Part shown: in pieces, positions 1 through 49,298 of the stretch
How the letters are laid out: each line of letters starts with the position of its first letter
Numbering within the stretch: position 1 is the first letter of the stretch
NCBI GenBank assembly: GCA_024400565.1
Contig: JAKSMQ010000010.1
Coordinates: forward strand, 1 to 49,298
Source of the DNA: Bacteroidales bacterium
Lineage (GTDB): Bacteria > Bacteroidota > Bacteroidia > Bacteroidales > P3
Reading direction: 5' to 3'
DNA: 49,298 bases
The notes under the pieces: generated by a model
Told to the model about the DNA's origin: nothing
Seen by the model: only the letters and a program-made list of their open reading frames with translations
The model's database searches: none
Program-made: the position numbers and the translations under genes

Positions 1-264
1 CATAGCGTCCACATAGCGTCCACATAGCGTCCACATAGCGTCCACATAGCGTCCACATAGCGTCCATATAGCGTCCATATAGCGTCCACATAGCGTCCAC
101 ATTGGGGCTACCATTTGACCGCAAAGGGACAACTTTCGTTCCACAATAATTGCAGGTAAATACGCCCAAGTCTTCTCTAAGGGTTCATATAGCGACCTCA
201 AAATAGTATTGCAGACGTGGTTTGGTGGAGGCTATGTGCTGGCAATGTGCTCGCTATACAGATA
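1..264. repeat. 11-bp tandem repeat array, perfect then degenerate
   Basis: Nine head-to-tail copies of catagcgtcca (two begin with t) fill 1-99 and may continue beyond the window start. The 11-bp register persists in decayed form: cattggggcta at 100, ctttcgttcca at 133 and tatagcgacct at 188, all in phase with position 1. From 226 to 258 there are three 11-mers in the opposite orientation (tggaggctatg, tgctggcaatg, tgctcgctata). The unit is not a multiple of three and no reading frame is supported. Related units recur in two other intergenic regions. Confidence 0.9.
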
Positions 265-604
265 TTTTCTTGTCCAAACGGAATACAATCCGGAATCTTG
301 TATCAAAAGAACTCGATTCTTTGTCTTAGAACGTCTCAATTGTGGGTCGTAATGTGGCGAATTTAGAAGAAAAGAGTCTTAATAGGGTCGTTTTTTGTTG
401 TCTGTTTTGCAAAATAGGATGCCTTTGAAGTTGGTTTTTGGATTGTTTTTTATTCTGCGTAAAGTTTTGGTATTAAAATACAAAGGGGGGTACAAACTAT
501 AGTTTCGTTTTATTTATTTGGGGTCGGATTGCAAATATATCATGGATTTTGTGTAAATTTGCATTCAATTTCTGAATTACTAATTACGAAAAAATATAAT
601 CATT
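265..604. other. Intergenic, AT-rich, no gene seen
   Basis: No credible reading frame or RNA was found. The only sign of function is a possible promoter just before the lipoprotein gene: a TAnnTTTG match (taaatttg) at 554-561, with a weak ttg at 529-531 as a possible -33 element. Confidence 0.5.
554..561 (+). promoter_or_regulatory. Possible -7 box for the lipoprotein gene
   Basis: taaatttg matches the Bacteroidota -7 consensus TAnnTTTG, 43 bases before the start codon. The -33 element is poor, so this is tentative. Confidence 0.4.
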
Positions 605-1126
605 ATGAGAAAACACATTTTTACGCTTGCTTTAGCCCTGATGGGATTTTGCATGTCCTTTACTTCGTGCGAGAAGACTCCTATCGTAGACGATAATGAC
701 GGAGCTGTTTATGTGGGTGTCTACGACTTTACTATGGTATACGATAGCGTTACTACTTCTGATGGTACCTGGTTCTCTGAAGAGGACTACGAGTTCTTTA
801 CCAACAAGGTTAATCCTCCCAAGAACGGATACCTCACCATCACAGACGGCGACAACGGCAAACTGAATTTGACTGCAACCTTTATTGAGTCTACAGGCGA
901 AGAAAAACAGTTCTTTGCTACTACGGCATCTGTTGTTGACGGCGACCTCAAGATTGACGACTGTACTAGCGACTATTATTATTCATCTATCGAGGATTAT
1001 ATCCGTTTTGTGTTCCGCAATTTCTCCAACAACATGCCCAATATCTATTTCAAGAGTGTCTATACCATCAATCTTGGAGCGGACTACTCCTATCTTACCC
1101 ATTACGATTGCGTTAAACGCGACTAG
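605..1126 (+). CDS. Putative lipoprotein, unknown function
   Basis: This 173-residue protein has a lipoprotein signal: MRKHIF, a hydrophobic stretch, then FTSC with the lipid-accepting Cys at residue 22. It is therefore probably anchored to the outer membrane or exported to the surface. The mature part is rich in Asp, Tyr, Thr and Ser, with alternating polar and hydrophobic residues (for example GYLTITDGDNGKLNLTATF near residues 75-93) typical of beta-sandwich lipoproteins in Bacteroidota. I do not recognise a named family. The gene stands alone, with a repeat-bearing upstream region and a hairpin terminator directly downstream. The ATG at 605 follows an A-rich stretch and gives a complete signal peptide. 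Confidence 0.8.
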   Translation: MRKHIFTLALALMGFCMSFTSCEKTPIVDDNDGAVYVGVYDFTMVYDSVTTSDGTWFSEEDYEFFTNKVNPPKNGYLTITDGDNGKLNLTATFIESTGEEKQFFATTASVVDGDLKIDDCTSDYYYSSIEDYIRFVFRNFSNNMPNIYFKSVYTINLGADYSYLTHYDCVKRD

Positions 1127-1155
1127 GATTTTTTGGGGGGAACATCATAAATAGA

Positions 1156-1190
1156 GAAAGAGACGAAGCCTGAACTTCGTCTCTTTCTTT
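1156..1190. terminator. Hairpin terminator between lipoprotein gene and tRNA-Leu
   Basis: A perfect 13-bp stem (gaaagagacgaag at 1156-1168 with its complement at 1175-1187) with a 6-base loop is followed by ttt. It lies between two convergent genes and may stop transcripts from both sides. Confidence 0.75.
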
Positions 1191-1191
1191 G

Positions 1192-1273
1192 TGCGGATAA
1201 CAGGAATCGAACCTGCACTTCTCTCGAAACTAGATCCTAAGTCTAGCGCGTCTACCAATTCCGCCATATCCGC
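1192..1273 (-). tRNA. tRNA-Leu (anticodon UAG)
   Basis: On the minus strand the sequence folds as a class II tRNA. The acceptor arm is GCGGATA with TATCCGC and discriminator A. The anticodon stem CTAGA/TCTAG encloses loop CTTAGGA, so the anticodon is TAG, reading CUN leucine codons. The T arm contains GGTTCGATTCC, and a variable arm of class II length is present. No CCA is encoded at the 3' end, so it must be added post-transcriptionally. A well-formed promoter lies upstream (1377-1408), giving a leader of about 100 bases. Confidence 0.95.
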
Positions 1274-1376
1274 ATTTTTTGAACTCTTTGTATCGGCGTC
1301 AATAATGGAATAATCATTTCCTTTTCAGCCGTCTAATAGAGAATTGGTGGGCTTTGCCTGGTGGCTAAAGCGAGTG

Positions 1377-1408
1377 CAAAGATACTAACATTTTATAAAC
1401 CGACCAAA
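1377..1408 (-). promoter_or_regulatory. Promoter of tRNA-Leu
   Basis: On the minus strand, TTTG (complement of caaa at 1405-1408), a 20-base spacer, then TATCTTTG (complement of 1377-1384). This matches the Bacteroidota -33/-7 consensus and spacing. Confidence 0.75.
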
Positions 1409-1712
1409 TAAAAGTGCAAGGAAATAGCAAAAATTGATTCCTTTAGAGAGAAAGTATCAAAAGGTAAGAAGAATATTATAGTAATGTGTAACAAATGAAC
1501 CCTTGTGCCGTTTGTTTTGGAACAGCAGGTGGCATATCGGATTATGTGTGCCATTAGCCATCTTTTGTAAGAGAAAAAATTGACAATAGTTCCTTATTCG
1601 GATGACTCGTGGTTTGGTGGGGTCAGGAGTGGATTGCGTTATAAAAAGAATGATATTTAAGGAGAAAAAGTTATTAACATGTTAATTGTTGATTACTTCT
1701 TGAAAGTAACTG

Positions 1713-1741
1713 TTGAGAGTAAAAAATAAAGTGTATTTTTG
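1713..1741 (+). promoter_or_regulatory. Promoter of parE
   Basis: The -7 box tatttttg (1734-1741) matches TAnnTTTG, and a ttg at 1713-1715 can act as -33 with an 18-base spacer. The predicted leader before the ATG at 1817 is about 70 bases. Confidence 0.6.
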
Positions 1742-1816
1742 CATTTTGAAATCCTGATGCAAAGCTATTGGCTTTACGGATGGAGATTGTTTGTAATCAA
1801 TAAGTAAGATACGATA

Positions 1817-3718
1817 ATGGCAGAAGACGAAGGCTTGTTTCAAAGCACGAATATTGAAGACTACGGCGACGATAAGATTGTTCACCTTGAGGATATGGAG
1901 CATATCCGGTTGCGTCCGGGTATGTATATCGGAAAGTTGGGCGACGGGTCATCGCACGATGATGGTATCTACGTGCTGATAAAAGAAGTTATCGACAATG
2001 CTATTGACGAATTTACTTCTGGATTCGGCAAGAAGATAACTGTCAACATCAATTTTGCTGAACGCAAGGTTGCCATCCGAGACTATGGCCGAGGCATTCC
2101 TTTGGGCAAGATGGTCGAGGCTGTATCGAAACTGAATACCGGCGCAAAGTATGACAGCAAGGTGTTTCAGAAGTCGGTAGGTCTGAATGGTGTGGGTACC
2201 AAAGCCGTGAATGCACTCTCTAGCTATTTCAAGGTGCAGGCTGTCCGCGAAGGGCAGATGCGTGTGGCGGAGTTCTGCCAGGGTAAGGTGACTTCCGATA
2301 GCGGTATCGTTCCTTCATCCGAGGAGAATGGAACACTCGTGGAATTTGTTCCCGATGCCACCCTTTTTGGAAACTACCACTTTGTAAACGAATATGTGGA
2401 GAAGCGCATCTGGAACTATGCTTACCTCAATCGTGGTCTTACTCTTTACTATAACGAAAAGCGTTACTATTCCAAGAATGGTCTGCTGGACCTCCTGGAA
2501 CACAATATGGACAGTCAGCCTCTCTATCCTATAATCCACATCAAGGATGGAGATTTCGAAGCCGCTTTTACTCATGTAAACGGTCAGAGTAGCGACTATT
2601 ATTATAGCTTTGTCAATGGCCAGCATACCACCGAGGGCGGAACTCACCAGAGTGCTTTCCGCGAAGGTTATGCCCGTGTGGTAAAAGATTTTTACAAGAA
2701 GGATTGTGAGGCGGCCGATACCCGCCAGGGTCTGGTGTGCGCCTTGTGTGTCCGCATTCAGGAGCCTGTATTCGAGGCTCAGACCAAGACCAAACTGGGG
2801 TCTACCCATCTGGCACCCAACAAAGCCGATGGTACCAACGATAGTCCTGTTCTGAAGACTTACGTGCTTGATATCCTGAAGCGTCATCTCGACAACTTCC
2901 TCCACATGAATCCTCAGACGGCGGAGGCTTTGCTTGCAAAGATTAATGCCAATGAGAAGGAACGCAAAGAGATAGCGGGCATCAAGAAGGTTGCTCGAGA
3001 GAGCAGCAAACGTGCCAGCCTCAACAACCGTAAGCTTCGCGACTGTCATGTTCATTATAATACGAATAATCCCCGTCGACTGGAGACTACCATATTCATT
3101 ACCGAGGGAGATTCCGCTAGCGGCAGTATTACCAAAAGCCGCGATGTGGCAACCCAGGCAGTCTTCTCTTTGAGAGGAAAGCCCCTCAACTCTGTTTACT
3201 TGAACAAGGTTGCGGTATATGAGAACGAGGAGTTTAACTTGCTCCATAATGCCTTGGATATTGATGACGGTATTGAGAATCTTCGCTATAACAATGTTGT
3301 TATTGCTACCGATGCCGATGTCGACGGAATGCATATACGTCTTCTTCTGCTCACATTCTTTCTTCGATTCTATCCGGAATTGGTGCGCACAGGACATGTT
3401 TACATCCTCCAGACGCCTCTCTTCCGCGTGCGCAATAAGAAAAAGACAACCTATTGCTATACCGATGAAGAACGGTTGGATGCCATCAGCAATACTCCAG
3501 GCGCGGAGATAACCCGATTCAAAGGTCTGGGCGAAATCTCTCCCGAGGAGTTCTCCAACTTTATAGGCAAGGATATGCGTCTCGATCCTGTTCTGCTACA
3601 CAAGGATTTTGATATCAAGAGCGTACTCGAGTTCTATATGGGCAAGAATAATGACGGACGTCGCCAGTTTATTATGCAAAACCTTAGAGTAGAAGATGAT
3701 GAGTCGATAATGGTCTGA
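1817..3718 (+). CDS. parE: DNA topoisomerase IV subunit B
   Basis: ATPase subunit of topoisomerase IV, which decatenates replicated chromosomes together with ParC. The 633 residues hold a GHKL ATPase domain, with the catalytic Glu57 and Mg-binding Asn61 in EVIDNAIDE and an ATP-lid motif [14 protein letters not shown] near 123. A transducer domain follows, then a TOPRIM domain with EGDSASGS (Glu430) and DADVD (Asp499-Asp503). The SASGS in place of the SAGGS of GyrB, the SLRGKPLN motif and the short length (GyrB is about 650 residues or more in this phylum) fit the Bacteroidota ParE branch. parC is not adjacent, although the two are neighbours in many bacteria. The next gene downstream encodes an AT-hook protein with its own promoter. 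Confidence 0.93.
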
Positions 3719-3775
3719 TGAATCGGCCTGCAAAGAATTAGAATAAAAAAACAATACAATATATCACTTAAGTTT

Positions 3776-3783
3776 TATACTTG
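3776..3783 (+). promoter_or_regulatory. Possible -7 box for the AT-hook protein gene
   Basis: tatacttg differs from TAnnTTTG by one base and lies 21 bases before the start codon. It suggests the gene can be transcribed independently of parE. No clear -33 element. Confidence 0.4.
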
Positions 3784-3804
3784 CACAAAATTTCAAACTG
3801 AGAT

Positions 3805-4554
3805 ATGGCCAAGAGAATACATAAAAGAAATTTAATAGTCAGCTACAACAACCTCTCCGATGAACTGAAAGAGTTATTCAAAACAATCTATCCTGACGGC
3901 TACAGAGACCATCTCCAGCGTACTGAAAAGCCTAATGGCGATGTCATCTTCTGCGCTCCTATGGAGACCGAGGATACTGTCTATATGGTTAAGTTTGAGG
4001 TAAAAATTGATACGGGTTTGGTTGAAGCCGACCTTGATCGTGATATCTATGGCGATGATAAGGACGGTGACGACGATTTCGCTCCCATCAGCGAGGCTAT
4101 GGATAAAGATGAAGGTCTTGAACAGGGCGTAGGCGAGTTACGCAACGGCGACTATGAGAATTTCCTTAACGACAGTTCTGCCAAGAAAGAGTTCGCTCTG
4201 GCTGCTGCTGATATTGCCGCAGAATTGGGCAAAGATGATGACGACGATTTCGATTCATACGACGATGATGAAGATGACGATGATGATGAAAGCAATGATG
4301 AACCTAACGATGACGATTTGATGGATCTCGACCTGGATAATTTGATTGGCGATGCAATGGTTCTTGAGAATGGCTTGCTGGTAGAAGCTCCGCAAAAACC
4401 CAAACGTGGTCGTCCCGCAAAATCCAAGACAGAAAAGACTCCCAAGGCCTCTAAAACTGCAAAAGAACCCAAAGCAGCCAAGGCGACAAAAGAACCCAAG
4501 GCAACAAAGGTAAAGAAAGAACCTAAAACGCCCAAGGCCAGCAAGAAGAAATAA
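3805..4554 (+). CDS. Acidic protein with AT-hook and histone-H1-like lysine tail
   Basis: The 249-residue protein has four visible parts. Residues 1-75 form a folded domain (NLIVSYNNLSDELKEL, YPDGYRDH, KPNGDVIF) that resembles a conserved Bacteroidota hypothetical family; I cannot name it. Residues 76-178 are acidic, including an Asp-dominated run at 144-178. Residues 198-204 contain PKRGRP, the core of an AT-hook minor-groove binding motif. Residues 205-249 are a Lys/Pro/Ala/Thr tail with repeated KEPK and PKASK units, like histone H1-type proteins. No signal peptide is present, so it is cytoplasmic. A DNA- or nucleoid-associated role is an inference from tail composition and from the parE neighbour. 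The start fits the upstream promoter. Confidence 0.85.
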   Translation: MAKRIHKRNLIVSYNNLSDELKELFKTIYPDGYRDHLQRTEKPNGDVIFCAPMETEDTVYMVKFEVKIDTGLVEADLDRDIYGDDKDGDDDFAPISEAMDKDEGLEQGVGELRNGDYENFLNDSSAKKEFALAAADIAAELGKDDDDDFDSYDDDEDDDDDESNDEPNDDDLMDLDLDNLIGDAMVLENGLLVEAPQKPKRGRPAKSKTEKTPKASKTAKEPKAAKATKEPKATKVKKEPKTPKASKKK

Positions 4555-4572
4555 ATACTGCAATAAATAACT

Positions 4573-4612
4573 CAAATGGAAGAATCCTCATTGAGGGTTC
4601 TTCCATTTGTTT
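4573..4612 (+). terminator. Rho-independent terminator after the AT-hook gene
   Basis: An 18-base arm (4573-4590) pairs with 4592-4609 with a single G-T wobble and a tiny loop, followed by ttt. The stem is unusually long for a terminator. Confidence 0.8.
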
Positions 4613-4665
4613 AAGTAGATTCATACCATCATTCTATATAGGAATAAAGATATGACAAGGAAAAT

Positions 4666-4700
4666 AAAAGGGAACTCCCGAAAAGAGGTTCCCTTTTATA
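4666..4700 (-). terminator. Terminator of the ferredoxin gene
   Basis: aaaagggaac (4666-4675) pairs with gttccctttt (4688-4697). Read on the minus strand it follows the ferredoxin stop codon and ends in a T-rich tract. Confidence 0.7.
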
Positions 4701-4719
4701 TTTTCTGTACTATGTTAAA

Positions 4720-4887
4720 TTATGCCTCTACGATAGCACCAGTGGGGCATACATCAACGCAAGTACCGCAGCTAGCGCAAGCGTCAGCGTCGATTTTGTA
4801 GATGTCGCCTTCGGAGATAGCTCCAACAGGGCATTCGCCGATGCAAGTACCGCAAGCAGCGCAGGAGTCAGTGATTTTATAAGCCAT
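4720..4887 (-). CDS. 2[4Fe-4S] ferredoxin
   Basis: A 55-residue bacterial-type ferredoxin carrying two [4Fe-4S] clusters, serving as a soluble low-potential electron carrier in anaerobic metabolism. The two classic motifs are CAACGTCIGECP (Cys 9, 12, 15, 19) and CASCGTCVDVCP (Cys 37, 40, 43, 47), giving the usual pseudo-twofold repeat. A longer frame opens at 4944, but the -7 box at 4922-4929 lies inside it, so the start is the MAYKITDSC methionine at 4887. That leaves a leader of about 30 bases. The gene is monocistronic with its own promoter and terminator, which fits a strongly expressed carrier. Confidence 0.95.
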   Translation of the reverse strand: MAYKITDSCAACGTCIGECPVGAISEGDIYKIDADACASCGTCVDVCPTGAIVEA

Positions 4888-4921
4888 TTTGTTTACGTTT
4901 TTTAGGTTAATAAATGATTTG

Positions 4922-4952
4922 CAAAAATACGCATTTTCTAACAATTAGCAAT
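4922..4952 (-). promoter_or_regulatory. Promoter of the ferredoxin gene
   Basis: On the minus strand, ATTG (complement of 4949-4952), a 19-base spacer, then TATTTTTG (complement of 4922-4929). The position rules out the upstream start codon at 4944. Confidence 0.7.
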
Positions 4953-5227
4953 GATAATGTTGAAATATTTTTTTGTATAGACAATAATTGCTTTGAATGA
5001 TAACAGATTGCATCTGCCAAAGACTGGTAGAATACATCATCCTAGAGGTACTTTTTCGACTATTATAACCTCTGTTTTTAGCAAATTGACCTGACTAGGA
5101 TGTACTTCAAGATGTATAATTAGTCGTGGTTAATAACTGTTCAATCTTCGGATATCCCATTCTCATTCTTTTAATGGAAAGAATGAAGCCTCGAGAATAG
5201 ATTTGGTGTTTCGATAGGTTATTAATG
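4953..5227. other. Intergenic, AT-rich, nothing assigned
   Basis: No reading frame with family resemblance, no RNA and no repeat of the 11-bp type was seen. It separates the ferredoxin promoter from the gpsA terminator. Confidence 0.5.
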
Positions 5228-5262
5228 AAAAAGCGCAGGAGATATGCCTACGCTTTTTATTT
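5228..5262 (-). terminator. Terminator of gpsA
   Basis: aaaaagcg (5228-5235) pairs with cgcttttt (5251-5258), with a further agg/cct pairing inside. On the minus strand it follows the gpsA stop codon and ends in a T run. Confidence 0.7.
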
Positions 5263-5281
5263 AGTTTATACAAGTGATATT

Positions 5282-6271
5282 CTATTGAAGATTCTCGAGC
5301 AGAGTCTTCATCGTACGTCGTGCATTTGCGCGTTCGTAGAGAATCTTGTATACAGCTTGCTGAATAGGCATCTGGACATTCAGGCTTCGGCGCAATTGCT
5401 CAACTCCTTTTACTCCAAAATATCCTTCTGCGACCATGTTCATCTCTAGTTGGGCAGCACGAACGGTGTAACCATGACCTATCAGCTGGCCAAATGTGCG
5501 GTTGCGGCTATGCTGAGAGTAGCATGTTACGAGAAGATCTCCAAGATAGACAAACTTTGTTAAATCACGGGTGTTGTCAGGTTCGCATTCGTGTACGAAT
5601 TTGCGTCCCTCTTCGACTGCATTGGCTATCATTACAGCTATTAGATTGTCTCCATAGCCTAGTCCGTGGCAGATTCCTGTGGCTACGGCGTAAATGTTTT
5701 TCATGACGGTACTGTATTCTATGCCCTGGATATCTGTAGAGAATGTGGTCTTTACGTACTTGCATTCAAGAGCCTGGCGCATACGGCTGGCAAGCGGTTC
5801 GTTGAGCGAGGCTACTGTGAGATAGGTGAGTCGCTCCATGGCGGCTTCTTCGGCATGAGAAGGTCCGCTGACAACGGTCATGTTCTCAAGGGGAACACCA
5901 TAGGTGTCGTGAAGATAGTCGGTCAGTATCTGATTTGTCTCTGGGACAAGGCCTTTTGTGGCACAATGAAAATTCTTGGTCTGCAATAGTTCGGCGGGGA
6001 TATCTTTAAGGGCAGCGTGAACAAAGGCCGAAGGAATAACTACAAGGATATCGTCGGCCAGTTCAATAATTTCTCTGATATTGGACCTAATGGTAATCCG
6101 TGTTGCATCGATTTCTGCTTCGCTGAGATAGAAAGTGTTATGATGGTTGGCAATGAGGCCTTCGATGATTTCCGGCTCACGAACCCACCATGCCAATTTT
6201 GCTTTAGGGTTCTCGAGGAGTATCTTTACTATTGCTGTGGGCCAACTGCCGCTTCCTAGAATGCCTATCAT
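5282..6271 (-). CDS. gpsA: NAD(P)H-dependent glycerol-3-phosphate dehydrogenase
   Basis: Reduces dihydroxyacetone phosphate to sn-glycerol 3-phosphate for phospholipid synthesis in the cytoplasm. The 329 residues start MIGILGSGSWPTA, a Rossmann nucleotide-binding loop. They continue with the family signatures ATKGLVPE, VVSGPSHAEE, the catalytic-lysine segment TVMKNIYAVATGI and LGDLLVTCYSQHSRNRTFG. The open frame extends to 6352, but those extra residues do not resemble the family and overlap the promoter's -7 box (6350-6357). The start at 6271 is therefore preferred. The gene is monocistronic, divergent from the lamin-tail gene, and ends in a hairpin. Confidence 0.95.
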   Translation of the reverse strand: MIGILGSGSWPTAIVKILLENPKAKLAWWVREPEIIEGLIANHHNTFYLSEAEIDATRITIRSNIREIIELADDILVVIPSAFVHAALKDIPAELLQTKNFHCATKGLVPETNQILTDYLHDTYGVPLENMTVVSGPSHAEEAAMERLTYLTVASLNEPLASRMRQALECKYVKTTFSTDIQGIEYSTVMKNIYAVATGICHGLGYGDNLIAVMIANAVEEGRKFVHECEPDNTRDLTKFVYLGDLLVTCYSQHSRNRTFGQLIGHGYTVRAAQLEMNMVAEGYFGVKGVEQLRRSLNVQMPIQQAVYKILYERANARRTMKTLLENLQ

Positions 6272-6349
6272 AGTTGATTGTTTTTTGATTGAAAAATGCA
6301 CGGCCAGCGGTTGTACTAATACAATTCTTTCCGCCGTGAAAATGTATTG

Positions 6350-6357
6350 CAAAAATA
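6350..6357 (-). promoter_or_regulatory. -7 box of gpsA
   Basis: Complement of caaaaata reads TATTTTTG. It is separated by only 32 bases from the plus-strand -7 box at 6390, so the two divergent promoters share their upstream regions. Confidence 0.55.
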
Positions 6358-6389
6358 CGAATAATTATTCACATGTAAAAAAAAATAAG

Positions 6390-6397
6390 TATCTTTG
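6390..6397 (+). promoter_or_regulatory. -7 box of the lamin-tail protein gene
   Basis: tatctttg, a perfect TAnnTTTG match, 43 bases before the proposed TTG start. The -33 element is weak. Confidence 0.6.
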
Positions 6398-6440
6398 TAG
6401 TCGTAAAATAAGGTACTTTATTTTGTAGATTGCCCCTATT

Positions 6441-7400
6441 TTGTTAAGAGCAAAGAATATATATGGATTCAGATGTGTCTGCTTAATGCAGGTACTGGTG
6501 TCGGTTGTGTCTTCTGTTATCGCTCAGGAAGCAAAAGATAATACATCAGATACATCTCTTTTTTCAGACCGGGACATTGTAATTAATGAAATACTATTCA
6601 ATCCTGCTGATGGTGGTTTTGATTATGTAGAACTATACAATAATTCAAACAAAACACTTCCTCTTCACGATTGTTACCTTGCTAAAGTCTCTGGAGATTC
6701 CATCACAAAGTATTATCCTATTGCGGATGTATATTGGCTGAGACCCAAAGAATATGTCGTGATTTCAGAGAACTCCCAATGGGTAAGAATGAACTATAAG
6801 GTCTTATATCCCGAAAAGTTGTTAGAGGTATCCACTATGCCAGCCTATGCCAACGCTAAGGGGAATGTGGTCCTGGCGCTAAATAATGGTACAGTTATAG
6901 ATTGGTTCAGCTATACGGAGAAGATGCACAATCCTATTCTTTATGATAGGGAAGGCGTCTCTTTGGAACGTCGTGATGTAAATGCTCCGACAAATTCTGA
7001 TCTCAATTGGACTTCAGCATCTTCGGTTTCGGGTTTCGGAACACCAACCTATAAAAACTCCAATAGTAGCGAAACACTATTTCTGGAGAACGATATATTC
7101 CTGCAACCTACGCTTTTTTCTCCTGATGCCGATGGCTATGACGACTTGATTACTTTGAGTTATTCGCTTTCCAGAGCAGGTCTTGTTGCCAATATTACCA
7201 TTTTCGATAAAGAGGGGCGCATTCAGAAACACTTGTCCAGAAATGAAACGTTGGGAATGGAAGGCAGTCTTCAATGGGATGGTTTAAATGACAATGGGCA
7301 ACCCTGTAGTCGTGGCGCTTATGTGATGGCTGTTGAGGTATTTGATAATAATGGATACCGACAATTGTGCTACAAGAACTTTTCTTTGGTAAGAAGGTAA
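6441..7400 (+). CDS. Secreted lamin-tail-domain protein
   Basis: The 319-residue protein has a signal peptide (hydrophobic core about residues 12-28, cleavage near SVIA/QE). A lamin-tail (LTD) beta-sandwich follows at about 46-160, marked by IVINEILFNPADGGFDYVELYN. The C-terminal Ig-like domain (about 215-319) shows LFSPDADGYDD, ITIFDKEGR, LQWDGLNDNGQPCSRGAYV and ends KNFSLVRR. This domain resembles the FlgD-Ig/C-terminal domains found in T9SS-exported proteins of Bacteroidota. Such LTD proteins are usually much longer, so this is a compact version. The start is TTG at 6441: the first in-frame ATG (6486) would remove the charged part of the signal peptide. pepD follows after 38 bases and may be cotranscribed. 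Confidence 0.82.
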   Translation: MLRAKNIYGFRCVCLMQVLVSVVSSVIAQEAKDNTSDTSLFSDRDIVINEILFNPADGGFDYVELYNNSNKTLPLHDCYLAKVSGDSITKYYPIADVYWLRPKEYVVISENSQWVRMNYKVLYPEKLLEVSTMPAYANAKGNVVLALNNGTVIDWFSYTEKMHNPILYDREGVSLERRDVNAPTNSDLNWTSASSVSGFGTPTYKNSNSSETLFLENDIFLQPTLFSPDADGYDDLITLSYSLSRAGLVANITIFDKEGRIQKHLSRNETLGMEGSLQWDGLNDNGQPCSRGAYVMAVEVFDNNGYRQLCYKNFSLVRR

Positions 7401-7438
7401 TAAAAAATTGAAATAATAATATTAAACATACAGATACT

Positions 7439-8902
7439 ATGCAAAAAGAACTTGAGAATCTACAACCCGCTAGCGTGTGGCGTTTCTTTGGTGAAATACT
7501 CAACATTCCACGTCCTTCCAAGCACGAAGAATTAATTTCTGCCTATATTCAGAAATTCGGTCAGGACCGAGGACTTGAAACTCTTACCGATAGTCTTGGA
7601 AATGTCCTCATCCGCAAACCTGCTCATCCAGGCTATGAGAATGCAGCTAAAGTATGCCTTCAGTCTCATATTGATATGGTCTGCGAGAAGAATAGCACTA
7701 AGCAATTCGACTTCTTGAAGGATCCCATTCAGCCTGTTCTTGATGGAGAATGGCTTACTGCAGATGGTACTACATTGGGCGCCGACGATGGTATTGGCGT
7801 GGCTACGGCTCTTGCTATTCTGGATGATCCTTCGATTGAACATGGTCCCCTGGAAGCTCTCTTTACCGTTGACGAAGAGACTGGCCTAACGGGTGCAGAT
7901 GGTCTCAGTACAGAGTGGCTTCAGAGTGACATCCTTTTGAATTTTGACGATGAAGATGAAGGCGAATTCTGTATCGGTTGCGCTGGCGGTATTGATACTA
8001 CTGTTGCAATTGATTATAAGAAAGTGGAAGTTGAACCCAATACCAGAGCTTTCCAGATTCGTGTATTTGGTTTAAAGGGAGGCCATTCCGGCGATGATAT
8101 CAATAAAGGTCGCGGCAACGCCAACAAGATGCTCAACCGTATTCTTTGGCGTGCAAGCTTCGGCAAAGAAAATGTAGGCTTGCGTTTGGCTACAATCGAT
8201 GGTGGTAATCTCCGTAATGCCATTGCTCGTGAGGCTGTTGCAGTTGTGACTATTCCTGAAGACAGAGAGAATGATTTCCGTCAGCTGGTAAGTGCTATGG
8301 CTGAAGCAATCCGCTTTGAATTCCGTAGTACAGAACCTGATCTTCAGATAAATCTCGAGTCTTACGAAATGCCCGCATCGCTTATCGATAAAGATACCCA
8401 GGACAAGCTCCTCAATGCTGTTTATGCATGTGCACATGGCGTATTGGCTATGAGTCGTGAAATTCCTGATTTCGTGGAAACCTCTACCAATCTTGCTTCT
8501 ATCAAGATGGATGACAATCAGATTCATATTGCAACCAGCCAGCGCAGTTCGGTAGAAAGTGCCAAGTATGCTGCAGCAGAGAAAATTGAAGCTACATTCC
8601 GTATGATAGGAGCTCATGTTTCTCATGGAGATGGATATCCAGGTTGGACTCCCAATCCGGATAGTCGTGTGCTTAAGGTTGCTGTTGAGGTTTACAAACG
8701 CCTCTTCAAGCACGAGCCTGTTGTACGTGCTATCCATGCTGGTCTTGAATGTGGTCTGATCGGCGAAAAATATCCCAAGATGGATATGATTTCTTTTGGT
8801 CCCACCTTGCGTGGTGTACATAGCCCCGATGAACGTATAGAGATTAAGACTGTCCAGATGTTCTGGGACGATACACTTGAGATCTTACGTTGCCTCAAAT
8901 AG
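7439..8902 (+). CDS. pepD: Aminoacyl-histidine dipeptidase (beta-alanyl-histidine dipeptidase)
   Basis: Cytoplasmic zinc metallopeptidase of family M20C that cleaves Xaa-His dipeptides such as carnosine. At 487 residues it has the family's usual length. Metal and catalytic motifs are visible: SHIDMV (His77, Asp79), GADDGIG (bridging Asp116), DEETGL (general base and metal Glu at 146-147) and the lid-domain motif GGHSGDDI. A C-terminal AIHAGLECGL...PTLRGVHSPDE segment carries the last metal ligand. No signal peptide is present. It follows the lamin-tail gene closely and precedes a thioesterase gene by 88 bases with a small hairpin between. Confidence 0.95.
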   Translation: MQKELENLQPASVWRFFGEILNIPRPSKHEELISAYIQKFGQDRGLETLTDSLGNVLIRKPAHPGYENAAKVCLQSHIDMVCEKNSTKQFDFLKDPIQPVLDGEWLTADGTTLGADDGIGVATALAILDDPSIEHGPLEALFTVDEETGLTGADGLSTEWLQSDILLNFDDEDEGEFCIGCAGGIDTTVAIDYKKVEVEPNTRAFQIRVFGLKGGHSGDDINKGRGNANKMLNRILWRASFGKENVGLRLATIDGGNLRNAIAREAVAVVTIPEDRENDFRQLVSAMAEAIRFEFRSTEPDLQINLESYEMPASLIDKDTQDKLLNAVYACAHGVLAMSREIPDFVETSTNLASIKMDDNQIHIATSQRSSVESAKYAAAEKIEATFRMIGAHVSHGDGYPGWTPNPDSRVLKVAVEVYKRLFKHEPVVRAIHAGLECGLIGEKYPKMDMISFGPTLRGVHSPDERIEIKTVQMFWDDTLEILRCLK

Positions 8903-8917
8903 GCAAGTTAAATAATA

Positions 8918-8940
8918 GAGTAGGGGCGTTCGCCCCTGCT
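8918..8940 (+). terminator. Weak hairpin after pepD
   Basis: aggggc (8922-8927) pairs with gcccct (8932-8937) around a gttc loop, flanked by gag/ctc. There is no T tract, so it may stabilise the transcript end or attenuate rather than fully terminate. Confidence 0.4.
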
Positions 8941-8990
8941 CCTTATCTTATCTGTGATGAATAATAGGAACGAATAATTGAAATCAAAAG

Positions 8991-9428
8991 ATGAAAAAAA
9001 TACGCAACTATTGGGCTCATACTCCCGGTTACAACTGCTTTGGCTGTAGCCCCGACAATCCTCATGGTCTTCACATGGAGTTTTATGAAGATGGAAAGGA
9101 AATTATTTCCACTTGGCAACCTACCCATGACGCTCAGGGATGGATTGACACATTGCACGGCGGAATACAGGCAACATTGGCTGATGAGATTGCTTCTTGG
9201 GTAGTGTTCCACAAGTTGCAAAGCACAGGTGTTACGGCAAAGCTTGAGGTCAAATACCACAAAAGTATCTCAACTCTTGATGACCATATTACCCTGCGAG
9301 CCCGACTTCTTGAGATGCGTCGAAATTTGGCCGATATTGAAGTTAACATATTTAATGCAAAGGATGAACTCTGTACTACAGCCCGCGCTCTTTATTTTAC
9401 TAAGCCATATCAGTTTGAGGAGGAATAG
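8991..9428 (+). CDS. PaaI-type hotdog-fold thioesterase
   Basis: A 145-residue single-domain hotdog protein, predicted to hydrolyse acyl-CoA thioesters in the cytoplasm. The N-terminal motif NCFGCSPDNPHGLHM is the C-F-x-C-x3-N-P-x-G-L signature of this subgroup. The helix motif HGGIQATLADEIAS (His56-Gly-Gly, Asp65/Glu66) is the catalytic signature of PaaI-like enzymes. The sequence ends in an acidic EEE. The substrate cannot be told from sequence. It sits downstream of pepD on the same strand, with a functional gene start at an A-rich leader (aaaagatgaaaaaa). Confidence 0.88.
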   Translation: MKKIRNYWAHTPGYNCFGCSPDNPHGLHMEFYEDGKEIISTWQPTHDAQGWIDTLHGGIQATLADEIASWVVFHKLQSTGVTAKLEVKYHKSISTLDDHITLRARLLEMRRNLADIEVNIFNAKDELCTTARALYFTKPYQFEEE

Positions 9429-9518
9429 GAACTTTGATGTTTGCTGAATGGTCATTATCCTGAATTCCAGGATGAATTTGTTTCGTTTGGCATTAGTTAA
9501 CACCATTTAGCATATTAT

Positions 9519-9552
9519 TTTGCAATAAATCTCTCGATTCTTCGTATCTTTG
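9519..9552 (+). promoter_or_regulatory. Promoter of the sulfatase gene
   Basis: TTTG at 9519-9522, a 22-base spacer, then tatctttg at 9545-9552. The leader to the ATG at 9658 is about 100 bases. Confidence 0.65.
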
Positions 9553-9657
9553 CCTTTTGGTCTGTTACAAGATATCCGAATGTATAATAATGAGTATGAG
9601 AATGGTGAGATTGGATAAGTATGTAGTGGGCCAAGCAAAGATAAAATAAATTGAACG

Positions 9658-11508
9658 ATGAAACAAAGAAAACAGATAGAAACTCATAGTGTATGGGTTT
9701 ATGTTGCAATAAAATTCCTTGTAGCATATTTGATGTTGCTCATTACCCAAATTGGTTTTGCATGGCACAATCATGGTTTGTTTACCATTGAGGATAGTCA
9801 TGAGGTATGGGGAATAATACTTGGAAACCTTCATTTTGGCTTGTCGGGAACAGCTATGGTCCTTTGGCCTATGGTGTTAATGATGGCGCTCCCTTTTGAT
9901 TTCCGTTTCAAGAGAGGTTATCAAGTAGCTGAACGTTGGGTGTCTGGTGTAGGAGTGGGCTTGATGTTGTGTGCTAATATCGCTGATTCTGCATATTATC
10001 AGTGGGTATTACGACGTACAGCGGCTGATGTATTCAGCTATGCTCTTAAGAATTTTGGAGGACAGGGGTCTCTTATGGGGCATTTTGTGACTGATTTTTG
10101 GCCATATTACCTCACATTCTTTGTGATGATTGGCGTATGGATTTGGTTTAGTTGTCGTATAAGACTGGTGTCTAATACAAATAGTGATAGAGGAATAGTC
10201 CATAAAGTGATTTCTTGTCTACTTATGGTATTTCTCGTTCTCACAGCAGTTAGAGGCGGTTGGATAAAACAGCATAAGCCTCTTTCACCGATAGATACCA
10301 GCCGCTACTGCAAGGCATCAAACTCTTCGTTAGTAATCAATACTCCATTCTCAATTATCCGTACTTTAGGTAATGTCTCTCACCTCAGCCGATTGGAGTA
10401 TTTCGATGATGATAAGGTTGATAAAATTTTCAACCCTGTATGTCTGCCAGATGGAAAAAATGACGAGCAGAAACTTAATATCGTACTTGTAATATTGGAA
10501 GGGTTTTCAGAGGAATATATGGGGGCTATCAATCAGACAGGCGAGACATATACACCTTTCCTCGATCAGTTGGCTCAGAAGAGTATGGTGTTTAAAGGCC
10601 GTAGCAATGGCAAACGATCTATTGAGTCTTTACCCTCCCTTTATTTAGGTATTCCCTGTTTGATGGACGAGGCATATATTACTTCTTCTTATTCACTTAA
10701 TAAAACCCTCTCGTTACCTCAGATATTGAAGAATCATGGCTATGCAACAGCTTTCTATCATGGTGCGCATAATGGTTCTATGAACTTTGATGGATTTACG
10801 CATGGCATAGGTATTGACCGCTATGTAGGGCAGAATGAGTATCCCGATCAGAATGACTATGATGGAAATTGGGGTATCTTTGATGAGCCGTTCCTCAAGT
10901 TTGTAGCAACAGATATCAGTCAGTTGAAAGAGCCCTTCTTTAGCTCTATTTACACAATCTCCTCTCATCATCCATACACTATCCCAGAACAGCATAAAGG
11001 TCGGTTTAAAAAAGGAGAAATTCCCTTGCTTGAAACCATCGGATATAGTGACTATGCGATGAAATGTTTCTTTGAGGAGGCTCAGAAGCAGCCTTGGTTT
11101 GATAATACCATTTTTATTATTACAGCAGATCATCCAGCCCAACCTCTTTCAGCATATTACAGAGAATATGCCTATAATGTTCCTATGATGATATATAGTC
11201 CTATGCATATTGAGCCTAAGCGAGTAGACAAACTATTCCAGCATACAGATTTGATGCCTACTGTGATTTCAATGTTAGGTTTGAAAGATACATGTCTGAG
11301 CTTCGGCCATAATGCAATGGAAGAGGGTAAAGGTTTTCATATTGCTTATCCTGGCAACTACTATATTCTTGAAACTTCCGATCATCTTGTCTTTTTTAAT
11401 GGGGAGATGGTAACCTCTGGAAATGCAACCAAGCAAGAAGAGAATATGATAAAGGCTATTGTGCAGCAATTCAATAATCGCATGATAGATAATCGACTTA
11501 TGCCATAA
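9658..11508 (+). CDS. LTA-synthase-like membrane sulfatase (alkaline phosphatase superfamily)
   Basis: The 616 residues start with a membrane domain of about five hydrophobic segments (roughly residues 13-35, 55-80, 92-115, 146-166, 182-198). An extracytoplasmic sulfatase domain from about 270 onwards follows. The metal-site motif is VLVILEGFSEEY (Glu281), the nucleophile region is SNGKRSIESLPS (Ser321, where Gram-positive LtaS has Thr), and the second metal motif is TADHP (Asp491, His492). In Gram-negative bacteria this family transfers phosphoglycerol or phosphoethanolamine groups to envelope lipids or glycans; the precise acceptor is unknown. It has its own promoter and a strong terminator, and converges with the tamB/GT9 operon. 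Confidence 0.88.
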   Translation: MKQRKQIETHSVWVYVAIKFLVAYLMLLITQIGFAWHNHGLFTIEDSHEVWGIILGNLHFGLSGTAMVLWPMVLMMALPFDFRFKRGYQVAERWVSGVGVGLMLCANIADSAYYQWVLRRTAADVFSYALKNFGGQGSLMGHFVTDFWPYYLTFFVMIGVWIWFSCRIRLVSNTNSDRGIVHKVISCLLMVFLVLTAVRGGWIKQHKPLSPIDTSRYCKASNSSLVINTPFSIIRTLGNVSHLSRLEYFDDDKVDKIFNPVCLPDGKNDEQKLNIVLVILEGFSEEYMGAINQTGETYTPFLDQLAQKSMVFKGRSNGKRSIESLPSLYLGIPCLMDEAYITSSYSLNKTLSLPQILKNHGYATAFYHGAHNGSMNFDGFTHGIGIDRYVGQNEYPDQNDYDGNWGIFDEPFLKFVATDISQLKEPFFSSIYTISSHHPYTIPEQHKGRFKKGEIPLLETIGYSDYAMKCFFEEAQKQPWFDNTIFIITADHPAQPLSAYYREYAYNVPMMIYSPMHIEPKRVDKLFQHTDLMPTVISMLGLKDTCLSFGHNAMEEGKGFHIAYPGNYYILETSDHLVFFNGEMVTSGNATKQEENMIKAIVQQFNNRMIDNRLMP

Positions 11509-11538
11509 CTGATTGAAAATCTACTACTGATCCAAGAG

Positions 11539-11580
11539 AAAAGGCCACTACCTCATTAGGTTGTGGCCTTTTATTTTTTT
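11539..11580 (+). terminator. Rho-independent terminator of the sulfatase gene
   Basis: aaaaggccac (11539-11548) pairs with gtggcctttt (11563-11572), extended by acct/aggt inside, followed by a run of T residues. Confidence 0.88.
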
Positions 11581-11893
11581 TGATTCATATATATGTATTA
11601 ATCTCTTGTTAGGTTTGATTCTAATCCTAGTAGTGCTCTGTTGATGCTAGAAACATATTGAGATAGAATGTTTATTATTGTTTCAACACAATGGATTTGA
11701 AGCTCTATGCATATTGGTAATATCAAGAAATGTTTGATAGAATTGGTAGAAAAACTATATTTTAAAATAGCCAATATAGATATAGTATTCTACTCTTGAA
11801 AAAATCACGATTTTCTCAATTAGTCAATAGAAATCATGACTTAGTATAATTAAACTCTATGCCATAATTAATTTGAATTATAACCAGTACCTA
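11581..11893. other. Intergenic between convergent genes
   Basis: Very AT-rich, without a supported gene, promoter or 11-bp periodicity. The minus-strand operon ends here without an obvious strong hairpin. Confidence 0.5.
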
Positions 11894-13120
11894 TTATCGG
11901 AAGAGACCTTTCTTTAGTTTAGTTGTTTTCTTTGAGCTGCTTTTTGAAGTTGATTTTGTGCTGGATTTACTTGCCGTTTTCTTGGTTGTATTCTTGGGTT
12001 TAACGATAGGTTCTGTGGTACTAGTAGAATCGATTTCAATAGTATTGGTTACAGGTATTGAATCAACTACCAGAGTCTTGCTTGGCTCTGTCTGTGGAGC
12101 AGTTGTGTTTGGCTGGGTTGTCTCTTTCTTGATTTTCTTCTTTTTAGATTTCTTCTTGTTTTCCACTTTTCGGGTGGATTGACCAGGCGTTTCTGAAGAA
12201 CGGCGAACTCTACGTTCTCCCTGACTGTTGGGATTTCTTGCACGTTTCTTTACTATGACACAATTGCTAACGGCTCGTTCTCCATTGTGGTCAAATCGTC
12301 CGTTGTCTGAAGGATAGTTAACAATACCCTTGAAATCTTTACCATTATCAAGCCATAATCCCGTTGATCCTCCACCATCGAGATTGACAGCATCTACACA
12401 GCCCAACCATTGCATAATGGCAGTAAGTTCATAGATAGAACACCCGGCACTCTCGTTGAGTCGTCCGTCAACGGTAAAAAGGATAACAGTACCATTCTTT
12501 CTCACTCCGACAGCCGTACGATTGTGTCGGGAGGTAATGAACTCACGGTCATTTAATTGTTTCTGAACTTCACCCTTGTAAATGAGCAGAGGTCCCGAAG
12601 TCATGATATTGTCACATTTCACAGTATCTTCCCATTTGCGGCGGGGAAGTGCTTTTGTAATGGTGAGATGTCCTGTAGAGTCAATAAGAAGTACACCATA
12701 TTGGAAATATTTACGGTTGATGCTGGTTTCGTATGAAGGAGTGTTTTCTCCGTAGTTTTTTCCGTTTATACGCAGATAGCAGATTGGAAAATGCTTCTCC
12801 ATATCAAAATAAGAACCATTGATAGCAGCAACAGCGTTGTTTTTAGTAGCATGGGTGCTTATCTTAGTGCGTCGGGGTTCGTATGTAAAAGCAAAGGAAT
12901 AAGGCGAACTCTTGGGAATCTCAAGATAAGCTATGCATTGGTTCGAGTTAAATATTTCTCTCTTTGAAAAACGTACAGTTTTCAGGTATGTCTTATATTT
13001 AGCACTCAAAGTGTCTACTTTCCAGTCTCCGTTTACAAAGTTAATAGAGTCCTGTCTGTATCTTTGTGCAGAACAAACTACCGAAAGGGCGAGGAAAAGA
13101 ATTATTAGTATCTTTTTCAT
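11894..13120 (-). CDS. Secreted phosphodiester glycosidase (NAGPA/DUF2233 family) with lysine-rich tail
   Basis: The 408 residues begin with a signal peptide (MKKILIILFLALSVVCSAQ). The NAGPA-type domain spans about 75-290, with NNAVAAINGSYFD, ICYLRINGKNYGE, MTSGPLLIYKGE, RHNRTAVGVRKNG and the hallmark DAVNLDGGGSTGLW. Characterised relatives uncover N-acetylglucosamine phosphodiesters or process exopolysaccharide and cell-wall phosphodiesters. From about residue 293 to the end the protein is low complexity: Lys clusters (KKKSKKKKIKK), Thr/Pro linker, then Ser/Thr/Lys repeats. Such a basic tail could bind anionic glycans or the envelope, which is inference. It is the last gene of the tamB-GT9 operon, 72 bases after GT9. 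Confidence 0.88.
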   Translation of the reverse strand: MKKILIILFLALSVVCSAQRYRQDSINFVNGDWKVDTLSAKYKTYLKTVRFSKREIFNSNQCIAYLEIPKSSPYSFAFTYEPRRTKISTHATKNNAVAAINGSYFDMEKHFPICYLRINGKNYGENTPSYETSINRKYFQYGVLLIDSTGHLTITKALPRRKWEDTVKCDNIMTSGPLLIYKGEVQKQLNDREFITSRHNRTAVGVRKNGTVILFTVDGRLNESAGCSIYELTAIMQWLGCVDAVNLDGGGSTGLWLDNGKDFKGIVNYPSDNGRFDHNGERAVSNCVIVKKRARNPNSQGERRVRRSSETPGQSTRKVENKKKSKKKKIKKETTQPNTTAPQTEPSKTLVVDSIPVTNTIEIDSTSTTEPIVKPKNTTKKTASKSSTKSTSKSSSKKTTKLKKGLFR

Positions 13121-13192
13121 AAAGTTGGATATATGCTTACTTAATTTATTGTTTAGTATTTTGTTTTATCTATTATTGTAATATGTAAAAGA

Positions 13193-14215
13193 TTATTTCT
13201 CAGAAGTTGAGTCTAGCGCTAAATCATTTGCTGTGTTAGCAATACGTTGCCAGGGTTGGTTTAACATGCAACGAAAATGACCTTTGGGACATTTTTTTCT
13301 GCCCAGTTTGCTACATGGACGACAAGAAAGTTCGACCTCAAGTGAAGCGGTATTTTGGTCATTACGGTAAGGAGCAAACCCTAGCTCGGGAGTTGTACAA
13401 CCCCAGATAGCTATCAGTTTGCAATGTAAAGCAGACGCGATGTGCATCATTCCTGTGTCGGGAGCAATGACACAAGCAGCATGTTTCATCAGAAAGGCCG
13501 ATTGAGCGAGAGTTGTCTTTCCGCATAGGTTAATACAATTCTCTGACCATTGAAGGTGTGCGTTGCTGAGAGTCTTCCTGTCGCTTTCTCCCCCAATCAG
13601 TATTGTTGTAACTTTGATATTACAAGCCAAGTAGTTCAGCTGACTGGGAGGAATGGTCTTTGTTACATGATTTGCTCCTGCAACTAAAACAACGTATGGC
13701 TTTTCTTCTAGAAGAAAGAGTTTCTCTTTCTCTGCTACATCAACAAGGACTTCAGAGGCCTGGCTCTTGGAATAGTCCTGGTATTTAAAGAAATAATCTA
13801 GTCCTTTACCATCGTTTGTGACATGAAGACTTTTGGCAGCGAGAAAGTAGCGGTCGGAAATATGACTTACGATCTTCTTGACTTTGAAATGAACCATCAG
13901 CCACTTCTGTAAGTTTTTCTTTGGGAATGTGGTGTGACGGACATGCAAAGCAGAACATACCTTTCGGCTTCGATGGTTTTTCTGAAGGTCAATCACAAGG
14001 TCGAAATGTTCATTCTTCAGCTCTTGAACAATCTTATCGGAATGGTATGCATGTGTTTTGTCAACATAGGGGTTTGACTCCATGATTGGGGTAAAAGCTG
14101 ATCTTGTAAGATAATGAAGTTCTACCTGTGGCACCTGTTGCTTGATACAACGAACCACGGGTGTTGTCAGGACCACGTCACCTATACTGCTCAATCTGAT
14201 AACTAGAATTTTCAT
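13193..14215 (-). CDS. Glycosyltransferase family 9 (heptosyltransferase-like)
   Basis: A 340-residue GT-B fold enzyme predicted to add a heptose or related sugar to the lipid A core on the inner face of the cytoplasmic membrane. The N-terminal motif MKILVIRLSSIGDVVLTTPV is the family hallmark. The C-terminal sugar-nucleotide site shows APDTGMMHIASAL and AIWGCTTPELGFAPY, followed by a Cys-rich segment (CRPCSKLGRKKCPKGHFRCM) common in Bacteroidota members. It overlaps the stop codon of tamB by four bases (ATGA at 14212-14215), so the two are translationally coupled. This joins LPS assembly to outer-membrane protein or lipid insertion. The exact donor sugar is not readable from sequence. Confidence 0.9.
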   Translation of the reverse strand: MKILVIRLSSIGDVVLTTPVVRCIKQQVPQVELHYLTRSAFTPIMESNPYVDKTHAYHSDKIVQELKNEHFDLVIDLQKNHRSRKVCSALHVRHTTFPKKNLQKWLMVHFKVKKIVSHISDRYFLAAKSLHVTNDGKGLDYFFKYQDYSKSQASEVLVDVAEKEKLFLLEEKPYVVLVAGANHVTKTIPPSQLNYLACNIKVTTILIGGESDRKTLSNAHLQWSENCINLCGKTTLAQSAFLMKHAACVIAPDTGMMHIASALHCKLIAIWGCTTPELGFAPYRNDQNTASLEVELSCRPCSKLGRKKCPKGHFRCMLNQPWQRIANTANDLALDSTSEK

Positions 14216-17200
14216 CTCTTTTTAGCTTTCTTTGTCTTTCCCCCAAAGAGGTCGGATAGTTTGTTGAAGTCTTTGGTATATTTGAGCCCCAAACCTTGCT
14301 TGTAAGGAAGGTCAGAGCGTGTGTAGTCGTTGGTATTGCTCCTGTTAAAAACAAAGAAGTGGATGTTAGGACGAATCTTATAGCCAAGTAGCACGTCGCC
14401 AGTAACATTGTTGTTGCGGCCATTGGTATTGTTGATATTGTTGCTTTCTCCAATACCTAGGGTACTCTCAAGATAGAACTTGCCCCAGTCTTTGCTGATG
14501 TCGACATCAAATTGCTGTGCTGTCAGTTCTGATTCTGCTGTGTAGTCAAAGTTGACGTTGACAAACTGTACCATATCGCTTACCACACTACCCACCGAAT
14601 TTGCAACCACGCTGTATCCGCTATTCTCAATAGAAGTAGAATTGGAGACAGTAGAGTTGTAGAACTGACCAAAGACTAGCAGATAAACTGTCTGGTTAAG
14701 CATATCACGGTCGTTGGTACGATCAATATAGGAGAAAACCTCTTCCGAAACACTCTGGTCAACATTGGGCAGTCGAATATCAAATCCCAGTTCGGGGTTG
14801 GTAAGCGAACCTGAAAGTTGAATTACATCTTGAACAGGAATTGTCTGTGATGAGCGTTCTGTTGAGGAAGAAATACCTGTGAGGGTTGCCAGATTGACTC
14901 GTTGTGAGTAGACAGCATCAATATTGAACTGAGCATCAGGAATGGCCCCTGTAAAATTGATGGAACTTCCCTGAGCGATGGTAAATTCTCTGCTGATAAG
15001 TCCCAGCAAGTCAAGAACCATGTTTCCGTTGCTGAATTCGTAATTGCCGAGTATCGAAAGACTGGAAGTCGATCCTAGGGATATCTGAAGGTCGCCTTGT
15101 CCCGAAGCCTTGAGGTCTGCGCTCATAGGGGAGAAGTCTAGGGGCAGATTCATCTTCACATCGGGTGTTACGTTAAGATTCATTGTCAGTCGGTAGTTGA
15201 ATCCAGAGCTGGATTCTTCCTCTTTCTGGTTGCGGATTACTCCCTCTGAATGATCTTCTGCAAGGCTGTTTTCGTCAACAAACTGTATGTAGTTGAGCTC
15301 CTTCACCTGGCGTTTGTTGTTGATGGGATAGGTTATCAGGCACCCCGGCATGGTCTTGGCGTCGATAGCAATGTTCATATCCTTGTCTGTGCCGGTAATA
15401 CGTCCATTAGCAGATGCGAGGATGCGCCCATAGAAATCACCATCCAAGGGAGTTGTGTTCATCACCAGTAGGTTGTCAGTATTCAGAGTTAGGTCAAACT
15501 TGATATCCTTGAGTCCTTTGTGTGATATCTTGCCATTGAGGTATGCGGGATTGTTCTGAGGGTCACGGATGGTGAAATTGTTGAATATCACATTGTCGTG
15601 AGTGAGAGTAACGCTATCGTTCACAGAGAAGGCTACGTTGAGGAAGTCGACCTTTATCAGGCCTCCGTCAATCTTGGCTCCACCACGGATTACGGGTTTG
15701 GATAGCGATCCTTCAACGTCGATACGTCCTTTCAGGTAACCCTCCAGTTGGGAAGAAAATGATTTTACAAAGGGTTCTACTGTCTGGAGAGATAATCCTC
15801 CGAAGCGAACATCAAAGTCGAGCGAGGGGTCTTTCTCTCCAAGTGCTATGTATCCATTGGCTGTCAAAGGATGCTGTATACCACTCTCCTGGGGCAACGC
15901 TGTGGCTACATCAAGCTTGAGCAGGTTGCGCTCCGAATCCCATTTCGAAATGATATCAGCATCGCCAAGGGGCTGGTTGTTGATTACAAAATCATTTATC
16001 AGCAGTTTGGTATCTAGGTAAGGCGTAGAGCCAAATCCTTTCATGGTGAAGTCTCCGTTGATTCTGCCGTCAATAGAGAGTCCCATGTTGCCGAGCAGGA
16101 ATCCCAATTGGCCCAAATCAAACTTGTGGAAGTTGGCAGAGATGTTGTCCGAAGATGAGTTTGCCAGCAACAGATCTACCAATACCGACTGGCTCTGGCT
16201 CTGAAGCGTAAGTCCGTCTGCCTCAATATGCTTGTTGGCCAAGGTGATAGGTCTGCTACAAGAAATCATCCAAGGGTTCCCATGCACAACAACCTTGCCT
16301 TGAGGAATGGTAAGGGTATTTTTTGTAAGGTCACTATTCAACAATATATTGATGTTGCCTCGGGTGGTATCCTCTTTGGCGTCAAACCAGCGTAGCGAGC
16401 ATGATGCCCTTTCTGGTGTAGAGGAAGCCTGGATGTGGATGTTTTCTAGCAGTCGAAGTGTCCCGACCGAGAAATGGTCTGCTATGAGAGACGCCATGTA
16501 ACGGCCACTCATATCGCCTCCGTCAAGACCAACGTCGTATAAGGCAATGCCGCCTAGCTTGATAGAGTCGGATGCGGCTACAATCTTCATCGATTTGGCA
16601 AAGCCATAGTTGCATTGGAGTCTTGTTCCGCGAGCAATCTTGATGGACGGCATGAATATTTCAGCCTTGCCGGCAGGATCGTTCCATCGTACATCCATCT
16701 CAAAATCAGCATCTGCAATAGATGCATAATCCTCTTCGCTCAAAGCCGACGACTTGGAGAACGGATTGTAGTATATGGGAATATATTTGTCGCACAACTG
16801 ACGTATGATGACAGGCAGCTGGGCGTACCTGTAGTATCCATGAATGTCCGCGTCAGCCAGGTCACTCTGCAGGGCAATAGACTTTCTGAAATTCTCCTGC
16901 TTGGCTGTCAGCGACAGGCTGTTGAACTTGACCGATGCATCGTTTCGTTGTATGTGGGTGTTGGTCAGACGCACGTCGGCTTGCAGGTTGTCAACGGGAT
17001 TCTGCTCCTTTAGGTTGATAGACGCTTCGGTATACAGCTTGGCAGATATCTTGAGGGTTGTGTCGGACGCGTTGTTCCATAGTCGGAGTTTCACCAGGTC
17101 GGCATGGGCTATATCTCCGTTGAGAAGAGCATGTGTGCGCTCCTGCGTCAGGTCGAGGGTGGCATCAAGATTCATCTTGATAAGCGTGTCTGATATGCCT

Positions 17201-18708
17201 ACCTCGGCTACGGCAATACCTTCGCTGATATTGGCCTCAAGGGAGGTTTCTGCTATCGGATTACCTCTCAGTATCGAGTTGGTAAGTTTACCGTCGATGC
17301 TGGCGGTCATGATTTTGGGGTTGAAGTTCTGACCCTGGAAATTGAGTACAAAACCCGATGAGCTAACCCATTCGTTGGCGGCAATCTTAGATATCTGGAA
17401 AGAGGGCGACTCAACTTTCCCTTTATAGTTGATGAGATGTTCCTTCAGCTGCATATCCAGCGATCCTTCCACCATGAGCGTTCCCAACGCACAGTCGAGT
17501 TTGCAGGAGGCATCAAAGTCTTTGTATGTACCCAGGAAGGTGGCTGCAATATCCATCTGTCCGAGCGATTCGATTAGTTTGAGCGGCTCTACCGGTCGGT
17601 CGAGTGGATGTTTGACGTTGCAGAGATCTCGGTAGTTGGTGGTCAGACGTTCCACATTTCCTCCGATTAGAGTGCTGTCGATGTGCGGCAGACCGGTAAT
17701 GAACCCGTTAAAGAACACCTCGCTACCTTTGCCGAATCTGGCAATAATATTCTCGGCATGCATGTCTGCAACAGGACCGGTTACGGTACCTTCAATCTCT
17801 ATACGGGTATCCATACCCCACAATACTGGCGCCCAATATGCGGCGGTGGCCATATTCCCGATGCTTCCCGGTTTGATGTTGACATACATATTCACACTAT
17901 CGCAATAATACTTCATGGTATTCCACGAAGTATAGCGCAACTGGGCATCCAGCATCATGCTCGAGCTGTCGGTCTGGACTATGAGGTTGTTGGCTATGAT
18001 TCCCTGTGGTCCTACATCGCCATCAAATTCGATGTGGTTGATATTGAGCCCCGATTTCTCGTGACAGGAGAACTTCTCCATTCGGCATGTGATGCGGCCG
18101 TCTTCCATATAGAATCCACCCACTCTTGCCTTGATGTGGGTGAAGTCCATATCTTTGATGTTGACACCATGGTCGTAGTGTCTTGGAGGCGTATTGGGAG
18201 TACCGTCTTTGCTGAATGGTCGGTAGTCCAACTCCTGATGATACCTCACATTGTTGAGGATTACCTTGCGTGCACTCAGCACGAAATGTTTCTTGGGCTT
18301 GCTTTTCTCCGACTTGGGGAACTTGTCGATGATGTATTTGAAATTCAATACGCCTTTCGAGTCGGTATGAAGATGGAACTCTGTGTTCTTAACCAACACT
18401 CTGTCAACGTGAATACCTTCTTGTGTGATAGGTTTACCCTTGAGACGTACCGATATACGTTCGCTCTGAAGGATGGTATCGTTGTCGGGCGACACTACAA
18501 GAATGTCGTAGAGGTTAGCGTGGTCGAGCAGGTTAATTCCTATAGAACCAATTCTGATGGTTCCGCCCCATTCCTCGGTCAGCTTGGCACTTGCTATACT
18601 TCCGGCAATGGATTGGACAATAGAATAGTTAACTAAGGCTACGGCAACATAGATAACTATGAAGATAGTTAAGCAAATCCTTCCGAATATGTGCCAAAAA
18701 CGCTTGAT
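14212..18708 (-). CDS. tamB: Translocation and assembly module protein TamB (DUF490)
   Basis: A very large inner-membrane-anchored periplasmic protein with long repetitive beta-strand (AsmA/TamB-like) segments and a C-terminal DUF490 domain over roughly the last 400 residues. The family spans the periplasm and supports outer-membrane biogenesis and lipid transport. The first canonical start codon is a GTG at 18493-18495 (1427 residues), but the frame stays open to the stop at 18760-18762. The extra residues read as a basic start (KRFWHIFGR), a transmembrane segment (CLTIFIVIYVAVALVNY) and a TamB-like SIAGSIASAKLTEEWGG stretch. None of those codons is ATG, GTG or TTG. I therefore place the start at the ATC codon 18706-18708, giving 1498 residues; an assembly error is possible. 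GT9 follows with a four-base overlap. Confidence 0.87.
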   Translation of the reverse strand: MKRFWHIFGRICLTIFIVIYVAVALVNYSIVQSIAGSIASAKLTEEWGGTIRIGSIGINLLDHANLYDILVVSPDNDTILQSERISVRLKGKPITQEGIHVDRVLVKNTEFHLHTDSKGVLNFKYIIDKFPKSEKSKPKKHFVLSARKVILNNVRYHQELDYRPFSKDGTPNTPPRHYDHGVNIKDMDFTHIKARVGGFYMEDGRITCRMEKFSCHEKSGLNINHIEFDGDVGPQGIIANNLIVQTDSSSMMLDAQLRYTSWNTMKYYCDSVNMYVNIKPGSIGNMATAAYWAPVLWGMDTRIEIEGTVTGPVADMHAENIIARFGKGSEVFFNGFITGLPHIDSTLIGGNVERLTTNYRDLCNVKHPLDRPVEPLKLIESLGQMDIAATFLGTYKDFDASCKLDCALGTLMVEGSLDMQLKEHLINYKGKVESPSFQISKIAANEWVSSSGFVLNFQGQNFNPKIMTASIDGKLTNSILRGNPIAETSLEANISEGIAVAEVGISDTLIKMNLDATLDLTQERTHALLNGDIAHADLVKLRLWNNASDTTLKISAKLYTEASINLKEQNPVDNLQADVRLTNTHIQRNDASVKFNSLSLTAKQENFRKSIALQSDLADADIHGYYRYAQLPVIIRQLCDKYIPIYYNPFSKSSALSEEDYASIADADFEMDVRWNDPAGKAEIFMPSIKIARGTRLQCNYGFAKSMKIVAASDSIKLGGIALYDVGLDGGDMSGRYMASLIADHFSVGTLRLLENIHIQASSTPERASCSLRWFDAKEDTTRGNINILLNSDLTKNTLTIPQGKVVVHGNPWMISCSRPITLANKHIEADGLTLQSQSQSVLVDLLLANSSSDNISANFHKFDLGQLGFLLGNMGLSIDGRINGDFTMKGFGSTPYLDTKLLINDFVINNQPLGDADIISKWDSERNLLKLDVATALPQESGIQHPLTANGYIALGEKDPSLDFDVRFGGLSLQTVEPFVKSFSSQLEGYLKGRIDVEGSLSKPVIRGGAKIDGGLIKVDFLNVAFSVNDSVTLTHDNVIFNNFTIRDPQNNPAYLNGKISHKGLKDIKFDLTLNTDNLLVMNTTPLDGDFYGRILASANGRITGTDKDMNIAIDAKTMPGCLITYPINNKRQVKELNYIQFVDENSLAEDHSEGVIRNQKEEESSSGFNYRLTMNLNVTPDVKMNLPLDFSPMSADLKASGQGDLQISLGSTSSLSILGNYEFSNGNMVLDLLGLISREFTIAQGSSINFTGAIPDAQFNIDAVYSQRVNLATLTGISSSTERSSQTIPVQDVIQLSGSLTNPELGFDIRLPNVDQSVSEEVFSYIDRTNDRDMLNQTVYLLVFGQFYNSTVSNSTSIENSGYSVVANSVGSVVSDMVQFVNVNFDYTAESELTAQQFDVDISKDWGKFYLESTLGIGESNNINNTNGRNNNVTGDVLLGYKIRPNIHFFVFNRSNTNDYTRSDLPYKQGLGLKYTKDFNKLSDLFGGKTKKAKKR

Positions 18709-18770
18709 ATCTGTGTTTTTATTAAAAGTTCTACTATAAATAACACAAAAAACCGTTTTTTATTATTGAC

Positions 18771-18778
18771 CAAACCTA
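18771..18778 (-). promoter_or_regulatory. -7 box of the tamB operon
   Basis: Complement of caaaccta reads TAGGTTTG, a TAnnTTTG match. Transcription would begin near 18763, so a start codon must lie downstream of that, in the region where the tamB frame has only non-canonical candidates. Confidence 0.5.
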
Positions 18779-18909
18779 AAAATTAGTCTTTTTTAATAAT
18801 CGGCATCGGAATCGACTCAAGATAAACCCTTATAAGACTTGAAAACGAGCCCTCATATCCAATACAGATAGTTTCAATCCTCAACAATCTCTTCACGATA
18901 GCTCAACCC

Positions 18910-18997
18910 TCGGCCAACGTTCGGCCACTATTGCCGAAAGAGTGTGCTACCTTTGCCGAAAGAGTGTGCTGTTATTGTAATGGTATTGTTGGGGCAT
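18910..18997. repeat. 11-bp-periodic array with a perfect 22-bp-spaced duplicate
   Basis: Eight consecutive 11-mers, each beginning with t. The pair tcggccaacgt and tcggccactat comes first, then tgccgaaagag twice (18932 and 18954) alternating with tgtgctacctt and tgtgctgttat, then tgtaatggtat and tgttggggcat. The 18-base string ttgccgaaagagtgtgct is repeated exactly, 22 bases apart (2x11). No reading frame explains it. Confidence 0.75.
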
Positions 18998-19123
18998 TAA
19001 GTGTATTCTTCAATGGATTGCCCATATTTGCCGACATGCTAGTGTCAGTTAGTCGCCAGAGAGCAAACATTTTATACAGGATACCAAAAATCTGTTACCT
19101 GAATCTGCTGTCCTTACTAAATT

Positions 19124-20011
19124 CTATTTCACGGCATCTATTCCATAGAAGAATCCGAAGGCTATCAGTATCAGAAATACCAGTCCGACAAGAGTGATAA
19201 GGCATGCAATAGTGCTGCGTATCAGACACCCTATCCAGCCCATGCCATATAGTTGTCGATAGCACCATGCGGGCAGCAACACCATAGCTATCATATCGGC
19301 CAATAGTGAGAATGACGTTATTCCGTCGGAACCGGCCCATGGCAATAGCGCAATCGATAGCATCATACTCTGGCACGATACATATACCAGCACATAAAAG
19401 TGTTCTGCAACATTCAGAGTGCGGACTACGCCGTCGGGTCTCATTAGTCCTTTTCTTCTGAACATCAGCTTGAAAGGCAATACAAATATAAAGGCTGATA
19501 GTAGCGAATTGACCACGTCGTTGCTCAAGATTCCCGACAGCATTCGCAACACTCTGCGTAGCGATTCCGACTGTACCTCGTTTTCGGTTAGGCTGGATGT
19601 AAGGCTGAATGGCTCATAGTCGGCTGTAATCAGAAAGGAGGCAAGAGCATACACAGCCACCAGGCAAAGCAGCATCCTTACGGGTTGGAAATATCTCGCC
19701 CGAATACCCAACAGATAATCCCTTACCATGTGTCCCGGTCTGTATATCAGGTCAAGACAGGTAGAGAAGAATCGGTTGTCTCCACCCACGGCTACCACAA
19801 ACACACTTCCCAGCAGCCGTCGTGTTTTTATCCGTTTTACCTCGGCAGTCTGACCACACGAGGGACAGAATCTCCCCTTAAACTCTGTGCCACAGTTCAT
19901 ACAACGTACTTCCTCGCATTCCTCCACAGGCGACATCTTCAGCTGTCGCCCTTTTCGTTGGGCTTCTTTAACCCTTCGGTTCAGATTCTGTATAAGGGTA
20001 AAAAACTTCAT
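19124..20011 (-). CDS. DUF3667 membrane protein with zinc ribbon
   Basis: A 295-residue protein with an N-terminal zinc-ribbon (Cys37, Cys40, Cys49, Cys52 in CMNCGTEFKGRFCPSCGQ). The DUF3667 signature follows: a short amphipathic region, LDLIYRPGHMVRDYLLGIRARYFQPVRMLL. About four to five transmembrane segments run from about residue 105 to the C-terminus. The function of the family is unknown; the zinc ribbon is cytosolic by the positive-inside rule. It is the last gene of a three-gene minus-strand set (LRR protein, PhzF-like, DUF3667), 53 bases after the PhzF stop codon. Confidence 0.88.
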   Translation of the reverse strand: MKFFTLIQNLNRRVKEAQRKGRQLKMSPVEECEEVRCMNCGTEFKGRFCPSCGQTAEVKRIKTRRLLGSVFVVAVGGDNRFFSTCLDLIYRPGHMVRDYLLGIRARYFQPVRMLLCLVAVYALASFLITADYEPFSLTSSLTENEVQSESLRRVLRMLSGILSNDVVNSLLSAFIFVLPFKLMFRRKGLMRPDGVVRTLNVAEHFYVLVYVSCQSMMLSIALLPWAGSDGITSFSLLADMIAMVLLPAWCYRQLYGMGWIGCLIRSTIACLITLVGLVFLILIAFGFFYGIDAVK

Positions 20012-20064
20012 GAGTTCTTTCTGTAAGTAAAGAGGAATAATTCTATTGTCTGTAAAGTCAGTCG

Positions 20065-20913
20065 TCAGATTTCGATGCTTCGTGTCCCTGTAGGTTTGCC
20101 ATAGCCACCCACTCTCACGCTTTCAATCCGATCTCCCTGGGCGTCAATCCTCACAACAATCTCGCTCGTTTGTCCCATACTCACACCTTGCAGAAATCGA
20201 TACTCCTCACGTTTTTCCACATACCGATGCAGATAGCATGCAAGAGCGCAGTTGGATGTCCCCGTGGCCGACTCTTCGTCTATATCGTAAAGAGGGGCAA
20301 AATTGCGGCACTCAGCTATATAGTCCTTCTTATCGGTTAGCGCAAAAGCATGTATTCCAACAACGCCTTGTTGTCGGTTGATGGCGGCCATTTCCTTAAA
20401 GTTTGGTTTCAACAGTCTCAAATGTTCCACGCTGTCGATGGGCATCAGAATGTCCTTCAATCCTGTTGATACGGCTTGGATAGGATTCCCTCGCAATACC
20501 CACTCTATGGGTAAACACATGTCAAAGTCTTCAGCCTCATACAAGTTGAAGAACTCAGGTCTCCGTTGTTGCATCATTACCCTTCCGTCGGACTCTATAT
20601 TTACCTCTAGCAATCCTGCTAAAGTCTCAATCACAAAGTTTCCGGTAACGCCTTCTATAGTATTTTTGAGTGCAAATGTGGCAATGGTGGCATGCCCACA
20701 AAGCTCTACCTCGGCTGCAGGGGTGAAATACTCCAGCTTGAAGTCGGCCTTTGTTGAAGGACTTACGAATACTGTCTCCGACAATCCCATTTCGGTAGCA
20801 ATATGTTGTTTCTCCTGTTGCGATAGGTTTTCGGCATCAAGTACGATACCGGCACCATTTCCTCCGTTGCCATTGTGGCAGAATGCATTGGCTGTATATA
20901 CTTTAATCATCAT
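20065..20913 (-). CDS. PhzF-family isomerase/epimerase
   Basis: A 282-residue member of the PhzF family (diaminopimelate-epimerase-like fold). Seen are the N-terminal YTANAFCHNGNGGNGAGIVL, the catalytic-glutamate segment EMGLSETVFV, FTPAAEVELCGHATIATFAL and DEESATGTSNCALACYL. The true PhzF enzyme acts in phenazine synthesis, but most bacterial homologues, including this lone one, have unknown substrates. No phenazine genes are near. The start codon overlaps the stop of the upstream LRR gene by four bases (20910-20913), a sign of translational coupling. A second Met immediately follows, so the start could be at 20910. Confidence 0.9.
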   Translation of the reverse strand: MMIKVYTANAFCHNGNGGNGAGIVLDAENLSQQEKQHIATEMGLSETVFVSPSTKADFKLEYFTPAAEVELCGHATIATFALKNTIEGVTGNFVIETLAGLLEVNIESDGRVMMQQRRPEFFNLYEAEDFDMCLPIEWVLRGNPIQAVSTGLKDILMPIDSVEHLRLLKPNFKEMAAINRQQGVVGIHAFALTDKKDYIAECRNFAPLYDIDEESATGTSNCALACYLHRYVEKREEYRFLQGVSMGQTSEIVVRIDAQGDRIESVRVGGYGKPTGTRSIEI

Positions 20914-22421
20914 AATTCTTTTCTAATGATTTTTGCATCACATCGAATAAAAGCCATTTCATAGCCCTTTTCTAATGTGGAGTGAAGAATTATCTGATCG
21001 AGATTTTTGCAGTAGGAAAATGCAAAATCACCTATAGATTTAACAGAAGAGGGTATCTCGATATACTGCAGCTGAGTGCATCTGAAGAAACAGTAATCTC
21101 CAATTACCATTACCCCGTCGGGTATTGAATATTCCTTTTGCTTGCGACCTTGTGGAAAGCATAATATCTGGGTTCTGTCTTTGGTATAGAGCACCCCGTC
21201 TATGCTGCAATACTTTGGATTATCTTCTGCTATTACAATGTTCTCCAGCGACATACAATCGTTGAATATCTGTTGGGTAATAGTAGGAATAGTATCGCAA
21301 TCGTCATCAGTTTCTTCAAACTCTGTTGTATCTGAATGTCCTAAAATTTCAACGCTACCGGGAATCTGTATCTCTTTGATGCTTGTGCATTTGCTAAAAG
21401 CATTGTCTCCAATGGACTTTACGTTGTTGGTGAGTAATATATTGACAATATTTCTGCACGACTCGAATGCGTTGTCATTAATCTCACAAACCGATTCTGG
21501 TACCGTGAAGCATTCGTCTGCATAGTTGGGTGGAACTCGCACAAGGGTCTTCTTGTCTTTGGAGTACAATACTCCATCAATCTCGCAAAGCGACAAATTG
21601 TTTGGAGAAACATCAAATCGCTCCAGATTGTTGCATTCGTTAAAGCAGTCGGAATAAAACTTGGTCAGGTTCTCCGGTATGCTGATTCTTTGTAAGTTGG
21701 TGCATTCTATAAACGAAAGGGGTTCGATAAAATTGACACTTGTGGGAATCTCTACATCTCGCAAGCTTGTGCAACCGAAAAGCATACCCTCGGGAATTAT
21801 TTCTAGATTTCGTGGGAAAGAGATGCCTGTCAACGCCGTGCATTTAAAGAGGATGAATGCTCCGAAACGTGTGACCGAGTCGGGAATATTGATAAACTTC
21901 AGACTCGAACAACTGCTGAAGGCGCTGCTCTCGATTGCCAGCAGGGATGTTGGAAATTCGATGGATTCTAATTCTGAACACTCTTCAAAGGCTCCATTCC
22001 CGATTCTTTCTACCCCGTCAGGAACAACGTATGAATGTCCTCTCTTTTTAGGGGGATATCGGAGTAATTCAAATGGGTGCTTTCTAAACAACACTCCGTC
22101 TATGCTGCAATAGTTGTCATTGTTTGGATCGACACATATTTCTTCCAATTGGGTGCAGCCTGTGAATATCTGCTCTTTAATCTCGTATACCGAGGCGGGT
22201 ATTTTAGCCCATTTCAGATTATAGCAAAAGCTAAAAGCGTCAAACCCAATAACCTTAACTCCGTCGCTGATTGTAAGAGTATTTATATTATCGTTGCGAT
22301 AGAATGTTTGGTCCGGTATTTCATCTACTAGCGAAGGAATAACCACGTCTTTTGCGAAGAATAGGTCTTCTCTAGGCGCAATAATTGAACTCCAAAAGTC
22401 TTGAAATATTTCGTCAGGCAT
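20910..22421 (-). CDS. BspA-type leucine-rich repeat protein without signal peptide
   Basis: A 503-residue protein made almost entirely of about a dozen LRR_5 (BspA/Treponema type) repeats of roughly 23 residues, such as DGVKVIGFDAFSFCYNLKWA, CSELESIEFPTSLLAIESSA and CTNLQRISIPENLTKF. Three island repeats share CSIDGVL(Y/F)xK (near residues 104, 260 and 410). Most BspA proteins are secreted, yet this one starts MPDEIFQDFWSS with no signal peptide or lipobox, so it is probably cytoplasmic. The start at 22421 is supported by a well-formed promoter upstream. It is the first gene of an operon with a PhzF-like gene (overlap of four bases) and a DUF3667 gene. The role is unknown; LRRs mediate protein contacts. 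Confidence 0.88.
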   Translation of the reverse strand: MPDEIFQDFWSSIIAPREDLFFAKDVVIPSLVDEIPDQTFYRNDNINTLTISDGVKVIGFDAFSFCYNLKWAKIPASVYEIKEQIFTGCTQLEEICVDPNNDNYCSIDGVLFRKHPFELLRYPPKKRGHSYVVPDGVERIGNGAFEECSELESIEFPTSLLAIESSAFSSCSSLKFINIPDSVTRFGAFILFKCTALTGISFPRNLEIIPEGMLFGCTSLRDVEIPTSVNFIEPLSFIECTNLQRISIPENLTKFYSDCFNECNNLERFDVSPNNLSLCEIDGVLYSKDKKTLVRVPPNYADECFTVPESVCEINDNAFESCRNIVNILLTNNVKSIGDNAFSKCTSIKEIQIPGSVEILGHSDTTEFEETDDDCDTIPTITQQIFNDCMSLENIVIAEDNPKYCSIDGVLYTKDRTQILCFPQGRKQKEYSIPDGVMVIGDYCFFRCTQLQYIEIPSSVKSIGDFAFSYCKNLDQIILHSTLEKGYEMAFIRCDAKIIRKEL

Positions 22422-22507
22422 ACGGCAATGTTGTTGATGTTTCCAATGTATTGTGTCTGTAATTCTTATATAACAAGTTTCGTCTCACAGACAAGAAAAT
22501 GAGTTTG

Positions 22508-22539
22508 CAAAATTACGAATTTTGATAATATTGAACAAA
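22508..22539 (-). promoter_or_regulatory. Promoter of the LRR-PhzF-DUF3667 operon
   Basis: On the minus strand, TTTG (complement of 22536-22539), a 20-base spacer, then TAATTTTG (complement of 22508-22515). This is a textbook Bacteroidota promoter, about 80 bases upstream of the ATG. Confidence 0.75.
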
Positions 22540-23272
22540 ATATTTTCAATAGGACGGATTGTTTTCAGAGGAATGTGTCATGTATAAAACTTATATTTAT
22601 TTGAAGATGTAGTATCAGGTCGATTGTCAAATAGGTTGGATAAATGTAAAAGTATTGTAGACTATACAACGGCATACGATATTGTTTGTTACAAGGTATA
22701 TGAATTTTTTTGTGATGAGCGGAAGTTAAGGTTATGATAATCTGATTAGGATTCGAGGCTGTTTTGAGGGTGTAAGTAGCATGGTTAGGGGGCGTAAGTA
22801 GGCTGTTTGGGTTGGGTAAACAGTATGTTGGGTCGGGGTAAACAGCCTGTAGGCAGCATATAGGCTCCACTTTCGGTCGGGTTTTGGCTGCTTTGGTGGA
22901 CGCTATATGGACTCTAGGTGGACGCTAGGTGCTGTTTGTGTGGAGGGAATATGAGTTGTCGTGAAGATTGGTCTGTTGGTTTCTATTGTGTGCAAAATTG
23001 CTTATTTGAACGACTGATGTAGGGTTCTCGGACAGATAGCTTAGGGTGGGGTAGGGGATTGTGTTGGAAGAAGGGAACTTATGCTTGTCTGGGACAGAAT
23101 AGTTGCCCTTTTTTATCAATAATAAGATGCTTTGGTTTGGGTGTGGTAAGTTGAATATTGTCAGGATGTTTGGCGTGTCAGGAGTGGCGTACGGGCGTCA
23201 AGAGCGAACCTTTGGGATTTGTTTTTTTTATAAAGTTATTCACTATTTTTAATGTATGTCGGAAAAATAATG
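22540..23272. other. Long intergenic region carrying a periodic array
   Basis: No gene is supported. The central part (22750-22947) is the 11-bp-periodic repeat listed separately. A further stretch at about 23019-23046 (gtagggttctcggac, then atagcttaggg) resembles units of the 35393 array. The strand is strikingly G/T-rich from about 22740 to 23120. Confidence 0.6.
22750..22947. repeat. 22-bp (2x11) degenerate tandem array
   Basis: Nine 22-base units run without gaps. Four start with gtaa at 22772, 22794, 22816 and 22838, each exactly 22 bases apart. They are followed by units starting at 22860 (ataggctccac), 22882, 22904 and 22926, and a related unit precedes them at 22750. Two successive units end in taggtggacgc/ttggtggacgc. 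The 11-mers gtaaacagcct and ataggctccac recur unchanged near 35400, and tggacgcta units are the inverse of the array at 1-99. Confidence 0.8.
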
Positions 23273-23280
23273 TATCTTTG
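23273..23280 (+). promoter_or_regulatory. -7 box of tsaD, giving an almost leaderless mRNA
   Basis: tatctttg, a perfect match, ends 11 bases before the ATG at 23291. Transcription would start near 23286, leaving a leader of about five bases. This excludes the upstream in-frame ATG codons at 23252 and 23270. Confidence 0.6.
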
Positions 23281-23290
23281 CATTCCGATT

Positions 23291-24298
23291 ATGACTACCA
23301 TACTTGCTATAGAATCCTCATGTGACGACACTTCGGCTGCCGTCCTTCGCAACGATAGAATACTTTCCAACGTAATCGCCTCCCAGAAGGTGCATGAACA
23401 ATACGGCGGCGTTGTACCCGAACTGGCTTCGCGTGCCCATCAGCAGAATATCGTACCCGTTGTTGATGCCGCCATTCGTCAGGCGGGCATCAGCAAGTCC
23501 GACCTGGATGCTGTGGCTTTCACCCGCGGACCGGGATTGCTGGGCTCTCTGCTGGTAGGGGTTTCCTTTGCCAAGAGTTTTGCTCAGGCGCTCGATATTC
23601 CCCTCATTGAGGTTAATCACCTTCAGGGACATGTGCTTTCGCACTTTATCAAGGAGAACGACGAGAGCAAAGTGCCTCAGTTTCCGTTCCTCTGCCTCCT
23701 GGTGTCGGGCGGACATACGCAGATTATTCTTCTGAAATCGCATTTCGAGATCGAAATCCTGGGTCAGACTATCGACGATGCTGCAGGCGAAAGTATCGAT
23801 AAGGCGGCCAAGATTATGGAACTGGGCTATCCTGGAGGCCCCATAATAGACCGGTTGGCCAAAGAGGGTAACCCCGATGCTTTTCAGTTCGCTACGCCCC
23901 ATATCCAGGGGTTGGACTATAGCTTCAGCGGCATCAAGACCTCGTTCCTCTATTTCCTTCGCGACCATCTGAAGGAGGATCCCGATTTTATCGAAAAGAA
24001 CAAGGCCGATCTGTGTGCATCTATACAGAAATGCATAGTGGGATTTCTGATCAAGAAATTCGAGAAGGCTGCCCTTCAGACAGGTATACGTCAGGTGGCT
24101 ATTGCCGGAGGCGTGAGTGCCAATTCCTATCTTCGTTCGGAGTTGGAGCGCATAGGCAAGAAGCATCATTGGGATGTATTTGTGCCTAAGTTCCAGTTCT
24201 GTACCGACAATGCGGCCATGGTGGGAATAGCCAGTTATTTCAAATACCTCAAGGGCGAGTTTGCCGATATTTCCCTGCCTCCCTATACCAGAGGATAA
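23291..24298 (+). CDS. tsaD: tRNA N6-adenosine threonylcarbamoyltransferase
   Basis: Catalytic subunit that transfers threonylcarbamoyl from its AMP adduct to A37 of tRNAs reading ANN codons, working with TsaB, TsaE and TsaC. The 335 residues start MTTILAIESSCDDTSAAV, the ASKHA-type nucleotide-binding opening. The metal-binding NHLQGHVLSH (His110, His114), LVSGGHTQI, GYPGGPIIDRL, DYSFSGIKT and CTDNAAMVG motifs follow. The frame extends 13 residues upstream, but the promoter falls inside that part. It is first in an apparent operon with porP, a porE-like gene and an FAH-family gene (43, 31 and 10 base gaps). Confidence 0.96.
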   Translation: MTTILAIESSCDDTSAAVLRNDRILSNVIASQKVHEQYGGVVPELASRAHQQNIVPVVDAAIRQAGISKSDLDAVAFTRGPGLLGSLLVGVSFAKSFAQALDIPLIEVNHLQGHVLSHFIKENDESKVPQFPFLCLLVSGGHTQIILLKSHFEIEILGQTIDDAAGESIDKAAKIMELGYPGGPIIDRLAKEGNPDAFQFATPHIQGLDYSFSGIKTSFLYFLRDHLKEDPDFIEKNKADLCASIQKCIVGFLIKKFEKAALQTGIRQVAIAGGVSANSYLRSELERIGKKHHWDVFVPKFQFCTDNAAMVGIASYFKYLKGEFADISLPPYTRG

Positions 24299-24341
24299 AC
24301 CTTTCGGACGAAGATAAACAGATTCGAGAAGAGAAGAAAGA

Positions 24342-25358
24342 ATGACTCAACAACGCACATACAAAAGTTCTGTAGGCAAGCATATCGGCTCGCTGTCGCT
24401 ATTGTGCTGTCTGTTGATGCCTGTTGCTATGCGGAGTCAGGATATTCATTTTTCTCAAATCGACGTCAACCCTATCTTGCTCAACCCTGCCTATTCGGGT
24501 TTCTTTAACGGAACGGGCAGGTTTGGAGTTGTTTACCGAAACCAATGGGCCAGCGTGGGCAGAGCCTATCAGACGATGGCGGCATCGGCAGAAGTTTCAC
24601 TCATGCGTCGCAAAAGAAGACGTGACGGACTGAATCTGGGCCTTTATGCCTATACTGATAACGCAGGAGAACTCCATTACGGAACCTCCTCGGCTACAGC
24701 CGCTTTGTCTTACTTCATGTCGCTGGATAGCCGTAGTTCAACTTTCCTATCGGCAGCAGTCGAAGTGGGTTGCGGGCAGTCGGGATTCGATCCATCCAAT
24801 GCTTCCCTGTTCGATGAGAACGAGTCGTTTGAGAATACTTCGACCTTCTATCCTTTGCTTGGAGCCGGACTGGCATTCTTTTATCAGCCGAACGACGATT
24901 TCTATCTCAAGTGTGGCGTATCGGGCCGCAATCTGAACAGACCCAATATCTCCTATGCCGGTCTTGATGATACCTATCTCAACAGAAAATGGACGGCCTA
25001 TGCCAGAGCAGAATATAGGGCGTGGAGTTCGGTGGGACTGTTGCCTGTGTTGCTTTGCCAATGGCAGAATAACTATAGCGAATATGTGGCAGGTGCCGAT
25101 GCCAAATGGTATATCTCGGAGAATAGCGGCGAGCAGATATCCTTCTCGGGAGGTCTGCGCTATCGCTGGAGAGATGCCCTCTATACGGAATATACCTTTG
25201 AATACAACTCCCTGCTAGTGTCGTTGGCCTATGACGCCAATCTTTCGCGTCTGACTCCGGCTTCCCGTTCGCTGGGAGCGTTCGAATTGGGAGTGGTATA
25301 TAGGATTAACAGTTCGCAGAATGTGCGTCGAAAAGCTATGCCATGCCCTGTGATTTAA
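24342..25358 (+). CDS. PorP/SprF family type IX secretion outer-membrane protein
   Basis: A 338-residue outer-membrane beta-barrel protein of the PorP/SprF family, which links T9SS ring components or specific cargo to the outer membrane. After an N-terminal signal (hydrophobic segment about residues 15-31) comes the family opening DIHFSQIDVNPILLNPAYSG, then VVYRNQWASVG and amphipathic strands to the C-terminus. It directly precedes a PorE-like gene, the arrangement commonly seen for PorP paralogues dedicated to particular systems. The first Met at 24342 gives a slightly long, but still plausible, signal peptide. A second porP lies at 33964-34968. Confidence 0.9.
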   Translation: MTQQRTYKSSVGKHIGSLSLLCCLLMPVAMRSQDIHFSQIDVNPILLNPAYSGFFNGTGRFGVVYRNQWASVGRAYQTMAASAEVSLMRRKRRRDGLNLGLYAYTDNAGELHYGTSSATAALSYFMSLDSRSSTFLSAAVEVGCGQSGFDPSNASLFDENESFENTSTFYPLLGAGLAFFYQPNDDFYLKCGVSGRNLNRPNISYAGLDDTYLNRKWTAYARAEYRAWSSVGLLPVLLCQWQNNYSEYVAGADAKWYISENSGEQISFSGGLRYRWRDALYTEYTFEYNSLLVSLAYDANLSRLTPASRSLGAFELGVVYRINSSQNVRRKAMPCPVI

Positions 25359-25389
25359 TAAATTATGCAATAACAAAAGAATAATATAC

Positions 25390-27690
25390 ATGAAACAACG
25401 CCTACTCCTTTTACTTGCTGTTTTGATGCTTGCGTCGCCGATGGCCGTCGCACAAAGTTCTCACGAATCGGAGGGTGATGCCTCTTTTGCGGCCGGACTC
25501 TATAAGCAGGCACTTGATTACTACAAGAAAGCGGCCCGTAGCCACCGCTCGCCTGATCTGATTTACAAGATGGCCGAGGCCAGCCGTATGGCCAACAATT
25601 ACACCAAGGCAATCGACTACTACAAGGAAATTGCTACCAGTATCAATCGTGTTGATTATCCGGATTGTTTCTACTATCTGGGCATGATGTACAAATGTAA
25701 CGGTCAGGTTGATTCGGCTGCCCATTGGATTAACCGTTATCTCTCTTCGTTGCCAGACAATAAGGCCCTGATGGATCGTGCACGCCAGGAGAGCCGCGCC
25801 TGTGAGTGGATTCTCGACAAAGAGGGTAACCATCAGAAGGACATCGTGTATGGCGTCATCCATGAAAGCAAGAATATCAATACGGCCAACAGCGAGTCGG
25901 GAGCCGTACTGGTAGGAGATTCCCTCCTGCTTTTCTCCAGCATCCAGGAGTTCTCTTCCGTAACGGGAAAGAATGCCATCGATTTTGATCTGGTATTGAT
26001 GCAGGTGTACGAATCGCCTGTTACCATCAACGGAAAGGCTGCCCCCTCGGTTCTCAACAACTGGGGTATCAATCACAAGGAGTCTCATTCGGGAAATGTG
26101 GCCGTAGACTCACGCAATTCGACTATCTATTTCACCCGCAGCATAGTAGGCAAAGGAAAGAATAATCAATACAATACTATTACTTCTTCGATATATTGCA
26201 TTCGCCAGAAGAAGGGCAAGTGGCAGAAGGCACAGAAACTGGGCGGGGATATTAACATGGATGGTTATACCTCCACTCAACCCGCGGTAGCCTATCTCGA
26301 AGATGGTAGTACTATTCTCTATTTCTCTTCCAATCGTCCACAAGGACAGGGTGGTTTTGATATCTGGTATTCGGTTATCTCTCCCGATGGAACCCCTTCG
26401 AAGGTCGTGAACGCCGGTCCTATTGTAAATACCCCTGGAGATGAGATTACTCCGTTCTATTGCAATGAGTGCCAGCGACTTTATTTCTCCTCCGATTGGC
26501 ATTTCGGTTATGGCGGACAGGATGTGTTCTATTCGTTAGGAAGTCGCGACCAGTGGCAGGAACCTGTCAATCTCGGCCCTTCGCTCAACTCACCCGCCAA
26601 CGATATCTATTTTACAGTAAACGAGGGTAGTCCCAACAAAGGCTATTTTACATCCAACCGCAGAGGTTCCTACTTCATTAGCGACAATACCTGTTGTAAT
26701 GATATCTACCGCTGGAATTCAAAACCTGCACCCGTAAAGAAGGAAGAACCCGTCAAGGAACATGTGGTTACGATGAAGGGTGCTGTCCATAGTCTGCTCC
26801 CCATCTCGTTGTATTTCCATAACGACACCCCCGATCCTAAGTCGGAGTTGTTTACTACCAAGCAGACCTATTTCCAGACTTACAACCGATATATGTTTAT
26901 GCGCCAGCAGTATAAGAACGCTTTCTCGTCGATGAAAGATACTGTTGCCCGTGACTCTATCCTGAACGAGGTTGACTATTTCTTTGACCATGATGTCCAC
27001 GACAATTGTGTTGCTTTTGAGAAATTTATCAATCTGCTGATAGATGACCTTAAAGCCGGTAAGCGTGTCAATATCACGGTAGAAGGATATGCAAGTCCGG
27101 TTCACAACAGCAAGTACAATCAGAAAATATCCCAACGTAGAGTGGGCTCTATTGTCAACCAGCTTATGGAGTATGACCACGGCCGACTGAAACCCTATCT
27201 CGGTTCGAAGGGAGAAGGTTCTTTGAGAATCAGCGAGGTTGCTTATGGTAGTAGCCGTGCTAAAGAGGGCGTATCTGCCGATGGTAGAAATACCGCCCAG
27301 TCGGTATATAGCGTAGATGCTTCTCGCGAGCGTAGAATTGAGATTTTGGATTATACCTATCTGGAAGACGACAGTACTAAGATCTCCTGTCTCAACATAC
27401 CGGTTAGAGCTTCCAATATAGGTACTTTCGACCGAGAGAAAGTAGATATTCAGGTAAGAATTCCTCACACATCTCTCAACGAGGCAACTCTCGATTTTAT
27501 TAGCGTCGGTTCTCCCGATGCCCAGGTTATCAGTTATTCCAAACTCACCCCCCGTCGCGATCTTGTGGTCTATCTGCGACTCGATTTCAGAAAGAGTGAT
27601 CCTACTCCTCAGTCATTCCTCCCTCTCACTATCAGAGTGAAAGGCGAGCAGGTAACCCAGACCATGTTCTTAGAATACTCCGTAAAATAA
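25390..27690 (+). CDS. PorE-like protein: TPR, beta-propeller and OmpA-like domains
   Basis: A 766-residue periplasmic or outer-membrane protein with a signal peptide (to about residue 21). TPR-like helices follow at about 22-130 (AGLYKQALDYYKKAARSH, YTKAIDYYKEIA). A PD40/WD40-like beta-propeller lies at about 150-450, with repeated YFSSNRPQGQGGFDIWYS, YFSSDWHFGYGGQDVFYS and YFTSNRRGSYFISDNTCCNDIYRW. A C-terminal OmpA-like domain (about 510-650) contains VNITVEGYASPVHNSKYNQKISQRRV. This is the architecture of T9SS PorE, which anchors the machinery to peptidoglycan. It lacks a lipobox, however. It pairs with the upstream porP, 31 bases away. Confidence 0.88.
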   Translation: MKQRLLLLLAVLMLASPMAVAQSSHESEGDASFAAGLYKQALDYYKKAARSHRSPDLIYKMAEASRMANNYTKAIDYYKEIATSINRVDYPDCFYYLGMMYKCNGQVDSAAHWINRYLSSLPDNKALMDRARQESRACEWILDKEGNHQKDIVYGVIHESKNINTANSESGAVLVGDSLLLFSSIQEFSSVTGKNAIDFDLVLMQVYESPVTINGKAAPSVLNNWGINHKESHSGNVAVDSRNSTIYFTRSIVGKGKNNQYNTITSSIYCIRQKKGKWQKAQKLGGDINMDGYTSTQPAVAYLEDGSTILYFSSNRPQGQGGFDIWYSVISPDGTPSKVVNAGPIVNTPGDEITPFYCNECQRLYFSSDWHFGYGGQDVFYSLGSRDQWQEPVNLGPSLNSPANDIYFTVNEGSPNKGYFTSNRRGSYFISDNTCCNDIYRWNSKPAPVKKEEPVKEHVVTMKGAVHSLLPISLYFHNDTPDPKSELFTTKQTYFQTYNRYMFMRQQYKNAFSSMKDTVARDSILNEVDYFFDHDVHDNCVAFEKFINLLIDDLKAGKRVNITVEGYASPVHNSKYNQKISQRRVGSIVNQLMEYDHGRLKPYLGSKGEGSLRISEVAYGSSRAKEGVSADGRNTAQSVYSVDASRERRIEILDYTYLEDDSTKISCLNIPVRASNIGTFDREKVDIQVRIPHTSLNEATLDFISVGSPDAQVISYSKLTPRRDLVVYLRLDFRKSDPTPQSFLPLTIRVKGEQVTQTMFLEYSVK

Positions 27691-27700
27691 ATACCCAATT

Positions 27701-28339
27701 ATGAAAATCCTTTGTATAGCCAAAAACTATCCCGACCATGTCAACGAGATGAAGAAAGCCAGCTCGGCTATCGTTGACCATAATCAAGCCCCTGATCCTG
27801 TATTCTTCCTTAAGCCTGATAGCGCATTGTTACAGAAGAATATGCCTTTCTTCTATCCCGATTTCTCCAACGACGTGAACTATGAGTTGGAGGTGGTCGT
27901 TAGAATTGAGCGTCTTGGCAAGGGTATTGAAGAGAAGTTTGCCCATAAATATTATAATTCTGTAGCATTGGGTATTGACTTTACCGCCCGCGATATCCAG
28001 AAGAAAGCCAAAGAGGCTGGCCGTCCCTGGACTATAAGCAAGGGCTTTGACGGTAGTGCTGTCCTGAGTGATTTCGTAACACTCGAAGAATTAGGGAAAC
28101 CAATTGATAATCTAGATTTCTCTCTTACCCATAACGGAGAACAGGTGCAGATAGGCAACACCTCGCAGATGATTCATAGTGTGGATAGAATGATTTCCTA
28201 TGTGTCTCAGTTTATGACCCTCCGCACAGGGGACCTTATCTATACCGGTACTCCCTCAGGAGTTGGGCCTGTGAAGATTGGCGACATACTTGAAGGTACT
28301 ATCGAAGGTCGCAAGATGCTTGAATGCCGTATCAAATAG
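27701..28339 (+). CDS. Fumarylacetoacetate hydrolase family protein (acylpyruvase-like)
   Basis: A 212-residue single-domain FAH-fold enzyme. Seen are MKILCIAKNYPDHVNEM, FFLKPDSALL, the metal-ligand segment NYELEVVVRI, the DFTARDIQKKAKEAGRPWTISKGFD stretch and the C-terminal GDLIYTGTPSGVGPVKIGD. Short FAH proteins of this kind act on acylpyruvates or decarboxylate oxaloacetate; the substrate here is unknown. It follows the porE-like gene by 10 bases and closes the transcription unit before a bidirectional terminator. The link to T9SS genes is probably only cotranscription. Confidence 0.92.
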   Translation: MKILCIAKNYPDHVNEMKKASSAIVDHNQAPDPVFFLKPDSALLQKNMPFFYPDFSNDVNYELEVVVRIERLGKGIEEKFAHKYYNSVALGIDFTARDIQKKAKEAGRPWTISKGFDGSAVLSDFVTLEELGKPIDNLDFSLTHNGEQVQIGNTSQMIHSVDRMISYVSQFMTLRTGDLIYTGTPSGVGPVKIGDILEGTIEGRKMLECRIK

Positions 28340-28442
28340 AATTACTATATTCAGGACGCCCCAGCTACCTGATTTTCTGATGGCGCCCACTATTTTCTGT
28401 TTGAAAGATTGTTCAAGTAGAATAATATGAATATCGATTAAT

Positions 28443-28478
28443 AACGAAGCCGGATACTTTGTACCCGGCTTCGTTTAT
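28443..28478. terminator. Bidirectional terminator between the FAH gene and nadD
   Basis: aacgaagccgg (28443-28453) pairs perfectly with ccggcttcgtt (28465-28475), with inner tac/gta pairing. It serves the plus-strand tsaD-FAH unit and the minus-strand nadD. Confidence 0.85.
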
Positions 28479-28487
28479 TCTCAGATA

Positions 28488-29072
28488 TTAGTTTGTTTTC
28501 TCGTAGAAATGTCTATCGGTCAGATATTGCCATACTGGTGGCGTTAGTAGGTATTGTACGCTATGTCCTTGGGCAATTTCAGCTCTAATATAACTGGATG
28601 AAATCTCCATAAGAGGGAACCCTTCCATTAGGGTTACACTAGGATGTTTCAGGGTAGGACTATCCAAATGGTCTGGGCGAGGGTATACATAGATATGATA
28701 GTGCTCAAGAATATAGTCTGCATTACGCCATTTGTGGAAGTTGTCCATATTGTCAGAGCCCATAATAAGAGAAAACTCTATATCGGGATATTGCTCTTGC
28801 AGTTTGGCTAGCGTAACTACTGTGTAAGAGGGGGTAGGAAGATGCATCTCTACGTCGCAAGCACGAAGTCCTTCGTTATCCTCAACTGCCAATTGTACCA
28901 TATGTAGTCTCTGCTGGTCGTCTAGTAAAGAATCCTTTTCTTTGAATGGATTCTGGGGAGAAACAACGAACCAAACCTCATCGAGGCTGGTTCGCTCAAG
29001 CATTGCATTTGCAATAATAAGATGACCTACGTGGATTGGGTTGAATGATCCGAAATAGAGTCCAACACGCAT
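28488..29072 (-). CDS. nadD: Nicotinate-nucleotide adenylyltransferase
   Basis: Transfers AMP from ATP to nicotinate mononucleotide in NAD synthesis. The 194 residues start MRVGLYFGSFNPIHVGHLII, containing the nucleotidyltransferase GSFNPIHVGH signature. FSLIMGSDNMDNFHKWRNAD follows, then the C-terminal ISSSYIRAEI motif that binds phosphate. It is the last of a minus-strand trio: T9SS cargo protein, unknown secreted protein, nadD. The preceding gene ends 10 bases upstream. No oddity is seen. Confidence 0.95.
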   Translation of the reverse strand: MRVGLYFGSFNPIHVGHLIIANAMLERTSLDEVWFVVSPQNPFKEKDSLLDDQQRLHMVQLAVEDNEGLRACDVEMHLPTPSYTVVTLAKLQEQYPDIEFSLIMGSDNMDNFHKWRNADYILEHYHIYVYPRPDHLDSPTLKHPSVTLMEGFPLMEISSSYIRAEIAQGHSVQYLLTPPVWQYLTDRHFYEKTN

Positions 29073-29082
29073 GACGGGAGGC

Positions 29083-29679
29083 CTAGTAATATTTGTATTT
29101 GGTAATGATACCTATATGACGTAACTTGTTTCCTTTGAAGGTATAGATCTGCCCGACTTCTCCTGCTCCGGAAATAACCTTCAGCACCTGGATGTCTGCG
29201 GTATAGCTTCGGGGATACTTGCGAAAGAGAATTCCGAATACCTGCTCCTTGGTCATACCTACTTTGATACCATTGGCGAGTTTGACCTCGGGGTCAGATA
29301 TCTTGCCACCAAGCATCTCAACACGACCAGTCCAAATGGAACGATACATATCAAGATAGCTGTCATCAAGGCGCTTAAGGGTATTGACAGAGACCTCCAT
29401 TGAGTCGTAGAACTTCTTGTATCCAATCTCGCGATACCATTGAATCTGGGTCGAGGTGATATAACTTTCAATGTTCTCCCATTTGCCGATTGGATAGATT
29501 ACATACTCGGAAAGGGAGTAAACGGTCATAGTGTCGGTGAAGATTTTGATATCCTTTATCATATACTCTGGACGACTGTAGGTCATCATGCGCATGGCCT
29601 TTGCACGAGAGCTAACCTCTTGAGCCATACCGAGTGAGGTGATGCAAAGGAGGAGGAGTATGAGTGAAATCTTCTTCAT
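29083..29679 (-). CDS. Secreted protein of unknown function
   Basis: A 198-residue protein with a clear signal peptide (MKKISLILLLLCITSLGMAQ). I do not recognise a family. The middle region (residues 60-110) is rich in Tyr, Ser and charged residues. A late motif, GIKVGMTKEQVFGILFRKYP at about 140-159, resembles the conserved turn of BamE/SmpA-like folds (G-M-T-x-x-x-V), followed by beta-strand-like residues to the end. That resemblance is weak and may be coincidence. It lies between a T9SS cargo gene (59 bases upstream) and nadD (10 bases downstream), so it is probably cotranscribed with both. Confidence 0.82.
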   Translation of the reverse strand: MKKISLILLLLCITSLGMAQEVSSRAKAMRMMTYSRPEYMIKDIKIFTDTMTVYSLSEYVIYPIGKWENIESYITSTQIQWYREIGYKKFYDSMEVSVNTLKRLDDSYLDMYRSIWTGRVEMLGGKISDPEVKLANGIKVGMTKEQVFGILFRKYPRSYTADIQVLKVISGAGEVGQIYTFKGNKLRHIGIITKYKYY

Positions 29680-29738
29680 TGTTGTGTTTTCTTTTTTATT
29701 AGATAACGTAGTGTTGGGTTAATTATTGCGTATGTTGA

Positions 29739-31583
29739 TTATTTTAGAACAGAAATGCGCTGGAAGGATTGACCTTTAGCGGTAGATATGGCCACAATAT
29801 ATAATCCGGAACGAAGGTTTTCGACCAAAATGGTCTGTTCGTTGCGGTTGTTACACTTGGTCTGTTTGATCAATTTACCCTGCATATCGAAGAGTTGAAC
29901 TGCGTTGATAGGCGATTGTGAGGTGATAGTAAATCTGTCTGTTGCAGGGTTGGGATAGAGACTAATCTGAGTTTCCTGGTCAGCGTTCTGGATACCTACA
30001 TAGGTGGCTTCGAAATGTTCGGAAAGGTCAGCATTAAATACCTGTCGTCTGGTGATATCGGGGTCATCGTTAGAGATGAATGCTACAATTTTACAACGCC
30101 AGGCTGCACAGGTGGGAGGAATCGTTCCGTTGATGGTAACCTGGTAGGTAGAGTCGCTAAGAGGCGACAATGGTTCGTCGTAGAGAATGGCTCTAACGAC
30201 ATTGTCGGTACGGGAGTTTGAACTATAGCTTCCGTATCCGTCTGCCCATACGCTATCTTCTACCAGAAGGACAGTCAGTCTGGGATTCTTAGTGTTAAGG
30301 TTGATAGCAGAAGCTCCGTTGATGGTTGCTTGGATGTAGCGTGCTGAAGGATTGAACGAGCATTCGCTGATAGTGATTCCAACGGGTGCAGGGATGGCTG
30401 ACATTCTATCGGCTACAGATGCCAGAACGCCTGCGGCATACAGGTTATAGAATGGGTTGCTTCCGCGTCTTTGGAATATGGGGGCTCTATCAAAGGCAAC
30501 AGCTGGCAGCTGAGGACTTTCAAACGTATTGTAGAGTTGCGTAGCTGCCGCATTTGAAAACTGGTCGCTGGGGTGATAAGCAATCCAGATCAGATTATCG
30601 TTTGAAGAAAGGATATTTCTCAGTTTGGAATCCAGATGTCCCGAAATTGTGTTGTTTGCATCGGCAAACTGCTCTATCAGCGTGTGGCGCTCCCATGCTG
30701 TCGGTACGGCAGGCATTACGGGAAGAATAATGGAGAGAGTGTTGTTGTCTACAAAATCCTGGCTTGAGCTTGAAAGAGAAGCAATGGTAACCTCTATCTC
30801 GTGATAGCCTTCGTCGAGAACTATGGATGTCGTATCCTCGAAGTTGAAATATTCTCCGTTTACGACATTGATTCCGCTTACAGTCATGCCAGGGTAGGGG
30901 GTACCATCAATTGTGTAGGAGAATGAGAATCCTGTGAGTGGCAATTGGCTGCGATTGGTAACACGACCTCCAATATGGAATACCGAGTCTGGCTGAACGA
31001 ATGTGGGTACATTAATCTGTGTCAGTTCCAGTTCCTCGCCATTCAGGTTGCAGATACGAACATTGTCGACAAGCAGAAGATTCATATCGTCGGAGTTCTG
31101 TACAATGGCAATCCATACTGTATCTCCAACGTAGTCGTCCAAACTGGCATAATAAGTGTGGAAGGTTGTGTCGCAATGGTATTGCTGGAGTAATGGGGTG
31201 TCTTCAAAAAGAGTTCGCAAAGAGTCTCCTCGAGTGGAGATTCTGACTTCAAATCCATCAGGATAAGATCTTTCCAGACAACGTGCTTCCATCGCAAAGG
31301 AGAGACCTGTGCTGTTGATGAGGACGGGTTGGAGAATCAGCCATCGGTCAGCTGGATTGGCAACAAGAAACCAAGAGGTGCTGGCTGCAGAAGGAGCAGG
31401 ACATCCGTATTGAGTGTTAGTAGTCCAAGCGTCTCTGTAGACACTATGATGGGCTGTGTTCTCGTCGTTGAACATCTTCCATTCGGAAGGAATTCCATCG
31501 TTGAATGTTTCGAAAAGCAATACTTGAGCGTTGCAGGCGAATCCTGCTAACAACAAAGTAATCAAGACTAAAAACTGCTTCAT
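29739..31583 (-). CDS. T9SS cargo protein: cleaved-adhesin-like and Omp28-related domains, type A sorting signal
   Basis: The 614-residue protein starts with a signal peptide (MKQFLVLITLLLAGFACNAQ). A cleaved-adhesin/jelly-roll domain follows (about 20-185; LLFETFNDGIPSEWKMFND, WFLVANPADRWLILQPVL, IAIVQNSDDMNLLLVDNVRI). Next come an Ig-like region and an Omp28-related thioredoxin-like region (LIEQFADANNTISGHLDSKL, about 305-430). The type A C-terminal sorting domain is at about 540-614 (SLYPNPATDRFTI, LFDMQGKLIKQ, LRSGLYIVAI). It should be exported by the T9SS and attached to the surface. The frame opens at 31616, but the -7 box at 31614-31621 overlaps that codon, so 31583 is the start. Confidence 0.9.
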   Translation of the reverse strand: MKQFLVLITLLLAGFACNAQVLLFETFNDGIPSEWKMFNDENTAHHSVYRDAWTTNTQYGCPAPSAASTSWFLVANPADRWLILQPVLINSTGLSFAMEARCLERSYPDGFEVRISTRGDSLRTLFEDTPLLQQYHCDTTFHTYYASLDDYVGDTVWIAIVQNSDDMNLLLVDNVRICNLNGEELELTQINVPTFVQPDSVFHIGGRVTNRSQLPLTGFSFSYTIDGTPYPGMTVSGINVVNGEYFNFEDTTSIVLDEGYHEIEVTIASLSSSSQDFVDNNTLSIILPVMPAVPTAWERHTLIEQFADANNTISGHLDSKLRNILSSNDNLIWIAYHPSDQFSNAAATQLYNTFESPQLPAVAFDRAPIFQRRGSNPFYNLYAAGVLASVADRMSAIPAPVGITISECSFNPSARYIQATINGASAINLNTKNPRLTVLLVEDSVWADGYGSYSSNSRTDNVVRAILYDEPLSPLSDSTYQVTINGTIPPTCAAWRCKIVAFISNDDPDITRRQVFNADLSEHFEATYVGIQNADQETQISLYPNPATDRFTITSQSPINAVQLFDMQGKLIKQTKCNNRNEQTILVENLRSGLYIVAISTAKGQSFQRISVLK

Positions 31584-31613
31584 GATACGAGGAATATAAG
31601 ATTTTGTAGAGTG

Positions 31614-31621
31614 CAAAGATA
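31614..31621 (-). promoter_or_regulatory. -7 box of the T9SS cargo-nadD operon
   Basis: Complement of caaagata reads TATCTTTG. Transcription would start near 31608, about 25 bases before the ATG at 31583. Confidence 0.6.
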
Positions 31622-31664
31622 TGATTTCTTTTTGAATTAGAAAAGTTCTTCTTTCAAAGGATGA

Positions 31665-32186
31665 TCAGTCTTCTAGTGCCTTGATACCTTTCTTGGCAAG
31701 GGCAAAGAGACTGGGATCAACATGACAGTAGCCCTGTGGATTCTTGTCGAGATAGTCCTGATGTGCCTCATGGGCAGGATAATAGTTTCTCAAGGGTAGG
31801 ACTTCAATAGCTATAGGCTTGTTGTACTTCTGCTGGAGTATGGCAATTGCCTCGCGGATTATCGGCTCGTCCTCCTGCTCGACATAATAGATACCGGTTC
31901 TATACTGGTCTCCCTCGTCTTCTCCCTGTTTGTTAACGGATGTTGGGTCAATTGTCTTGAAATATAGACGGAGAATTGTATTCAGACTTACCTTGTCGAC
32001 GTCATATACGACCTCGACTGTCTCTGCGAAACCTGTAGTATGTTGGCATACCTGCTCATAGGTCGGGTTCTCTACATCTCCGTTGGCAAATCCCACCTTT
32101 GTTTCCTCTATTCCGGGTATCTGTTTCAAGAAATGCTGGGTTCCCCAATAGCATCCGCCTGCTAAATATATTCTTTTTCTATTCAT
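31665..32186 (-). CDS. msrA: Peptide methionine sulfoxide reductase MsrA
   Basis: Reduces methionine-S-sulfoxide in proteins and free Met, using a catalytic cysteine. The 173 residues contain the MsrA signature GCYWGTQHF with catalytic Cys12 (Tyr in place of the more usual Phe), VGFANGDVENPTYEQVCQHTTGFAETVEVVYD, and the active-site segment DPTSVNKQGEDEGDQYRTGIYY. There is no MsrB domain and no signal peptide, so it is a stand-alone cytoplasmic enzyme. It lies downstream of gldJ on the same strand, with a terminator between them. Confidence 0.95.
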   Translation of the reverse strand: MNRKRIYLAGGCYWGTQHFLKQIPGIEETKVGFANGDVENPTYEQVCQHTTGFAETVEVVYDVDKVSLNTILRLYFKTIDPTSVNKQGEDEGDQYRTGIYYVEQEDEPIIREAIAILQQKYNKPIAIEVLPLRNYYPAHEAHQDYLDKNPQGYCHVDPSLFALAKKGIKALED

Positions 32187-32222
32187 AATATAAGCCAGTA
32201 ATCAGTTGACAAATAAGAGAAC

Positions 32223-32254
32223 AAAGCCCCTCTTGGGAAAGGAGGGGCTTTAGA
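32223..32254 (-). terminator. Terminator of gldJ
   Basis: aaagcccctc (32223-32232) pairs with gaggggcttt (32242-32251). On the minus strand it follows the gldJ stop and ends in t-rich sequence, separating gldJ from msrA. Confidence 0.78.
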
Positions 32255-32271
32255 TATGAATTAGCTAAAGA

Positions 32272-33834
32272 TTAGCGTTCGGTACGGGGTCCAAGACGAT
32301 CCATAGCGCAACGGAAACCAATCCAGCTGGTGGAGCGATCCTGGTCGTAGAAGCGGCGGGTACCGGCCTGCATCCAGTATGCACGGTCGTTCCAGCTACC
32401 ACCCTTAACTACGCGTACTTTGTTGCCCATAAGAGAGGAGATAGGATCCTGAGCAGTACCCTTAGCAACACGGCGGTACATCATATTGGTAACGCTGTCG
32501 GGGTTGTTCATTACGTTCTCTTCATCTTCGTAGCCAGAGCCGTCTTCGTCCTCGTCGGGATCAGATACCCACATCTCAATACGCTGCTTGCCATCATAGT
32601 CGTAGATGTTGGAAGCATAGTCACCATCGAGGTAGTTGATGTTGTCAGCCTGACGGTAGTTGCGACGGTTGAGGTCGTCGTCAACATTGCGGTAGATGAT
32701 GCCACCGGTAGTATCGTTGATAGCAATTTCTTCGTCGATATAGGTAGCCTGTTTGTAAACGTTACCACGGAAGGGGTCCATATCTTCGCCACCAATGGGG
32801 TTAGCGTCTTTACGGTAAACGTCCTTGGTCCATTCACTAACATTGCCTGCCATGTGGTAGAGACCGTAGTCGTTGGGGAAGTACCACTTAACGGGAGCGG
32901 TGTAATCCCAACCGTCGTTGAGGTTACCAGCTACGCCCATAGCGTCGCCACGGCTACGCTTGAAGTTAGCGAGGAACTGGCCATAATATTTCTTGTTTGC
33001 ACTACGTACGCTGGTACCAGCCCAAGGATAGGTCTTGTGCTCGATAATACGCTCATCGTAGGTGTTTCCGATAAGGCCGAGAGCTGCGAATTCCCATTCA
33101 GCTTCGGTGGGAAGACGGTAGCTGGGGATGAGGATACCATCGGTACGACGTACCTGACGGGGTTCGCCACCGGCAGCAGGGTCATAGTTGGTAAGCTCTT
33201 TGCCTGCTTCGCCACGGAACTGACCGGCAAGATAAACATCGGTACGGAAAGCGGTCTCGCCACGGAGTTCGGTCTGGTCAAGAACGATGATGCCACGATC
33301 AACAAGAATCTTCTCGTTTACGCGGTCGGTACGCCAAATACAGTATTCGTTTGCCTGCTCCCAAGTAACGCCTACAACGGGATACTGGTCGTAGATGGGG
33401 CTCTGGAAATAGAAATCAACAAAGCCTTCGCGCCAAGCCAGCTTATCACGCCAAGCGTTGGTGTCGGGGTAGCAAGCACGTACGCGTTCGGGATATTCCT
33501 CGCCATAAGCACGGGTCATCCAGTATACATACTCACGATAAGCTACGTTGGAAACCTCGCATTCGTCCATGTAGAACGAAGAAACGGTAACGGTATGAGC
33601 TACGTTGTTCCACTGGTAGCGAGCGTCGTCGCTTACGCGACCCATAGTGAAAGAACCACCCTCGATGAATACGAGGCCGGGAGCTGTCATCTGCTCGTCA
33701 ATGGGGGAAACTTCAAATCCACCCCACTCAGAGTCGTTGTAGTTCCAACCTGTGGTGGCTGACTTCTGTTTGCTGCACGATGCAAGAATCATTGCAGAAA
33801 CCATCAAGAAGCATGCGATTTTTAGGATTCTCAT
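32272..33834 (-). CDS. gldJ: Gliding motility / T9SS lipoprotein GldJ
   Basis: A 520-residue outer-membrane lipoprotein of the formylglycine-generating-enzyme (SUMF1) fold. The lipobox LASC sets the lipidated Cys near residue 20. Features matching GldJ, not GldK, are the opening ATTGWNYNDSEWGGFE, then APGLVFIEGGSFTMGRVSDD, RYQWNNVAHTVTVSSFYMDE, YPVVGVTWEQANEYCIWRTD, SYRLPTEAEWEFAALGLIG and GGSWNDRAYWMQAGTRRFY. Two Asp/Glu-rich inserts lie at about 340-450. GldJ stabilises GldK and is needed for gliding and secretion in flavobacteria. Here it is encoded just after a porP gene, 129 bases downstream on the same strand; no porKLMN cluster is in the window. Confidence 0.92.
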   Translation of the reverse strand: MRILKIACFLMVSAMILASCSKQKSATTGWNYNDSEWGGFEVSPIDEQMTAPGLVFIEGGSFTMGRVSDDARYQWNNVAHTVTVSSFYMDECEVSNVAYREYVYWMTRAYGEEYPERVRACYPDTNAWRDKLAWREGFVDFYFQSPIYDQYPVVGVTWEQANEYCIWRTDRVNEKILVDRGIIVLDQTELRGETAFRTDVYLAGQFRGEAGKELTNYDPAAGGEPRQVRRTDGILIPSYRLPTEAEWEFAALGLIGNTYDERIIEHKTYPWAGTSVRSANKKYYGQFLANFKRSRGDAMGVAGNLNDGWDYTAPVKWYFPNDYGLYHMAGNVSEWTKDVYRKDANPIGGEDMDPFRGNVYKQATYIDEEIAINDTTGGIIYRNVDDDLNRRNYRQADNINYLDGDYASNIYDYDGKQRIEMWVSDPDEDEDGSGYEDEENVMNNPDSVTNMMYRRVAKGTAQDPISSLMGNKVRVVKGGSWNDRAYWMQAGTRRFYDQDRSTSWIGFRCAMDRLGPRTER

Positions 33835-33963
33835 AATTTATAGTGTTATTTTTTATTCTTATAATATATAGGACATCAGAAGATGTGATCGTTCAAGTTG
33901 AGATGCGTGTTTCTAATAATAACGTAAAAGAACAGATAAAAGTTTCGTTACGCCCGATTATTA

Positions 33964-34968
33964 TTAGAAGGAAGGACAGCGGATAGCTTTAATCTTATGC
34001 TTGGCCTGGGGGCAGGGGAGCATAACGCCAACGCTGATTTCGTGTGCGCCGGAGGTGTTGTTGGCAAGTTTGGAAACGGTAACGTCGTAGGAGTAACCAA
34101 TCTTGAAGTAGTCCTGCTGTACACCAACCTGGAAAATAAAGGCATCAGCATTCTCAAGACCCTGACGGAACCAGCAACCAACGAGGAAGGGCATCCAGTC
34201 GAGGTAAACACCATAGTTGAAATAGTGGAAACCTGCCTGATACTGATAAACGAAGTTGGGGGAGATAACGGGAGTACCTAAACCGAGAGAGGAGGTACGG
34301 CGCTGTTCTTCGGAGATGTTGATAAGTGCACCTACGTTGCCGGTGAACTTGATGGGCAGTTTGGTTACACCATAGAATCCATTGGAAGGCTGGGTAAGGT
34401 GGGATGCGGAGAAACCGGCATACCAGTTGGAGCCGTAAACCAAAGCACCTGCAGCAAAGTCAAGATACCACTTGCTGAGCTCTTCGGGAGCCTGGGCAGA
34501 GGTCTGGCCTATGAAACCATTGGTGGGGTCAATCTGGTCGGGGAAACGGAGATTGTCCCAATCGAGGTATTCGTTAGTGAGACCACCCTGGAGAGCGGCA
34601 TTAATCCAAATGTCGCGACCTACCTGAAAACGGAAAGAATACATCACGGCAGCAGCTGTGGTGGAGAGAGCACCATGATCGCCCTGACGGTCGGTCATAA
34701 TATAACCGCCAAGACCTCCATGGAGGTCGTTGAAATACTGGTCATAGGAAACCGATGCGGTGGTGAATGCGCTCACCAGAGCAGGCCACTGGTTGCGGAA
34801 GTTCAGCGCAATGCGGGGGCACACCTTTGAACCGGCAAATGCGGGGTTCATATAGAGTGGGTTTGCATAGAACTGGGAAAAGATGACGTCCTGCGCCTTT
34901 ATGCCCTGTCCTGTTCCAAGCAGGATGGCTGCGACGAGAATGATTCTTTTTAGAGTTTTCATGTTCAT
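33964..34968 (-). CDS. PorP/SprF family type IX secretion outer-membrane protein
   Basis: A 334-residue outer-membrane barrel protein: signal peptide (to about residue 25), then QDVIFSQFYANPLYMNPAFAGS, the conserved PorP opening with FSQ, NP and NPA. ALNFRNQWPAL and amphipathic strands follow, ending DVTVSKLANNTSGAHEISVGV with a C-terminal CRCPSF-like tail (AIRCPSF). It is clearly more similar to canonical PorP than the copy at 24342, and heads a pair with gldJ. The start could be the first Met or the third residue (MKTLKR). A weak -7 box (complement of 35001-35008, TAATATTG) lies about 32 bases upstream. Confidence 0.92.
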   Translation of the reverse strand: MNMKTLKRIILVAAILLGTGQGIKAQDVIFSQFYANPLYMNPAFAGSKVCPRIALNFRNQWPALVSAFTTASVSYDQYFNDLHGGLGGYIMTDRQGDHGALSTTAAAVMYSFRFQVGRDIWINAALQGGLTNEYLDWDNLRFPDQIDPTNGFIGQTSAQAPEELSKWYLDFAAGALVYGSNWYAGFSASHLTQPSNGFYGVTKLPIKFTGNVGALINISEEQRRTSSLGLGTPVISPNFVYQYQAGFHYFNYGVYLDWMPFLVGCWFRQGLENADAFIFQVGVQQDYFKIGYSYDVTVSKLANNTSGAHEISVGVMLPCPQAKHKIKAIRCPSF

Positions 34969-35000
34969 AATAGAGTGTAAAATGAGCCTTAATTAGACGG

Positions 35001-35008
35001 CAATATTA
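35001..35008 (-). promoter_or_regulatory. Possible -7 box of the porP-gldJ unit
   Basis: Complement of caatatta reads TAATATTG, one mismatch to TAnnTTTG, about 32 bases before the porP start codon. Confidence 0.4.
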
Positions 35009-35840
35009 CGAATTTTTTTTCATATAATAATAAATTCTTATCAACTATTTTGTATGTTGTTGTTTTTAAGCAGAATATTTTTTGCTGGATTGTCGTTTTC
35101 TGTTGTTGTTTTTCTTCTTTTGAAGGCTCTGTTTCGCAAAATTTGCCATTTTGAAGCCCCTTTTTCCTTGTTTGTTATTATTGTGCATAGATTCAGTCTG
35201 TTGCATCGAGTTTGTTGTATGGTTTTGTCAAATGTCAGAATTGAGAAAAATTTGTTGTTTAGGTCCCCGATAAAGCTCCTGTAAATAGTCCATTTTGTTT
35301 ATTGAAAAAAGGTTGGTTTTGGCTCCCTAAATAGAGAAAGCAATCCCTGTTTGCAAATCTCATTCATCAAGGTAGGGAATTGTTCATAGGGAGTAAACAG
35401 CCTGTAGGGTCCCTCTTCTCGGCACATAGGCTCCACGTAGCCTCGCAAAATCATTATAATTGTGCTGCCAAAGTGGAGTTAATGTGGACGCTAAGTGCTG
35501 GCAATGTGGATCCATGGTGGATGTTGTATTCCGACTATGCCAGAATTGTCGCATTAAGTTAAAATCAACTAAGCAAAGAAATATGATTGAATAACTCAAA
35601 TAATGATGAGTTGATGACTTTGAAGTGAATTGTTATGAATTGAAAGTAAGATATTTGAAACGATATTGAATGGGATTGATTCGTCTTTCATTTTGACGTG
35701 AGAATTATGTTAAACGAAGTCTGTTAAATTGATTGGGAATTCCGATAAGACGAGATGTAAAAGTTGCCTTGGCAGAACCGTCTTTAATCAAAAAAGAAGA
35801 AAAAAAGTCATTATTATTTTATTATGTCAAAAATTAATAT
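35009..35840. other. Long intergenic region with a repeat array
   Basis: No gene is supported. A T-rich frame at 35054-35284 encodes a very hydrophobic peptide without a family match and is best explained by composition. The middle holds the 11-bp-periodic array (35393-35557). The end carries the WG-protein promoter. Confidence 0.55.
35393..35557. repeat. 11-bp-periodic degenerate array
   Basis: Fifteen contiguous 11-mers can be read from gtaaacagcct (35393) through gtagggtccct, cttctcggcac, ataggctccac (35426), then aatgtggacgc (35481), taagtgctggc (35492), aatgtggatcc (35503) and atggtggatgt (35514). gtaaacagcct and ataggctccac also occur in the 22750 array, there 22 bases apart and here 33. 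The string gtgctggcaatgtg (35495-35508) is identical to 236-249. Confidence 0.75.
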
Positions 35841-35848
35841 TATCTTTG
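35841..35848 (+). promoter_or_regulatory. -7 box of the WG-repeat gene
   Basis: tatctttg, perfect TAnnTTTG. Transcription would begin near 35855, so the start codon is the ATG at 35880, not the upstream TTG at 35853. Confidence 0.6.
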
Positions 35849-35879
35849 CATTTTGAGTATAAAGAAACATACCCTTTTT

Positions 35880-37232
35880 ATGAAGCGACTTACGATATTC
35901 ATTCTGTTGACTTTTGCCCTTTGTGGTGGCGCTTTTGCGCAGACTCTTTCGATGGACAAAAGTACAAAACTCTACGGCTACAAGAACTCTGACGGAGCAT
36001 GGCAGATAGCTCCACAGTTTCAATATGCATATCCTTTTGAGGGCAAGTTCAAACGCTTTGCCGTCGTGAAGCAGGACCATCATTGGGGCTGTATCGACGT
36101 CCGTGGAGAAATGATGATTCGCAATGTATTCCATTCTGCTGAAGAAGCCGAAGTGGCCGGCAAGAAGTGGGAAGAAGGCGGAGAGCCCGGCAAGTGGGTC
36201 TATCCTGCCCAGAACCCCGCCGATGGCAAATGGGGCTTCGTAGACTACTATGGCAAGTGGAAGTTCTCTGCTGAATATGAAGACGTTCGCGCTTTTGTCG
36301 GAACCGAACCTATGGCATACGCAACCGTTCGTACCGATGGTCGTTGGGGCTGTATCGACAGCAAGGGTGTGATGGTTATCGAACCTATCTTCATGGAACA
36401 GAATGATGCTCATCAGGCTGGTGAACAGTGGATTAATGGTCGTCATTATGACACATGGCGCTATCCTACCAAGGACAAGCAGACAGGTCTTTGGGGCTAT
36501 GTTAACTACCTCGGTCGCTGGGTGGTTATGCCTCAATACGAAGACCGCGATTTCTTCGGTCCCGACCACAACTATATTTATGCCCAGGTCAAGAAAGACG
36601 GCCGTTGGGGCAGCATCGACCGCAATGGTAAAGTGGTGTCCATCACCATCTTCCCCACTATGGAGATTGCCGATTATGCACTCATGCAGCTTGAACATGG
36701 CCGCAAGATTGACGGCTGGCGTTATCCTGTAACTGACATCGAAACCGAGAAATGGGGATGGGTCGACTATACCGGCGAGTGGGTAATCGAGCCCATATAC
36801 GATGGCGCATCCCACTTCATCAACGATACAGGCGAATATGCTACCGCCAAGCTCGAAGGTTTCTGGTGCAGTATTGCAGCCAACGGTGAGTGGCTTTCGA
36901 GAAATGTGTTTACCCTGTCCCGCGAGGCTGCTCGTGCAGGCTACGAGTGGGATAACGGTCAGGAATTGGGTCATTGGCTCTATCCTATCCGCGATAAAGA
37001 GACCAACTATTGGGGTTGGGTAGACTATAAAGGCCAGTGGGTAATCAATCCCACCTTCGAGGATGGCAAAGAGTTTATCTATTCCTGGAACAACCGTACG
37101 GCTCCTGCCAAGATGGACAACAAGTGGGGCTGCATAGACCATACCGGTCAGTTTGTAATCAAGAACATCTACAACTCCTCTTCCGAGGCCTCCATCGCCG
37201 GTCGCAAGTGGAGCGAAAAGAATAAATTCTAG
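35880..37232 (+). CDS. Secreted WG-repeat protein with five paired modules
   Basis: A 450-residue protein with a signal peptide (MKRLTIFILLTFALCGGAFAQ). The mature part is ten WG-type beta repeats, such as KWGFVDYYGKWKFSAEYEDV, RWGCIDSKGVMVIEPIF and YWGWVDYKGQWVINPTFEDG. They alternate in two kinds. The second kind is mostly C/S-ID and is followed by a helical A-G-x-x-W-x-x-G linker ending in a WxYP motif. This gives five tandem modules of about 85 residues; the last stops at the linker (AGRKWSEKNKF). Repeat 8 is degenerate (FWCSIAANGEW). WG repeats are of unknown function, often in surface proteins. pyrC follows 34 bases later on the same strand. Confidence 0.9.
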   Translation: MKRLTIFILLTFALCGGAFAQTLSMDKSTKLYGYKNSDGAWQIAPQFQYAYPFEGKFKRFAVVKQDHHWGCIDVRGEMMIRNVFHSAEEAEVAGKKWEEGGEPGKWVYPAQNPADGKWGFVDYYGKWKFSAEYEDVRAFVGTEPMAYATVRTDGRWGCIDSKGVMVIEPIFMEQNDAHQAGEQWINGRHYDTWRYPTKDKQTGLWGYVNYLGRWVVMPQYEDRDFFGPDHNYIYAQVKKDGRWGSIDRNGKVVSITIFPTMEIADYALMQLEHGRKIDGWRYPVTDIETEKWGWVDYTGEWVIEPIYDGASHFINDTGEYATAKLEGFWCSIAANGEWLSRNVFTLSREAARAGYEWDNGQELGHWLYPIRDKETNYWGWVDYKGQWVINPTFEDGKEFIYSWNNRTAPAKMDNKWGCIDHTGQFVIKNIYNSSSEASIAGRKWSEKNKF

Positions 37233-37266
37233 TTCTCTTATTTCAACAGGGTTAAGCAGTTAGAAC

Positions 37267-38820
37267 ATGGCAATATTAATCAAGAACGCTACCATTGTCA
37301 ACGAAGGCAAAATCTTCGAAGGCTCTGTCGTGATAGAAGGGGAGAAGATAGCCAGTATTACTCCTGTAGAGGAGAGATTCGCCTTCAATGAGGCAGACTA
37401 CCAGGTGGTAGATGCCAAGGGGTTGCTACTCTTGCCGGGAGTGATTGATACGCATGTCCATTTTCGCGATTCGGGAGCTGATCCTATGCCACACGCGGAT
37501 TTCTCGTCCGAGAGTTGTGCTGCCGTTGCCGGAGGCGTGACATCTGTGGTGGATATGCCCAATACCACGCCCCAGACGACTACCCTCGAACTGCTTGAAC
37601 AGAAAGAACACATGGCAGCCTCCAAGTCTGTAGTCAACTACGGATTTATGCTTGGAGCTACCAACGATAATATTGACCAGCTCTTGGCCGTAGACCCCAA
37701 GCGCTATGCAGCTATTAAGCTGTTTCTGGGTTCCTCTACCGGCAATATGCTGGTAAACAACCCCGAGATGCTTGACAAGCTGTTTAGGGAATCGAAGAAA
37801 CTGATTGTGGCACATTGCGAAAGCGAGGAGATTATTCAGAATAACCAGCTCCGCTATCGTGCAGAATATGGTTCTCTGACTGCTGAACAGCTGAAGGCCT
37901 ACAACGAACAGCTGAAGCGTCAATATGATGAAGCTAAAGAGCAACTCGTAGAAGATGAGGCCGGCAATTTGCCCAAGCTTCCAGAACCTCTGTATGTTGA
38001 GAATCTTGCTCAGCTTCATCCCCAGATACGTAACACAGAAGCCTGCTATCTTTCAACTTACAGGGCTATTGAGCGAGCTCTGAAATACAAGACCCGCTTC
38101 CATGTGGCGCACATTACAACTGCCACCGAGCTGGGTCTGCTTACACGTCAGCCCTTGCACGAGAAACACATCACGGCCGAGGTAACCCCCAATCATCTCT
38201 GGTTTGACGACCGCGATTATGTCCGCCTGGGTAATCTCATCAAGTGTAATCCTGCCATCAAGAGCAACGATGACCGCCTTGCCTTGTGGGCAGCCCTGTA
38301 TGACGGCTATATCGACACAATAGGTTCTGACCATGCTCCCCATCCGTTGGAGAACAAGCAGAAGAATTATTTTGATGCTCCCGGAGGCATTCCCTCCTTG
38401 CAGCATACCTTGCCCATGATGCTCGAAACATTCTTCAATCCCGTAGCCCTGGCTTCGGACGAAGGAGAGGGTGCGGGCTGCCAGCAGACGGGTTCAGCAT
38501 TCCTTACTCCTCTGGTTAAAGAATGGGTTCCTATGATTGTGGAGAAGATGAGCCATAATCCCGCTCAGCTTTTCGGTATTGCCGACAGAGGATTCATCCG
38601 CGAAGGCTATCGTGCCGACCTTGTGCTTGTTAATCCAACCGTTGAAGAGAAGGTAAACCAGCAGGACCTTCGCTATAAGTGTGGCTGGTCGCCGTTGGTA
38701 GGGGAGACGTTCCATACCCGTGTGGAGAAAACCTTTGTCAACGGACAGCTCGCATACGACCACGAAAATCCGTCGATGGTTCCTTCAACCAAGGGTGAAC
38801 CATTGCAGTTTATTAAATAA
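37267..38820 (+). CDS. pyrC: Dihydroorotase with extra charged segment
   Basis: Cyclises carbamoyl-aspartate to dihydroorotate in pyrimidine synthesis; cytoplasmic zinc amidohydrolase. The 517 residues include the metal motif DTHVHFRD (His63, His65), AIKLFLGSSTGN with the carboxylated Lys151, AHCESE, AHITTATE (His282), KCNPAIKSNDDR and SDHAPH (Asp355). Bacteroidota homologues I recall are about 450 residues. An extra block of about 45 residues at 203-247 (LTAEQLKAYNEQLKRQYDEA and an acidic, Pro-rich end) interrupts the segment after AHCE, and a second small insertion is seen near 395-410. Catalytic residues are intact, so it should be active. It sits in the transcription unit between the WG protein and a PepSY-like gene (26-base gap). 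Confidence 0.93.
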   Translation: MAILIKNATIVNEGKIFEGSVVIEGEKIASITPVEERFAFNEADYQVVDAKGLLLLPGVIDTHVHFRDSGADPMPHADFSSESCAAVAGGVTSVVDMPNTTPQTTTLELLEQKEHMAASKSVVNYGFMLGATNDNIDQLLAVDPKRYAAIKLFLGSSTGNMLVNNPEMLDKLFRESKKLIVAHCESEEIIQNNQLRYRAEYGSLTAEQLKAYNEQLKRQYDEAKEQLVEDEAGNLPKLPEPLYVENLAQLHPQIRNTEACYLSTYRAIERALKYKTRFHVAHITTATELGLLTRQPLHEKHITAEVTPNHLWFDDRDYVRLGNLIKCNPAIKSNDDRLALWAALYDGYIDTIGSDHAPHPLENKQKNYFDAPGGIPSLQHTLPMMLETFFNPVALASDEGEGAGCQQTGSAFLTPLVKEWVPMIVEKMSHNPAQLFGIADRGFIREGYRADLVLVNPTVEEKVNQQDLRYKCGWSPLVGETFHTRVEKTFVNGQLAYDHENPSMVPSTKGEPLQFIK

Positions 38821-38846
38821 TAGAATAAGATTTAACCCGCAGATAA

Positions 38847-39272
38847 ATGAAAAAGTTAATCCTTCTCACTTTGGCTACGATGCTTCTCGTTGGTAGTGCG
38901 ATGGCAACAGACCGCAAGACCATCAAGCGAGACCAGATGCCTAAAGCTGCTCTGAAATATGTGCAGGAAAACTTCAACAATACCTCCATCCGCCGTACCT
39001 GTCAGTTGGTCGACGGCAGCAAGATCAGCTATGAGGTTGTTCTGGTTGACAATACGGTAATCGTATTCAACCGCGATGGCGGAGTACGTTCCGTAAAGGC
39101 CGAAACAGAGGTTGCCGAAGGTGCTATTCCCTGGGGAGTCCGCTATTATGTAAAGAGTCACTTCCGCAAGCACAAGGTAGTCAGCGTTGTGAAGAATCTT
39201 GATGGCTACACCATCGGAATGGACAACGGGCGTACCATCAAGTGCGATCTGAAAGGAAACGTGTTAGAATAA
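38847..39272 (+). CDS. Secreted PepSY-like (DUF2874) protein
   Basis: A 141-residue protein with a signal peptide (MKKLILLTLATMLLVGSAMA). The mature part has two tandem PepSY-like units, each with an N-terminal helix (MPKAALKYVQENFNN; IPWGVRYYVKSHFRKHKV) followed by antiparallel strands (SYEVVLVDNTVIVFNRDGGV; GYTIGMDNGRTIKCDLKGNV). This matches the DUF2874/PepSY-like family common in Bacteroidota, whose role is unknown; a protease-inhibitor or chaperone role is sometimes proposed. It is placed between pyrC and frdC, 41 bases before frdC, and is probably cotranscribed with them. Confidence 0.9.
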   Translation: MKKLILLTLATMLLVGSAMATDRKTIKRDQMPKAALKYVQENFNNTSIRRTCQLVDGSKISYEVVLVDNTVIVFNRDGGVRSVKAETEVAEGAIPWGVRYYVKSHFRKHKVVSVVKNLDGYTIGMDNGRTIKCDLKGNVLE

Positions 39273-39313
39273 AAATGATTTAATAATAATATAAACTAAA
39301 AGTAAAACAAAAA

Positions 39314-40363
39314 ATGGCCAATTTACCTAAAGTAAAGTCCATTACCAAGAAACTGGTAGTGGCTCTGTTGGGAGCATTCTTGATTGTGTTCCTGCTGTTC
39401 CACATGTGCGCCAACTTGTTCATCCTTGCTGATGATGGTGGTGCTGCTTACTCTGCATTCTGCCACTTCATGGGCACCAATTTCCTGATTAAGATTATGG
39501 AAATAGGCCTGTTGGCAGCTTTACTGTTCCACATTGTAATTACTATTATCCTGTGGTTCCAGAACCGTAAAGCCCGTGGTACTGTCCGTTATCACGTACC
39601 CACCAAGTCCAAGACTGCCAAGGGTTCCAAACTTACCATCTATACTGGTATTGTAATCCTTGCTTTCCTTGTCCTCCATTTCTGCAACTTCTACTTTGTA
39701 AAGACTGGTCTCGTTAAGGGCGAATCCTTTATGGTAAAGACCGAGGATATTATGAAAGAACAGGCTGCTCTCCAGGAGTCTCTTTCCAATACCCTCAAAG
39801 ACCTTCCTCAGGAGTGGGGTATGGTTCTCCGCGACAATATGTCTCCCGAAGAGTGCCTCAAGGCATTTGAAGAGATGCCTCCTATCGACGAAGCTCTCCT
39901 CAACGACACTACTAAGATGGAGCAGGCTATGCAGCTCAGACAGCAGCAAGCTATGATGACCCAGGTTCAGGATGCTATGCCTCGTCTCAAGGCTACCGTA
40001 AAAGAAGCTGAGAAGGCATCCAAAATCATGAATGATCTCAACGCTATCAACCCCGCAGACGAATATCTTAAGGGTGTTAGCTCCGAAACCAAGGCTGTAT
40101 TTAAAGAGGCTGGTATCGAGGTAGAACCTGATTTCTATCAGACCGCACGCGGGCTCTTTGCCAACAAGCTCTATACTCTTATCTATCTGCTCTGCTTTGT
40201 AGCATTGTGGTTACACCTCCGTCACGCTTTTGAAGCTGCTATGCAGACCCTCGGTCTCACCAACTATAAGTACCATCGCGCTATCGAGGTAATAGGTATC
40301 GCAATTGCCTGGATCATCTGCCTCGGTTTCACCGCTGTACCTATTATTGTATGCTTCTTATAA
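39314..40363 (+). CDS. frdC: Fumarate reductase/succinate dehydrogenase cytochrome b subunit with large insertion
   Basis: Membrane anchor of the quinol:fumarate reductase or succinate dehydrogenase complex; it binds two b hemes and the quinone. Five transmembrane segments are visible (about 15-37, 56-83, 107-128, 284-303, 324-347). Candidate heme ligands are His30, His73, His122 and His301/His304, in FHMCANL, LFHIVIT, LHFCNFY and LHLRHAF. The usual Bacteroidota protein is about 230 residues, but this one has 349. The excess is a block of about 120-150 residues (131-281) between the third and fourth segments, rich in Glu, Gln, Lys and Met and probably helical. By the positive-inside rule the loop is periplasmic. 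frdA follows 33 bases later. Confidence 0.92.
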   Translation: MANLPKVKSITKKLVVALLGAFLIVFLLFHMCANLFILADDGGAAYSAFCHFMGTNFLIKIMEIGLLAALLFHIVITIILWFQNRKARGTVRYHVPTKSKTAKGSKLTIYTGIVILAFLVLHFCNFYFVKTGLVKGESFMVKTEDIMKEQAALQESLSNTLKDLPQEWGMVLRDNMSPEECLKAFEEMPPIDEALLNDTTKMEQAMQLRQQQAMMTQVQDAMPRLKATVKEAEKASKIMNDLNAINPADEYLKGVSSETKAVFKEAGIEVEPDFYQTARGLFANKLYTLIYLLCFVALWLHLRHAFEAAMQTLGLTNYKYHRAIEVIGIAIAWIICLGFTAVPIIVCFL

Positions 40364-40396
40364 TAGTTAATCAAACCAACTATCAAACTCATCGCA

Positions 40397-42391
40397 ATGA
40401 AATTAGATTCCAAAATACCCGAAGGTCCTCTTTCTGAAAAATGGACCAATTATAAAGCTTCGCAGCGTCTGGTTAACCCCAAGAACAAGCGTAACCTTAA
40501 CATTATCGTTGTAGGTACCGGTCTTGCTGGTGCCTCTGCAGCAGCATCCCTTGGTGCTCTCGGTTTCAATGTAGATATCTTCTGCATCCAGGACTCCCCC
40601 CGTCGTGCACACTCTATCGCAGCACAGGGCGGTATCAACGCAGCAAAGAACTACCAGAACGACGGTGACTCTATCCTCCGTCTTTTCAAGGATACTATCA
40701 AGGGTGGTGACTATCGTGCACGCGAGGCTAACGTATACCGTTTGGCTGAAGTATCCGGCAGCATTATCGACCAGTGTGTAGCACAGGGTGTTCCCTTCGC
40801 TCGCGAATATGGCGGATTGCTCGCTAACCGTTCTTTCGGCGGTACTCAGGTAAGCCGAACCTTCTATGCCCGCGGTCAAACCGGTCAGCAGCTCCTTCTT
40901 GGTGCCTATAGCGCACTCAGCCGTCAGATCAACCAGGGTAATGTAAAGCTCCACGAACGTCATGAGATGCTCGACCTCGTAATGGTTAAGGATGCTGACT
41001 GGAAAGACGAAGAAGGCAACATGCACGAGGGCAAGAACCGTGCCCGTGGTATTATTGCTCGCAACCTCATTACTGGTGAGATTGAGCGCTTTGCTGGCGA
41101 TGCTGTAGTAATGGCTACCGGTGGTTATGGTAACGTATACTTCCTCTCTACCAACGCTATGGGCAGCAACGTAAGTGGTGCTTGGGCATGCCACAGACAG
41201 GGTGCTCTCTTTGCAAACCCCTGCTACGTTCAGATTCACCCCACCTGTATCCCCGTTCACGGAGACTATCAGTCCAAGCTTACCCTTATGTCTGAGTCTC
41301 TCCGTAACGATGGCCGTATCTGGGTTCCCGCTAAGAAGGAAGATGCAGAGGCTATCCGTGCAGGCAAGAAGAAAGCTAATGATATTCCCGAAGAAGATCG
41401 CGACTACTATCTCGAGCGTCGTTATCCTGCTTTCGGTAACCTCGTTCCCCGCGACGTTGCATCCCGCGCAGCTAAAGAGCGTTGCGATGCCGGCTACGGC
41501 GTAGGTACCGGTTTGGCAGTATACCTCGATTTCGCAGAGGCTATCCAGCGTCTCGGTAAGGATGTTGTTGCTGCTCGTTACGGCAACCTCTTCACCATGT
41601 ATGAGAAGATTACCGACGACAATCCTTACGAGACTCCTATGATGATCTATCCCGCTGTTCACTACACTATGGGTGGTCTTTGGGTAGACTATGAGCTTCA
41701 GACCAACATCACCGGTCTGTTCGCAGCAGGTGAAGCTAACTTCTCCGATCATGGTGCTAACCGTCTTGGTGCATCTGCTCTTATGCAGGGTCTCGCCGAT
41801 GGTTATTTCGTACTTCCTTATACCCTCCAGAACTACCTTGCAGAGTTCGCAGGTATCGAAGGCAAGCGCGTAGCTAAGGTTAATACTGATAATCCCGAGT
41901 TTGCAGTTGCAGAACAGAATGTTCGCGCACGTATCGAGAAACTTTTCTCCATCAAGGGTCAGCATACCGTAGACTTCTACCACAAGAAACTTGGTCACAT
42001 TATGTGGGAGTATGTTGGTATGGGTCGTTCCAAGGAAAGCCTTACCGAAGGTCTCAAGCAGATCAACGCTCTTGAAGAGGAATTCTGGAAAGATGTTAAG
42101 GTTCCTGGTACTAACGAGGAATTCAACCCCGAACTTGAGAAAGCAATACGCCTTGCAGACTACTTCGAGCTGGGTCGCCTTATTGCTACCGACGCTATGC
42201 AGCGTGAGGAGAGCTGTGGTGGTCACTTCCGTATCGAACATCAGACCGAAGATGGTGAAACCCTCCGCGACGACCAGAACTTCATGTTCGTTGGCGCTTG
42301 GGAATACAAGGGCGCACGCCAGACTGAGGAAATGCACAAGGAAGACCTCAACTACGAGTACATCAAGATTCAGAAGAGAAACTACAAGTAG
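40397..42391 (+). CDS. frdA: Fumarate reductase/succinate dehydrogenase flavoprotein subunit
   Basis: Catalytic subunit converting fumarate and succinate, on the cytoplasmic face. The 664 residues show the FAD-binding [18 protein letters not shown], the covalent-FAD histidine in [12 protein letters not shown] (His72), [21 protein letters not shown], the active-site [11 protein letters not shown] and [16 protein letters not shown]. The C-terminal [21 protein letters not shown] is typical of the Bacteroidota/epsilon-type enzyme. Codon use is strongly biased (CTC, GTA, CGT/CGC), typical of highly expressed genes. It lies between frdC and frdB, with a 98-base spacer to frdB. Confidence 0.97.
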
Positions 42392-42411
42392 TCTTTAGTT
42401 TTTTGTTTTAG

Positions 42412-42443
42412 TTTTTGGCTGTCTAAATGACAGATGCCGAAAA
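42412..42443 (+). other. Hairpin in the frdA-frdB spacer
   Basis: ttttt-ggc-tgtc (42412-42423) pairs with gaca (42429-42432) and gcc-gaaaa (42436-42443) around a taaat loop with a gat bulge. No T tract follows, so it is more likely a processing or stability element than a terminator. Three near copies of aaaactta follow just before frdB. Confidence 0.45.
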
Positions 42444-42489
42444 CGATTTGAAATAACTTAAAACTTAAAACTCAAAACTTAAAAGAACA

Positions 42490-43248
42490 ATGAATTTAAC
42501 ACTTCATATCTGGCGTCAGGAAAACGCCAAAGCCAAAGGTCGCTTTGAGACCTATAAGGTAGAGAACATCTCTCCCGACTGCTCTTTCCTTGAGATGCTC
42601 GACATTCTCAACGAGAAGCTCAACAACGACAACATCGCTCACCCCGTTTGTTTCGACAACGACTGCCGCGAAGGTATCTGCGGTATGTGTGGCCTCTATA
42701 TCAATGGTCGTCCTCACGGTAATGATACTGGTGTAACTACCTGTCAGCTCCACATGCGTCATTTCAACGATGGTGATGAAATCTGGATTGAACCCTGGCG
42801 TGCAAAGGCATTCCCCGTAATCAAGGACCTCGTAGTAGACCGTACTGCTTACGATAAGATTATCCAGGCTGGTGGTTATATCAGCGTAAATACCGGTGGC
42901 GTTCCTGATGCAAACGCAATTCCTATCAGCAAGATCAAAGCCGACATGGCTATGGATGCTGCTGAGTGTATCGGATGCGGCGCTTGCGTAGCTGCTTGTA
43001 AGAATGCTTCCGCTATGCTCTTCGTTTCTGCCAAGATCAGCCACCTCGCACTCCTTCCCCAGGGTCAGGTAGAGGCTCAGGATCGTGTACAGAAGATGAT
43101 CTGCAAGATGGACGAACTCGGTTTTGGTTCCTGTACCAACACCTACGCCTGCGAGGCAGAATGTCCCAAGCAAATCAAGCGTCAGAACATTGCTCGTCTC
43201 AACCGTCAGTTCATCGGTTCTATCTTCGGTCGTGACCGCAAGAAATAA
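42490..43248 (+). CDS. frdB: Fumarate reductase/succinate dehydrogenase iron-sulfur subunit
   Basis: Electron-transfer subunit linking the flavoprotein to the cytochrome b subunit. The 252 residues hold an N-terminal [2Fe-2S] ferredoxin domain with [10 protein letters not shown] (Cys59, Cys64, Cys67, plus Cys85 in TTCQLHMR). A C-terminal domain carries the further clusters through [18 protein letters not shown] and [15 protein letters not shown]. Cys54 is an extra residue near the first cluster. Codon use matches frdA. It is the last gene of the frd set and is followed 20 bases later by a strong terminator. Confidence 0.97.
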
Positions 43249-43268
43249 TCGGACTCTGATATCATAAC

Positions 43269-43304
43269 AGGTCGGAGGCGTTTTGTCCTCCGACCTTCTT
43301 TTTC
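43269..43304 (+). terminator. Rho-independent terminator after frdB
   Basis: aggtcggagg (43269-43278) pairs perfectly with cctccgacct (43287-43296), followed by tcttttt. It ends 15 bases before the next gene's start codon, leaving little room for a separate promoter. Confidence 0.9.
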
Positions 43305-43312
43305 TCTAAAAT

Positions 43313-44038
43313 ATGCAGATAGAAAATATACCGCAAGCTATACGGCAATGTGCCCAGGTCGCAGGGTTGTTATGGCAAAAAGGCTGGGCCGAACGCAATG
43401 GAGGTAATATGGTGCTTCGTATCGGAGAATCCGATGTTCTGCAGCTCTCTCTCGAACCCTCCGGATGTGTATTCCCATGCGGATGCAGCGTGCCTTTGCT
43501 GGCCGGTCAGTATTTCTATTGCAAGGCAAGTGGCCATCGCATGCGCGATTTGGCCAGCAGCCCGTTAAGCTACGGATGTATAATCTGCATCTCTGATGAC
43601 GGTATGCAATACCAGGTGTTGGGTTCCGGAGATCTGAAACCTACATCAGAGATAACAGCTCATCTGCTGATACATAATCAGCTGGTTGCCGAAAATTCCC
43701 CCAATAAGGCAACCCTTCATTCTCATCCTACCACCCTGGTGGCGTTGAGCCATATCGATTCGTTGTGTAAGGATGCGGAACTTACCAGAATACTTCACGG
43801 GATGATACCCGAAGCCCGACTTTTTGTTCCAAGGGGCATCAATATAATACCTTACTTCGAACCAGGTAGCGTAGAACTTGCCGAGCAGACTCTTCAGGCA
43901 ATCAAAGGTTGCGACATAGTGCTTTGGCGAAAACACGGAGTTCTCTCTACAGGTCCCGATATGATGGAGGCATTTGATAATATCGATATTATGGAGAAGT
44001 CTGCCGAAATCTATTGGAGATACCGTACCCTCATCTAG
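43313..44038 (+). CDS. rhaD: Class II aldolase, rhamnulose-1-phosphate aldolase-like
   Basis: A 241-residue class II aldolase/adducin-fold protein. The closest recognisable resemblance is RhaD, which splits rhamnulose 1-phosphate into dihydroxyacetone phosphate and lactaldehyde: GWAERNGGNMVLRI near the N-terminus, PTSEITAHLLIHNQL, the zinc motif LHSHPTTLVAL (against MHCHATNLIAL in E. coli), WRKHGVLSTGPDMMEAFDNID and AEKSAEIYWRY. It is slightly shorter than E. coli RhaD. No rhamnose kinase or isomerase is near, and the start is only 15 bases after a terminator hairpin, so its transcription is unclear. Beta-mannosidase follows after 48 bases, hinting at a sugar-use pair. Confidence 0.85.
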   Translation: MQIENIPQAIRQCAQVAGLLWQKGWAERNGGNMVLRIGESDVLQLSLEPSGCVFPCGCSVPLLAGQYFYCKASGHRMRDLASSPLSYGCIICISDDGMQYQVLGSGDLKPTSEITAHLLIHNQLVAENSPNKATLHSHPTTLVALSHIDSLCKDAELTRILHGMIPEARLFVPRGINIIPYFEPGSVELAEQTLQAIKGCDIVLWRKHGVLSTGPDMMEAFDNIDIMEKSAEIYWRYRTLI

Positions 44039-44086
44039 CCGCTAATTGCCATATTCTCCTATATGGCTCAAAATAAACTCTTTTTT

Positions 44087-46441
44087 ATGAAACGAACCAT
44101 CCTCTTTCTGCTGCTTCTCATCGTGTCGGCAACCCTTTTTGCCCAGAAGACACTTGTGAAGGAACTCAAACATTGGGAGTTTGAATATAACGGCCAGTGG
44201 TTGAGTGCAACCGTCCCGGGTTGCATCCATACCGATTTGTTGAACCATCGTTTCATAAAAGACCCGCTCCTCGGAACCAACGAAGACTCCGTCCAATGGG
44301 TCTCCGACCGCGAGTGGAGCTACCGGACTACGGTCTCTCTCGATGATGACCAGCGCGACCGTCAGCATTACGATCTCGTCTTCGAAGGACTTCAATGCTA
44401 TGCGACTATCAAGATAAATGGTCAGAATCGGCTCGAAACCAATAATATGTTCCGCCGATGGGTCGTTCAGCTCACCCAGGAAGAGATGGCCTCTAATGGC
44501 TATTCTGTCGAACTGACCGTTACATTCCATCCCACCCGTCCCTACGATGAGGCCGCCTTGAAGCGTTTGGGATATCCTCTTCCCGACAACCGTGTATTCT
44601 CCCGTACAGCCCCCTATCAGCAAGGCTGGGATTGGGGCCCTGTATTGAACAGCTGTGGTATCTGGAAACCAGTACGCCTCGAGATGTGGAATGGTAAGGT
44701 AGCCGAGCGCGACAAGATAGAAAAACCTTCCAAGTCAAAGGCCTTCAAGGATTTTCCCTATCAGGATGTCCGTGTTCATCGTACCCCCGACTCCATTGGA
44801 GAGGCTTTTACCTTTACAGCCAAGGGTAAACCCATCTTTGTGCGGGGTGCCAACTGGATACCCGTACATAGCTTCCCCATCCTCGATTCAGCCAACAAAG
44901 CCCGCTACCGCCATCTGCTCACCTCTGCCAAGGAGGCTAATTTCAATATGATACGCGTATGGGGAGGCGGTATCTACGAGCACGATTATTTCTTCGATCT
45001 CTGCGACTCCCTGGGCATCATGGTGTGGACCGACTTCAATTTCTCCTGCAATCCCAATCCCTCCGATAGTGCATTCCTTGACAATATCAGGATAGAAGCC
45101 GAAGAGCAGGTACGCCGCCTGGCACGTCATCCTTGTATCGTCCTGTGGTGTGGTAATAATGAAATCAAAAACGGATGGGAAGACTGGGGCTGGCAAGGAG
45201 TCTACAACTGGACGCAGGCCCAGCGTGATGAGATAAGCCATGGTATCGATACCATGTTCGATTACGACGGCATCCTCCATCAGGCTGTCCGTAAGTATGC
45301 CCCCTGGGTAGATTATTATCCCACGTCTCCCTTGTGGGGATGGGGCCATCCCGAGTGTACTACCGATGGCGATTCCCATTATTGGGGCGTCTGGTGGGGC
45401 GAACAGCCTTTCGAGATGTACCAGCCCAAGACAGGCCGCTTCATGAGCGAATATGGCTTCATGGCCTATCCCCAGGCCTCAACCGTACTGGCCTGGAGCG
45501 AAGGCCAGCTCAAGGAGAAAGATTTGCGTCGTAATGCTGCCGAGGTGTTGGCTTTGCCTGTTATGAAGAAACACCAGCGCCATGGTAGGGGTGTGGAGAT
45601 TATCGACAAGGCACTCATGCAATACTACGGCCGTTCTTCTGCCGATCTCACCTTCGAGAATTATCTCTATCTTACCCAGTTAGTCCAGTCTTACGGCATC
45701 AGCATAGGTATTACCGCCCATCGTATGCGACAGCCCTACTGCATGGGCACCCTCTATTGGCAGCTTAACGATGTATGGCCCGTTGCTTCATGGAGCAGTA
45801 TCGACAGCTATGGCAACTGGAAGGCCTTGCACTATGCCGTTAGGGATCTCTATGCCGAAACTACCATCCTGTCCGAACGCCGTAGCGATTCCACCTTTGC
45901 CTTTGCTGTGTGCAATCCACCTCGCACCCAGTATTATGTATCCACTCTCGATTATGTGACCTTCGACGGCAAGAAGACAGAGATAGGCAATGGTCAGATA
46001 GCGTGGGACAAGAAGATGGAACCCGTCGACAGCCTCTTCTGGTGGTCGTCAACCCTTACCGCCGGGCTTCCCAAGATCTATCGTCCCCAGAAGGGATACC
46101 TTTTCATGAAGTTCTATACTCTCGACAAGAATGGCAAGCAGCTCATCGGAACCAAGACCCATTTCCTTACCTATCCCAAGGATATGCAGCTTCCCCGAGC
46201 CAAGGTCGAGATGAAGGTCAGCAAACGCAAGGGTGGGCAGTATAAGGTAACCCTCTCCAGCGCAACTCTCGCCAAGGATGTGATGCTCTCCGTACCCATT
46301 GGTATTGAGGGAACTTTTAGCGACAACTATTTCGATATCCTTCCGGGTGAGAAGAAAGTCGTTACCTTCCAGGCAGCCGATCCCAATGTCGAGGTTACCT
46401 TTAAGATAAAGACGCTCAACGAGGTCCTACTGAGCAAATAG
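44087..46441 (+). CDS. Secreted beta-mannosidase (GH2), apparently lacking the second domain
   Basis: A glycoside hydrolase family 2 enzyme, periplasmic by its signal peptide (MKRTILFLLLLIVSATLFAQ), which removes mannose from beta-mannosides. The N-terminal jelly-roll domain reads WLSATVPGCIHTDLL to QQGWDWGPVLNSCGIWKPVRLE. The TIM barrel holds the acid/base Glu in WCGNNE and the nucleophile Glu in FMSEYGF (residues 367 and 463 if counted from 44063). Between VRLEMW and FTFTAKGKPIFVRGANWIP there are only about 40 residues, where family members have an Ig-like domain of about 100 or more. A C-terminal beta region follows. An in-frame ATG at 44063 would add eight residues; I prefer 44087 because it yields a standard signal peptide. 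Confidence 0.9.
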   Translation: MKRTILFLLLLIVSATLFAQKTLVKELKHWEFEYNGQWLSATVPGCIHTDLLNHRFIKDPLLGTNEDSVQWVSDREWSYRTTVSLDDDQRDRQHYDLVFEGLQCYATIKINGQNRLETNNMFRRWVVQLTQEEMASNGYSVELTVTFHPTRPYDEAALKRLGYPLPDNRVFSRTAPYQQGWDWGPVLNSCGIWKPVRLEMWNGKVAERDKIEKPSKSKAFKDFPYQDVRVHRTPDSIGEAFTFTAKGKPIFVRGANWIPVHSFPILDSANKARYRHLLTSAKEANFNMIRVWGGGIYEHDYFFDLCDSLGIMVWTDFNFSCNPNPSDSAFLDNIRIEAEEQVRRLARHPCIVLWCGNNEIKNGWEDWGWQGVYNWTQAQRDEISHGIDTMFDYDGILHQAVRKYAPWVDYYPTSPLWGWGHPECTTDGDSHYWGVWWGEQPFEMYQPKTGRFMSEYGFMAYPQASTVLAWSEGQLKEKDLRRNAAEVLALPVMKKHQRHGRGVEIIDKALMQYYGRSSADLTFENYLYLTQLVQSYGISIGITAHRMRQPYCMGTLYWQLNDVWPVASWSSIDSYGNWKALHYAVRDLYAETTILSERRSDSTFAFAVCNPPRTQYYVSTLDYVTFDGKKTEIGNGQIAWDKKMEPVDSLFWWSSTLTAGLPKIYRPQKGYLFMKFYTLDKNGKQLIGTKTHFLTYPKDMQLPRAKVEMKVSKRKGGQYKVTLSSATLAKDVMLSVPIGIEGTFSDNYFDILPGEKKVVTFQAADPNVEVTFKIKTLNEVLLSK

Positions 46442-46566
46442 CCGGCATACAGGTACGGATAAGGTCATTCCTCTATGCTGACAAATATTATTTATCTTCA
46501 AGTGTCTGATAACACGAAATATGAGTGGGTCAGAAACTGAAAAAACGATGAAAATAATCAACTTCA

Positions 46567-46598
46567 TTTGCTCAATTAGAATATCTTTTGTATCTTTG
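46567..46598 (+). promoter_or_regulatory. Promoter of the secreted C1 peptidase pair
   Basis: TTTG at 46567-46570, a 20-base spacer, then tatctttg at 46591-46598: a textbook Bacteroidota promoter. The leader to the ATG at 46730 is about 125 bases and may fold, with aacggttttctgtgtt-type segments, but I see no named riboswitch. Confidence 0.75.
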
Positions 46599-46729
46599 CA
46601 TTTGGAAAGTTTAACAGGAAAACGCGCTTTCTGTGACCTAAACTGCTGTTATTGAAAAGAGTTAAGCGTTCTGAAACGGTTTTCTGTGTTTATTGAGAAA
46701 CGATATAAAAGTAATAAAAAACGATAAAT

Positions 46730-48157
46730 ATGAAGGTAAGAAGTCTTATCCTCGCAGCGCTCCTCTTATCAGTAGGAAGTTTGTCTGCTCAGAACAATGG
46801 CGGCATCAGCCAGGAAATGATGCAGCAGATAAAGAAATCATATAGTGGCAACGCAGCCGACAAGGCACTCCGCAACGCAATGGTCAACAGCAAGATTCAG
46901 ACTCTTGCCATGAACTATGAGAATGCAACCGCATTCAATACCCAGTTCTCCAACCGCGTCAATTCCGTTGCCTGTACCGACCAGAAGTCCAGCGGCCGTT
47001 GCTGGATGTTTACCGGAATGAATGTGCTCCGCAACAAGGCAATCCGCGAACATCATCTTCCCTCCAACTTCCAGTTCTCACAGGCCTACCTCTTCTTCTA
47101 CGACCAGCTCGAGAAGAGCAACCTCTTCCTCCAGGCTATTATCGACACCCGTGCCAAGTCTCTCGACGATCAGGAGGTACAATGGCTCTTCAAGAACCCC
47201 CTCAGCGATGGCGGTCAGTTTACCGGCGTAGCCAATCTTATCGACAAATATGGTCTTATGCCCAGCGATGCTATGCCCGAGACCTATAATACCAACAACA
47301 CCTCACAGATCTCCAGCCTCGTCAGCCTCAAGCTCCGCGAGTATGGTTTGGAACTCAGAGACATGGCTTCCGCCAATGCCAACGCCAAGAAGAAAGCCAA
47401 TGCTGCTACTCTCGAGAAGAACCTCCAGACCCGCAAGACCGAGATGCTCGGTACCATCTATCGTATGCTCGCCCTCACTTTTGGCGAACCTCCCGCTCAG
47501 TTCACCTGGAACCAGCGCGATGCCAAGGGCAATATCGTAAGTACCGATACCTATACTCCCATGAGCTTCTACGAGAAATTCGCCAAGCAGGACTTCTCCA
47601 AGTACTACATGGTAATGAACGACCCCACCCGTCCTTATTATAAGGTCTACGAAATCCAGTACGACCGCCATGTCTACGATGGTCAGAACTGGAAGTATAT
47701 CAACCTCCCCATGGAAGAGATTGCTCCTATGTGTATTGCTTCCATCAAGGACAGCACCATGATGTATTTCAGCTGCGACGTAGCCAAGTGCCTCGACAGA
47801 GAGAAAGGCTTCTCCGATCCCAACAACTTCGACTACGGTTCACTCTTCGGAACCACCTTCCCTATGGACAAGAAACAGCGTGTCAGCACATTTGCTAGTG
47901 GAAGTAGCCATGCTATGACTCTCTGTGCTGTCGACCTCGACAAGGACGGCAAGCCCGTCAAGTGGATGGTAGAGAACAGCTGGGGCAGCAACTGGGGCCA
48001 CCAGGGATTCCTCATCATGACCAACGACTGGTTCAATGAGTATATGTTCCGTGTAGTTCTCGAAGAGAAATACATCCCCGCTGCTACTCTCGAGCTCCTC
48101 AAGCAGAAGCCCACTATGCTTCCCGCATGGGATCCTATGTTCCTCCCCGAGGAGTAG
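46730..48157 (+). CDS. Secreted C1B aminopeptidase (bleomycin-hydrolase/PepC type)
   Basis: A 475-residue papain-superfamily peptidase of the PepC/bleomycin-hydrolase type. Unlike the cytoplasmic PepC of lactic acid bacteria, it carries a signal peptide (MKVRSLILAALLLSVGSLSAQ). The catalytic residues are visible: QKSSGRCWMF (Cys91), SSHAMTLCAV (His394) and VENSWGSNWG (Asn416). The helical stretch at about 210-250 is rich in Ala, Asn and Lys. The C-terminus is FLPEE, without the family's self-blocking free C-terminal arm being obvious. A second, shorter paralogue starts 56 bases downstream. Codon use is strongly biased, as in frdA. Confidence 0.93.
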   Translation: MKVRSLILAALLLSVGSLSAQNNGGISQEMMQQIKKSYSGNAADKALRNAMVNSKIQTLAMNYENATAFNTQFSNRVNSVACTDQKSSGRCWMFTGMNVLRNKAIREHHLPSNFQFSQAYLFFYDQLEKSNLFLQAIIDTRAKSLDDQEVQWLFKNPLSDGGQFTGVANLIDKYGLMPSDAMPETYNTNNTSQISSLVSLKLREYGLELRDMASANANAKKKANAATLEKNLQTRKTEMLGTIYRMLALTFGEPPAQFTWNQRDAKGNIVSTDTYTPMSFYEKFAKQDFSKYYMVMNDPTRPYYKVYEIQYDRHVYDGQNWKYINLPMEEIAPMCIASIKDSTMMYFSCDVAKCLDREKGFSDPNNFDYGSLFGTTFPMDKKQRVSTFASGSSHAMTLCAVDLDKDGKPVKWMVENSWGSNWGHQGFLIMTNDWFNEYMFRVVLEEKYIPAATLELLKQKPTMLPAWDPMFLPEE

Positions 48158-48213
48158 TCGCCTCCTTTCAAACGAAAACCGAAACGAATAATTTATAAAA
48201 TACAACCTATTCA

Positions 48214-49298
48214 ATGAAGAAAGCATTTATCGTCCTCTGCGCCATTGCCGTGGTTAGCACTGGTGCCTTCGCACAGAAGAAGGGCAAGAAAGAAACCAAA
48301 CAGGAAGAAGGTTACAGCTTCACCATCAAGAAAGAGCTTCCCGTTACCCCCGTCAAGAATCAGCATCGTGCCGGTACCTGCTGGTGCTATAGCGGTCTTG
48401 GCTTCATTGAGGCCGAACTCCTCCGCATGGGCAAGGGTGAATACGATTTCAGCGAGATGTATCTCGTTCACAAGACCTACGACGATCGCGCTATGGCAGC
48501 TATCCGTACCAGCGGCGACGTAAGCTTCAGCCAGGGTGGTGCCTTCAACGATGTCATCTATGGTATGAAACATTACGGTCTCGTTCCCGAAGAGGTAATG
48601 CGTCCTGGTGTTATGTATGGCGATTCCCTCTCCGACCATAGCGAGCTCTCCGCTCTTACCGATGTTATGGTAGCAGCTATTGCCAAGAACGACAAGCTCA
48701 AGACTCTCCAGCGCAACAGCAATGGTGAGATGCTTTGCAAGAAAGCTATCAGCGCCGTTCACGATGTATACCTTGGCGTATGCCCCGAGCGCTTCACCTA
48801 CAAGGGTGTTGAGTACACTCCCGAAAGCTTCTACAAGAGCACAGGTCTCAATGCTGACGACTATGTAAGCATTACCTCCTACACCCACCATCCTTTCTAC
48901 GAGAGATTCGTTCTCGAAATCCAGGACAACTGGCGTTGGGGTCTCAGCTATAATGTTCCCATCGACGAGATGATGGAAATCCTTGACAACGCTATTGAGA
49001 ACGGTTATCCCGTAGCTTGGGGTAGCGACGTTAGCGAGCAGGGCTTCCGCATGGGCGTTCGCAAAGGTTTCTGCGTACTCCCCGCTACCGACGGCAAGAA
49101 CGTAGCTACCATGGGCAGCGACATGAGCCATTGGACCGGTCTCAGCGCTCAGGCTATGCAGGATGAGGCTGCTAAGCACCCCACTCCCCAGCGTTGGGTA
49201 AGCCAGGAAGAACGTCAGGCTGCTTACGACAATCGTGAGACCACCGACGACCACGGTATGGTAATCTACGGTACCGCTACCGACCAGATGGGCAACGA
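48214..49298 (+). CDS. Second secreted C1 peptidase, truncated by window end
   Basis: The reading frame starts MKKAFIVLCAIAVVSTGAFAQ (signal peptide) at 48214 and runs without a stop to the window end (361 codons). The motif KNQHRAGTCWCYSG holds the catalytic Cys56. FSQGGAFNDVIYGMKHYGLVP follows, and late in the visible part TDDHGMVIYGTATDQMGN holds the catalytic His; the catalytic Asn motif would lie beyond the window. It resembles the upstream peptidase and the C1B/PepC family, but the Cys-region sequence differs (GTCWCYS against GRCWMF). It probably shares the promoter at 46567, being 56 bases after the first gene. Confidence 0.9.
   Translation, partial: MKKAFIVLCAIAVVSTGAFAQKKGKKETKQEEGYSFTIKKELPVTPVKNQHRAGTCWCYSGLGFIEAELLRMGKGEYDFSEMYLVHKTYDDRAMAAIRTSGDVSFSQGGAFNDVIYGMKHYGLVPEEVMRPGVMYGDSLSDHSELSALTDVMVAAIAKNDKLKTLQRNSNGEMLCKKAISAVHDVYLGVCPERFTYKGVEYTPESFYKSTGLNADDYVSITSYTHHPFYERFVLEIQDNWRWGLSYNVPIDEMMEILDNAIENGYPVAWGSDVSEQGFRMGVRKGFCVLPATDGKNVATMGSDMSHWTGLSAQAMQDEAAKHPTPQRWVSQEERQAAYDNRETTDDHGMVIYGTATDQMGN

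Follow-up and report, generated by a model that had tools for sequence, protein, structure and literature searches.

The REP and REPIN sequences, which go with RAYT transposases, are short palindromic intergenic elements with inverted halves that occur in many copies, some families being species-specific, according to two reports (PMC3116915, PMC3733652). The arrays considered here, found in the window (the whole 49,298-nt stretch of DNA that was analysed), in the genome to which it belongs (G000, 71.6% complete), and in related genomes, are likewise inverted pairs of short repeats dispersed between genes in many copies. They differ from REP/REPIN in that each arm is a head-to-tail series of 11-bp units kept in a fixed phase and in that a general GTAG/CGTC tag is missing: by reading, GTAG lies inside the words of genomes G012 and G022 and CGTC inside those of G000, but the consensus of G114, GTATCGTACAA, contains neither. 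Nor was a RAYT (Y1_Tnp) found in the array-bearing G009 and G000.

In cyanobacteria, the STRR sequences consist of short words repeated head to tail in many intergenic regions. Sets of heptamer direct repeats such as TAACTGA have been reported from many intergenic regions, also in five Bacteroidetes (PMC4679880). The arrays share with both the short head-to-tail words and the many intergenic sites, but those systems have a period of 7 and one conserved word, whereas here the period is 11, two blocks are inverted, and the words change with the species. The CarH/CarA proteins bind one face of the DNA with tandem 11-bp direct repeats, about 3-5 of them at promoters, with the motif TnnACA (PMC9304148). 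Tandem 11-bp direct repeats occur here too, but each genome has tens of arrays, most of them palindromic, which belong to no evident regulon. TnnACA is present in 6/87 left words of G000; by reading, it is missing from the consensus units of G012, G114, and G023 and occurs in a single unit of G056, ATACTGAACAA. Recognition units of 11 bp set head to tail are also found in PhoB/OmpR boxes and ParR-parC iterons, which, unlike the arrays, are not known as dispersed palindromic families. Drosophila Foldback elements have inverted arms built of tandem sub-repeats as well, but they are eukaryotic, much larger, and of other periods. A literature search, made outside preprints and within few subscription papers, found no description of such arrays, and the analysis suggests that they are an undescribed DNA element in strict step with the DNA helix.

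The initial annotation of the window had delimited four intergenic arrays with an 11-bp period (1-264, 18910-18997, 22750-22947, and 35393-35557), three of which were said to share unit words. Direct reading of the sequence confirmed the coordinates and the words: gtaaacagcct lies at 22838 and 35393, ataggctccac at 22860 and 35426, gtgctggcaatgtg at 236-249 and 35495-35508, and tggacgcta units are present in both the 22750 and the 35393 arrays. The periodicity is real in all four. The lag score, defined as mean identity at lags 11/22/33 and compared with 1000 dinucleotide shuffles, is 0.573 vs. 0.250 shuffled for 1-264 (0.367 vs. 0.249 for 103-264 alone), 0.465 vs. 0.249 for 18910-18997, 0.441 vs. 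0.287 for 22750-22947, and 0.401 vs. 0.248 for 35393-35557, and 0/1000 shuffles reach any observed value; equal-composition shuffling, the control named by the initial annotation, thus fails to give the lag-11 period. Other periods from 6 to 19 nowhere exceed 0.30 in the window arrays, so that a 7-bp period is without support. The inverted two-block layout, the fixed phase, and the genome-wide and genus-wide extent were absent from that annotation.

Three of the four window arrays are not plain tandem repeats, since a left block of TAGCGTCCAC-type words faces a reverse-complement right block. In the first, the left block (1..100, plus strand), cut by the contig start, holds nine CATAGCGTCCA/TATAGCGTCCA units, the last CAC ending at 100 (TRF at 1-102: 9.3 copies of CATAGCGTCCA, 97% matches). 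It is followed by a centre with degenerate, still 11-periodic units (101..224; 124 bp, which is 3 mod 11, with the lag score of 103-264 quoted above) and by the right block GTGGAGGCTAT GTGCTGGCAAT GTGCTCGCTAT (225..257, minus strand, directly read), whose right word starts at 225. In the array at 22750, the left block (22753..22870, plus strand) is degenerate, e.g., GTAAACAGCCT GTAGGCAGCAT ATAGGCTCCAC, its left word ending at 22870; according to the phase analysis, the centre (22871..22895) measures 25 bp, again 3 mod 11, and reading, TRF, and phase analysis place the right block GTGGACGCTAT ATGGACTCTAG GTGGACGCTAG GTGCTGTTTGT GTGGAGGGAAT at 22896..22950 on the minus strand. Pfam finds nothing in a 101-aa ORF that spans 22565-22870, and a coding origin of the array is rejected. 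In the array at 35393, reading gives a left block GTAAACAGCCT GTAGGGTCCCT CTTCTCGGCAC ATAGGCTCCAC GTAGCCTCGCA (35393..35447, plus strand; left word ending at 35436), a centre (35448..35459), and a right block TTGTGCTGCCA AAGTGGAGTTA ATGTGGACGCT AAGTGCTGGCA ATGTGGATCCA TGGTGGATGTT (35460..35525, minus strand), with a matched-word gap of 47, also 3 mod 11; its dyad scores highest, at 0.47, when centred on 35466. The remaining array, at 18910-18997, belongs to a mixed class, with TTCGGC/GCCGAA words alternating with GTGCT.. words; here (18910..18986, no strand assigned; dyad score 0.46), TCGGCCAACGT TCGGCCACTAT face TGCCGAAAGAG TGTGCTACCTT TGCCGAAAGAG TGTGCTGTTAT, with 22-bp steps on the right.

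Genome-wide, the units of the first array lie far above the chance frequency that the initial annotation had proposed to check: their two-unit pattern occurs at 139 places in G000 vs. 0 for a reversed-pattern control. Many copies are thus present, and their phase is held through variable centres in 11-bp steps. Within the 417 kb of G000 covered by the phase analysis, and with a word pattern written after arrays had been seen, all 101/101 left-to-right word pairs within 250 bp (21 arrays) are spaced 3 mod 11, the innermost gaps of these arrays, 14 to 124 bp, are all 3 mod 11, and 87/88 left-left pairs within 300 bp stand at 0 mod 11. Left-right pairs fall in one phase in G114 (32/32), G023 (29/30), and G012 (73/76) as well, which is weaker evidence because many copies there share one centre; the count of the C[CT][AT]CGG word in G023 is too unspecific for phase. 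The elements are of limited size: the high-information part of each arm spans four units in G114 (12 elements), five units in G012 (17 elements), and six units in G023 (10 elements). A simple minisatellite is ruled out for the main class by the inverted, phase-locked blocks.

The same architecture of head-to-tail 11-bp units, in the main classes with two blocks facing across a dyad, occurs with different words in other species of the genus: TTCTTCAGTAG at 245 places, TTGTACGATAC at 125, and TATTACGGTAG at 144. Words are common to loci within one genome and differ between species. Sequence of the genus, 498 kb in all, gave 14 period-11 calls, compared with 1 in 388.5 kb of the other genera and families sampled. 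By eye, G012, G114, and G023 share a dyad frame and a related core (outward units CTACCGTAATA, GTATCGTACAA, and CTACTGAAGAA). At one orthologous site with conserved flanks, the words have been replaced, CAATGAAAGAA units standing in G114 and CAATGGTTAAA units in G056. A viral source is rejected: exact two-unit patterns matched 6, 0, 2, and 0 stretches of viral_contigs, and a scan of these 8 found no array. The calls it made were AT-rich, one (0.48) in either of two contigs related to each other, and both lay at a distance from the match. Of the collection of named genomes scanned, 5 stretches were retrieved, none with arrays. Protein families (PorP/SprF and BspA-type LRR), together with weak TamB hits to Phocaeicola, Bacteroides, and similar genera, are what places the organism in Bacteroidales.

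About an even chance is given to the following reading. The arrays would form one family of chromosomal, mostly intergenic DNA elements that are dispersed through many species of a single genus, are recognised by a putative protein which advances by one turn of the helix with each unit, multiply by copying, and are reworded in each species. The elements would act as double-stranded DNA. Each 11-bp turn would carry one subunit of the putative protein, always on the same face of the helix, for which the CarH/CarA proteins are a precedent, and two opposed protein filaments would meet at the dyad. Elements would spread by copying between loci, and the words may become uniform inside each genome and give way to others in the course of time, perhaps following changes in what the binding protein recognises. 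The helix-phased protein binding guessed at in the initial annotation fits the findings, with binding itself still putative; its other guess, a minisatellite-like spreading element, fits as regards spreading, but "minisatellite-like" is too weak for inverted blocks, a fixed phase, and other-species words. The elements would most likely serve as nucleoprotein anchors or as insulators that separate transcription units, and less likely as parts of promoters or terminators, since every orientation class of flanking genes is seen and none is consistently preferred across genomes.

Several points count against this explanation. Words of the TTCGGC class mostly point one way, without a fixed left-right phase: in G003, 74/86 same-orientation pairs stand at 0 mod 11, but the left-right pairs, 5 in number, are spread over four phases. 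In the CATTG class, 10/12 pairs are in one phase. By eye, the words of G000 and G022 do not fit, in the dyad frame, the core that G012, G114, and G023 share, and several word classes in one genome are unexplained by one strict binding protein. The agreement of the two arms in G012 and the higher own-arm identity over mixed word classes, both given with the hairpin reading below, also count against it. More tentatively, and well short of an even chance, the arrays may belong to a genus-specific chromosomal system: a DNA-binding protein that evolves fast would polymerise along opposed 11-bp blocks, adding a subunit with every turn of the helix, at tens of sites between genes, its specificity and the words co-evolving into species dialects on one helical lattice. 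If so, they offer a natural experiment on the joint change of a dispersed DNA site and its reader, in which geometry (11 bp, dyad, phase) stays constant across the species of a genus while sequence is rewritten, and a little-studied lineage gains a chromosome-wide intergenic element akin to REP/BIME families, with a testable helical-phase rule.

Somewhat less probable still, though to be taken seriously, is that the arrays are selfish miniature mobile palindromes (REPIN- or MITE-like) without a host role, their 11-bp units being transposase binding sites moved in trans and their words following the transposase. G012 has at least 45 similar palindromes (42 paired and 3 single among the 100 places listed), nearly identical at the 17 distinct loci read, G114 has copies with common centre and arms at unrelated loci, and of six orthologous spacers compared between G114 and G056, three have an element in one genome but not in the other. 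However, a phase held through variable centres is not required by such a model, and no insertion boundary or target duplication is cleanly readable: the orthologous spacers (G114/G056/G002/G036/G022) differ but are too diverged, and the G002 and G036 stretches (~79% identity) gave no useful element pair. Eight stretches covering seemingly unpaired hits all hold both arms close together, with no gene between arms, and an autonomous element with separated arms was found in none of them. The transposase search, which covered Y1/HUH (PF01797) in 18 genomes, was positive in 13/18; PF01797 was not found in the array-bearing G009 (95% complete), nor in the 71.6% complete G000, nor in G016, G041, and G050. 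RAYT-driven REPINs are therefore unsupported as a general answer.

That the arrays form RNA hairpins serving as terminators, 3' end stabilisers, or attenuators is unlikely. Eleven bp is one turn of A-form RNA, the complementary arms are long and in G012 nearly perfect, and some elements adjoin apparent intrinsic terminators (by eye). In G012, the same variant stands in both arms of 38/42 elements (shuffle mean 18.7, max 29 of 10,000), as expected from pairing or from clonal copying. When word classes are mixed, arms also match their own partner better than they match arms of other elements (0.711 own vs. 0.373 cross in G023, 0.698 vs. 0.382 in G012, 0.667 vs. 0.404 in G056, 0.811 vs. 0.712 in G114): the two arms of one element are of the same class. 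For arms of a single word class, own-arm identity in G000 is 0.611 vs. 0.632 cross-arm (10 elements, odd parity, exact in-frame TGGACGCTA), and in G114 and G023 it is at or below the cross-arm value in most units of high information. This within-class result speaks against a hairpin, but the G012 and mixed-class results point the other way. Elements also occupy divergent spacers (6/27 classifiable in G000, 9/20 in G012), gaps of 14-124 bp all 3 mod 11 are meaningless for RNA loops, and Rfam 15, run on five sources, returned only two tRNAs above the gathering threshold and no match to arrays.

A mutational product, i.e., slipped-strand amplification in 11-bp steps with quasi-palindrome correction and neither selection nor binding, is improbable to a similar degree. 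Within-array homogenisation is consistent with it, near-identical coordinated substitutions occurring in each of three right-arm units at one orthologous site, but it leaves unexplained why many species have the same period although their words differ, why words are common to unlinked loci, and why the arrays are rare in the other genera sampled. Chance or coding periodicity has next to no probability and is refuted for the four window arrays, for although four of the 37 calls of period 11 in the G000 sample come from repeats that lie within long ORFs (three of them in L056 and one in L062), no shuffle reproduces any window array, 27/37 calls are intergenic, and 11 is no multiple of 3, which upholds the initial exclusion of coding.

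The four regions of the window reported in the initial annotation as 11-bp-periodic (1-264, 18910-18997, 22750-22947 and 35393-35557) are periodic as described there, and the words said to be shared among them proved right on direct reading. Of 1000 dinucleotide shuffles of each region, not one attained its identity at lags 11, 22 and 33, and the remaining periods between 6 and 19 all scored 0.30 or less in every region. The arrays are members of a genuine family of phase-locked elements that occurs in many species of the genus.

In the window's own genome (G000), an array of the main class opens with a left block of TA[AG]NN[AT][CG]CAC words and closes, after a centre, with a right block whose words are their reverse complements; the opposite order occurs once. 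Left words up to 300 bp apart are separated by 0 mod 11 in 87 of 88 pairs, while all 101 left-to-right pairs up to 250 bp apart stand at 3 mod 11; these pairs are not independent, and the 21 arrays that hold them are nearer to independent units. The innermost gaps of the 21 arrays measure 14, 25, 36, 47, 58 or 124 bp, and the three main-class arrays of the window keep the rule with gaps of 124, 25 and 47. Since the left-right spacing is always 3 mod 11, the 11-bp step runs on through variable, degenerate centres. A second class, with TTCGGC words, is mostly one-directional in G000 and in G003, its closest relative by TsaD (91%), and its left-right phase is not fixed; in the window array at 18910, TTCGGC/GCCGAA words are mixed with GTGCT words. 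Among other relatives, information per arm is high over four units in G114 (12 elements), five in G012 (17) and six in G023 (10), and decays beyond. Read by eye outward from the dyad, the units of these three genomes lie in a common frame and have related cores (CTACCGTAATA, GTATCGTACAA, CTACTGAAGAA), a pattern to which the words of G000 and G022 show no fit.

As to function, we infer that an array would be a DNA-level lattice read by a putative protein, one subunit per turn, and such a lattice best fits the phase rule. CarH-type proteins provide an example of binding to one face of DNA with tandem 11-bp repeats (PMC9304148). Action through RNA pairing of the arms is disfavoured, as RNA loops free to vary in length would not fall at 3 mod 11 in every case, and in ten G000 elements the arms of one element are 0.611 identical vs 0.632 between arms of different elements. 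Within a word class in G114 and G023, own-arm identity is likewise mostly equal to or below cross-arm identity, being slightly higher in one unit each. Pairing would agree with the same variant in both arms of 38 of 42 G012 elements and with the higher own-arm identity over mixed word classes; the latter arises because both arms use one class, and clonal copying explains both observations. The many similar elements show that elements are copied; the presence of Y1 transposases does not follow that of arrays across genomes.

The arrays are numerous in G000 (1.89 Mb in 57 contigs, 71.6% complete; the window is its contig C2, 49,298 bases), where CATAGCGTCCACATAGCGTCCA occurs with up to three mismatches at 81 places on the plus and 58 on the minus strand (reversed-pattern control, 0). 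Scanning 416,614 bases without regard to unit sequence (the window and 20 stretches, six of them picked for holding hits) gave 37 lag-11 regions above 0.42, including calls outside the described word classes and a few T-rich ones. Intergenic, classifiable regions account for 27 of the 37, four lie at edges and six overlap ORFs, four being repeats in long ORFs and two falling in short doubtful ORFs, one at 22565-22870 of the window. A period-11 signal at 7310-8174 of another stretch, L056, is a coding false positive in a long ORF with low-complexity repeats. Over 263,671 bases (contigs C1, C12 and most of C23), lag calls above 0.46 numbered 14 at period 11 and one each at periods 10 and 13, and the inverted-lattice score gave 17, 3 and 0 calls at periods 11, 10 and 13. 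At least two of the 14 lag calls are coding repeats, so the density is estimated at roughly one array per 20 kb. Assembly breaks fall in arrays: the window's contig starts (C2, position 1) and C50 ends (8779-8834) within CATAGCGTCCA arrays that run the same way, so the two contigs may adjoin.

In a genus sample chosen without prior knowledge of arrays (26 stretches, 498,300 bases), inverted-lattice calls above 0.5 numbered 14 at period 11, two of them doubtful at about 75% A+T, compared with none at periods 10 and 13 and one at period 12; noise was greater at short periods (21 at 7, 5 at 8, 6 at 9). Outside the genus, a sample of nine genera from the family and eight further families of the order (20 stretches, 388,500 bases, sister genera thinly covered) gave a single period-11 call, a 22-bp repeat of another kind, and 9, 8 and 1 calls at periods 7, 8 and 10. 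In L292, from another genus of the family (G140), the palindrome TTTGGTATATACCAAA forms a 22-bp repeat near 10828. Period-7 inverted lattices are raised in G056 stretches, and the window holds an AACTTAA heptamer repeat at 42455-42484.

The words themselves differ among species. Those of the window are nearly missing from the genus, being found in two of 98 relatives at three places and one (up to two mismatches), and G003 has GTGTTCGGCTT and CTAGCGCCCAC instead. TTGTACGATAC occurs at 125 places in G114 (control 1), TTCTTCAGTAG at 245 in G023 (control 3) and TATTACGSTAG at 144 in G012 (control 0; at least 45 elements); TTGTTCAGTAT is found in G056, TTTAACGTTCG in G002, and CCTACCAACTC in G022 and G009. 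Upstream of tsaD, both the window (22750) and G003 carry arrays. In the G003 array the words are CAAGCCGAACG, and another gene lies upstream; the remaining 18 TsaD loci read gave weak calls at most. G114 and G056 were compared by alignment at six spacers, at a divergence where element boundaries cannot be fixed. One spacer with conserved flanks holds CAATGAAAGAA units in G114 and CAATGGTTAAA units in G056, one element is near-identical in the two species, three spacers carry an element in a single species with little or nothing of it in its counterpart, and the sixth is ambiguous. At the G114 spacer at 85.6 kb of contig C2, G022 has its own palindrome, and G002 and G036 have an apparent half array (all by eye).

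The orientation of neighbouring genes is mixed overall. Tandem, convergent and divergent spacers number 14, 7 and 6 of 27 in G000 (background 57, 20, 19), 10, 1 and 9 of 20 in G012 (background 39, 18, 14), 5, 3 and 2 in G023, 1, 3 and 2 in G114, and 4, 1 and 1 in G056; divergent spacers may be favoured in G012, not in the other four.

The TsaD of the window (23252-24298) is matched as two segments (about 5-138 and 137-348) in G001, G004, G007, G012, G025, G066, G067, G069 and G106; a short extra stretch separates the segments and looks like an insertion within a longer reading frame. Purine-rich, 11-bp-periodic imperfect palindromes (L115:8684, L117:15979, L121:1909, L122:7905) are found repeatedly in G056 and G023 and could represent an additional class.
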